From positions 1 to 38,985 of the forward strand of contig CACWID010000028.1 of NCBI GenBank assembly GCA_902760865.1: a stretch of DNA of 38,985 bases, given 5' to 3'. Positions within the stretch are counted from its first letter, which is position 1; each line of letters starts with the position of its first letter. Both the position numbers and the translations under genes were made by a program. Source of the stretch: an uncultured Bacteroidales bacterium (lineage in GTDB: Bacteria; Bacteroidota; Bacteroidia; Bacteroidales; Muribaculaceae). Of the stretch, positions 1 to 38,985 are shown piece after piece. Below the pieces are notes generated by a model. The model was not told the origin of the DNA, made no database searches, and saw only the letters and a program-made list of their open reading frames with translations.

Positions 1-984
1 GAGGCTGCCCGTCAACTGGTTGTTGCGAGCCCACAGACGCTGCAGGTTCGTCATGTTGTTCACGCCGGGCAACTCGGTGATGGCACAGTCCTCACAGTCC
101 AGATAGGTCAACGCGGTGCAATCGGCCAGGCCTGTGATTGCCCTCAGTTCATCATTGTAGTAGCACCAGAGTTTGTTTAACGCCGTGCAGCCCCCCACAA
201 TGAGCTGGACCAGGTCACACGAACTGCAATTGAGTTCAGTTAACCGATCGTTGCCCCTAACGTTTATATTCAGCAGCTTAGACAATCCCACCGCATCGAG
301 CGTGGTCAGCTGGTTTCTGGCTGCTAACAGGTTTTCCAGATTCACCAAGTTTGTTACGTCCAGGCTGGTGATGGCGCAGTCCTCACAATTGATTAAGGTC
401 AAGGCGGTGCAGGTCTCCAGGCCCTGGATGACGTTCAGGCTGCTGTTGTAGAAACACTTGAGGGTCTGTAACGCGGTACAATTATAAATATCAAGATTGG
501 TGATATTGTTGTGGGCGCAATAGAGGCTTGTCAGGTTGGGGTTGTTGCGTATCCACAGCGTACGCAGGGCACTTTTCTGATATACTGTTAAGACGGTCAG
601 CTGATTGTTCTGGAGATACAATTGCTCCAGAGCTGTATTGTTGTTCACTATGACTGACGTCAGCTTGTTATATCCAAGATTCAGATATTTCAACTTGGTG
701 AGGGGACTCGCGTCGAACGAAGTCAGATTGTTATAATATAGGCTCAGCTTCGTCAATTGGGTGAAATACTGCACACCCGTCATGTCGGAGATGCCCTTGC
801 TTTCCAAGATCAGTTCGGTGCGGGCATTGAGCTGCGCCGTGGTGATGGTGCCGCTGGGATACTCGCTCATCAGATAGTTGCGGAAGGCTGCGTCAGGGAA
901 GTTGGTGGCGTTGATCGTCACGTCGGCACGGGCTGCCAGCGCCGCCATCAGTACAGCCAGTGAAAATAGTAATAATCGTTTCAT
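1..984 (-). CDS. Secreted leucine-rich-repeat protein, C-terminus missing at window edge
   Basis: The reading frame is open for 328 codons from an ATG at 984 to the left edge, so only the N-terminal part is seen. It begins with a signal peptide (MKRLLLFSLAVLMAALAARA), so the product is exported. After a short lead-in (about residues 21-70) come irregular leucine-rich repeats of about 21-23 residues with the pattern LxxLxxxxNxLTxL, for example 'LTKLKYLNLGYNKLTS' and 'LEQLYLQNNQLTVL'. Later repeats carry cysteines (LxxLDCEDCAIT). Such proteins in Bacteroidales are surface or secreted binding proteins, and many end in a sorting or dockerin-like module, which cannot be seen here. It is the only gene in this part reading leftwards and is separated from its neighbours by a repeat-rich gap. 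Ligand unknown. The frame and signal peptide are certain; the role is inferred. Confidence 0.85.
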   Translation of the reverse strand, partial: MKRLLLFSLAVLMAALAARADVTINATNFPDAAFRNYLMSEYPSGTITTAQLNARTELILESKGISDMTGVQYFTQLTKLSLYYNNLTSFDASPLTKLKYLNLGYNKLTSVIVNNNTALEQLYLQNNQLTVLTVYQKSALRTLWIRNNPNLTSLYCAHNNITNLDIYNCTALQTLKCFYNSSLNVIQGLETCTALTLINCEDCAITSLDVTNLVNLENLLAARNQLTTLDAVGLSKLLNINVRGNDRLTELNCSSCDLVQLIVGGCTALNKLWCYYNDELRAITGLADCTALTYLDCEDCAITELPGVNNMTNLQRLWARNNQLTGSL

Positions 985-1036
985 AATCGTGTAGTTATTG
1001 GTTAGTAAAAATGGATTCACTTTTCAAGTTATGCCG

Positions 1037-1044
1037 CAAATATA
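1037..1044 (-). promoter_or_regulatory. Possible Bacteroidales -7 box for the leftward LRR gene
   Basis: Read on the minus strand this is TATATTTG, matching TAnnTTTG, about 50 bp before the ATG at 984. No clear TTTG lies 19-21 bp further upstream, so the promoter is only half supported. Confidence 0.4.
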
Positions 1045-1143
1045 ATATTAATTTCTAACATTTCCTACTGATTACATTATAATTTACAAATATTCCTCCC
1101 CGCATGCGGCATCCGCCCACTTGGCCCCACGCTAAGTCGCAAA

Positions 1144-1199
1144 GGCGCTAAGAACTAAAAAGAAAACAATAAGTACAATAATTACAAGGCCATCCGGCC
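1144..1199 (+). repeat. 56-nt dispersed repeat core, copy 1
   Basis: Matches 20811-20866 at 55 of 56 positions by direct reading; the only difference is t/g at the 13th base. It lies inside the inverted-repeat element and has no coding capacity. Confidence 0.85.
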
Positions 1200-1260
1200 A
1201 GGAATAATCCGCGTTTTATTCTATTTGCTGTCGGCGGATTATACGGATTAAACAGATTAA

Positions 1261-1296
1261 GCATCCGCGCTCCATTCGGCACAGGAACGCGGATGC
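1261..1296. repeat. GCATCCGCG hairpin, copy 1
   Basis: Arms GCATCCGCGCTCC and GGAACGCGGATGC can pair over about 13 bp (one G·U or mismatch) around a 9-10-nt loop. The same hairpin recurs at 20911-20944 and 23920-23953. Confidence 0.7.
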
Positions 1297-1386
1297 CTAC
1301 TTAATCAATAATTCTTAGCGTCTTAGCGCCTTAGCGTGGGGCCAAGGAAGCGGATGCCAATTAGTGAAATTTGAATTAATAAGAAC

Positions 1387-1490
1387 GCGGATGCCTAATT
1401 AGTTCAATTCGCGTAATTCGTAGTTTTTAATTAGGAGCGCGGATGCTAAATTAGTCTAATTCGCGTAATTCGTAGTTTTTAATTAGGAGT
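1387..1490 (+). repeat. 52-bp tandem duplication
   Basis: Two adjacent units of about 51-52 bp begin GCGGATGC and contain the shared stretch aattcgcgtaattcgtag. A third unit start (GCGGATGCC) follows at 1491. Related single copies are at 20947-21008 and, inverted, around 23886-23920. Confidence 0.75.
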
Positions 1491-1500
1491 GCGGATGCCC

Positions 1501-1527
1501 TCAGAAAAATCAGATTAATCAGTTGTT
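1501..1527 (-). repeat. 27-bp dispersed module, copy 1
   Basis: On the minus strand it starts AACAACTGATTAATCTGA and ends TTCTGA. It differs from the copy at 20755-20781 at one position and is related to the two arms flanking the GxxExxY gene (32984-33010 and 33443-33469). Confidence 0.65.
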
Positions 1528-1559
1528 TTTAATCCTTAGCGGCTGTTGCTTTTTGTCAT

Positions 1560-1580
1560 GGAGGGAGGGTGGGGCGGTGG
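1560..1580 (+). other. G-rich tract, possible G-quadruplex
   Basis: Six closely spaced G runs (GG, GGG, GGG, GGGG, GG, GG) with one- or two-base spacers lie just upstream of a TATCTTTG box and the iteron-like repeats. Folding is not shown. Confidence 0.35.
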
Positions 1581-1582
1581 TT

Positions 1583-1590
1583 TATCTTTG
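1583..1590 (+). promoter_or_regulatory. Possible -7 box for the replication-like gene
   Basis: TATCTTTG fits TAnnTTTG. The nearest upstream TTTTG is about 27 bp away, longer than the usual 19-21 bp, so this is weak. Confidence 0.3.
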
Positions 1591-1599
1591 GGGTCAACA

Positions 1600-1643
1600 A
1601 AAACCAAACGAAAACCAAACTGAAACCAAACGAAAACCATGAA
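1600..1643 (+). repeat. Iteron-like 11-bp direct repeats
   Basis: Three and a half copies of AAAACCAAACG (variants ending ACT, or starting GAAACC) follow each other every 11 bp, about one helical turn, and run into the start codon of the replication-like gene at 1639. Same-face spacing suits a protein-binding array such as an iteron or an autoregulatory operator. Simple slippage could also produce it. Confidence 0.5.
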
Positions 1644-2529
1644 AACCACATTCAATATCACCCTTGATGCCGACACGCTGGCACTGGCCGTCACCCAGCT
1701 CAGTAACGATGAGTTGGGTCGCCTGATGAGGGCGCTGGAGGCCTGTGCGCGCGGTGAGGACGCTGAGCAGTACCTCAACACGTCGGGGCTGCGCATCGCG
1801 TTCGCCCTGCTGAGTCCGCCCGTCGTCCGTAGCGCAAAGCGCTATGCCACCCTGCGGGCCAACGGCGCCAAGGGCGGCCGCCCCCGCAAACGCCCCGTCG
1901 ATCCTGTAGAGACGCAAAATATTGCGTCTCCCCCCGTTGGCACCGTGGTGGTCGGCAGCCCCGTGACCCGGAATCCCGGGTCTCCCGTCCCTGCGGCCTC
2001 TGGTTTCCCCTTGGTTTCAAACAAAAAAAGCAAAAAAGAAGACCTTCCCCCCACACCCCCTATAGAAGAAAAAATCAAAAAAAATAATATTATAACTCCC
2101 TCCCATGGCGCGTGCGCGGGTGAGGAGAAGGGGGACCATAGCTCCGTCGCCGTGACCCACGTGGTGCCGGAGCTGGAGGAGCTGCAGCGGCAGATGCTCC
2201 ATGAGCAGCCGTGGCTCGACCAGTTGTGCATGACACGGCGCATCAGGGCCGAGGACATGGCGCTCTATATCGCCGACTATATCAAGTTCCTGCGGGAACG
2301 TGACCTGCGTGAGACCTTGCCGTATGCCAAGGCGCACTTTGTCAACCAGTTACCCTATATCATCAAAATCTATAAATCCCATCAAGACAACCATGAGAAC
2401 AGTCAAAAGTTTATTGCCGACCCTGTCGCTCGCCGACAATCTGAGCGAGAATCCCGGCGTCAAGCGGTCTGTCGTGCTATCGCCGGCCTTGCAGCTCAAG
2501 GTCAACAGCCTGCTTGCCACCCATTCTGA
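1639..2529 (+). CDS. Replisome-organiser/DnaD-like protein (DUF7833-like)
   Basis: A 296-residue soluble protein with no signal peptide or membrane segment. The N-terminal part (1-90) has an SxEELxxLxxALxAYxxGE-like shape: 'LSNDELGRLMRALEACARGE', then a short 'YLNTSGLRIAFALL' helix and the basic motif NGAKGGRPRKRP (about 75-86), as in phage and Bacteroidales replication-organiser proteins. A low-complexity linker follows, with 'PPTPPIEEKIKKN' (about 138-150), a wording I recall from many Bacteroidales proteins of this kind. The C-terminal helical part (about 190-255) ends with 'YAKAHFVNQLPYI', like the DnaD-related DUF7833 end. The last 46 codons overlap the next gene in another frame and may not be conserved. 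It probably helps load a helicase or belongs to an integrated-element remnant. The family call is from memory and uncertain. Confidence 0.6.
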   Translation: MKTTFNITLDADTLALAVTQLSNDELGRLMRALEACARGEDAEQYLNTSGLRIAFALLSPPVVRSAKRYATLRANGAKGGRPRKRPVDPVETQNIASPPVGTVVVGSPVTRNPGSPVPAASGFPLVSNKKSKKEDLPPTPPIEEKIKKNNIITPSHGACAGEEKGDHSSVAVTHVVPELEELQRQMLHEQPWLDQLCMTRRIRAEDMALYIADYIKFLRERDLRETLPYAKAHFVNQLPYIIKIYKSHQDNHENSQKFIADPVARRQSERESRRQAVCRAIAGLAAQGQQPACHPF

Positions 2530-3049
2530 CCTGCAGTCGTTCATGCGGGTGATGAACCCCTCGTTGCAGCAATACAGTGCCGAGAATGTGGACCGCGCCT
2601 ACTTCGGCACGGCGCCCACGCTGCTGACGCTGCGTTGTGCCTACCATGACGATGCCGCCACCATGTGGATGCTGCCCCAGCTCTATGACCTGAACGAGTA
2701 TTGCGGCTGCAAGGAGAAGCTCGACGAGGCCCAGATGACGCAGCTGGCGCGCATCATCATCACCGAGTTCGGTTACCTGAAGGTGAGCGAGATCATGCTC
2801 TTCCTGCACCGCTTCAAGTCGGGCAGGTATGGCCGCTTCTACGGTGCCGTCGATCCGCTGGTCATCGTCTCAGCCCTGCGCTACAACTTCATGAGCGAGC
2901 GCGCCGAGGCCATCGACGAGCGTGAGCATACCCAGGAGCATGCCGAGTGGGAGGCCCATTGCCGCGAGGTGGCCCGCCAGCGTGCCGAGGCGCGTGCCGC
3001 CGGCCGCCCCATGTATCCCCGTATGGTCACCCCGCCCGAACAGGAATAA
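2393..3049 (+). CDS. Small unrecognised protein paired with the DnaD-like gene (DUF6633-like?)
   Basis: I start this at the ATG at 2393 (218 residues), because residues after it read as an ordinary protein while the 31 codons upstream overlap the core of the preceding gene. The N-terminus is 'MRTVKSLLPTLSLADNL'. The middle is mainly helical ('LTLRCAYHDDAATMWM', 'LYDLNEYCGCKEKLDE', 'QLARIIITEFGYLKVSEI') and contains 'FKSGRYGRFYGAVDPL', then a charged C-terminal helix rich in E, R and A. No signal peptide. It overlaps the preceding gene by 137 bp, so translational coupling is likely. It recalls the short proteins paired with DUF7833 genes in Bacteroides (DUF6633, from memory). Function unknown; a role in replication or in a mobile element is inferred from the neighbour. 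Confidence 0.6.
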   Translation: MRTVKSLLPTLSLADNLSENPGVKRSVVLSPALQLKVNSLLATHSDLQSFMRVMNPSLQQYSAENVDRAYFGTAPTLLTLRCAYHDDAATMWMLPQLYDLNEYCGCKEKLDEAQMTQLARIIITEFGYLKVSEIMLFLHRFKSGRYGRFYGAVDPLVIVSALRYNFMSERAEAIDEREHTQEHAEWEAHCREVARQRAEARAAGRPMYPRMVTPPEQE

Positions 3050-3058
3050 AAAATGGAG

Positions 3059-3084
3059 AGGCACTGTGGATTGCCACTGTGCCT
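3059..3084 (+). terminator. Hairpin after the replication-like gene pair
   Basis: Arms AGGCACTGTGG and CCACTGTGCCT pair over 11 bp with a single T·T mismatch around a 4-nt loop, 10 bp after the stop at 3049. There is no T run after it, so terminator activity is only plausible. It may also serve as an RNA end for leftward transcription. Confidence 0.45.
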
Positions 3085-3150
3085 CCCTTGCTAACATGAA
3101 ACAAATCTTCTTCTTGGTTATGCTAAATGATATCAGAAGTAGTTCCTTTT

Positions 3151-3210
3151 AGAGCCATTAGCCTTTAGCCGTTAGCCATTAGCCTTTAGCTGTTAGCCTT
3201 TAGCCATTAA
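3151..3210 (+). repeat. Heptamer tandem array TTAGCCx
   Basis: About eight head-to-tail heptamers (TTAGCCA, TTAGCCT, TTAGCCG, TTAGCTG). It lies between the convergent 3' ends of the small plus-strand gene and nuoN. With period 7, the TAG falls in all three frames. Confidence 0.8.
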
Positions 3211-3220
3211 AGACCCTAAT

Positions 3221-3299
3221 CTATCGACTATCGACTATTGACTATTGACTATCGACTATCGACTAGTGACTAGCGACTAGCGACTATCGACTAGCAACT
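3221..3299 (+). repeat. Heptamer tandem array TATCGAC/TAGCGAC
   Basis: About eleven 7-bp units (TATCGAC, TATTGAC, TAGTGAC, TAGCGAC, TAGCAAC) run right up to the nuoN stop codon. It is distinct in sequence from the array at 3151-3210 but has the same period. Confidence 0.8.
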
Positions 3300-3300
3300 A

Positions 3301-4779
3301 TCACTGTACCGCGTTGAACATTGCGCTGATGGCCTCTACGCTGCCGTAGATGGCGGTGTAAACGCAGCTCAGCAGACCCAGGAAGATGATGCCCAGCACA
3401 CACAGGATGAGGCCTGTGCGCTCAGTCCAGTGGCTCTTGATGGTGGGAATCACGCAGTCGTCCTGACGCAGGAACATGGCCTTGACCACGAGCAGGTAGT
3501 AGTACAGCGAGATGATCGTGTTGACCAACGCGATGAATACCAGTGTGCAGATGGCCACGGAACCCTGGTTCCAGGCACCCATGAAGATGAAGAACTTGCT
3601 GAAGAAGCCCGCAAACACGGGAATACCGCCGAGCGAGAACATGGCAAGCATCATCGTGAAGGCGAGCCAGGGATTGGTCTTGAACAGGCCGTTGTAGTCG
3701 TCCATGGTGACGCGGCCCGTCTGACGCTCGATGGCGGCAATCACGCCGAAGGCTGCCAGGTTACTGAAGATGTAGACCAGCACGTAGTAGATCATCGAGG
3801 CCATACCCATCACGTTGACGGCGATGACACCGAGCATGATGTAGCCGGCCTGGGAAATCGACGAGAAGGCCAGGAAACGCTTCAGGTTGCGCTGGCGCAC
3901 GGCGAACAGGTTACCCAGCGTGATGGTGAGCACGATGAGCGCATAGAGCATCCACTCCCACGCCTCGCTGTAGGCTGCACCGAACACCTGCACCAGGATG
4001 ATCAGGAACGAGAAGGCTGCTGCGCCCTTGCTGATGACCGACAGATAGCTGGTCACTGCCGTGGGCGAGCCCTGGTAAACGTCGGCGGTCCACAGGTGGA
4101 AGGGCACCAGCGAGAGCTTGAAGCCCACACCGGCGATGACAAAGGCCAGGGCGGCGATCAGCAACGCGGACTGGTTGCCGATGAGCGCGGTGGCGATGTC
4201 ACGGAAGTAGAGCGAGCCGCTCATGCCATAGACGAAGGAGATGCCCAGCAAGAAGATGGCCGACGAGAAGATGGCGGTGAAGATATACTTGGCAGCCGCC
4301 TCATGGGACTCGTAGTAGCGCTTCTCGAAGGCTGCCAGTGCCGCGATGGGCAGCGAGGCGGTCTCCAGACCGATGACGAAGAGCAGGAAGTGGCGTGCCG
4401 AGATCATGAGGAACATGCCGAACAGCGTCAGCAGTGTCAACTCGTAGAACTCGCCGCGACGGATGCTGACGAAGTCGTTGTCGGTCCACTTCACGGCCTG
4501 CAGGAGCACCAGCACGACACCCAGGCTGAGGATGTTCTTCATCACCCAGGTGGGAGCGCTTGACTCGTACATGCCGCCGAAGGCTTCACCTGTCACCACG
4601 GGCATGCAGAAGCAGTAGGCCGTATAGACAGCCATCATGATGACCGAGAACAAGGCCGTGTATCGCTTGGAGCGCTCAGGCATGAAAGTGTCGTATAAGA
4701 AAACAAGCACGAAAACGACCAGCAGGCCGATTTCCTGCGGCATCAACAAGATTTGTGAATAATCCAGATTGAAATCCAT
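3301..4779 (-). CDS. nuoN: NADH-quinone oxidoreductase (complex I) subunit N
   Basis: A 492-residue polytopic membrane protein with about 14 hydrophobic segments, the usual length of this antiporter-like subunit of the complex I membrane arm. Key residues of a working proton channel are present: E139 in 'GLETASLP' (TM5 Glu), K221 in 'KLSLVPFHLW' (TM7 Lys) and K251 in 'SVISKGAAAFSF' (TM8 Lys), with the signature 'WTADVYQGSPTAV'. It is the last gene of the leftward nuo-atp block, 41 bp after nuoM. Two heptamer arrays, and no clear terminator, follow its stop codon. Confidence 0.96.
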   Translation of the reverse strand: MDFNLDYSQILLMPQEIGLLVVFVLVFLYDTFMPERSKRYTALFSVIMMAVYTAYCFCMPVVTGEAFGGMYESSAPTWVMKNILSLGVVLVLLQAVKWTDNDFVSIRRGEFYELTLLTLFGMFLMISARHFLLFVIGLETASLPIAALAAFEKRYYESHEAAAKYIFTAIFSSAIFLLGISFVYGMSGSLYFRDIATALIGNQSALLIAALAFVIAGVGFKLSLVPFHLWTADVYQGSPTAVTSYLSVISKGAAAFSFLIILVQVFGAAYSEAWEWMLYALIVLTITLGNLFAVRQRNLKRFLAFSSISQAGYIMLGVIAVNVMGMASMIYYVLVYIFSNLAAFGVIAAIERQTGRVTMDDYNGLFKTNPWLAFTMMLAMFSLGGIPVFAGFFSKFFIFMGAWNQGSVAICTLVFIALVNTIISLYYYLLVVKAMFLRQDDCVIPTIKSHWTERTGLILCVLGIIFLGLLSCVYTAIYGSVEAISAMFNAVQ

Positions 4780-4820
4780 ATCTCTATCTTATGCTTTTAT
4801 TATCAGGTTAAACACTTTCA

Positions 4821-6350
4821 TCAGATCGCGGGCATGGCAGCCTGCAGCGCCTTGACGATGGGGTCAAAGCTGCTGCTGATGATGTTAATAAAGAAGTTGG
4901 GGAAGCAGCCGATGGCAGCCACTGCCAGGATCAGCGTGGCCGTCGAGAGGCGCTCCTCCCAGCTGGCATCGGTCAGCGTGCGGTGGTGTTCATCCTGTAC
5001 CTCGCCGAAGAGCAGTTTGGCGACAACGCGCAGGATGTAGACCGCCGTGACGACAATCGACGTGGTTGCCATGATGGTGAGCACGCGGTGGAAGGTGTCG
5101 GTGTGCTGGAACGAGCCGAAGAAGATGGTCATCTCGGCAGCGAATCCGCTCAAGCCCGGCAGGCCCAACGATGCCAGACCGGCAATCACGTAGCCCACGC
5201 CCAGGTAGGGCATGATGTGCATCATGCCGCCCATGTCGCGGATGTCACGCGTGTGGGTGCGGCCATAGATCATACCGATCAGGGCAAAGAACAAGGCCGT
5301 CATCAGACCGTGGGAGAGCATCTGCATCACCGCACCGGTCATTGCCGTGGTGTTGAACATCAGGATGGCGAACAGCACCATACCGCAGTGGCTCACGCTG
5401 GAGTAGGCGTTGATGTACTTGAGGTCGGTCTGCACACAGGCGCTCAGCGCACCATAGACGATGCTGAAGCCCGTCAGCAGCAGGAAGATCCATGCCAGCT
5501 CGTTGGCGGCAAACGGCATCAGGTAAATCGCGATGCGGAAGCAGCCGTAGCCTCCCAGCTTCATCAGCACACCGGCGTGGAGCATCGACACCGCCGTGGG
5601 CGCCGAGGCATGACCGTCGGGAGACCAAGTGTGGAACGGGAACATGGCACCGAGCACGCCGAAGCCGACAAACGTCATCGGGAACAGCACGTACTGCCAG
5701 TTGTGGGGAATCGCGTCGTTATGGGCGATGTCCAGGATGTTCATCGTCAGGGGCTGACCCTCGGGGGCCGAGTGGAAGTAGATGCCGATCAGGCCGAACA
5801 TCAGGAAGGCCGAGCCTCCCATCAGCATCAGCGTCAGCTTCATGGCACTGTAGTTCTTGTTGCCGCTGCCCCACACGCCGATCAACAGGTACATGGGAAT
5901 CAGAGCGACCTCATAGAACATGAACATCGTGAACAGGTCGATCGAGATGAAGAAGCCGAACACACCCGTGGACAGCAGGAAGAACCACATGAAGAACTGC
6001 CGCGGCAGCGGGTTCATCTTCCACGAGGCGAACACGCCGGCGAACACGATGAACGCCGACAGCAATATCATCACGACGCTCACGCCATCGACACCGAGTG
6101 CCAGGTGGACGTTGAACGGGGCATACCACATCACGTCGGTGCGCAGGATCATCTCGCTGGTGTCGCCACCGGCACGGGCGTCAAGGAAGATCTTGACGAG
6201 CATGGCGGCAAGCACCATGAGCACGCTGGCTCCGACAACGGCAACGGTCCTGATGGCCTTGATGCCTTGGTTGCGGCACAGGGCCAGGCCTCCAAGCGTC
6301 AGCAGAGGCACGATCACAAAGTAAATCAGTATATTATTGAAAATTTCCAT
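4821..6350 (-). CDS. nuoM: NADH-quinone oxidoreductase subunit M
   Basis: A 509-residue membrane protein, normal length for NuoM, the middle antiporter-like proton-pumping subunit. E147 in 'MFYEVALIPMYLLIG' is the conserved TM5 Glu, and K263 in 'LMKLGGYG' fits the TM8 Lys. The segment before 'FPFHTWSPDGH' reads 'GFGVLGAM', so the place of the usual TM7 Lys (seven residues before the PFH histidine, as in NuoN and NuoL here) is L233. That departs from the canonical channel. It lies 34 bp downstream of nuoL and 41 bp upstream of nuoN and is surely co-transcribed with them. Confidence 0.96.
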   Translation of the reverse strand: MEIFNNILIYFVIVPLLTLGGLALCRNQGIKAIRTVAVVGASVLMVLAAMLVKIFLDARAGGDTSEMILRTDVMWYAPFNVHLALGVDGVSVVMILLSAFIVFAGVFASWKMNPLPRQFFMWFFLLSTGVFGFFISIDLFTMFMFYEVALIPMYLLIGVWGSGNKNYSAMKLTLMLMGGSAFLMFGLIGIYFHSAPEGQPLTMNILDIAHNDAIPHNWQYVLFPMTFVGFGVLGAMFPFHTWSPDGHASAPTAVSMLHAGVLMKLGGYGCFRIAIYLMPFAANELAWIFLLLTGFSIVYGALSACVQTDLKYINAYSSVSHCGMVLFAILMFNTTAMTGAVMQMLSHGLMTALFFALIGMIYGRTHTRDIRDMGGMMHIMPYLGVGYVIAGLASLGLPGLSGFAAEMTIFFGSFQHTDTFHRVLTIMATTSIVVTAVYILRVVAKLLFGEVQDEHHRTLTDASWEERLSTATLILAVAAIGCFPNFFINIISSSFDPIVKALQAAMPAI

Positions 6351-6384
6351 TGTATATCCTTTCTATTTTGTCAAGACCGTTGAT

Positions 6385-8382
6385 TTAAAGCATTACACAA
6401 ACCATGGTGATTGCGGCAAGCAGCAGGGCTCCCAGCAGATACACATAAACGTAGGCCTGGATGCTGCCCGACTGCAGGCGGCGGATGCCGAACGAGAGCG
6501 AGTTGGTAGCATCAGCGAGCAGGTTGAAGAAGCCGTCGATGATGTGGCGGTCAAACCATGCGATGGGCACACAGATGGCCTGGAAGATCACCTTGTGGGT
6601 GATGAACTGGTAGAGCTCATCCATGTAGAAGCGCTTGTAGGAGGCTGTCCACAGGCCGCGCATCGAGTTGGCGAGGCGCTCGGGCAGCGGGTTCTCCTTG
6701 CGGTACATCACGGTAGCCAGGCCGATACCGATCAGGGCGATGACCACGCTCGTGCAGGCCACCTTGATGTCGAGGGCGGTGTGCAGGTGATGGCCGTCCC
6801 ATGTCACCAGGTTGTGGAAGGGCACGAAGCCGGCAAACACGGAGATGAAGGCCAGGATGATCAAGGGCACCGTCATCGTCCAGGGCTGGTCCTTGGGCTT
6901 GTGATGCTCATCGTGTACCTCGTGTTTCTTCCAGAAGAAGATGAGGTAATAGATGCGGAACATGTAGAAGGCGGTCATGCCGGCCACCATCGACATCCAG
7001 ATGCCCCAACCCAGGCCGCGCTGGTAGGCAGCGACGAGGATCTCGTCCTTGCTCCAGAAACCGGCGAACGGGGGGATACCGGCAATCGCGAGACAGCCGA
7101 TGAGGAAGCAGATGCTGGTGATGGGCATATACTTGTGCAGGCCGTGCATCTTGTCGTTCTCATTGCTGTGGACGGCATGGATGATGGCACCGGCGCACAG
7201 GAAGAGCAACGCCTTGAACATAGCGTGGGTGAACAGGTGGAACATCGACGCCATGTAACCCAGGCCGAGGCCCTCGTGGATCTCGATGAGCGCGTTGTTG
7301 TTCGACGACACGGCCAGCGAGGTCATCATGAAGGCGATCTGGGAGATGGTCGAGAAGGCCAGCGCACGCTTGATGTCGCTCTGGGTGCAGGCGATGGCGG
7401 CGGCATAGAAGGCCGTGAAGGCACCGACCACCAGGATGATGTTCATCGCGCCCTGCACGAGCACATAGAGCGGGAAGAGCCTTGCTACCAGGAACACACC
7501 GGCGACAACCATCGTCGCAGCGTGGATCAGCGCCGACACGGGGGTGGGACCCTCCATGGCGTCGGGCAGCCAGATGTGCAACGGGTACATCGCACTCTTA
7601 CCGGCGCCGCCGATGAAGATGAAGGTCAACGCCCATGCCATGACCGAGCAGCCCATGAAGGTGGCGCCTCCGGCAGTGCTGATGGCGCTCTGGGCCGTCT
7701 CCAGGCTACCCGACATCGTGGGACCGAAGACCAGCTGGTCGAAGTCGAACGTCTTGGTGTAGTAGCTCAGGATCATGATACCCAGCAGGAAGAACAGGTC
7801 AGCCAGACGGGTGACGATGAAGGCCTTCTTGTTGGCATGGTTGGCGGCAGGCGTCGAGTAATAGAAACCGATGAGCAGGTAGGACGACAGACCCACCATC
7901 TCAAAGAAGATGAAGATCTGGAAGATGTTGGTGGCGACCACCAGTCCCAGCATCGAGAACGTGAACAGGGCCAGGAAGGCATAGTAACGCTGGAATCCCT
8001 TCTCGGCGTTGCCGTCATGGTCGCTCATGTACCCGAGGCTGTAGAGGTGCACCATCAGCGATACCGTGGTGATGACCACGAGCATCATGGCGGCGATGGG
8101 GTCGACCAGGACGCCCATGCGCACTACCAGCGTATCGGTGAACGACAGCCAGGCGGGATTGGCGACAACGACGGCCTGACGGACGCCGTCCACGATCTGG
8201 CCCTGGCCGCTGCCGAAGAAGTAGGTCAGCGCCACGCCATAGGCGAGGACGGTATCGACGAGCATGGCCAGCACGCCAATCACACCGGTGATTTTTCTAC
8301 CCATTTTCACCCCGACGAGTCCCAGGAACAGGAACATCAGCAGGGGCAATGCTACAACTACTATTGCTAAACTTAGTGGCAT
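6385..8382 (-). CDS. nuoL: NADH-quinone oxidoreductase subunit L
   Basis: A 665-residue distal antiporter-like subunit of complex I with about 16 hydrophobic segments and the long lateral-helix C-terminus expected of NuoL. Conserved features: E161 in 'FFEMVGLSSYLLIGF', the 'TRLADLFFLLGI' block (about 191-202), K262 in 'GKSAMYPLHIWLPDAM', H287 in 'SALIHAATMV', and 'QSDIKRALAFSTISQ'. It follows nuoK by 5 bp, so translation is probably coupled. Length and motifs leave little doubt. Confidence 0.97.
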   Translation of the reverse strand: MPLSLAIVVVALPLLMFLFLGLVGVKMGRKITGVIGVLAMLVDTVLAYGVALTYFFGSGQGQIVDGVRQAVVVANPAWLSFTDTLVVRMGVLVDPIAAMMLVVITTVSLMVHLYSLGYMSDHDGNAEKGFQRYYAFLALFTFSMLGLVVATNIFQIFIFFEMVGLSSYLLIGFYYSTPAANHANKKAFIVTRLADLFFLLGIMILSYYTKTFDFDQLVFGPTMSGSLETAQSAISTAGGATFMGCSVMAWALTFIFIGGAGKSAMYPLHIWLPDAMEGPTPVSALIHAATMVVAGVFLVARLFPLYVLVQGAMNIILVVGAFTAFYAAAIACTQSDIKRALAFSTISQIAFMMTSLAVSSNNNALIEIHEGLGLGYMASMFHLFTHAMFKALLFLCAGAIIHAVHSNENDKMHGLHKYMPITSICFLIGCLAIAGIPPFAGFWSKDEILVAAYQRGLGWGIWMSMVAGMTAFYMFRIYYLIFFWKKHEVHDEHHKPKDQPWTMTVPLIILAFISVFAGFVPFHNLVTWDGHHLHTALDIKVACTSVVIALIGIGLATVMYRKENPLPERLANSMRGLWTASYKRFYMDELYQFITHKVIFQAICVPIAWFDRHIIDGFFNLLADATNSLSFGIRRLQSGSIQAYVYVYLLGALLLAAITMVCVML

Positions 8383-8387
8383 AATCG

Positions 8388-8699
8388 TTAGAATTTCAGT
8401 TTAGTGATTTGGTTGATGTCCACGTTCTTGGCAATGCGGAAGACATTGATGATGATGGCGAGCGCCAGTGCCGTCTCGGCAGCCGCGATGGCAATCGCGA
8501 ACAGCGAGAAGAACATGCCGTCCATCTGGCCAGGGAACAGGTAACGGTTAAACACCACAAAGTTGATATCCACCGAGTTGAGCATCAGCTCGAGGGAAAT
8601 CATGATCGCAATCATGTTCTTGCGGGTGATGAAACCATACACGCCACAGCCGAACATGATCAGGCTGGGAATCAGATACATAAACAGTGTCAAATCCAT
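8388..8699 (-). CDS. nuoK: NADH-quinone oxidoreductase subunit K
   Basis: A 103-residue protein with three transmembrane helices, the standard NuoK size. E37 in 'ISLELMLNSVDINFV' and E75 in 'AIAAAETALALAI' are the two buried glutamates of the proton path (E36 and E72 in E. coli). The ATG at 8699 lies 14 bp after the nuoJ stop. It sits in the usual J-K-L order. Confidence 0.96.
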   Translation of the reverse strand: MDLTLFMYLIPSLIMFGCGVYGFITRKNMIAIMISLELMLNSVDINFVVFNRYLFPGQMDGMFFSLFAIAIAAAETALALAIIINVFRIAKNVDINQITKLKF

Positions 8700-8713
8700 A
8701 ATCTAATCACATT

Positions 8714-9229
8714 TTAGCGGCGGCGGGCAATAACCACACCTCCGATGATACAAGCCAATAACAACACACTGATGGCCTCAAAAGGCAACAGGTAGCCCCA
8801 CTTGTCGGTGCTCAACAAGAAGCGGCCGATCTGGACCATATCGACGTCCACGCCACCAGTGATCACGCGCTTGGCAAAGCCGGCATAGCTGAACAGGGCG
8901 TAGCCGCACAGCGCCACACCGGCAACAGATGCCGACAGTCCGATCCAGCGACGGTGTGTCGCCAGCACGTCGGCCTCCTGGCCTGGCTTCTGGGTGAGCA
9001 TGATGGCAAAGACGAACAGCACGAGGATGCCGCCGGCATAGACGGCAATCTGTACTGCCCCCAGGAACTGGTAGTCCATCTGGAAGTAGATGATGGCTGT
9101 TGCAAAAAGCACAAACAGCAGATAGGTTGCGGAGCGCAGGATTCTGCGCGTAGTCACCGTCAGCACCGAGAAGGCGATGATGGCGATCGCAACGATGAAA
9201 TACAAAATGATGTTACCTAATGATTCCAT
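8714..9229 (-). CDS. nuoJ: NADH-quinone oxidoreductase subunit J
   Basis: A 171-residue membrane protein with five hydrophobic segments. Recognisable NuoJ features are 'RSATYLLFVLFATAIIYF' and 'GAVQIAVYAGGILVLFVF' (about 33-50 and 57-74), the region of the TM3 pi-bulge that takes part in coupling. The C-terminus is short ('GGVVIARRR'). Its start codon overlaps the last base of the nuoI stop region at 9229, so the two are translationally coupled. Confidence 0.95.
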   Translation of the reverse strand: MESLGNIILYFIVAIAIIAFSVLTVTTRRILRSATYLLFVLFATAIIYFQMDYQFLGAVQIAVYAGGILVLFVFAIMLTQKPGQEADVLATHRRWIGLSASVAGVALCGYALFSYAGFAKRVITGGVDVDMVQIGRFLLSTDKWGYLLPFEAISVLLLACIIGGVVIARRR

Positions 9230-9786
9230 TATTCCTTGTTTTCTTCAGGTTTTTCTGTTTTGGTCTCGTCAGCAGCGGGCTTGACCGCAGCAGCGGCCGG
9301 CTTGGCAGCCGGTGCGGGAGCAGGAGCGGGTTCGTCCTTCTCGGGCAGGTAATTGAGCTGCTTGAGGAGCTTCTCGCGCGTGAAGACGGCCTGCTCAAAG
9401 TCGTTGCTGAACTCGATGGCGTTGGTGGGGCACACCTGGACGCACAGGCCGCAGAAGGTGCAGCTTCCCAAGTCATACATGTACTTGTCGAGCTTCATTT
9501 TCTTTTTGCCGTCGGGCAGGTCCACCATGCGCTTGGTGATGCTGATGGTCTGGTTGGGGCAGTTGCGCTCACAGCTGCCGCAGGCGATACACTTGTGGCC
9601 GCCGTTCTCGTCATAGATGAACTGCAGCGTGGCCCTGAATCGCTCCGGGATGTGGAGGGTGGCGCGGTTCTCGGGATACTGCTCGGTCACCTTGGGGGTC
9701 ACCAGCTCCTTGCCGGTCACCTCCATGCCCTTGATCAGGCTGTGTAAGCCCTTGAAGATTGAGACGAAATACTCCTTAATGTTCAT
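9229..9786 (-). CDS. nuoI: NADH-quinone oxidoreductase subunit I (2x[4Fe-4S])
   Basis: A 185-residue peripheral-arm ferredoxin-like subunit that passes electrons to NuoB. Two complete [4Fe-4S] motifs are seen: C66, C69, C72, C76 ('CIACGSCERNCP') and C109, C112, C115, C119 ('CTFCGLCVQVCP'). After residue about 150 comes a tail rich in Ala, Pro, Lys and Glu ('PAPAPAPAAKPAAAAVKP'), absent from classical NuoI and probably disordered. It is the first nuo gene after the inserted atp genes: its ATG is 66 bp downstream of the atpG stop. I see no consensus promoter in that gap. Confidence 0.96.
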   Translation of the reverse strand: MNIKEYFVSIFKGLHSLIKGMEVTGKELVTPKVTEQYPENRATLHIPERFRATLQFIYDENGGHKCIACGSCERNCPNQTISITKRMVDLPDGKKKMKLDKYMYDLGSCTFCGLCVQVCPTNAIEFSNDFEQAVFTREKLLKQLNYLPEKDEPAPAPAPAAKPAAAAVKPAADETKTEKPEENKE

Positions 9787-9852
9787 AATCTCTCTCGATA
9801 AATGATGTATTATCTTCCTTTGTGTTATAGTCCTATAATCCGGTTGTCGGCA

Positions 9853-10737
9853 TCATCGCTCCACCTGTCCGCCCAGGATGTCGAGCAGCTCGGTGGTGAT
9901 GCCCTGCTGACGCAGTTTGTTATACTCCAGCTGCAGTCCGTCGAGCAGCTCCTTGGCGTTGTCGCTGGCGGCCTGCATGGCCATCACACGCGCGCTCTGC
10001 TCGCTGGCGGTGCTCTGGATGAAGACGTCCTGGAGCATCGACTTGATGTGCAGCGGCAGCACGGTGTTGAAGATGGTGTTGGCGTCGGGCTCGAACAGGC
10101 AGGGGCTGTTGGCGGCGCGCGGGTCAACATTGTCGGCCAGGCCCTGGTAGCTCACGGGCAGCAGCTGCTCGCGGGTGAACACCTGCTTGCCGGTTGAGAT
10201 GAAGTGCATGTAGAGCATCTCCACGCGGTCGAAGGTGTGCTCCAGGAAGCGCTCCTTCATCAGGTCGGTGAAGGCGTACAGCTGCTCGCTGTCGCTGCGG
10301 GTGTTCAGGGCCACGCGCTCCATCTGGATATCCTTGCCGGCAATCTTGCTGACAGCCTTGGTCATCTTCTTGCCCACGGGGACAACAGTGATGCCCACCT
10401 GCTTGCCGTACTCCTCGCGGACGGCCAGGATGGTGGCCTGCAGCTGCTTGAAGATGTTGACGTTGAAGCCGCCGCACAGGCCGTCATCGCTGCCGAACAC
10501 CACCAGCGCGACGCGCTGCACATCGCGTTCGGCGATGAGCGGCGAGTCAAACTGCTGGTCGGTCACCAGCAGGTGGCTGATGACGTGCTGCACCATCTGG
10601 CGGTAGGGCGAGAGGCGCTGCAGCTGGCCGGTGGCCTTGCGCATTTTGGACGACGAGATCATCTTCATGGCGCTCGTCGTCTTCTGGGTCGAGGCAACCG
10701 AACCTATTCGCGTCTTTAGTTCTCTTAATGTTGACAT
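9853..10737 (-). CDS. atpG: F1Fo ATP synthase gamma subunit
   Basis: A 294-residue central-stalk subunit of F1, normal length. The N-terminal coiled-coil helix ('LKTRIGSVASTQKTTSAM', 'KMISSSKMRKA') and C-terminal helix ('AASDNAKELLDGLQLEYN', 'LLDILGGQVER') are the parts that turn inside the alpha3beta3 ring. The central Rossmann-like part contains 'GSDDGLCGGFNVNIFKQL'. It is the last atp gene, 24 bp after atpA and followed 66 bp later by nuoI. Confidence 0.96.
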   Translation of the reverse strand: MSTLRELKTRIGSVASTQKTTSAMKMISSSKMRKATGQLQRLSPYRQMVQHVISHLLVTDQQFDSPLIAERDVQRVALVVFGSDDGLCGGFNVNIFKQLQATILAVREEYGKQVGITVVPVGKKMTKAVSKIAGKDIQMERVALNTRSDSEQLYAFTDLMKERFLEHTFDRVEMLYMHFISTGKQVFTREQLLPVSYQGLADNVDPRAANSPCLFEPDANTIFNTVLPLHIKSMLQDVFIQSTASEQSARVMAMQAASDNAKELLDGLQLEYNKLRQQGITTELLDILGGQVER

Positions 10738-10761
10738 CTTGCGAACTGAATGATAGCAGGT

Positions 10762-12357
10762 TTAAACCGTGGCTTGGCTGGTATATCTGCTGGAAATCTG
10801 GGCAGCAGCATCCTTGAGCTTGGCCATCACGTCGTCGTCGATCTTGCCGGTGCGCAGCACGGCGAGGACGTCATCCTTGTGCTTGCCTTGCAGGTAATGG
10901 ATGAACAGCTTCTCAAACTCGGCCACCTTGTCCAGGGGCACGTCGCGCAGCAGCCCGTTCACACCGCAGTAGATGATGGCGACTTGTTCCTCGACCTTCA
11001 TCGGGGTGTACTGGGCCTGTACGAGCAGGCGCTCGTTCTTGCGGCCCGTGTCGATGGTGCGGGCGGTCACCGGGTCGATGTCGCCACCGAACTTGGTGAA
11101 GGCCTCGAGCTCGCGGTACTGTGCCTGGGCGATCTTGAGGGTACCGGCCACCTTCTTCATACACTTGATCTGGGCGTTACCGCCGACACGCGATACCGAG
11201 ATACCCACGTTCACGGCCGGGCGGATACCCGAGTTGAACAGGGCCGACTCGAGGTAGATCTGGCCGTCGGTGATCGAGATCACGTTGGTGGGGATATAGG
11301 CGCTCACGTCGCCGGCCTGGGTCTCGATGATGGGCAGAGCCGTCAGCGATCCGCCGCCCTTGACGATGGGCTTGAGGGCCGCGGGCAGGTCGTTCATCAC
11401 GCTGGCCACGTCCTGGTTCTCGTTGATCTTGGCAGCACGCTCGAGCAGGCGGCTGTGCAGGTAGAAGATGTCGCCGGGGTAAGCCTCGCGGCCCGAGGGG
11501 CGCTTGAGGATCAGCGAGATCTCGCGATAGGCCACGGCGTGCTTCGACAGGTCGTCATAGATGACCAGCGCGTCACGGCCGGTGTCGCGGAAGTACTCGC
11601 CGATGGCGGCTCCCGCAAAGGGGGCGTAGTAGCGCATCGACGCCGAGTCGGCGGCGTTGGCGGCCACGACGATGGTGTAGGGCAGGGCACCGCTCTCCTC
11701 GAGCTTGTTGACCAGGGCGGCCACGGTCGATGCCTTCTGTCCGATGGCGACATAGATGCAATAGACCGGCTTGCCGGCCTCGTAGCCCGCGCGCTGGTTG
11801 ATGATGGTGTCCACCGCGATGGCGGTCTTGCCGATCTGGCGGTCACCGATGATGAGCTCGCGCTGTCCGCGGCCGATGGGGATCATCGAGTCGATGGCCT
11901 TGAGGCCCGTCTGCAGCGGCTGGTTCACCGGCTGGCGGAAGATGACACCGGGGGCCTTGCGCTCCAGGGGGAGGCGCAGCTTGTCGCCCTCGATGGGTCC
12001 CTTGCCGTCGATGGGCTTGGCCAGCACGTTGATCACGCGTCCGAGCAGTCCCTCACCGACCTCGATCGAGGCGATGGCGCCGGTGCGGCGCACCTTCATG
12101 TTCTCGGTCACCGAGTCCACCTCGTCGAGCAGGATGATACCCACGTCGCTCTCCTCCAGGTTCATGGCAACGCCGGTGACGCCGTTCTCGAACTGCACGA
12201 GCTCGTTGGCCTCGACGTTGTGCAGGCCGTAGGCGTGAGCCACGCCGTCACCGACCTCCAGGACGGTGCCTTCTTCCTCGAAGACAACCTGCCGCTTGGC
12301 GATGTCCTCGATGAGTTGCATCTTCAGTATATCTGATTGTTCACTGGGATTAATCAT
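10762..12357 (-). CDS. atpA: F1Fo ATP synthase alpha subunit
   Basis: A 531-residue non-catalytic nucleotide-binding subunit of F1, slightly longer than E. coli's 513. Walker A '[15 protein letters not shown]' at 171-185; the arginine finger is R390 in '[13 protein letters not shown]'. The N-terminal beta-barrel carries '[10 protein letters not shown]', and the C-terminal helical domain ends '…[16 protein letters not shown]'. The start at 12357 ([11 protein letters not shown]) lies 15 bp after the atpH stop. Nothing suggests degeneration. Confidence 0.97.
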
Positions 12358-12372
12358 CTTAACAGTAAAGTG

Positions 12373-12915
12373 TTATTTCTTAAGCAGTTGTAATCTCAAA
12401 TCATTCAATTCTCTCTTTACCGACGCGTCAAGCACCAGGCCGTCGATCTTCACGGTGAAGCCACCGATCAGTTCAGGGTCGATGACCTTCTCGACCTCAA
12501 GGGTCTTGGCCTCGAGGCGACGCTTCACGATGCCGAGGATGGCCTCGGCCTCCTCGTCGGGCATGGGGATGGCCGATGTGATGACCACATGGGCTATCTC
12601 ATGCTTCTCGCGGTAGAGATCGACGTAGGCAAGGGAAATCTTCTGCAACGAGTTGGCGCGGTTGTTGCGCACGCACAGCAGCAGGAATTTGTCCAGCGAG
12701 CTCCCGGGCGTGCTGCCCACGAGCTTGAGCATGAAAGCCCCCTTGGTTTCGTCAGAGATTTCGGGGTTGAGCACTGCGCGTTTGAGCTCGTCGATAGCGG
12801 CATGACGGAAACTCAGGCCCTTCAAGAGCTCGTAGGTCTCCTGTGCGTCACCGTTCTCGGTGGCGTACTTGTACAGCGCTTTGGCATATCGGCGTGGAAT
12901 CAGTCCGTCACTCAT
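12373..12915 (-). CDS. atpH: F1Fo ATP synthase delta subunit (OSCP)
   Basis: A 180-residue peripheral-stalk protein joining subunit b to the top of F1. The N-terminal helical bundle begins 'LIPRRYAKALYKYATENG', and the C-terminal sandwich contains the family signature 'DPELIGGFTVKIDGLVLDAS' (about 145-164). It lies 6 bp after atpF and 15 bp before atpA. This subunit is usually poorly conserved, but position, length and signature agree. Confidence 0.95.
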   Translation of the reverse strand: MSDGLIPRRYAKALYKYATENGDAQETYELLKGLSFRHAAIDELKRAVLNPEISDETKGAFMLKLVGSTPGSSLDKFLLLCVRNNRANSLQKISLAYVDLYREKHEIAHVVITSAIPMPDEEAEAILGIVKRRLEAKTLEVEKVIDPELIGGFTVKIDGLVLDASVKRELNDLRLQLLKK

Positions 12916-12921
12916 ATCGCG

Positions 12922-13419
12922 TTAGTTTTTAGTCTCAACCTCGTTCAGGTACTGGTCGACGAGTGCCCTCTGGGCGTCGTCGCCAGACAGGTTGCGGCGG
13001 ATGACCTTCTCGGCAATCTGCAGGGCCAGGTCGCCCATTTCCAGACGCATCTGCTTCTCGGCTTCCTTGCGCGCCTGCTCGAGCGATATCTGGGAGGCGG
13101 CGCGAACCTTCTTCTCCTCCTCGGCAGCGTCGCTGCGTGCTTTCTCGATGAGCTCGGTGCGCATTCTGGCAGCCTCGCGCAGGATGTCGGCCTGCTGGCT
13201 TTGGGCCTCGGCAATCAACTTGTCGGCCTCGGCCTTGGCATTGTCCAGGTTGGCCTTGGCTTGCTGCGCATAGGCCACACCCTTGTCAATCAGGTCGGCA
13301 CGCTCCTCCATGCTCTTGATGATGAAGGGCCATCCCCACTTGGCAAGGATGAAGTACAGGCACGCGAATGCCACGAACATCCAGAACACCAGACCAAATT
13401 CAGGCGTGAAAAGTTCCAT
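12922..13419 (-). CDS. atpF: F1Fo ATP synthase b subunit
   Basis: A 165-residue stalk protein with one N-terminal membrane helix (about 8-30, 'GLVFWMFVAFACLYFILAKW') and then a long Ala/Glu/Lys/Gln-rich helix (about 35-150) that forms the right-handed coiled coil of the peripheral stalk. Only one b-type gene is present, so the stalk should be a homodimer. It sits between atpE (26 bp upstream) and atpH (6 bp downstream). Confidence 0.95.
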   Translation of the reverse strand: MELFTPEFGLVFWMFVAFACLYFILAKWGWPFIIKSMEERADLIDKGVAYAQQAKANLDNAKAEADKLIAEAQSQQADILREAARMRTELIEKARSDAAEEEKKVRAASQISLEQARKEAEKQMRLEMGDLALQIAEKVIRRNLSGDDAQRALVDQYLNEVETKN

Positions 13420-13445
13420 CTGGTAAACTTGTCAAGAGGTGATTA

Positions 13446-13688
13446 TTACTTCAGGACAGCAAGCAGGCAGATTGCCAATGCCAGCAGTGCAACACCCTCG
13501 ATCAGTGCTGCGATAACAATCATATTACTGCGGATGTCACCGGTCGACTCGGGCTGGCGTGCGATAGCCTCCATGGCGTTGCCACCAATCTTACCAATAC
13601 CAATACCAGCAGCAATAGCTGCAATACCTGCTCCGATAGCTGCACCAAAATGAGCCAGAGCAACATCTAATAAAATCATGTCTAACAT
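13446..13688 (-). CDS. atpE: F1Fo ATP synthase c subunit (proton type)
   Basis: An 80-residue two-helix hairpin that forms the rotor ring. Glycine-rich helix 1 ('GAGIAAIAAGIGIGKIGG'), polar loop 'ARQPE' (43-47) and ion-binding E64 in 'ALIEGVALLALAI' are clear. The residues that accompany Na+ coordination (Gln in helix 1, Ser/Thr after the Glu) are I31 and G65 here, so proton coupling is predicted. A second Met at position 4 is an alternative start. The 51-bp gap from atpB is very A/T-rich. Confidence 0.96.
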   Translation of the reverse strand: MLDMILLDVALAHFGAAIGAGIAAIAAGIGIGKIGGNAMEAIARQPESTGDIRSNMIVIAALIEGVALLALAICLLAVLK

Positions 13689-13739
13689 AATCGTAATTTT
13701 TTTATTGTTAATAATATTTTTTAATTGTCTGATTGATAG

Positions 13740-14816
13740 TTATTTGGTCTCGTGTGTATGGGGCTCGACGATGGCCATCGAGATGAAGATGGCACTGAGC
13801 AGCGTGAACACATAGGCCTGGATGAAGCTGATCAGCGTGTCGAGCAACAGCATGAACAGCGTGAAAGCCAACGAGGGCACGATAGTACCGGCACCGACGC
13901 CCACGCTGAACTGGCTCGTGAAGACGAAGATGAGCGAGATCAGCACGATGACCACCATGTGGCCGCTCATCATGTTGGCAAAGAGTCGGATCATCAGCGC
14001 CATGGGCTTGGTGAAGATGCCCAGCAGCTCGACCAGCGGCATGATGGGCGCGGGGAACTTGAGCATCACGGGCACGTCGGGCCAGAAGATCTCCTTCCAG
14101 TACTCCTTGGTGCCGCTGAAGTTGGTGATCAGGAACGTCAACACCGCCAGCACCAGGGTCACGGCGATATTACCCGTCAGATTGGCACCGCCGGGGAAGA
14201 TGACAATCAGTCCCAGCAGGTTCATCGTCAGGATAAAGAAGAAGGCCGTCATCAGATAGGAAGCATACTTGGGGGCGTTTTTCCCCAGAATGGGGCGGAT
14301 GGTGTCGGTATAGACAAAGTCCACCACCAGCTCGAGGGCGCCCTTCAGGCGGCGCGGGGCCTTCATGCCGTTGCGGGCATACCAGCGCTTGAGCGACATC
14401 ACCATCACGATGACCAGCACGGCAGCAATGGCGATGCCGGCCACATTCTTGGTGATGGAGAAGTCCCAGGGGCGGTACTCGCTGCCGTCGTCCAGCACCT
14501 GTACCACCTTGCCGTGGTAATCCTCGCTGGTCGAGATCTTGTAGCCCTCATAGGTCTCGCCACCAGTGATGCGGTTGCTCATGAAGCAGTGCAAGCCGTC
14601 CTTCCCCCACACGATGATGGGCAAGGGGATGCTCTGGCTGTGGTTGAAAGGCACCTCCCAGCCGTAGGCGTCGCCCAGATGCTCAAAGATGAGCTCCTTG
14701 ACGTCCACCTCGCCTGCTTGCTCATGGCTGTGATGGCGGGCAGAGCTATCATAGCCCATGCCCATCAGCACCACGATCACGAGGGCGACAACAGCGGTTA
14801 TTATCTTGCTTTTCAT
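13740..14816 (-). CDS. atpB: F1Fo ATP synthase a subunit with long N-terminal domain
   Basis: A 358-residue membrane stator, about 90 residues longer than E. coli's. The extra length is N-terminal: a signal-like hydrophobic stretch (5-22), then about 100 residues outside the membrane core, rich in His and acidic residues ('ARHHSHEQAGEVDVKEL'), before the first core helix near 124. This extension is usual in Bacteroidetes. The essential Arg is R277 in 'KPMALMIRLFANMMSGH'. Only 9 bp separate it from atpC; no AtpI-like gene lies between them. Confidence 0.96.
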   Translation of the reverse strand: MKSKIITAVVALVIVVLMGMGYDSSARHHSHEQAGEVDVKELIFEHLGDAYGWEVPFNHSQSIPLPIIVWGKDGLHCFMSNRITGGETYEGYKISTSEDYHGKVVQVLDDGSEYRPWDFSITKNVAGIAIAAVLVIVMVMSLKRWYARNGMKAPRRLKGALELVVDFVYTDTIRPILGKNAPKYASYLMTAFFFILTMNLLGLIVIFPGGANLTGNIAVTLVLAVLTFLITNFSGTKEYWKEIFWPDVPVMLKFPAPIMPLVELLGIFTKPMALMIRLFANMMSGHMVVIVLISLIFVFTSQFSVGVGAGTIVPSLAFTLFMLLLDTLISFIQAYVFTLLSAIFISMAIVEPHTHETK

Positions 14817-14825
14817 TACTCTGCG

Positions 14826-15059
14826 TTAATACAGGCAAACCGACACCACATTATCCTTGACATCGGCCACACCGCCGTGGATGTCTCGCTCCACGGTGTT
14901 GCCGTCGGTCACATAGCTCATGCGGCCCGCCTTGAGGGCGGCGATGAGGGCGGCGTGGTTGTTCAGGACCTGGAACTGGCCCATCACGCCTGGCAGGGTC
15001 ACCTGCTGGACTGTGCCTTCGAACTCGATCTGTTCGGCCGATATGATTTTGAGTGTCAT
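14826..15059 (-). CDS. atpC: F1Fo ATP synthase epsilon subunit, short form
   Basis: A 77-residue protein matching only the N-terminal beta-sandwich of epsilon ('MTLKIISAEQIEFEGTVQ', 'LPGVMGQFQVLNNHAALI', then 'VADVKDNVVSVCL'). The two C-terminal helices that inhibit ATP hydrolysis in E. coli epsilon (about 135-140 residues) are missing. The stop is clean and atpB follows 9 bp later, so this is a natural short form, as in other Bacteroidetes, rather than a truncation. Self-inhibition by the epsilon arm should therefore be absent. Confidence 0.93.
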   Translation of the reverse strand: MTLKIISAEQIEFEGTVQQVTLPGVMGQFQVLNNHAALIAALKAGRMSYVTDGNTVERDIHGGVADVKDNVVSVCLY

Positions 15060-15099
15060 GTTATATATTAATAATGTATAACTAAAAACTTGTTCTCGA

Positions 15100-16641
<1,542 letters not shown>

Positions 16642-16659
16642 TTACACTCACAGGACTCA

Positions 16660-17742
16660 TCATGCGCCGAAGTACCAGCCCTGGGTCACGATGATGGCCA
16701 TCACGACCAGGTTGACCAGGCCGATGGGCATCAGGTAACGCCACTCCAGAGCGAGCATCTGGTCGATGCGCACGCGCGGGAACGACCAGCGGATCCACAT
16801 GAAGATGAAGGTGATGAAGAAGGCCTTGCCCAGGAACCATACTATGCTGGGAATCCAGTCCATCACTTGGTTGAAGCCCTCCCATCCGGGGATGTGCAAG
16901 GGCATCCAGCCGCCCAGGAAGAGCAGCGTGGCGATGCCCGACACGATGAACAGGTTCAGGTACTCGGCCAGGTAGAAGAAGCCGAAGTGGATACCCGAGT
17001 ACTCGGTGTGGTAACCGGCCGTCAGCTCGTGCTCGGCCTCGGGGAGGTCAAACGGGCCACGGTTGTTCTCGGCATTGGCGGCGATGATATAAATAATGAA
17101 CGCGAGGATGGCAGGCAGGTGGCCCTTGAAGAGGAACCAGCCGTCCTCCTGCGCCTGGACGATGCCCGTGATCGACATGGTGCCGGCCAGGCAGACAATC
17201 GTCAAGATGGAGATGCCGCAGCTCAGCTCATAGCTGATCATCTGGGCACCACTGCGCATAGCGCCGATGAGGGTGTACTTGCTGTTGCTGGCCCAGCCGG
17301 CGAGCAGGATGCCCAGCACGCCGATCGACGACACGGCGACGATGAAGAACACGCCGATGTTCATGTCGATGATCTGCAGGCCCTTGCCCCAAGGCAGGCA
17401 CGCGAAGGTCAGCATCGAGGCGATCAGCACCAGGTAGGGCGCCAGCTTGAACAGGAACTTGTCGGTGTTCCACAGGGTGATGAGCTCCTTCTGCAGGATC
17501 TTGATCACGTCGGCAAACACCTGGAGCAAGCCCCACTTGCCCACGCGCATCGGGCCCAGGCGGCACTGGATCCAACCACAGACCTTGCGCTCGTAGAAGA
17601 TGTAAAGGATAGCGATGAGCGAATAGGCTACCAGCAGACCGACTGCCACCAGCACACACTCAATCGTCGTGGTCAACCAGGAGGGCATGAAGCCGTTCAT
17701 CCAGTCGTCGAGCCATTTTGTGACTATTCCGAAGTCAAACAT
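16660..17742 (-). CDS. nuoH: NADH-quinone oxidoreductase subunit H
   Basis: A 360-residue membrane subunit at the junction of the two arms of complex I, forming much of the quinone cavity. Signatures: '[19 protein letters not shown]' (about 50-68), '[10 protein letters not shown]', '[19 protein letters not shown]', and the acidic '[18 protein letters not shown]' loop. About 35 residues longer than the E. coli form, mostly at the N-terminus. Downstream, instead of nuoI, comes atpD. Confidence 0.96.
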
Positions 17743-17790
17743 ATCTTATCTCTCTTTAGTGGTTTTGTTCTGTCTTAATTTACTCGTTGA

Positions 17791-19425
17791 TTAGCGGTCG
17801 ATGTCGGGGATGACGAAGTCGAGCGATGCGGTGATGGTGATCAGGTCGGCAATCAGGTTGTCGCGGCACGTGAGGTCCACCACGCCGATGAGGTTGAAGC
17901 ACGGCGACTGGAAGTGGACGCGCACGGGCTTGGTGTTGCCGTCACTCTCGATGTACACGCCGAAGGCGCCGCGGCTGGCCTCGACCTGCTGGTACCAGTG
18001 GCCGGCGGGCAGCTTCATCATCTTGGGCACCTTGGGAGCGATGTATTCGCCCTGGATGCCCTCGGCCTCGAGCTTGTCGCAGGCCTGGCGCAGGATCTTG
18101 ATGCTCTGCTCCATCTCCTTCATGCGGACCATGTAGCGGTCCATCGAGTCACCGTTCTCGTAGGTCACCTCGTCGAAGTCGAACTCGTTGTAGAGCGAGT
18201 AGGGGTTGGTCTTGCGCACGTCGCAGTGCCAACCGCTGGCACGGCCCGAGGGGCCGGTGATGTCATAGGCGATGGCGTCTTCCTTGCTCAGGATGCCCAC
18301 GCCGGTCATGCGGTTCACGGCGATGACGTTGCCGGTGAACAGCTTGTGATATTCCTTGAGGTTCTTCTCGATGACGTCGCAGGCGTGGCGCACGTCCTTG
18401 ATGAAGTCCTCGTGCACGTCGGCCACCACGCCGCCGATGGTGCTGTAGCTCATCGACATGCGGGCACCGCAGGTGCGGTCAAAGATATCGTAGATCAACT
18501 CCCTCTCGCGGAAACCGTAGAAGAAGGCGGTCGTCGCACCCTGGTCCATCGTCAAGCAGCCGTAGCTCAGCAGGTGGGACGACAGGCGCATCAGCTCGTC
18601 CATCATCAGGCGGATGAGCTCGGCGCGGCGGGGCACCTCAAGGCCGAGGGCCTTCTCGACACACAGGCACATGCAGTGGCGGTTCATGTGGGCCGCCATG
18701 TAGTCCATGCGCTCGGTGTAGAGCAGCATCTGGGGGTAGGTGAGCGACTCGCAAATCTTCTCGATGCCGCGGTGGATGTAACCGCTGACGACGTCGATCT
18801 TCTTGACCGTCTCGCCGTCGATGCTGGCACGGTAGCGCATCACGCCGTGGGTGGACGGGTGCTGCGGGCCGACGTTGATGACATACTCGTCGTCCTCAAA
18901 GACCTTGCCCTCCACCTTCTTGACCTTGCCGTTCTCGTCCTCGACCCAGCGGCAGGTGTAGTCCTCGTTAGTCTCGTCCTCGAGACGCAGGGGGTTGCTG
19001 GCGGGGTCGTAGTCCTTGCGCAGGGGGTAACCCACCCAGTCGTTGCGCAGGAACATGCGGCGCATGTCGGGGTGGCCGATGAACACGATGCCGTAGAAGT
19101 CATACACCTCGCGCTCCTGGAAGTTGGCCACGGGCCACAGGTCAACGACGCTGTGCAGCATCGGGTTCTCGCGGTCGGGGGCGGTGACCTTGACATGCAG
19201 CAACTCGTGGGTGCTGGTGTTGGTCAAGTAGTAAACGCAGCCGAATGCCTCGGTCCAGTCCATGCCGACGACGGCGCTGAGCACGTCATAGTGCAGCTGG
19301 GTCTTCAAGGCGCGGGCCAGGTCGTGCCACTGTGCGTCGGGGACGGTCACCAGCGGGAACTCGCCCGTGCAGTCCACCTGGGCCTGGGGACACAACTGAG
19401 TGATTTTGTTCTCTATATCTGCCAT
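17791..19425 (-). CDS. nuoCD: Fused NADH-quinone oxidoreductase subunits C/D
   Basis: A 544-residue fusion of the 30-kDa (NuoC, about 1-165) and 49-kDa (NuoD, about 170-544) subunits of the peripheral arm. The NuoC signature is 'NFQEREVYDFYGIVFIGHPD' with 'RRMFLRNDW'. NuoD begins near 'YVINVGPQHPSTHGVMRY', where H189 and H193 lie in the quinone-site loop, and carries 'ERMDYMAAHMNRHCMC', whose Tyr fits the quinone-binding Tyr. The C-terminus ends 'SLDFVIPDIDR', as expected. No catalytic gaps seen. It starts 90 bp after nuoB; that gap holds a heptamer array. Confidence 0.96.
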   Translation of the reverse strand: MADIENKITQLCPQAQVDCTGEFPLVTVPDAQWHDLARALKTQLHYDVLSAVVGMDWTEAFGCVYYLTNTSTHELLHVKVTAPDRENPMLHSVVDLWPVANFQEREVYDFYGIVFIGHPDMRRMFLRNDWVGYPLRKDYDPASNPLRLEDETNEDYTCRWVEDENGKVKKVEGKVFEDDEYVINVGPQHPSTHGVMRYRASIDGETVKKIDVVSGYIHRGIEKICESLTYPQMLLYTERMDYMAAHMNRHCMCLCVEKALGLEVPRRAELIRLMMDELMRLSSHLLSYGCLTMDQGATTAFFYGFRERELIYDIFDRTCGARMSMSYSTIGGVVADVHEDFIKDVRHACDVIEKNLKEYHKLFTGNVIAVNRMTGVGILSKEDAIAYDITGPSGRASGWHCDVRKTNPYSLYNEFDFDEVTYENGDSMDRYMVRMKEMEQSIKILRQACDKLEAEGIQGEYIAPKVPKMMKLPAGHWYQQVEASRGAFGVYIESDGNTKPVRVHFQSPCFNLIGVVDLTCRDNLIADLITITASLDFVIPDIDR

Positions 19426-19513
19426 ATTGTAATTTTTTTAGTTTCTAGTCCTTAGTTTCTAGTCCCTAGTTGTCGGCCGCTAGCAGCTGACAGCTAAAGG
19501 CTAATAGCTAAAA
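19426..19513. repeat. Heptamer arrays between nuoB and nuoCD
   Basis: On the minus strand two arrays follow each other: TTAGCTA, TTAGCCT, TTAGCTG, TCAGCTG, CTAGCGG, then ACTAGGG, ACTAGAA, ACTAAGG, ACTAGAA, ACTAAAA. Both have period 7 and lie inside the operon directly after the nuoB stop. They are the only such arrays inside the nuo-atp block. Confidence 0.75.
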
Positions 19514-19515
19514 GC

Positions 19516-20118
19516 TTATTTCGCCTCCTCAGGTGCATACTTGAGGTCGGCATTGAGTTTCTCCTTGCGGTTGGCGCCGCCGAAGTACTTCTGCACCTTG
19601 ATCTTGCGCTGCAGCTGCATCAGGGCATAGAAGAACGCCTCGGGACGCGGCGGGCAGCCGGGCAGATAGACGTCGACGGGGATGATCTCGTCCACGCCCT
19701 TGACCACGCAGTAGCTGTTCTTGAAGGGACCGCCGCTGACGGTGCATGAGCCGCAGGCGATGACATACTTGGGCTCGGCCATCTGCTCATAGAGGCGCTT
19801 CAGCGCCGGAGCCATGCGGTAGTTGATCGTGCCCTGGCACATGATGTAGTCGGCCTGGCGGGGGCTGTTGCGGGCCACCTCAAAACCGAAGCGGGCCATG
19901 TCGTAGCGGGCAGCGCCCAGGCACATGAACTCGATGGCGCAGCAGCTGGTGCCGAAGCACAGCGGCCACAGCGAGTTGCTCACGCCCCAGTTCATCAGCT
20001 GGTCCAGCTTGCCCACAACGATGTTGGTGCCGCCGGCGCGCAGCTGCTCTACCAGATTGTCGATATACTCGTTGTCCTTGAAGTCCTCATGCTTCATCGA
20101 CTTGATTTTCACTTCCAT
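19516..20118 (-). CDS. nuoB: NADH-quinone oxidoreductase subunit B
   Basis: I start at the ATG at 20118 (200 residues): it has a good AGGAG 7 nt upstream and overlaps nuoA by only 10 bp, while the frame extends further up only as noncoding overlap with nuoA. NuoB carries the terminal [4Fe-4S] cluster N2. Ligands C59 and C60 ('GTSCCAIEFM'), C125 ('ACGSCTVSGG') and C155 ('YLPGCPPRPE') are all present. The C-terminus is Lys/Glu-rich. Second gene of the operon. Confidence 0.96.
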   Translation of the reverse strand: MEVKIKSMKHEDFKDNEYIDNLVEQLRAGGTNIVVGKLDQLMNWGVSNSLWPLCFGTSCCAIEFMCLGAARYDMARFGFEVARNSPRQADYIMCQGTINYRMAPALKRLYEQMAEPKYVIACGSCTVSGGPFKNSYCVVKGVDEIIPVDVYLPGCPPRPEAFFYALMQLQRKIKVQKYFGGANRKEKLNADLKYAPEEAK

Positions 20119-20483
20119 CTCAACGCTCCTTTCTTCCAGGCATAAGCCAGACCTAAAACGAGAATAACAAGGAAAGTACCCACGGCAAACAGGGCCTGGC
20201 TGCCGATGTTCTTGCAGATGGTTGCCCACGGGAACAGGAAGACCGTCTCGACGTCAAACATCAGGAACAGGATGGCGAACAGGTAATAACCCACATGGAA
20301 CTGAGCCATCGAGTCGCCTCGGGTGGGGATACCGCACTCGAAGGGCTCACCCTTCTTCTTGGTGAAGCTGCGCGGGCCGATCAGCCACGCAATAACCAGG
20401 GCGCCGACTACCAGCAACACACCGGTCAAGGCCGCCGTTATCGCCATTGTCGTGCTCTGTACTCCGAAAATTGATAAATCCAT
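20109..20483 (-). CDS. nuoA: NADH-quinone oxidoreductase subunit A
   Basis: A 124-residue three-helix membrane subunit. I use the ATG at 20483 (MDLSIFGVQSTTMAI); the frame runs about 30 codons further upstream, but those residues are unlike NuoA. The conserved loop 'KGEPFECGIPTRGDSMAQF' contains the Cys that becomes exposed in resting-state complex I, and 'LFLMFDVETVFLFPWA' carries the Asp and Glu near the quinone channel. First gene of the 17-kb block, about 130 bp downstream of a strong promoter match. Confidence 0.95.
   Translation of the reverse strand: MDLSIFGVQSTTMAITAALTGVLLVVGALVIAWLIGPRSFTKKKGEPFECGIPTRGDSMAQFHVGYYLFAILFLMFDVETVFLFPWATICKNIGSQALFAVGTFLVILVLGLAYAWKKGALRWK
20126..20130 (-). 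promoter_or_regulatory. Shine-Dalgarno AGGAG fixing the nuoB start
   Basis: AGGAG on the minus strand with a 7-nt spacer to the ATG at 20118. It lies within the nuoA coding end. Strong SD sites are uncommon in Bacteroidales, which makes this a useful guide to the start. Confidence 0.7.
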
Positions 20484-20575
20484 AAAACGAGTTTTATTAT
20501 TGTTTGGTTTTAATTTTTGGCAGGTTAAATCATGCGAACATTCCAAAGCCCCTACAGCACAACAACTTATCACAC

Positions 20576-20587
20576 GCACGCGCGTGC
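20576..20587. other. 12-bp palindrome in the nuoA leader
   Basis: GCACGCGCGTGC, perfectly palindromic, in the predicted 5' untranslated region about 30 nt after the predicted transcription start. It could be an operator or a small RNA hairpin. Confidence 0.4.
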
Positions 20588-20617
20588 ATTATTGTGCCGG
20601 AGCCCTAAAAATCGGTG

Positions 20618-20649
20618 CAAATTTACGAAATATTAATTAAACCAACAAA
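20618..20649 (-). promoter_or_regulatory. Bacteroidales sigma-70 promoter of the nuo-atp block
   Basis: On the minus strand: TTTG (20646-20649), 20 bp, TAAATTTG (20618-20625). This matches the Bacteroidetes -33 TTTG / -7 TAnnTTTG pattern with ideal spacing. Transcription should start near 20610, giving a leader of about 125 nt before nuoA. Confidence 0.7.
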
Positions 20650-20754
20650 CTAAACCACCACCATTTTTTGTAGTTGTTAACAAATTACGCCCGCGGCCTC
20701 CCCATGCACGACGGAGTCCCCACGCTAAGCCGCTAAGGCGCTAAGTTTTTTTAA

Positions 20755-20781
20755 AACAACTGATTAGTCTGATTTTTCTGA
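20755..20781 (+). repeat. 27-bp dispersed module, copy 2
   Basis: Starts AACAACTGATTAGTCTGA and ends TTCTGA; one base differs from the inverted copy at 1501-1527. Not linked to any gene here. Confidence 0.65.
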
Positions 20782-20810
20782 AGGCGTCCGCGTTCCTGGC
20801 CCCACGCTAA

Positions 20811-20866
20811 GGCGCTAAGAACGAAAAAGAAAACAATAAGTACAATAATTACAAGGCCATCCGGCC
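20811..20866 (+). repeat. 56-nt dispersed repeat core, copy 2
   Basis: 55 of 56 bases equal 1144-1199. Here it is not enclosed by the terminal inverted repeats seen in copy 1. Confidence 0.85.
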
Positions 20867-20910
20867 CGCGACGGAATAATTAACGACAACTGAAACAACT
20901 AGAACAACTG

Positions 20911-20944
20911 GTATCCGCGTTCCTGTTAAACGGAGCGCGGATGC
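20911..20944. repeat. GCATCCGCG hairpin, copy 2
   Basis: Arms GTATCCGCGTTCC and GGAGCGCGGATGC pair with two imperfections around an 8-nt loop. The loop (TGTTAAAC) is nearly that of copy 3 (TGTCAAAC). Confidence 0.65.
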
Positions 20945-21041
20945 TAATTAGTGAAATAAGAATGCGGATGCCTAATTAGTTTAATTTGCGTAATTCGTAG
21001 TTTTAATTGGGGGGGTGGATGTTGTTTTTGTGGTTTTTTAG

Positions 21042-21049
21042 TATCTTTG
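21042..21049 (+). promoter_or_regulatory. Possible -7 box of the BspA-like gene
   Basis: TATCTTTG, about 40 bp before the ATG. A TTG lies 17 bp upstream, shorter than usual, so the -33 element is doubtful. Confidence 0.45.
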
Positions 21050-21089
21050 TTGGCGAAATCCTATTAACCGATCAATACATTATGATGTT

Positions 21090-23798
21090 ATGAAAAAGCT
21101 ATTACTCTCAAATTTGTTTGCCTTATTGGCTTGCCTGCTGTGCTCGATGAGTGCGACAGCCCAGGAGGCGTATGCGTGCATTACGTTTCCTGACTCGACG
21201 ATGACGTTCTATTTCGACGACCTGAGGAGTACCCGCGAGGGGACAACCTACGACGTCTACACCAACAATAGTACGCCAAGATGGAGGTTTGATACCAACC
21301 ATAGGTCAGTGGTCAGGGTCGTGTTTGATCCGTCTTTTGCCGGTACCTGTCCCCCGTCGACAGGCCAGTGGTTTGAAAGCTTCATCAAGCTGAGGACGAT
21401 TACGGGCCTGGAATACCTGAACACGTCCCAGACGACAAAGATGAACAGGATGTTCTATGAATGTGGGAAATTGACGAGCCTTGACTTGAGCCACTTCAAC
21501 ACCGAGAATGTGACCACCATGTACGGCATGTTCTCTGGCTGCTCCAGCTTGACAAGCCTGGATGTGAGTCACTTCAACACCAGTAACGTGACCATCATGT
21601 ACGCTATGTTCTCAGGTTGCTCCAGTTTGACGAGCCTTGATGTGGACAATTTCGACACGTCGAACGTGACCGACATGGGTTACATGTTCTCATCCTGCAA
21701 GGGCCTGACGAGCCTTGACCTGAGCCATCTCAACACCAGCAACGTGACCAAAATGAATTCTCTTTTCTCTGGTTGTGAAGGCTTGACGAGTATTGACTTG
21801 AGCCATCTTGACACCCGGAACGTGACCGACATGGGTAACATGTTCACTACTTGCAAGGCCCTGACGAGCCTTGACGTGAGCCCTCTCGACACCCGGAACG
21901 TGACCAACATGTACCACATGTTCAGTTGGTGCACTAGTTTGACAAACCTTGACTTGACTCCGCTCAACACCGCCAATGTGACCAACATGGAGGGCATGTT
22001 CTATTGCAGCAAGGGCTTGACCAGCTTGGATGTGAGCAACTTCAATACTGCCAACGTGACCAACATGCATGAGATGTTCTATAACTGCGAAGCTCTAACG
22101 AGCGTTGACGTGAGCCACTTCAACACCGCCAATGTGACAAGGATGTCCTCTATGTTCTCGGGCTGCAAAAGCTTGACCAGCCTTGACGTGAGCAACTTCA
22201 ACACATCGAATGTGACCGGCATGTATCGCATGTTCTATAACTGCAAGATGTTGACGAGCCTTGACGTGAGCAACTTCGACACGTCGAACGTGACAGGAAT
22301 GGGCGGTATGTTCGGTTTGTGCGACAGCCTGACGGCTCTTGATCTGAGCAATTTTAATACCGAGAAGGTAACTTCTATGTATCGGATGTTCCAGTCCTGC
22401 GACAATCTGGAAAGTATAGAACTGAGTAACTTCAATACCGCCAATGTTACTGACTTTGGCGGCATGTTTGATCATTGCCAAAAATTGACGTATGTTGACG
22501 TGAGCCACTTCGATACCCGTAAGGCGACAAGCATGAGAGATATGTTCTATGGCTGCTACAAATTGGATAATCTTGACGTTAGTGGCTTCGTCACCGATAG
22601 CGTGACCACGATGTTCGACATGTTCGGTTTCTGTAATAGTTTGACCAGCCTTGACGTGAGCGGCTTCAATACAGCGAACGTGACCGACATGGCCGGCATG
22701 TTCGGTAGCTGTAATAAGTTGAAGACCATCGACGTGAGCCACTTCGTTACCGATAAGGTGACCAGCATGGGAAACATGTTCAGCTGCTGCAATGCTGTGG
22801 AGAACCTTGACGTCAGTCACTTCAACACCTCGAACGTCACTTATATGCGTGAAATGTTCCGTGACTGCTACTGCTTGACGAGCCTTGACGTGAGCAATTT
22901 CGAAACCGGGAAAGTGACTGACATGGCATGGATGTTCTATGGCTGCTCCGGCTTGACGAGCCTTGACGTGAGCCATTTCAACACCGAGAATGTGACCACC
23001 ATGCAGGTGATGTTCTATGCATGTAACAGTTTGGATAGCCTGGATGTGAGTCACTTTAATACCGCGAAGGTGGATGACATGTATGCCATGTTCCGGGGGT
23101 GCTATAATGTGAAAAATCTTGACGTGAGCCACTTCGACACCGGCAACGTGACTTGTTTTGATTTTATGTTCCAATCTTGCTCTGGTTTGACGAGTCTTGA
23201 CGTGAGTCACTTCAACACCGAGAAGGCTACAAGAATGAATGGCATGTTCTCTAGTTGCTCTGGTTTGACGAGCCTTGACGTGAGCAACTTCAACACCGAG
23301 AATGTAGTTGGCATGGAGAAAATGTTCCAGTATTGCTCTCGATTGACCGGCCTGGACCTGAGCGGTTTCAACACTGCGAATGTGACCAATATGAAGGGCA
23401 TGTTGTCTTACTGCAGTAACCTGACCACCGTCTATGCCGGTGAGGGATGGAGCACCGAGGCTGTTACCGATTCCTATGGGATGTTCTCAAACTGCCTGAA
23501 ACTCAAGGGCGGCAAGGGCACGGTCTTTGATACCGACCATGTCGATGCTGAATATGCCCGCCTGGACGGCGGCCCCAGCAACCCGGGCTATTTCTCGGCC
23601 ATACTTGACTACGAGCGCGGTGACGTGAGCGGCAACGGCCTCGTCAACATCAGCGACGTGACCGAACTGATTAACTACCTGCTGACCCAGGACGCCTCGG
23701 GCATCAACCTGGACGCCGCCGACTGCAACCAGAATGGCAGCGTGACCATCAGCGACGTCACCGCCCTGATCAACTTCCTGCTGAGCCACACATGGTAA
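21090..23798 (+). CDS. Secreted BspA-type repeat protein with C-terminal dockerin-like domain
   Basis: 902 residues. A signal peptide (MKKLLLSNLFALLACLLCSM, cut near 'ATAQEA') leads to a short N-terminal domain (about 27-125). Residues 128-777 are 25 uninterrupted repeats of exactly 26 residues, consensus LTSLDVSHFNTSNVTxMxxM plus FxxCxx: the BspA/DUF285 leucine-rich type. A cap follows ('VYAGEGWSTEAVTDSYGMF'), and residues about 844-902 form two Ca-binding-like motifs, 'GDVSGNGLVNISDVTELIN' and 'ADCNQNGSVTISDVTALIN', as in type I dockerins. Such proteins are surface adhesins or binding proteins; the partner is unknown. The ATG at 21090 gives the signal peptide; two ATGs just upstream are out of frame. 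Confidence 0.92.
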   Translation: MKKLLLSNLFALLACLLCSMSATAQEAYACITFPDSTMTFYFDDLRSTREGTTYDVYTNNSTPRWRFDTNHRSVVRVVFDPSFAGTCPPSTGQWFESFIKLRTITGLEYLNTSQTTKMNRMFYECGKLTSLDLSHFNTENVTTMYGMFSGCSSLTSLDVSHFNTSNVTIMYAMFSGCSSLTSLDVDNFDTSNVTDMGYMFSSCKGLTSLDLSHLNTSNVTKMNSLFSGCEGLTSIDLSHLDTRNVTDMGNMFTTCKALTSLDVSPLDTRNVTNMYHMFSWCTSLTNLDLTPLNTANVTNMEGMFYCSKGLTSLDVSNFNTANVTNMHEMFYNCEALTSVDVSHFNTANVTRMSSMFSGCKSLTSLDVSNFNTSNVTGMYRMFYNCKMLTSLDVSNFDTSNVTGMGGMFGLCDSLTALDLSNFNTEKVTSMYRMFQSCDNLESIELSNFNTANVTDFGGMFDHCQKLTYVDVSHFDTRKATSMRDMFYGCYKLDNLDVSGFVTDSVTTMFDMFGFCNSLTSLDVSGFNTANVTDMAGMFGSCNKLKTIDVSHFVTDKVTSMGNMFSCCNAVENLDVSHFNTSNVTYMREMFRDCYCLTSLDVSNFETGKVTDMAWMFYGCSGLTSLDVSHFNTENVTTMQVMFYACNSLDSLDVSHFNTAKVDDMYAMFRGCYNVKNLDVSHFDTGNVTCFDFMFQSCSGLTSLDVSHFNTEKATRMNGMFSSCSGLTSLDVSNFNTENVVGMEKMFQYCSRLTGLDLSGFNTANVTNMKGMLSYCSNLTTVYAGEGWSTEAVTDSYGMFSNCLKLKGGKGTVFDTDHVDAEYARLDGGPSNPGYFSAILDYERGDVSGNGLVNISDVTELINYLLTQDASGINLDAADCNQNGSVTISDVTALINFLLSHTW
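21471..23420 (+). repeat. 25 coding repeats of 78 bp
   Basis: In-frame units begin ttgacgagccttgacgtgag or close variants every 78 bp with no length variation. Units diverge mostly at silent sites and in the variable loop. A region likely to expand or contract by recombination. Confidence 0.9.
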
Positions 23799-23837
23799 GT
23801 TAGGAGTTAGGAGTTAGGAGTTAGGAGTGAGGAGTTG
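23799..23837 (+). repeat. Heptamer array TTAGGAG
   Basis: Four TTAGGAG units plus TGAGGAG, starting at the base after the stop codon of the BspA-like gene. Confidence 0.85.
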
Positions 23838-23853
23838 GCATCCGCGTTCCTAG

Positions 23854-24128
23854 CCCCACGCTAAGGCGCTAAGCCGCTAAGGATTATAAACTACGAATTA
23901 CGCTAATTTCACTAATTAGGCATCCGCGTTCCTGTCAAACGGAACGCGGATGCTTAATCTGTTTAATCCGTAAAATCCGCCGACAGAAAATAAAATAAAA
24001 CGCGGATTACGCTGATTATCGCTAATTATCATTAATTAATTCATGATCAATTAACGGTAATTATATGTAAAAAACCGAGTGCGACAGCCCATAAAATATT
24101 CTTAGCGTCTTTGCGCCTTAGCGTGGGG
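23854..24128. mobile_element. MITE-like element, 16-bp terminal inverted repeats, copy 2
   Basis: CCCCACGCTAAGGCGC at 23854-23869 is perfectly inverted at 24113-24128. The 275-bp interior holds the hairpin 23920-23953 and a stretch (23945-24008) that is the near-exact reverse complement of 1200-1265. The two elements are thus related copies whose interiors lie in opposite orientation. Confidence 0.5.
23920..23953. repeat. GCATCCGCG hairpin, copy 3 (perfect)
   Basis: GCATCCGCGTTCC and GGAACGCGGATGC pair perfectly over 13 bp around TGTCAAAC. This is the best-preserved of three copies. Confidence 0.75.
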
Positions 24129-24183
24129 ATTGTGTCGCGGGTGGGGCGGCCACGCCAAGGCGAGGCCCTACGTGCGGATGCCA

Positions 24184-24212
24184 GCTAATGGCTAAAGGCT
24201 AATGGCTAAGGT
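24184..24212 (+). repeat. Heptamer array GCTAATG/GCTAAAG
   Basis: Four 7-bp units (gctaatg, gctaaag, gctaatg, gctaagg), related to the TTAGCCx array at 3151-3210 read on the other strand. Confidence 0.7.
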
Positions 24213-24286
24213 CTATTGTTTTTTTCTTAAAATATGTAGTTAAATTATAAATAATGTTGTAAAATGGGGGTTTTGAGGGGTTTTGT

Positions 24287-24317
24287 TTTGGATTTTCGTA
24301 GTTTGCTACTACCTTTG
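24287..24317 (+). promoter_or_regulatory. Bacteroidales sigma-70 promoter of the salvage locus
   Basis: TTTG (24287-24290), 19 bp, TACCTTTG (24310-24317), a full match to the -33/-7 pattern. A start near 24324 leaves a leader of about 95 nt. Confidence 0.7.
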
Positions 24318-24331
24318 TTGCATAACATATA

Positions 24332-24405
24332 GTTTTCAGTTGTCGGTTTTCAGTTGTCAGGAGTATCTGCATTGGATTGAAAATTGGTAACTGAAAATGA
24401 CAACT
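24332..24405 (+). repeat. Direct and inverted repeats in the amidase leader
   Basis: GTTTTCAGTTGTC occurs twice 14 bp apart (24332-24344 and 24346-24358). AACTGAAAA (24389-24397) and GACAACT (24399-24405) can pair with either copy, giving alternative stems just before the start codon at 24419. Possible leader control, or another heptad-type array. Confidence 0.4.
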
Positions 24406-24418
24406 TGAAGTAAAGATT

Positions 24419-27400
24419 ATGATGAGGACATGTAGAGTATTGTTGTGTGTCGCTGCCTGTCTGGCGGCGGTATTGCCGTTGCAGGCCCAGGAGCAGGTTT
24501 CGGCGTTCACCCAGGAACAGCAGGACGCCGTGCAGCGCATCGTTGCCAGCAAGTTGCCCGACCACATGGGCGTGGGCGAGCTGAAGGTGCGTTCGCTGAC
24601 CGTCGAGAACGACACCGTCAAGGTGGACGTGAGTGAGAACTTCGGCGACGTGCCGTTCACCGAGGCCGGCGTGGAGCAGATGCGCGGCGAAATCCGTGAA
24701 GCTCTGGGCCCGGAGTATGATGACAGCCCGGTGCTGGTCACTATCGTGGGCAACGACATCAACAAGTACTTTGCCGACTACGAGCCTGCCTACAAGCGCA
24801 GCCACAAACCCTTCATCAGCGAGCTGGACGCCAATCGCCACTACAAACACGGCCTGGACGGCAACATCGTGGCGATGTGGCCTAGCCACGGCTGGTACTT
24901 CGAGCCCCTGCTCAACCGCTGGGAGTGGCAGCGTGCCCGCCTGATGCAGACCGTCGAGGACATGTACACCCACAGCTATGTGCTGCCCTTCCTCATCCCG
25001 ATGCTGGAAAATGCAGGCGCCTATGTGTGGAACGCCCGCGAACGCGATACCCACAACTATGGCGCCGTCGTGGACAATGACCCGTGTGAACTGGCCCAGC
25101 AGGGCTACCACGAGCACGACGGCAAGCAGAAGTGGCAGACCGGCAGCGAGGCCGGGTTTGCCTTCCTGCGCGACCAGTACAAGGACTTCGAGAACCCCTT
25201 CACCGAGGGCACTTACCGCATGGTCAAGGCCGAGAAAGACAAGAAGAAACTGTCCACCGCCTCGTGGGACGCTGAGTTGCCCTACGCCGGCGAGTATGCC
25301 GTCTATATCTCCTACAAGACGCTGCCCAACAGTGCCCGCGACGTGACCTATACCGTCAACAGCCTGGGCGGAACGCGCCAGTTCCGCGTCGATCAGACGA
25401 TGGCTGGCGGCGTGTGGGTCTATCTGGGGACTTTCCAGCTCGCCAAGGGCATGAACAAGGCCGTCGTCGAGGTGTCCAACCTCAGCGAGGATAAAGACGC
25501 CGTCATCACTGCCGACGCCATCAGCGTGGGCGGCGGCTACGGCACCATCGCGCGCCGCGTGGCCCTGCCCACCGAGGAGAACCGGGCCATCGTCGCCGAG
25601 CAGAAGGCCCAAGGCGAGAACAACGAGAAATACCTGGGCAAGGAAGGCGTGAACTACAGCTACATCGGCAGCGGCAACCATCCCTGGTTCCACCTGGGAG
25701 CGCGCTACTACCTGCAGTGGGCCGGTTTCCCCGACAGCGTCTATTCCACCTCACACGGCATCAACGACTATACCGACGACTACCGCAGCCGCGGCGAGTG
25801 GGTCAACTACCTGGCCGGCGGCAGCGACGTGCTGCCCGACCGTGGCGGCCTCAAGGTGCCTGTGGACCTGTCCTTCTGCCTGCACACCGATGCCGGCGCG
25901 ACGCCCGACGACGAGATTGTGGGCACCCTGCTCATCTACTGCACCCGCAGCGGCGGCAAGCAGTTCGGCAAGTATGCCAACGGCACGCCGCGTGAGCTTT
26001 CGCGCCGCTTGGCCAACCTGCTCTCGACCGAGATTGTCAAGGACGTGCGTGCCAAGTGGGAGCCCAACTGGACGCGCCGCGGCATGTGGGACAAGAGCTA
26101 CTATGAGGCGCGCGTGCCCGAGGTGCCCGCCGTGCTCATGGAGCTGCTCTCGCACCAGAACTTTGCCGACATGAAGTATGGCCTCGACCCGATGTTCCGC
26201 TTCGACGTGAGCCGCGCCATCTACAAGGGCATGCTCAAGTTCATCGCCCAGCGCGACCACCGTTCCTACGTCATCCAGCCGCTGCCCGTCAACAGCTTTG
26301 CCATCAGCAAGGTGGGGGCAGGGCAGTACCTGCTCACGTGGGAGCCCACCCATGACGACCTGAGCGAGGGCGCCGACGCCACATCCTACATCGTGTGTGA
26401 GCGCATCGGGCTGGACGGCGGCTTCAAGGAAGTGGCCACCGTGCGCGGCCCGCAGTACACCGTGCACATCAGCGACAACAAGATGCACAGCTACCGCATC
26501 ATCGCCATGAACGACGGCGGCCGCAGCTTCCCCAGCGAGACGCTGAGCCTGGGCGAGGCCCGTGGGAGCAAGGGCGACGTGCTGGTGGTCAACGGATTCA
26601 CTCGCGTGAGTGGTCCCGACTGGTTTGATGGCGTGGAGCGTGCCGGCTTTGACGACAACAAGGACCACGGCGTGCCTTACATCCAGCAGATCAACTACCT
26701 GGGCTCGCAGTATGAGTTCCGTCGCGCCATCGAGTGGAAGGACGACGACTCGCCCGGCTTCGGCGCCAGCCGCAGCGACCACGAGACGATGAACGTGGCG
26801 GGCAACTCCTTTGACTACCCGGCAGTGCACGGCGAGGCCCTGATGATCGCGGGCTACTCCTTCGTCTCGTGCAGCCAGCAGGCCCTGGAAAATAACTATA
26901 ACACCGCCGATTACCGCCTGATGGACCTCATCCTGGGCAAGCAGAAGGAAATCTCGACGGGCAGCGGCCTGAAGCCCACGCGCTTCAAGATTTACACCCC
27001 TGGGCTGATGAATGCCCTGCGCAGTTTTACCCGCCGTGGCGGCAGCCTAGTCGTGTCGGGTGCCTACGTGGGTAGCGACTTGTGGGACAATGCCGCCGGC
27101 AAGAACGACGAGACCGGCAAGAGCTTTGTCAAGGAGGTGCTCGGCTTTGAGGGCCTGCAAGGCAGGGCTTCGCTCGACGGCAGTGTCGTGGCTGTCGATT
27201 GCCCGGCCGAAAGTCTGGCTGCTGATGGTACCTGGGGATTTGTCAACAGGCTGAACGACAAGCAGTATGCTGTCGAGTCGCCCGACGCCATCCGTGCCAG
27301 CGACGACCGCGGCTTCACCTGGCTGCGCTACGGCGAGAACGGTCTGCCCGCAGCCATTGCCAGCGACCGCGGCGGCTACCGCACCGTGGTGCTGGGCTTC

Positions 27401-27472
27401 CCGCTCGAGGCGTTGACCTACTCGAGCGACTGCACCAGCCTGCTGACCCGCATCCTGGAGTATCTTAAATAG
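24419..27472 (+). CDS. Secreted N-acetylmuramoyl-L-alanine amidase-like protein with golvesin-type domain
   Basis: 1017 residues with a signal peptide (MMRTCRVLLCVAACLAAVLP, then 'LQAQEQ'). An Amidase_3-like Zn peptidase fold is split: 'MWPSHGWYFE' with H157, then after an insert 'LHTDAGA' with H489, and 'VLMELLSHQNFADM' with E575 and H579 near the end. The insert (about 285-377, 'YAGEYAVYISYKTLP' to 'ADAISVGGGYG') resembles the golvesin/xanthan-lyase carbohydrate-binding-like domain. A fibronectin III-like domain follows (about 622-711), and a C-terminal part with 'LRSFTRRGGSLVVSGAYVGS' resembles a Rossmann or amidotransferase-like fold. Often labelled 'xanthan lyase' in Bacteroides; the amidase reading fits the visible residues and the neighbours. 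It would cut the MurNAc-peptide bond in the periplasm or outside. First gene of the salvage locus, behind a strong promoter. Confidence 0.82.
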   Translation: MMRTCRVLLCVAACLAAVLPLQAQEQVSAFTQEQQDAVQRIVASKLPDHMGVGELKVRSLTVENDTVKVDVSENFGDVPFTEAGVEQMRGEIREALGPEYDDSPVLVTIVGNDINKYFADYEPAYKRSHKPFISELDANRHYKHGLDGNIVAMWPSHGWYFEPLLNRWEWQRARLMQTVEDMYTHSYVLPFLIPMLENAGAYVWNARERDTHNYGAVVDNDPCELAQQGYHEHDGKQKWQTGSEAGFAFLRDQYKDFENPFTEGTYRMVKAEKDKKKLSTASWDAELPYAGEYAVYISYKTLPNSARDVTYTVNSLGGTRQFRVDQTMAGGVWVYLGTFQLAKGMNKAVVEVSNLSEDKDAVITADAISVGGGYGTIARRVALPTEENRAIVAEQKAQGENNEKYLGKEGVNYSYIGSGNHPWFHLGARYYLQWAGFPDSVYSTSHGINDYTDDYRSRGEWVNYLAGGSDVLPDRGGLKVPVDLSFCLHTDAGATPDDEIVGTLLIYCTRSGGKQFGKYANGTPRELSRRLANLLSTEIVKDVRAKWEPNWTRRGMWDKSYYEARVPEVPAVLMELLSHQNFADMKYGLDPMFRFDVSRAIYKGMLKFIAQRDHRSYVIQPLPVNSFAISKVGAGQYLLTWEPTHDDLSEGADATSYIVCERIGLDGGFKEVATVRGPQYTVHISDNKMHSYRIIAMNDGGRSFPSETLSLGEARGSKGDVLVVNGFTRVSGPDWFDGVERAGFDDNKDHGVPYIQQINYLGSQYEFRRAIEWKDDDSPGFGASRSDHETMNVAGNSFDYPAVHGEALMIAGYSFVSCSQQALENNYNTADYRLMDLILGKQKEISTGSGLKPTRFKIYTPGLMNALRSFTRRGGSLVVSGAYVGSDLWDNAAGKNDETGKSFVKEVLGFEGLQGRASLDGSVVAVDCPAESLAADGTWGFVNRLNDKQYAVESPDAIRASDDRGFTWLRYGENGLPAAIASDRGGYRTVVLGFPLEALTYSSDCTSLLTRILEYLK

Positions 27473-27474
27473 GA

Positions 27475-27537
27475 TCTAGACAATCTAGAATATCTAGATC
27501 ATCTAGACAATCTAGACAATCTAGAGGGTCTAGAGAG
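27475..27537 (+). repeat. Nonamer array TCTAGAnnn (7 units)
   Basis: Seven units of nine bases, each starting with the palindrome TCTAGA, begin 2 bp after the amidase stop codon. Each unit carries CTAG, a tetramer normally rare in bacterial DNA. Confidence 0.85.
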
Positions 27538-27582
27538 AAGAAAATCAATTATCAACAATCATAATAACAAAGAAAAGGAATC

Positions 27583-29070
27583 ATGGGAAGAATCAATTGC
27601 TTTATCCCGTTTGCTAACGCCGAGCAGGCCTCGCAAACCATCCAGAACCTCAAGGACCAGGAACTGGTGAACAAGATCTACCTCCTCGCCACCGAGGAGG
27701 GCGTGGCCCCCGTCGAGGGCTGTGAGCTGGTGCCCGTCAAGGGGCTCACCTCCAGCGCCACGATGCGAGCCGTCGCCGAGCGTGCCGACGCCGACTACGT
27801 GCTGCTCTACACCAAGTATGACACGCTGAAGATGGGTCCGTTCTCGCTGGAGCGTTTTGCCAAGCTGGGTGACGACACCTGCTCGGGCATGCTCTATGCC
27901 GACCACTACAATGTGACCGACAAGGGCGCCGACAAGGCCCCCGTCATCGACTATCAGATGGGCAGCCTCAGGGACGACTTTGACTTCGGCTCGGTGCTGT
28001 TCTTCTGCGGGCAGTGCTTCAAGAAGGCTGCTGCCGCGATGAAGGCCGACTACGAGTTCGCCGGCCTGTACGACCTGCGCCTCAAGCTGTCGCAGTTTGC
28101 TGCCATCACCCACATCAACGAGTTCCTCTACAGCGACGTCGAGCTCGATACCCGCAAGAGCGGCGAGAAGATCTTTGACTACGTTGACCCGCGCAACCGC
28201 GGCCGCCAGATCGAGATGGAGCAGGCCTGCACCGAGCACCTCAAGGAGGTGGGCGGCTATCTGGCTCCCACGCGCATCGTGGACGGCAAGGAGGTGCCTA
28301 ACTTCCGCCACATCGAGTTCAACCAGGGCGACTTCGAGGTCGAGGCAACGGTGATGATTCCCGTGCGCAACCGCATCCGCACCATCCGCGACGCCATCGA
28401 CTCGGTGCTCAAGCAGAAGTGCGACTTCAAGTTCAACCTGATGGTGGTGGACAACTTCTCGACCGACGGCACCCGTGAGGCCATCGCCGAGTACAATGAC
28501 CCGCGCCTGATCCACATCATCGCCGACTACTATGACATGGGCATCGGCGGTTACTGGAACCTGGCGGCCCACCGCAAGAATGCCGGCAAGTTTATCGTGC
28601 AGCTCGACAGCGACGACATGTACAAGGACGAGCACACGCTGCAGACGATGGTCAACGCCTTCTACGAGCAGAATGTGGCCATGGTGGTGGGTACCTACCA
28701 GATGACCGACATCCACCTCAATCCCATTCCCCCCGGCATCATCGACCACAAGGAGTGGACCCCCGAGAACGGCCGTAACAACGCCCTGCGCATCAACGGC
28801 CTGGGCGCACCGCGCGCCTTCTACACGCCCGTGCTGCGCGAGGTGAAGATTCCTAACACGAGCTACGGCGAGGACTACGCCCTGGGTCTGAACATCTCGC
28901 GTCATTACCAGATCGGTCGCGTCTATACGCCCGTCTATCTGTGCCGCCGCTGGGACGACAACAGCGATGCATCGCTCGACGTCGAGAAGATGAACCGCAA
29001 CAACCTGTACAAGGACCGCATCCGCACCTGGGAACTCCAGGCCCGAATAGCTCTCAACAAAAAACAGTAA
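27583..29070 (+). CDS. Family 2-like glycosyltransferase, two-part
   Basis: 495 residues, no signal peptide or clear membrane helix. The C-terminal part (about 255-480) is a GT-A domain: 'VMIPVRNRIRTIRDAIDSVL', 'LMVVDNFSTDGTREAI', and the metal/nucleotide motif DSDD at 342-345 ('VQLDSDDMYKDE'), with 'SYGEDYALGL' as a possible catalytic-acid region. The N-terminal part (1-240, 'INCFIPFANAEQASQTIQNL') looks like a degenerate second GT-A domain with no clear DxD. It probably moves a sugar from a nucleotide sugar onto an unknown acceptor in the cytoplasm. The next gene is a GalT-like protein, and I recall this pair as conserved in Bacteroidales. Donor and acceptor unknown. Confidence 0.8.
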   Translation: MGRINCFIPFANAEQASQTIQNLKDQELVNKIYLLATEEGVAPVEGCELVPVKGLTSSATMRAVAERADADYVLLYTKYDTLKMGPFSLERFAKLGDDTCSGMLYADHYNVTDKGADKAPVIDYQMGSLRDDFDFGSVLFFCGQCFKKAAAAMKADYEFAGLYDLRLKLSQFAAITHINEFLYSDVELDTRKSGEKIFDYVDPRNRGRQIEMEQACTEHLKEVGGYLAPTRIVDGKEVPNFRHIEFNQGDFEVEATVMIPVRNRIRTIRDAIDSVLKQKCDFKFNLMVVDNFSTDGTREAIAEYNDPRLIHIIADYYDMGIGGYWNLAAHRKNAGKFIVQLDSDDMYKDEHTLQTMVNAFYEQNVAMVVGTYQMTDIHLNPIPPGIIDHKEWTPENGRNNALRINGLGAPRAFYTPVLREVKIPNTSYGEDYALGLNISRHYQIGRVYTPVYLCRRWDDNSDASLDVEKMNRNNLYKDRIRTWELQARIALNKKQ

Positions 29071-29080
29071 TTGTCACTAC

Positions 29081-29152
29081 AACCTCACGCTAAGGCGCAA
29101 AGGCGCGAAGTTTTTAATTTTTCTTAGCGACTTAGCGACTTAGCGTGAGGTT
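29081..29152. repeat. Short inverted repeat of the CCTCACGCTAAGGCGC type
   Basis: AACCTCACGCTAAG (29081-29094) is inverted at 29139-29152, with looser pairing inwards around an AT-rich loop. It looks like a minimal, 72-bp version of the elements at 1120-1346 and 23854-24128. It lies between the glycosyltransferase and the DUF4922-type gene, so a transcript would form a long hairpin. Confidence 0.7.
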
Positions 29153-29165
29153 CGGGAGCAGAATA

Positions 29166-30125
29166 ATGGATTACAGTGGAGTGGTAAATAGGCTTATTGT
29201 CAGGCAGATGCGTGACTGGGATGTGGCTGGCGCCAATTATGCGGCGCTGGCCGGGGCCATTACGCGCTCGCTGTCGCTGGGAGAGTCCACTGTCACGCTG
29301 CAATTTAATCCCGAGAGGCGCGGCTCGTCGGCTGCCGCCATCGACAAGCGTTCGCTGGCCCGTCGCAAGTGCTTTCTGTGTACCGAGCTCCAACCCGCTA
29401 AGCAGAAGGCCATCCTGTGGGGCAACCACTACAAGATACAGGTCAATCCTTATCCCATTTTCTCGCGCCACTTGACCATCGCCGACCTGCAGCACGTGCC
29501 GCAGCACCTGGCTGGCAGGGTGGGGGACATGCTGCAGCTGGCCCAGTCGCTGCCCGAGTTTGTGGTGTTCTACAATGGCCCGCAGTGTGGCGCGTCGGCC
29601 CCCGACCATGCCCACTTCCAGGCCGGTGCCAAGGGCGAGATGCCGCTGTGTGACGAGATACTCCATGCCACGACGACCTTGCTGACCGACAGCGACGAGG
29701 GCTTTGTCGGCTATGTCGATGCCCTGGGGCGCAGCCTGTTCTCCATCGAGACCAGCACCATGCGCGCCGCCGAACGCTATGCCCTGCGGCTGCTCGACCT
29801 GTTGCCCGTGCCCGCCGGTGGCGACGAGCCGATGGTCAATGTGCTGTGCTGGTGGGACACGACCGACCGCCAGTGGCACATGGTCTTCTTCCCGCGTCGC
29901 AAGCACCGTCCCGCCTGTTACGGCGAGGGCGAGGGACGCCTGCTGCTCAGCCCCGGCGCCGTCGATATGGGCGGACTCTGGGCCGTTCCCGAACTGAAGG
30001 ACTACGATAGCCTGACGCCCGACATGGTCAAGGCCCTCTACGACGAGCTGTGCATGACCCGCAAGGACCTCAGCCCCGTCTTTAACGGCTTTTCCCAACA
30101 CTGGGAGAACATCCAACCGTTTTAG
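29166..30125 (+). CDS. DUF4922-type GalT/HIT-like nucleotidyl transferase or phosphorylase
   Basis: 319 residues from the ATG at 29166; an in-frame GTG at 29145 lies inside the inverted repeat and is less likely. No signal peptide. Two features point to the GalT/Ap4A-phosphorylase branch of the HIT superfamily: a CxxC pair (C69 and C72, 'RRKCFLCTEL') like the zinc pair of GalT, and HxHxQ (H148, H150, Q152 in 'APDHAHFQAGAKG'), the nucleotidyl-histidine motif. The following 'GEMPLCDEI' recalls GDP-hexose phosphorylases (VTC2 type). Expected chemistry: transfer of NMP to or from a sugar-1-phosphate or phosphate. The substrate is unknown; in this locus a sugar nucleotide used by the adjacent glycosyltransferase is the simplest guess. 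Confidence 0.78.
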   Translation: MDYSGVVNRLIVRQMRDWDVAGANYAALAGAITRSLSLGESTVTLQFNPERRGSSAAAIDKRSLARRKCFLCTELQPAKQKAILWGNHYKIQVNPYPIFSRHLTIADLQHVPQHLAGRVGDMLQLAQSLPEFVVFYNGPQCGASAPDHAHFQAGAKGEMPLCDEILHATTTLLTDSDEGFVGYVDALGRSLFSIETSTMRAAERYALRLLDLLPVPAGGDEPMVNVLCWWDTTDRQWHMVFFPRRKHRPACYGEGEGRLLLSPGAVDMGGLWAVPELKDYDSLTPDMVKALYDELCMTRKDLSPVFNGFSQHWENIQPF

Positions 30126-30153
30126 CTCCATTTGCGTTTTAGCGCAAATGGAG
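30126..30153 (+). terminator. 11-bp perfect hairpin directly after the DUF4922-type gene
   Basis: CTCCATTTGCG and CGCAAATGGAG enclose a 6-nt loop (TTTTAG), starting at the base after the stop codon. There is no U tract after it, so it may be an RNA-stabilising 3' end or partial terminator inside the locus. Confidence 0.5.
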
Positions 30154-30186
30154 GATTAGTGATTAGAGATTAGAGATTAGAGATTT
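30154..30186 (+). repeat. Heptamer array ATTAGAG
   Basis: Three ATTAGAG units with degenerate flanks (attagtg, atttggg), directly after the hairpin. Confidence 0.75.
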
Positions 30187-30241
30187 GGGGTTAGTGAGAG
30201 GGTCTATTTGATACAAGAACGAGAAACCAAAAACTAAGAAT

Positions 30242-31576
30242 ATGGACGAGAAACAAATACCGCAAGTGAGAGTGGGCATCATGAACGAGCCCGAGATTCA
30301 CTTTGTGCTCAACGGCGACTACCGCGTGAATGGCGTCGCCTGCAGCGGCGAACAGACGGCCCGCTGTGCCGACGGACAGGTGGAGTGGGGCGGCAACCGC
30401 TATGGCGAACTGCTCTTCGAGCCCGTCGTTGCCGAGAACGCCTCGTTTACCCTCAAGGCAGTGACCATCGGCGTGAGCTTCCACTGGAAGCGCCAGGAGG
30501 ACCAGACCTTCAAGGGCGCGCTGCACCTCATCGTCGAGAACGGCAAACTGACGCCCGTCAATGTGCTGAGCGTCGAGGACTACCTGCTGAGCGTCATCTC
30601 CAGCGAGATGAGCGCCAACGCCTCGCTCGAACTGCTCAAGGCCCATGCCGTCATCTCGCGCAGCTGGCTGCTGGCCCAGATCCACAATGACAAGGCCGCC
30701 CTCATGCCCGAGCGCCGTCCCGATGCCGAAGGCGAGATGAAGGAGACCCCCGAGGAACTCGTCAAGTGGTGGGACCGCGACGACCACGTCAACTTCGACG
30801 TGTGTGCCGACGACCACTGCCAGCGCTACCAGGGCATCACCCGCGCCACGACCGAGAAGGTCGATAAGGCCGTCCGCGCCACGTGGGGCGAGGTGCTCAT
30901 GCACGGCGGCGAACTGTGTGACGCACGCTTCAGCAAGTCCTGCGGCGGCGTGATGGAGGAATTTGAGAACTGCTGGGAGCCGCATCACCACGACTACCTC
31001 GAGGCCCGTCGCGACAACGAGGAGGAATCTAACTTCCCCGACCTGTCGCGCGAGGACAACGCCGCCGAGTGGATCCTGTCGAGTCCTGCCGCTTTCTGCA
31101 ACACCACCGACCCCGAAATCCTCTCCCAGGTGCTCAACGACTATGACCAGGAGACCAAGGACTTCTACCGCTGGAAGGTGGAATATACCCAAGACGAACT
31201 CGCCGCCCTGATCAAGGAGCGCACGGGCATCGACTACGGCCGCATCCGCGACCTGCAGCCCGTGGCCCGCGGCACCAGCGGCAGGCTGTACCGCCTGCGC
31301 ATCGTCGGCGAGAAGCGTGAGCGCATCATCGGCAAGGAATTGACCATCCGCTACGCCCTGTCGCCCTCGTGCCTGTACAGCTCGGCCTTCGTGGTCGAGA
31401 AACACGACATCGGTGGCGACGGCTACCCCGCCAAGTTCGTCCTGCGCGGGGCAGGGTGGGGCCATGGCGTGGGCCTGTGCCAGATCGGCGCTGCCGTGAT
31501 GGGCGCCCGGGGCTACGACTACAAGCAGATCCTGCTGCACTACTTCGTGGGCGCCAGCATCGACAAGCGCTATTAA
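30242..31576 (+). CDS. SpoIID/LytB-like lytic transglycosylase homologue, no signal peptide
   Basis: 444 residues. The SpoIID core is 'VEDYLLSVISSEMSANASLE' (about 109-128) followed by 'LLKAHAVISRSWLL'; E122 is in the place of the catalytic Glu of SpoIID. 'FSKSCGGVMEE' and the C-terminal 'GAGWGHGVGLCQIGA' are further family marks. SpoIID cleaves glycan strands stripped of peptides. The N-terminus ('MDEKQIPQVRVGIMNEPEIH') has no hydrophobic segment, so it seems cytoplasmic, unlike classical SpoIID. It precedes an AmpG-like permease by 46 bp. Either it acts on imported glycan fragments or it is exported in an unknown way. Confidence 0.85.
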   Translation: MDEKQIPQVRVGIMNEPEIHFVLNGDYRVNGVACSGEQTARCADGQVEWGGNRYGELLFEPVVAENASFTLKAVTIGVSFHWKRQEDQTFKGALHLIVENGKLTPVNVLSVEDYLLSVISSEMSANASLELLKAHAVISRSWLLAQIHNDKAALMPERRPDAEGEMKETPEELVKWWDRDDHVNFDVCADDHCQRYQGITRATTEKVDKAVRATWGEVLMHGGELCDARFSKSCGGVMEEFENCWEPHHHDYLEARRDNEEESNFPDLSREDNAAEWILSSPAAFCNTTDPEILSQVLNDYDQETKDFYRWKVEYTQDELAALIKERTGIDYGRIRDLQPVARGTSGRLYRLRIVGEKRERIIGKELTIRYALSPSCLYSSAFVVEKHDIGGDGYPAKFVLRGAGWGHGVGLCQIGAAVMGARGYDYKQILLHYFVGASIDKRY

Positions 31577-31622
31577 CAGCCTGAAAGTCTAGAAATTAAA
31601 AACTTAAAACCAAGATAATGAT

Positions 31623-32963
31623 ATGAAAGAAACAAATCTTGAATCGCAAAGACGGACACCGTGGTTGTGGATCCCCACGCTCTATTTTGCTGAGGGTATC
31701 CCTTACTTCGTCGTGAACAACATCTCGGTGCTGATGCTTGCCAAGATGGGTGTGCCTAACGGTCAGATGGCGCTCTTTACCAGTTTGCTCTACCTGCCGT
31801 GGACCATCAAGCCCTTCTGGAGCCCGTTTGTGGACATCATCCGCACCAAGCGTTGGTGGACCATCTCGATGCAGATACTCATGAGTATTGCCTTCATCCT
31901 GCTCACGCTGACGATGCCCAGGCCCGACGCGGCAACCATCGCATCGGGACAGACGCCCATCAGCATGTTCACCATCACGCTCATCTTGTTCGTGATCACT
32001 GCCTTTGCTTCGGCCACGCATGACATTGCTGCCGATGGCTTCTATATGCTGGCCTTGCGTCAGAACGAGCAGGCTGCCTTTGTGGGCATCCGCAGCACGT
32101 TCTACCGCCTGTCGTCGATCTTTGGACAGGGTGTGCTGGTGGCCATCGCCGGTGCCATTGAGTTGAAGAATGGCAACATCCCCATGTCGTGGATGATCAC
32201 GATGGGTGTTGCCGCTGTGCTGTTCAGTATCGTTACACTGTACCACACCTTTGCTATTCCACGGGTGAAAAGCGATGCCTCGACCCTCAAGGACGAGAAG
32301 CCCACGGTGGGTGCTATCTTCAAGGAGTTCGGTCGTACTTTTGTGACTTATTTCACCAAGCCATTCGTGTGGCTGGCCATTGCCTTCATGCTTCTTTATC
32401 GCTTGCCTGAGGCCTTCTTGATCAAGATGTGTACCCCATTCCTCGTCGCCAGCAAGGATGTCGGAGGCCTGGGTCTCTCGACTGCCGAGGTAGGCATCGT
32501 CTATGGCACCATCGGTGTGCTGGCGCTGACCATCGGCGGTATCTTGGGTGGCTTGTTTGCCGCCAAGGTGGGCTTGAAGAAATCCTTGTGGTGGATGGCC
32601 GCCTGCATGACCTTGCCGTGTGCCACGTTTGTCTACCTGGCTGTGGGACAGCCGACTAACCTTGTCGCCATCTCGGTTGCCATTGCCATCGAGCAGTTCG
32701 GTTACGGCTTCGGCTTCACGGCCTACATGTTGTACATGATGTACTTCAGCGAGGGAGAGTTCAAGACCTCCCATTATGCCATCTGCACCGCCTTCATGGC
32801 CCTGAGCATGATGATTCCGGGCATGTTTGCCGGTTATATCCAGGAGGACATCGGCTACGCCAACTTCTTCTGGATGGTCATGGTCTGCTGCATTGCCACC
32901 CTTATCGTGACCTACATGGTCGATCGCCGCATCGACCCCAACTACGGCAAGAAAACCGACTAA
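31623..32963 (+). CDS. AmpG-like muropeptide permease (MFS)
   Basis: 446 residues with about 12 membrane helices. The N-terminus 'TPWLWIPTLYFAEGIPYFVV' and 'LYLPWTIKPFWSPFVDIIRT' are very close to the AmpG pattern (the P-W-x-x-K-x-x-W-x-P loop between helices 2 and 3). The second half contains 'LFAAKVGLKKSLWWMA' and a 'MYFSEGEFKTSHYAIC' segment. AmpG proteins import GlcNAc-anhydroMurNAc muropeptides with protons. Its position between the SpoIID-like gene and the NamZ gene fits recycling. Specificity is inferred. Confidence 0.85.
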   Translation: MKETNLESQRRTPWLWIPTLYFAEGIPYFVVNNISVLMLAKMGVPNGQMALFTSLLYLPWTIKPFWSPFVDIIRTKRWWTISMQILMSIAFILLTLTMPRPDAATIASGQTPISMFTITLILFVITAFASATHDIAADGFYMLALRQNEQAAFVGIRSTFYRLSSIFGQGVLVAIAGAIELKNGNIPMSWMITMGVAAVLFSIVTLYHTFAIPRVKSDASTLKDEKPTVGAIFKEFGRTFVTYFTKPFVWLAIAFMLLYRLPEAFLIKMCTPFLVASKDVGGLGLSTAEVGIVYGTIGVLALTIGGILGGLFAAKVGLKKSLWWMAACMTLPCATFVYLAVGQPTNLVAISVAIAIEQFGYGFGFTAYMLYMMYFSEGEFKTSHYAICTAFMALSMMIPGMFAGYIQEDIGYANFFWMVMVCCIATLIVTYMVDRRIDPNYGKKTD

Positions 32964-32983
32964 CTTACAAACAACTGTGTTTT

Positions 32984-33010
32984 AACAACTGAATAATCTG
33001 AATATTCTGA
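32984..33010 (+). repeat. Left 27-bp arm flanking the GxxExxY gene
   Basis: Begins AACAACTGAATAATCTGA. Its reverse complement at 33443-33469 matches at 24 of 27 positions; the outer 19 are identical. Family member of the modules at 1501 and 20755. Confidence 0.75.
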
Positions 33011-33020
33011 TCTGATTATT

Positions 33021-33407
33021 ATGGTAAAGTATCTATATCAAGATGAGACCTATGCCATACGTGGTTGTTTGAACGCGGTTGCATTTGAGTTGGGTAGTGG
33101 CTTTCTTGAGAAAGTCTATCAGGAGGCATTAGAACTGGAATTTAAAGAGGCAGGAATTCCCTATGAACGCGAAGTTAAACTTTCTATTTCTTATAAAGGG
33201 AAAACGCTTCAACAAGAGTATATCGCAGATTTTGTTTGCTATGGTAAGATTATCATTGAACTCAAGGCGATTTCTCAATTGAATGAAGCTCATGAAGCTC
33301 AGGTTTTCAATTACTTGAAGGCAACAGGTCTGGATTTGGCATTGCTTGTTAATTTTGGCGAGAATCCTTTGAAAATCAAACGTTTGTTTAACTTTATGAA
33401 GAAATAA
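33021..33407 (+). CDS. GxxExxY protein (PD-(D/E)xK-like)
   Basis: 128 residues. The name-giving motif is GFLEKVY (27-33: G27, E30, Y33). D70 ('YIADFVCYG') and E80-L-K82 ('IIIELKAIS') match the D...ExK core of PD-(D/E)xK nucleases, to which the family (PF13366) is assigned. Function unknown; these genes are scattered and often linked to mobile DNA. Base composition is strikingly more A/T-rich than in the genes on both sides, and 27-bp inverted repeats flank it, so it is probably an inserted cassette in the salvage locus. Intact, no frameshift. Confidence 0.88.
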   Translation: MVKYLYQDETYAIRGCLNAVAFELGSGFLEKVYQEALELEFKEAGIPYEREVKLSISYKGKTLQQEYIADFVCYGKIIIELKAISQLNEAHEAQVFNYLKATGLDLALLVNFGENPLKIKRLFNFMKK

Positions 33408-33442
33408 GAAGCTAATCAGATATTATCTGTGTGCGGATGCCT

Positions 33443-33469
33443 TCAGATATTTCAGATTATTCAGTTGTT
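33443..33469 (-). repeat. Right 27-bp arm flanking the GxxExxY gene
   Basis: Inverted partner of 32984-33010. A GCGGATGCC segment (33433-33441), as found beside the copy at 1501, lies just inside it. Confidence 0.75.
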
Positions 33470-33489
33470 AATATAATATCAGTTGAAAG

Positions 33490-34743
33490 ATGAAGAAGAT
33501 ATTGTTTTTGGTAGTGAGTGTGATGGTGGCGGTGACGGCCGGGGCGGTCGTCAAACCGGGTGTCGAGGTGCTGCGCGACGGCGGGTTTGCCCCGTTGCAG
33601 GGCAAGCGCGTCGGGTTGGTGACTAACCCCAGCGGCATCGACAACAACCTCAAGAGCACCGTCGACATCCTGCACGAGGCGCCGGGCGTCAAGCTTGTCG
33701 CCCTGTTCGGCCCCGAACACGGCGTGCGCGGCAATGCCCATGCCGGCGATGCTGTGGGCGATGCCGTCGACCCGCTGACGGGCATCAAGATGTATTCGCT
33801 TTTCGGCAAGACCCACGAGCCCACCGCCGAGATGCTCAAGGACATCGATGTCCTCGTCTATGACATCCAGGACGTCGGCTGCCGCAGCTACACCTTCTAT
33901 GCCACCATGGGCGTGTGCATGCAGGCCTGTGCCAAATATGGCACAGAGTTCATGGTTCTGGACCGTCCCAATCCGCTGGGCGGCAACAAGGTCGAGGGCA
34001 ACCTCGTCGAGCCGGGCTATTTCTCGTTCGTGAGCAAGTATGCCATCCCCTATATCTATGGCCTCACGCCGGGCGAACTGGCCACCTTCCTCAACGAGGA
34101 GGGCATCATCGCCCAGGAGTCAAAGACGGGCCACGGCTGCTCGCTCACCGTCATCCCCATGGAGGGCTGGACACGTGACATGAAGTTCCGCGACACCGGC
34201 ATGCCCTGGGTGGCCCCGTCGCCCCAGATTCCCACGCCCGAGAGCGCCTTTTTCTACCCCGTGTCGGGCATCCTGGGCGAACTGTACATCTTCAACACCG
34301 GCATCGGCTACACGCTGCCGTTCCAGACGTTTGCCGCCTCCTGGATCAATGCCGACTCGCTGGCGATGCGCATGAACGCCCTGAACCTGCCGGGCATGCG
34401 CTTCAGGCCCATCAACTACAAGCCGTTCTTCGCCCTGAGCGTCGCCGTTGACAAGTCGCTGCAGGAGGTGCACGGCGTGCAGACCTACATCACCGACCCG
34501 GATGCCGCCAACCTGTGCCTGACGCAGTTCTACTTCCTGCAGGTCATCCATGAGATGTACCCCAATGTGCAGCTGTTCGAGCAGAATGCCAAGCGCTACA
34601 ACATGTTCGACAAGGTGTGCGGCACCAAGGAAATCCGTGAGCGCTTCATCAAGCGTTACCGTGTCGAGGACATGGCCGACTACTGGAACAAGGACGTGGA
34701 CGTTTTCCGCATCCGCTCCGCTAAATATTACCTCTACCACTAA
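33490..34743 (+). CDS. namZ: NamZ-like exo-beta-N-acetylmuramidase (GH171, DUF1343)
   Basis: 417 residues with a signal peptide (MKKILFLVVSVMVAVTAGAV). The DUF1343 pattern is complete: 'GKRVGLVTNPSG' (38-49), 'LFGPEHGVRG' (72-81) with the conserved E76-H77 pair, 'YDIQDVGCRSYTF', and 'LDRPNPLGG'. Members studied in Bacillus and Tannerella (NamZ) release MurNAc from the non-reducing end of peptidoglycan fragments in the periplasm or outside. The next three genes would import, phosphorylate and convert MurNAc, which supports this activity here. No ligand-binding data can be read from sequence alone. Confidence 0.88.
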   Translation: MKKILFLVVSVMVAVTAGAVVKPGVEVLRDGGFAPLQGKRVGLVTNPSGIDNNLKSTVDILHEAPGVKLVALFGPEHGVRGNAHAGDAVGDAVDPLTGIKMYSLFGKTHEPTAEMLKDIDVLVYDIQDVGCRSYTFYATMGVCMQACAKYGTEFMVLDRPNPLGGNKVEGNLVEPGYFSFVSKYAIPYIYGLTPGELATFLNEEGIIAQESKTGHGCSLTVIPMEGWTRDMKFRDTGMPWVAPSPQIPTPESAFFYPVSGILGELYIFNTGIGYTLPFQTFAASWINADSLAMRMNALNLPGMRFRPINYKPFFALSVAVDKSLQEVHGVQTYITDPDAANLCLTQFYFLQVIHEMYPNVQLFEQNAKRYNMFDKVCGTKEIRERFIKRYRVEDMADYWNKDVDVFRIRSAKYYLYH

Positions 34744-34788
34744 TGGGACAAAGGGACGGTTCTCTTGCCCCCAAAAAATGAAAATATT

Positions 34789-35949
34789 ATGGCTAAAGAC
34801 AATAAACGACTGCTGTCACTCGACATCCTGCGCGGTATCACCATCGCGGGAATGCTGCTGGTAAATAATCCCGGCTCGTGGAGCTACCTGTATCGTCCGC
34901 TGGCCCATGCCGACTGGATCGGGCTGTCGCCCACCGACCTGGTGTTCCCGTTCTTCGTCTTTTGCATGGGTGTGTCGATGGCGTTCTCTCTCAAGAAATT
35001 CAACTACAAGATGTCGCGTCCGCTCCTGTTGAAAGTGCTGCGGCGTGCCGTCATCCTGTTCTTTATCGGCTGGCTGGTGCAGTGGTTCGGCCATCTGGTG
35101 CGCGGCCTGTGCAAGGGAGACCCCTTTGCCGAGGCGGTGAACAACTGGGACACTTTGCGCTACCTGGGCGTGTTCCAGCGTCTGGCGCTGACCTACCTGT
35201 TCGGCTCGCTGTGCGTCGTGCTGTTCAACCGCAAGTTCATCCCGTGGCTCATCGGCATCATCCTGGTGGCCTACGCCCTGATTTTGGGCCTGGGGCACGG
35301 CTATGATTTCTCGCTCGAGAACATCATCGCCCAGATCGACAACAGCGTGCTGGGCTCCGACCACATGTACCACGAGAGCGCCTATGGCGAGCAGATCTCA
35401 TTTGACCCCGAGGGCATCCTGAGCACGCTCCCGTGCATCGCCCATGTGCTCATCGGCTATCTGGTGGGACGCATGATTCTCTCGGTCCACAACAATCCTG
35501 ACCGCATCTACAAGATGCTGCTGTGGGGCACCGTGCTGGTACTGTCCGGCTGGCTGCTGCAGTATGGCATCCCCTGTGGCAAGAAGATGTGGTCCCCGAC
35601 CTTCGTGATGATTACCTGCGGCATGGCGATGTGCATCCAGGCGATGCTCATCCACTTTGTCGATGTTAAGGGGAAGAAGGGCGGCTGGTGCACGTTCTTT
35701 GAGACCTTCGGTGTCAATCCGCTGGCGCTCTATCTGCTGGGCACGGTGCTGGCCATCCTGTTCGGCGCGATACCCCTCGGCACTGATGCCGAGGGCGGCA
35801 CCATCACCATCCACAGCGCAGTTTTCCACTTCTTTCAGAGCTTCTGTGACAACTACACGGCCTCGGCGTTGTATGCCGTCTGCTTCGTGCTGCTCAACTG
35901 GCTGGCAGGCCATGTGCTCTACAAGAAGAAAATCTATATCAAGCTATAG
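34789..35949 (+). CDS. MurT/NagX-like membrane protein (COG4299, DUF5009), putative MurNAc transporter
   Basis: 386 residues from the ATG at 34789 (MAKDNKRLLSLDIL); an in-frame TTG at 34765 is possible but less likely. About 10-11 membrane helices. The N-terminal signature 'LSLDILRGITIAGMLLVNN', 'LAHADWIGLSPTDLVFPFFV' (H40) is that of the heparan-alpha-glucosaminide acetyltransferase-like family. In Tannerella forsythia a protein of this family (MurT) imports MurNAc, and in other Bacteroidetes relatives (NagX) are proposed for GlcNAc. Here it lies between NamZ and the kinase, so MurNAc uptake is the best reading; acetyl transfer cannot be excluded. Confidence 0.83.
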   Translation: MAKDNKRLLSLDILRGITIAGMLLVNNPGSWSYLYRPLAHADWIGLSPTDLVFPFFVFCMGVSMAFSLKKFNYKMSRPLLLKVLRRAVILFFIGWLVQWFGHLVRGLCKGDPFAEAVNNWDTLRYLGVFQRLALTYLFGSLCVVLFNRKFIPWLIGIILVAYALILGLGHGYDFSLENIIAQIDNSVLGSDHMYHESAYGEQISFDPEGILSTLPCIAHVLIGYLVGRMILSVHNNPDRIYKMLLWGTVLVLSGWLLQYGIPCGKKMWSPTFVMITCGMAMCIQAMLIHFVDVKGKKGGWCTFFETFGVNPLALYLLGTVLAILFGAIPLGTDAEGGTITIHSAVFHFFQSFCDNYTASALYAVCFVLLNWLAGHVLYKKKIYIKL

Positions 35950-35991
35950 TCACAATAGTAGTCACAATAGTTTCTATAGTTACTATAACCA
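35943..35991 (+). repeat. Short TAGTCACAATAG-type repeat after the MurT-like gene
   Basis: AGTCACAATAGT is repeated in tandem and followed by a degenerate inverted part (tttctatagttactataa). Begins within the stop codon region at 35947-35949. Less regular than the other arrays. Confidence 0.55.
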
Positions 35992-36023
35992 AGACGGAAT
36001 AACAATTTAAAAACCAGAATATT

Positions 36024-36878
36024 ATGATGATTCTAATTGCAGACTGCGGCTCCACCAAAATCAACTGGACGCTGCTCAACGGAAAAGAAAAGGTGGCACA
36101 GATCTTCACGACCGGCATGAATGCTCTGCTGCTCACCGAGGAGGAAATGAAGGAACAGATCAAGCGCGAGCTGATACCGCACCTGACCAACTACAAGGTG
36201 GACGAGATCCACTACTATGGCGCGGGCATCATCTCGGACGAGATCAAGCAGCAGGTGGTCAACGCCCTGCGTGCCAACCTGCCCAGTGCGGGCAAAATCG
36301 AGGTGGCCAGCGACCTGCTGGCAGCGGCACGCGCCGTGTGCGGCCGTGAGCCGGGCATCGCGTGCATCCTGGGCACGGGCAGCAACTCCTGCTACTACGA
36401 CGGCGAGAAGGTCGTCATGAACGTGTCGCCGCTGGGCTACATCCTGGGCGACGAGGGCAGCGGTGCCGTGCTGGGCAAGCTGCTCGTGGGCGACGTGCTG
36501 AAGAAGCAGCTGCCTGAGCACCTGTGCGAGAAGTTCATGAAGGAGTACAACCTGGACTACACGACCATTATCACCTCGGTCTATCGCAAGCCGGCTGCCA
36601 ACCGCTTCCTGGCCCAGTTTGCCCCCTTCCTGGAGCATAACATCGACGAGCCGGCCATCCACAACATCGTGCTGCGATCGTTCACCGACTTCTTTACGCG
36701 CAATGTGGCCAGCTACCCCAATTACAAGGAGTTGCCCTGCAATTTCGTCGGTTCGATTGCCCACTGCGAGAAAGCCGTCCTGCACGAGGCCGCCCAGGCC
36801 TTGGGCATCACCATCGGCACCATCATCAAGGACCCGATGGAGGGTCTGGTGAAGTATCACTCGGCCGAGGTTGAGTAA
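36024..36878 (+). CDS. murK: BadF/BadG-type sugar kinase, MurNAc kinase-like
   Basis: 284 residues of the ASKHA/BadF family. Phosphate-1 motif 'IADCGSTKINWTLLNG' (5-20), phosphate-2 motif 'GTGSNSCYYDG' (117-127), and 'GYILGDEGSGAVLGKLLVGD' at the adenosine side. Two ATGs in a row make the start uncertain by one codon. Family members phosphorylate GlcNAc or MurNAc; MurK of Tannerella and Clostridium makes MurNAc-6-phosphate. Because murQ follows, MurNAc is the likely substrate, with GlcNAc as an alternative. Cytoplasmic. Confidence 0.83.
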   Translation: MMILIADCGSTKINWTLLNGKEKVAQIFTTGMNALLLTEEEMKEQIKRELIPHLTNYKVDEIHYYGAGIISDEIKQQVVNALRANLPSAGKIEVASDLLAAARAVCGREPGIACILGTGSNSCYYDGEKVVMNVSPLGYILGDEGSGAVLGKLLVGDVLKKQLPEHLCEKFMKEYNLDYTTIITSVYRKPAANRFLAQFAPFLEHNIDEPAIHNIVLRSFTDFFTRNVASYPNYKELPCNFVGSIAHCEKAVLHEAAQALGITIGTIIKDPMEGLVKYHSAEVE

Positions 36879-36926
36879 CGGCCATGCGGCAGGAGGATTT
36901 GTCATAATTAGCTTCGCGATTTTTAA

Positions 36927-37024
36927 TCGGCCTAACGGCCGAGAAATTAAACAAAATTATTAATAAAATTAAAATAAAAATTTATCTTGTTTAATTTTTA
37001 TACAAATTTTTGTTTAATTTCTCG
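36927..37024. repeat. AT-rich element with 17-bp inverted repeats and hairpin
   Basis: CGAGAAATTAAACAAAA (36940-36956) is perfectly inverted at 37008-37024. A hairpin TCGGCC-TAAC-GGCCGA (36927-36942) precedes the left arm, and CGCG-type pairing follows the right one. The interior is almost pure A/T. A related half (hairpin plus GAAATTAAAC) lies at 38829-38855. Confidence 0.65.
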
Positions 37025-37156
37025 CGTGAAGCGCGACTCAATTTGCAACGAAGGAATTATGATACAGCCTCCATGTGACGATGCACTTCGATAGCGGTAT
37101 GGCCTCGATGCAGCATCATTAACAATTTGATAGTAGAATAATTTTTTGATTAGATT

Positions 37157-37972
37157 ATGGCTTTTGTGAAAATCAGCGAACAAGAGTCGCTATACAATGA
37201 CCTGGAAAAGAAATCGGTGCATGAACTGCTCACCGATATGAACCGGGAGGACCACAAGGTGGCCGATGCCGTGCAACTGGCGATTCCACAGATTGAAAAA
37301 CTGGTCCTGGGAATTGTCGAGCGCATGAAGAAGGGCGGACGCATCTTCTACATGGGCGCCGGCACCAGCGGACGCCTGGGAGTGCTCGACGCCAGCGAGA
37401 TACCGCCCACCTTCGGCATGTCGCCGGGATGGATCATCGGCATCATCGCCGGTGGAGATACCGCCCTGCGCAACGCTGTCGAGAATGCCGAGGACGATAC
37501 CGCCCAGGGCTGGAAGGACCTGCAGGAGTATCACGTGTCGCCGCTCGACACGGTCATCGGCATCGCGGCAAGCGGCACGACGCCCTATGTCATCGGCGCC
37601 CTGCGCGACGCGCGTGCCAATGGCTGCCTGACCGCAGCCATCACCAGCAACCCCGATGCCCCCGTGAGTGAGGCTGCTGAGATAGCCATCGAGATGATTG
37701 TGGGGCCCGAGTATGTCACCGGCAGCTCTCGCATGAAGAGCGGCACGGGCCAGAAACTCATCTGCAACATGATCTCGACAAGCGTGATGATACAGATGGG
37801 GCGTGTCAAGGGCAACAAGATGGTAAACATGCAGTTGACCAACCAGAAGCTCGTGGACCGTGGCACCCGTTGGCTCGTCGAGGAGCTGAAGCTCCCCTAC
37901 GATGACGCCAAGCGCCTGCTGCTGCTCCACGGCTCGGTCAAGAAGGCCATCGACGCCTATCGCGGCCAGTAA
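37157..37972 (+). CDS. murQ: N-acetylmuramic acid 6-phosphate etherase
   Basis: 271 residues, a little shorter than E. coli MurQ (298). SIS-domain sugar-phosphate site: 'MGAGTSGRLGVLDASEIPPT' with catalytic E81; then 'AASGTTPYVIGAL', 'TSNPDAPVSE' and 'TGSSRMKSGTGQKLICNM'. It removes D-lactate from MurNAc-6-phosphate to give GlcNAc-6-phosphate in the cytoplasm. It follows the kinase after a 278-bp gap filled by an AT-rich inverted-repeat element, so it may have its own transcript. No frameshift. Confidence 0.95.
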   Translation: MAFVKISEQESLYNDLEKKSVHELLTDMNREDHKVADAVQLAIPQIEKLVLGIVERMKKGGRIFYMGAGTSGRLGVLDASEIPPTFGMSPGWIIGIIAGGDTALRNAVENAEDDTAQGWKDLQEYHVSPLDTVIGIAASGTTPYVIGALRDARANGCLTAAITSNPDAPVSEAAEIAIEMIVGPEYVTGSSRMKSGTGQKLICNMISTSVMIQMGRVKGNKMVNMQLTNQKLVDRGTRWLVEELKLPYDDAKRLLLLHGSVKKAIDAYRGQ

Positions 37973-37983
37973 TTTATCGCCGG

Positions 37984-38070
37984 TCTAGAATGCCTAGATT
38001 TTCTAGATTTTCTAGATCGTCTAGATTCTCTAGATTTTCTAGATTTTCTAGATCATCTAGATTGTCTAGA
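37984..38070 (+). repeat. Nonamer array TCTAGATTT (about 9.7 units)
   Basis: Ten starts of TCTAGA (one degenerate CCTAGA) at exact 9-bp spacing, beginning 12 bp after the murQ stop and ending 19 bp before the next start codon. Same family as 27475-27537. Confidence 0.88.
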
Positions 38071-38089
38071 CCCAATAGCAAGATTAGTC

Positions 38090-38743
38090 ATGAGAAGGTT
38101 TTTATTGCTTGCCGTGACGGCACTGATGTGCCTCACGGCCTTGGCCCAGGCCAATCAGGATCCCTACTATGCACGGCGGGCGACACTCTTTGACGAGTTG
38201 CCCATCGGCAATAAGGACATCGTCATGCTGGGCAACAGCCTGACCGACGGCTGCGAGTTCAACGAACTGCTGGGAAACCGCCACATCAAGAATCGTGGCA
38301 TCGTGGGCGACATCGTGCAGGGCATGATCGACCGCATCGGCCCCATCATCAAGGGTCAGCCCCGCAAACTGTTCATCATGTGCGGAGTCAATGACATCTC
38401 CCACGACGTCAGTGCCGACAGCATCGCCCGCGCGACCGAGAAACTCATCGTCATGGTCAAGCAGGGCTCGCCCAGGACCAAAATCTACCTGCAGAGCCTG
38501 CTGCCCTTCAACAACGATGTCAGGGAGTGGAAACTGCTCAAGGGGCGCGACCACGTGGTTGTCGAGGCCAACTTGCTGCTCGAGCAGGTCGCCCGTCGCC
38601 AGGGGGTGACGTGGATCAACCTCTACCCGCTGTTTGCCGACGAGAACGGCCGCCTGCGCTCTGAGCTCACCAACGACGGCCTCCACCTCATGGGCGAGGG
38701 CTACCTCATCTGGCGTGACGCCATCCGGCCCTACATCAAGTAG
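38090..38743 (+). CDS. Secreted SGNH/GDSL esterase
   Basis: 217 residues with a signal peptide (MRRFLLLAVTALMCLTALAQ). SGNH blocks: S50 in 'MLGNSLTDG', 'NRGIVGD' (68-74), N101 in 'MCGVNDIS', and D196/H199 in 'NDGLHLMGEGY'. Family members remove acetyl or acyl groups from sugars. At the end of this locus an O-acetyl esterase acting on O-acetylated MurNAc or sialic acid-like sugars is plausible, but the sequence does not fix the substrate. It starts 117 bp after murQ behind a nonamer array. Confidence 0.85.
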   Translation: MRRFLLLAVTALMCLTALAQANQDPYYARRATLFDELPIGNKDIVMLGNSLTDGCEFNELLGNRHIKNRGIVGDIVQGMIDRIGPIIKGQPRKLFIMCGVNDISHDVSADSIARATEKLIVMVKQGSPRTKIYLQSLLPFNNDVREWKLLKGRDHVVVEANLLLEQVARRQGVTWINLYPLFADENGRLRSELTNDGLHLMGEGYLIWRDAIRPYIK

Positions 38744-38985
38744 AACATGTGAGTTCGACGAAATTATTAGTTGTCAATCAGTGCGTTAGCAACTGAGGGT
38801 GTGTCATAATCGCGACTCGGTGATATAACCGTGCTATCGCACGGGAAATTAAACAAATTTTAAATTAAAATTGACAATATTATCATATTAACCTAAAATC
38901 CGCAACTATCATCCAATACACGATTAAGGGTAGATTTATGAGTCGTTAGTAGCAGCTTTCAGTAAAAAGCAACAGCACAACATCA
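38744..38985. other. Gene-free right end with half of an AT-rich element
   Basis: Contains GTCATAAT at 38806, the hairpin CCGTGC-TATC-GCACGG (38829-38844) and, right after it, GAAATTAAACAAATT (38845 onwards), the same arrangement as at 36927-36956. No coding frame or RNA gene seen to the window edge. Confidence 0.6.

Follow-up and report, generated by a model that had tools for sequence, protein, structure and literature searches.

What do a glycosyltransferase with two GT-A domains (GT2), a GalT-like DUF4922 protein and a SpoIID-like protein do among genes for the salvage of cell wall sugars? The question is raised by a locus in the window, the whole stretch of 38,985 nucleotides that was analysed. 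The first-pass annotation had described eleven genes in one direction, and all of these open reading frames were found on the + strand at 24419-38743 (Table 1). Two samples of loci were used for comparison, consisting of 80 named loci and of 47 loci with DUF4922. The set is not a chance assembly, since nine of its genes are found again in Tannerella forsythia with their order unchanged, and 39 of the 80 named loci contain all nine of these families. Scans of the locus for promoters and terminators gave nothing decisive.

Table 1. Genes of the locus and basis of their assignment (L142, T. forsythia reference locus).
Feature	Coordinates	Strand	Basis
Golvesin-domain protein, amidase-like and secreted (T. 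forsythia name "xanthan lyase")	24419-27472	+	Golvesin_C
GT2, two GT-A domains	27583-29070	+	PF00535
DUF4922, GalT/HIT-type nucleotide-sugar enzyme (GalT-like gene)	29145-30125	+	PF16269
SpoIID/LytB-type lytic transglycosylase	30242-31576	+	TIGR02669
AmpG-like permease, MFS	31623-32963	+	TIGR00901, below cut-off
GxxExxY protein, insertion present in few relatives	33021-33407	+	TIGR04256
NamZ exo-N-acetylmuramidase, NamZ_N + NamZ_C	33490-34743	+	PF07075 + PF20732
MurT-like MurNAc transporter, NagX/DUF5009 type	34789-35949	+	Position and 47% identity to L142
MurK MurNAc kinase	36024-36878	+	Resemblance to L142 and to T. forsythia kinases of solved structure
MurQ MurNAc-6P etherase	37157-37972	+	TIGR00274
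SGNH/GDSL hydrolase, probable lineage-specific passenger	38090-38743	+	PF13472

The T. forsythia operon has been described with the order "xanthan lyase", gtf, "gtf", lytB, ampG, NamZ, murT, murK and murQ (PMC5388701, PMC7670621), and RT-PCR and reporter analyses showed it to be a single transcript activated by GppX (PMC5388701). In our reference locus L142 (NZ_JUET01000082.1, Tanf_08345-08385), nine genes are shared with the window in identical order and strand at 42-74% identity; "xanthan lyase" corresponds to the amidase-like protein, the second "gtf" to DUF4922 and lytB to SpoIID. The window thus carries the AmpG-NamZ-MurTKQ salvage operon of Bacteroidales that has been described in T. forsythia. 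The salvage reading and the likeness of NamZ-MurT-MurK-MurQ to T. forsythia in the first-pass annotation were right. However, the amidase-like, glycosyltransferase, GalT-like, SpoIID and AmpG genes do not extend that route, as all of them are present in the published nine-gene operon and in L142. The window differs from the T. forsythia operon by its additional GxxExxY and SGNH genes; L142 also has a second kinase gene upstream, on the opposite strand, which is not present upstream of the window locus. GxxExxY (TIGR04256, 142.7 bits) was found in 1/80 named loci (L083) and in 0/47 DUF4922 loci, and SGNH (PF13472, 78.2 bits) in 9/80 and 2/47, respectively; both were therefore rejected as components of the system and stand outside the conserved set. 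The nine-gene operon is thus already known, and the new part is the recognition of GT2, DUF4922 and SpoIID (the trio) as one unit.

The salvage genes were assigned by profile scores and by identity to their counterparts in L142. The amidase-like protein (43% identity), whose signal peptide was read by eye, scores 83.5 bits against PF25275 and 23.9 bits against PF01520 (Amidase_3), below the cut-off of 27. The permease is 48.6% identical to T. forsythia AmpG, for which function has been demonstrated (PMC7670621), and reaches 176.9 bits with TIGR00901; we call it AmpG-like because the cut-off of 350 bits, which it does not reach, was passed in none of the 198 Bacteroidales genomes studied. Both NamZ domains exceed the Pfam cut-offs (PF07075, 283 bits; PF20732, 122.5 bits; 53.8% identity). 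The MurT-like protein (46.9% identity) is NagX/DUF5009-like but under both cut-offs, with 120.8 bits for NF046061 (cut-off 480). MurK resembles the solved T. forsythia kinases (PDB 8oqw/8ow9) and shares 53.8% identity with the kinase at the same position in L142 versus 41.6% with the upstream second kinase; an initial assignment closer to T. forsythia K1058, taken from the PDB labels, was dropped when direct comparison showed it to be the MurK ortholog. MurQ, 74% identical to its counterpart, lies just over the TIGR00274 cut-off (304.2 versus 302 bits).

Clear DUF4922 was present in 46 of the 198 genomes, a weak match in G296 (E 3e-5) being dropped, and GT2 and SpoIID were found in 46/46 of them. 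GT2 at E<=1e-60 occurred in 47 genomes, the extra and weaker one being G312, and SpoIID at E<1e-80 in 48, with G233 and G312 as extras and the next match at 7e-16. Moreover, the three proteins are fused in 8/47 loci in three different arrangements (GT2+DUF4922 in 4, DUF4922+SpoIID in 3 and all three in 1). Within the fetched stretches, 12/47 of which were shorter than 18 kb, GT2 was missing in 8/47 DUF4922 loci and SpoIID in 15/47. The suggestion that these genes travel with murQ survived the neighbourhood comparison, as murQ was found in 14/47 DUF4922 loci and in 51/80 named loci, but linkage was tighter to ampG (34/47 and 73/80, respectively). Similarly, an AmpG-like protein was encoded in 46/46 trio genomes versus 19/152 others (Fisher 4.5e-30, uncorrected for phylogeny). 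MurQ was missing from 20/46 trio genomes, which indicates that the trio is not strictly tied to the MurQ branch. Among the literature matches listed, only the T. forsythia operon papers dealt with the trio; subscription papers are mostly outside this set and earlier work is possible.

Enzymes of the SpoIID type make 1,6-anhydro bonds, and SpoIID proteins work outside the membrane. The window SpoIID scores 166 bits with TIGR02669 (cut-off 83.3), and its residues E122, H182, C188, H192 and C193 are present in 104/104 aligned rows. As in SpoIID from sporulating bacteria and Chlamydiales, the catalytic Glu is kept, and the His/Cys motif resembles the zinc-binding motif of C. difficile SpoIID. In contrast to known SpoIID proteins, it has no visible signal peptide or anchor, a signal-like N-terminus being absent by hydropathy and by eye rather than by a dedicated predictor, and it is fused or joined to nucleotide-sugar enzymes. 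With no signal peptide seen and its catalytic residues retained, SpoIID is probably cytosolic and a predicted lytic transglycosylase. Its assignment to whole-wall breakdown in the first-pass annotation is a misfit, and we rejected a role as periplasmic wall hydrolase for the same two reasons, the N-terminus and the DUF4922 fusions. Export without a recognised signal and degradation of the wall in the periplasm would agree with the breakdown of peptidoglycan by known SpoIID proteins (PMC6221140, PMC6635528), but is highly improbable for a protein that lacks a signal-like N-terminus and is fused in 4/47 loci to DUF4922, which should need nucleotides. One chlamydial SpoIID is a muramidase (hydrolase) acting on denuded glycan (PMC6635528), so water can be used by a SpoIID site.

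For GT2 (PF00535, 67.6 bits; cut-off 23.3), no transmembrane segment was seen and the model has a pLDDT of 90.3. Its closest fold is the chondroitin polymerase K4CP (profile E 2e-19), with which it shares two GT-A domains. The motifs D344 D345, E430 D431 and R455 R456 lie in the second domain and are kept in 122/123 rows, the remaining row being a gap; however, the first domain differs from K4CP in lacking a DxD motif, and the whole-chain TM-score is only about 0.4. DUF4922 (PF16269, 194.7 bits; alternative ATG start at 29166) was modelled with a pLDDT of 93.1 and is nearest to Apa2, an Ap4A phosphorylase (profile E 3.9e-6), then to ADP-glucose phosphorylase and GalT. With these it shares the fold and a HxHxQ-type site, although identity to the solved structures is only 10-16%. 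Residues C76, C79, H117, N144, S151, H155, H157 and Q159, whose catalytic roles we take to be those known from GalT, are present in 128/128 rows, and both fold and catalytic residues place DUF4922 with GalT/HIT transferases/phosphorylases. Among the literature matches listed, DUF4922 was mentioned only for plants, where it is present in some GDP-L-galactose phosphorylase family proteins (PMC9871823).

These properties might also be read as biosynthetic, with DUF4922 making or exchanging a nucleotide sugar, GT2 building a cytosolic glycan or glycoconjugate and SpoIID trimming it. The similarity of GT2 to a polymerase with two GT-A domains, the formation of nucleotide sugars by GalT enzymes, a GDP-mannose-dehydratase-type open reading frame near the trio in 2/47 loci and the statement that the operon also encodes protein-glycosylation enzymes (PMC5388701) all agree with it. 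However, two-sugar polymerisation is doubtful because the first GT-A domain has no DxD, the tight linkage is to SpoIID and AmpG, and no flippase or polymerase was among the identified neighbours. Thirty neighbour clusters were listed and 11 representatives compared to Pfam, one of them without a match; recurrent neighbours were a D-2-hydroxyacid dehydrogenase, a metallophosphatase, a sodium symporter, amidases and a MurF-alanine racemase fusion. We consider this explanation unlikely; if true, wall salvage and a glycosylation product would be coupled through the operon.

Our preferred reading, to which we give a probability of about 45%, is that GT2, DUF4922 and SpoIID form one unit in the cytosol, which takes the disaccharide imported by AmpG and processes it for MurK/MurQ. 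It draws on gene order, co-occurrence, fusions, active sites, the lack of visible signal peptides, the tie to AmpG and the raw AnmK exclusion described below. AmpG would supply GlcNAc-anhMurNAc or GlcNAc-MurNAc to the trio, which would release MurNAc to MurK and then MurQ in lineages mostly devoid of AnmK and where the fetched NagZ-like proteins included no cytosolic one; we infer that the imported disaccharide is the substrate and that the three proteins act in sequence. More tentatively, SpoIID might open the 1,6-anhydro ring with water, GlcNAc might be removed by GT2 running backwards onto a nucleotide, and DUF4922 might use phosphate to cleave the nucleotide sugar. The normal activity of GT2 enzymes is glycoside synthesis and reverse running is unusual, which counts against this reading. 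Quite unlikely is the strongest version, in which the trio would be a new recycling machine replacing NagZ and AnmK, SpoIID opening anhydro bonds and GT2 and DUF4922 acting as a two-step phosphorylase that passes GlcNAc to the nucleotide and then to phosphate, yielding GlcNAc-1-phosphate and MurNAc without ATP spent on GlcNAc.

Physiological data from T. forsythia bear on this proposal. No AnmK is predicted in that organism (PMC7670621), and an AmgK/MurU branch has been described for it. The wild type reached an OD of about 0.8 on GlcNAc-anhMurNAc(-peptide) digests, only with ampG, and 1.3 on GlcNAc-MurNAc-peptides, but only about 0.28 on free anhMurNAc, whether ampG was present or not (PMC7670621). 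Growth on the disaccharide but little on the free sugar would fit a route at the disaccharide level; the authors note that the poor growth may reflect poor import and that the handling of anhMurNAc "remains to be explored" (PMC7670621). Modification of the imported sugar is another explanation, GT2 glycosylating anhMurNAc or the disaccharide for storage, detoxification or export and SpoIID releasing it again. A closed cycle of this kind suits the fusions and the cytosolic context, and possible toxicity of unphosphorylated anhMurNAc to E. coli has been assumed by others (PMC7670621). However, it is improbable, as it would lead to neither energy nor wall precursors and leaves the co-location with NamZ, MurT, MurK and MurQ without a reason.

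In the NagZ-AnmK-MurQ recycling of Gram-negatives, MurQ yields GlcNAc-6P. The window locus shares AmpG import and MurQ with it, but no AnmK match was found in the window's genome (95.21% complete), and the SpoIID/GT2/DUF4922 unit adjoins AmpG instead. AnmK was present in 5/46 trio genomes versus 131/152 others (Fisher 2.5e-21, uncorrected for phylogeny; 198 genomes), so AnmK and trio occurred together in 5 genomes, and neither was found in 21/198. An rpoB tree of 79 selected genomes provided 7 independent pairs, which gave a median p of 0.25, with AnmK opposite in 2-3 pairs, the same in 0-1 and without difference in 4-5; this test is weak because there are too few independent events. The exclusion might reflect ancestry alone, that is one or a few deep splits in Bacteroidales without functional replacement, as the non-significant pair test and the almost uniform large clades of the rpoB tree suggest. 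We regard this as somewhat unlikely, since opposite states occur inside a family-level group (e.g., G212 versus G301) and since ancestry leaves the 46/46 coincidence of the trio and the fusions unexplained. Ancestry concerns the AnmK exclusion only and is compatible with a cytosolic unit.

NagZ presence was unhelpful as a contrast: in none of the 198 genomes did a NagZ-like GH3 protein reach the family cut-off, a sub-threshold match being present in 182/198 and in 38/46 trio genomes; the match was absent in 8/46 trio genomes versus 8/152 others (p 0.014). N-termini were signal-like in 20/20 fetched NagZ-like proteins, covering 10 of the 38 trio genomes with a match, and a cytosolic NagZ was not found among them. 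The window's genome encodes two such GH3 proteins, both below the cut-off and with signal-like N-termini.

The locus names three candidate genes for the handling of anhMurNAc, a question open in print for T. forsythia (PMC7670621). If the proposed processing by a cytosolic GT2-DUF4922-SpoIID unit is true, Bacteroidales would possess a second route for wall-sugar recycling, in which an enzyme of the lytic transglycosylase type would operate intracellularly and the role of a glycosidase would fall to a nucleotide-sugar pair.

Reading of open reading frames and matches to Pfam and NCBIfam profiles confirmed the eleven plus-strand genes that the first-pass annotation had described as an extended peptidoglycan/MurNAc salvage locus, with the families it had named. 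Three matches are weaker than these names imply, those of the amidase (23.9 bits, Pfam cut-off 27), of AmpG (176.9 bits, NCBIfam cut-off 350) and of MurT/NagX (120.8 bits, cut-off 480), and MurQ lies just over its cut-off (304.2 versus 302 bits). For Tannerella forsythia, the available text of two papers (PMC5388701, PMC7670621) describes Tanf_08345-08385 as a nine-gene single transcript under activation by the regulator GppX, in the order xanthan lyase, gtf, gtf, lytB, ampG, ybbC, murT, murK, murQ. A T. forsythia contig (NZ_JUET01000082.1, our locus L142) carries counterparts of nine window proteins in like order and strand, with 42-74% identity. Because all nine counterparts are present there, the genes that had been read as an extension beyond the T. 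forsythia route are the already known operon, and that extension holds nothing new. Judged by its place in the published order, the second 'gtf' corresponds to the GalT-like gene, a member of the DUF4922 family. Of the eleven window genes, only GxxExxY and SGNH are additional to the T. forsythia operon, and they occur in 1 and 9, respectively, of the best 80 of 587 DUF4922 matches.

Features of the window and of DUF4922 loci (L-numbers) in relatives
Feature	Location	Strand	Remarks
Eleven-gene locus	window, 24419-38743	+	
GT2	window, 27583-29070	+	member of trio
DUF4922 (GalT-like)	window, 29145-30125	+	member of trio
SpoIID-like	window, 30242-31576	+	member of trio
ATP synthase genes within complex I operon	window, 3301-20579	-	nuoH-[atp genes]-nuoI; named by eye from ORFs
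Protein with DUF285/leucine-rich repeats	window, 21090-23798		902 residues; type I dockerin at end
9-bp TCTAGAnnn tandem arrays	window, 27474-27534 and 37984-38070		fill these spacers
Short 7-bp tandem arrays	window, 23798-23836 and 30154-30185		other spacers
GT2+DUF4922 fusion	L067, L069, L070, L079		
DUF4922+SpoIID fusion	L060, L068, L075		
GT2+DUF4922+SpoIID fusion	L066		1005-residue ORF running to contig end
FAD/Fe-S D-2-hydroxyacid (perhaps D-lactate) dehydrogenase	L087-L159, between NamZ and MurT		~930 residues
MurF-alanine racemase fusion	L049, 2081-4534		
Second amidase (Amidase_3)	L080, 774-3167		798 residues; secretion-tail match sub-threshold

The surroundings of DUF4922 were studied in two samples. 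The first comprised 47 stretches, namely 45 from a draw of the order (excluding the window's own), one from a draw of the class (G129) and one around a weak match (L078); 12 of the 47 were shorter than 18 kb, mostly due to cuts at contig ends, so that its counts are lower bounds. The second consisted of the best 80 of 587 confirmed DUF4922 matches in genome_contigs and is biased to close relatives. Among the 47 stretches and these best 80 loci, respectively, GT2 was present in at least 39 and in 76, AmpG in at least 34 and in 73, SpoIID in at least 32 and in 71, MurK in at least 21 and in 61, NamZ in at least 15 and in 63, MurQ in at least 14 and in 51, the amidase in at least 11 and in 55, and MurT in at least 6 and in 54; SGNH was found in at least 2 of the 47. 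All nine operon families occurred together in 39 of the best 80 loci, and the tightest group was GT2-DUF4922-SpoIID-AmpG, complete in at least 28 of the 47 stretches and in 64 of the best 80 loci. Loci L126 and L122, from Bacteroides clarus and B. salyersiae, also hold the operon. Members of the trio GT2, DUF4922 and SpoIID were fused in 8 of the 47 stretches, a count that excludes long SpoIID ORFs due solely to an early mechanical start.

In a single draw of 198 Bacteroidales genomes, searches were run for seven families and rpoB. DUF4922 was detected in 47 genomes, or 46 once the weak match of G296 (E 3e-5) was dropped; in the class draw it occurred in 5 of 149 genomes, the window's own and four from the same order. 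SpoIID of the trio type was found in 48 genomes at E<1e-80 (next match 7e-16), comprising all 46 as well as G233 and G312, and GT2 of the trio type in 47 at E<=1e-60, all 46 and, more weakly, G312. AmpG-like proteins at E<=1e-20 were present in 65 of the 198 genomes, that is in 46/46 with DUF4922 versus 19/152 others, and none of the 198 passed the AmpG family cut-off. MurQ was present in 26/46 versus 19/152. AnmK was found in 136 genomes (a few by fragments only), in 5/46 with DUF4922 versus 131/152 others; 41 genomes had the trio without AnmK and 21 had neither. On an rpoB tree of 79 genomes chosen by hand, there were 10 changes of state for the trio and 9 for AnmK. Among seven independent pairs differing in the trio, counted on supported branches only, AnmK differed in the opposite direction in 2-3, in the same direction in 0-1 and not at all in 4-5 (median p 0.25). 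The raw exclusion between trio and AnmK is strong; replacement of AnmK by the trio is not proven.

No signal-like stretch was seen in the first 60 residues of 29 SpoIID sequences including that of the window (best 14-residue hydropathy 1.57), and since several of these start mechanically upstream of the true start, a 23-row alignment (A2) is the better evidence, in which the conserved protein opens M..P.I.VGI without a signal. The trio is probably located inside the cell. The 20 NagZ-like GH3 proteins retrieved differ in this respect, all showing a hydrophobic stretch that resembles a signal close to the N-terminus (hydropathy 1.79-2.79); 11 came from ten genomes with the trio, 8 from AnmK genomes and 1 from a genome lacking both. 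These readings, for SpoIID as for NagZ, were made by hydropathy and eye on a scale that is not sharp, the top GT2 N-terminus reaching 1.76. NagZ exceeded its family cut-off in none of the 198 Bacteroidales genomes. SpoIID retained its catalytic Glu and an H-C-H-C motif in 104 of 104 alignment rows; according to the available text of PMC6221140, a similar motif binds zinc in C. difficile SpoIID. The structural model of GT2 (pLDDT 90) is closest to chondroitin polymerase, itself with two GT-A domains. In the GT2 of the trio, the motifs of the family are complete in the second domain, and the first lacks DxD. The DUF4922 model (pLDDT 93) is closest to yeast Ap4A phosphorylase, followed by Arabidopsis ADP-glucose phosphorylase and GalT, and CxxC, N, S and HxHxQ, at what we take to be the zinc and nucleotidyl sites of GalT, are kept in 128 of 128 rows.

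Some neighbours may bear on salvage. The dehydrogenase was found near the trio in 43 of the best 80 loci, with NamZ as the nearest listed preceding gene in 42 of these 43, and in 4 of the 47 stretches; its identity derives from one representative that scored under the cut-offs of the named NCBIfam models. This enzyme could oxidise D-lactate released by MurQ. None was seen in the window or among the genes listed for L142. The MurF-alanine racemase fusion occurred in 5 of the 47 stretches (L049 and four more, the L049 copy alone being identified by Pfam). Close relatives (L080-L085 and others) carry, upstream of the amidase gene, a second MurK-like kinase; such an ORF was present in 27 of the best 80 loci and absent from the window, and the copies in L080 and L083 share 56% identity with that of L142. 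A second Amidase_3-type amidase was near 10 of the best 80 loci.

Elsewhere in the window, atpG adjoined nuoI in all 10 other same-genus loci of sufficient length (two were too short) and in 0 of 7 relatives from the order, and TCTAGA occurred 17 times versus 4.1 expected. In the window's genome, 95% complete, MurA (TIGR01072) gave no match at E<=1e-3 and was matched in 14 of 14 control genomes, 10 over cut-off. This may indicate a T. forsythia-like dependence on external MurNAc, with the caveat that completeness is 95% only.

In the available text of PMC7670621, AnmK is not predicted for T. forsythia, whose wild type grows on GlcNAc-MurNAc(-peptides) to an OD of about 1.3 and on GlcNAc-anhMurNAc(-peptides) to about 0.8. 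The ampG mutant grows on neither, and free anhMurNAc yields an OD of only about 0.28 in wild type and ampG mutant alike. Therefore, the anhydro-ended disaccharide enters via AmpG and is a source of MurNAc without AnmK, and the same text states that anhMurNAc handling 'remains to be explored'. The trio fits this gap, being always accompanied by an AmpG-like protein in the 198-genome sample, seldom by AnmK, and probably intracellular. Waddlia SpoIID hydrolytically cleaves denuded glycan (available text of PMC6635528), and water can therefore serve as a SpoIID acceptor. The nucleotide phosphorylases nearest to DUF4922 suggest that it might split a nucleotide sugar with phosphate, and GT2 running in reverse, a proposal of ours and the weakest step, could feed it that nucleotide sugar. 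The trio would process imported GlcNAc-(anhydro)MurNAc in the cytosol, with MurNAc passing to MurK and MurQ. As far as literature searches show, what is new is the grouping of GT2, DUF4922 and SpoIID into a single, probably cytosolic, unit linked to AmpG. The function proposed for this unit is a prediction that can be tested.
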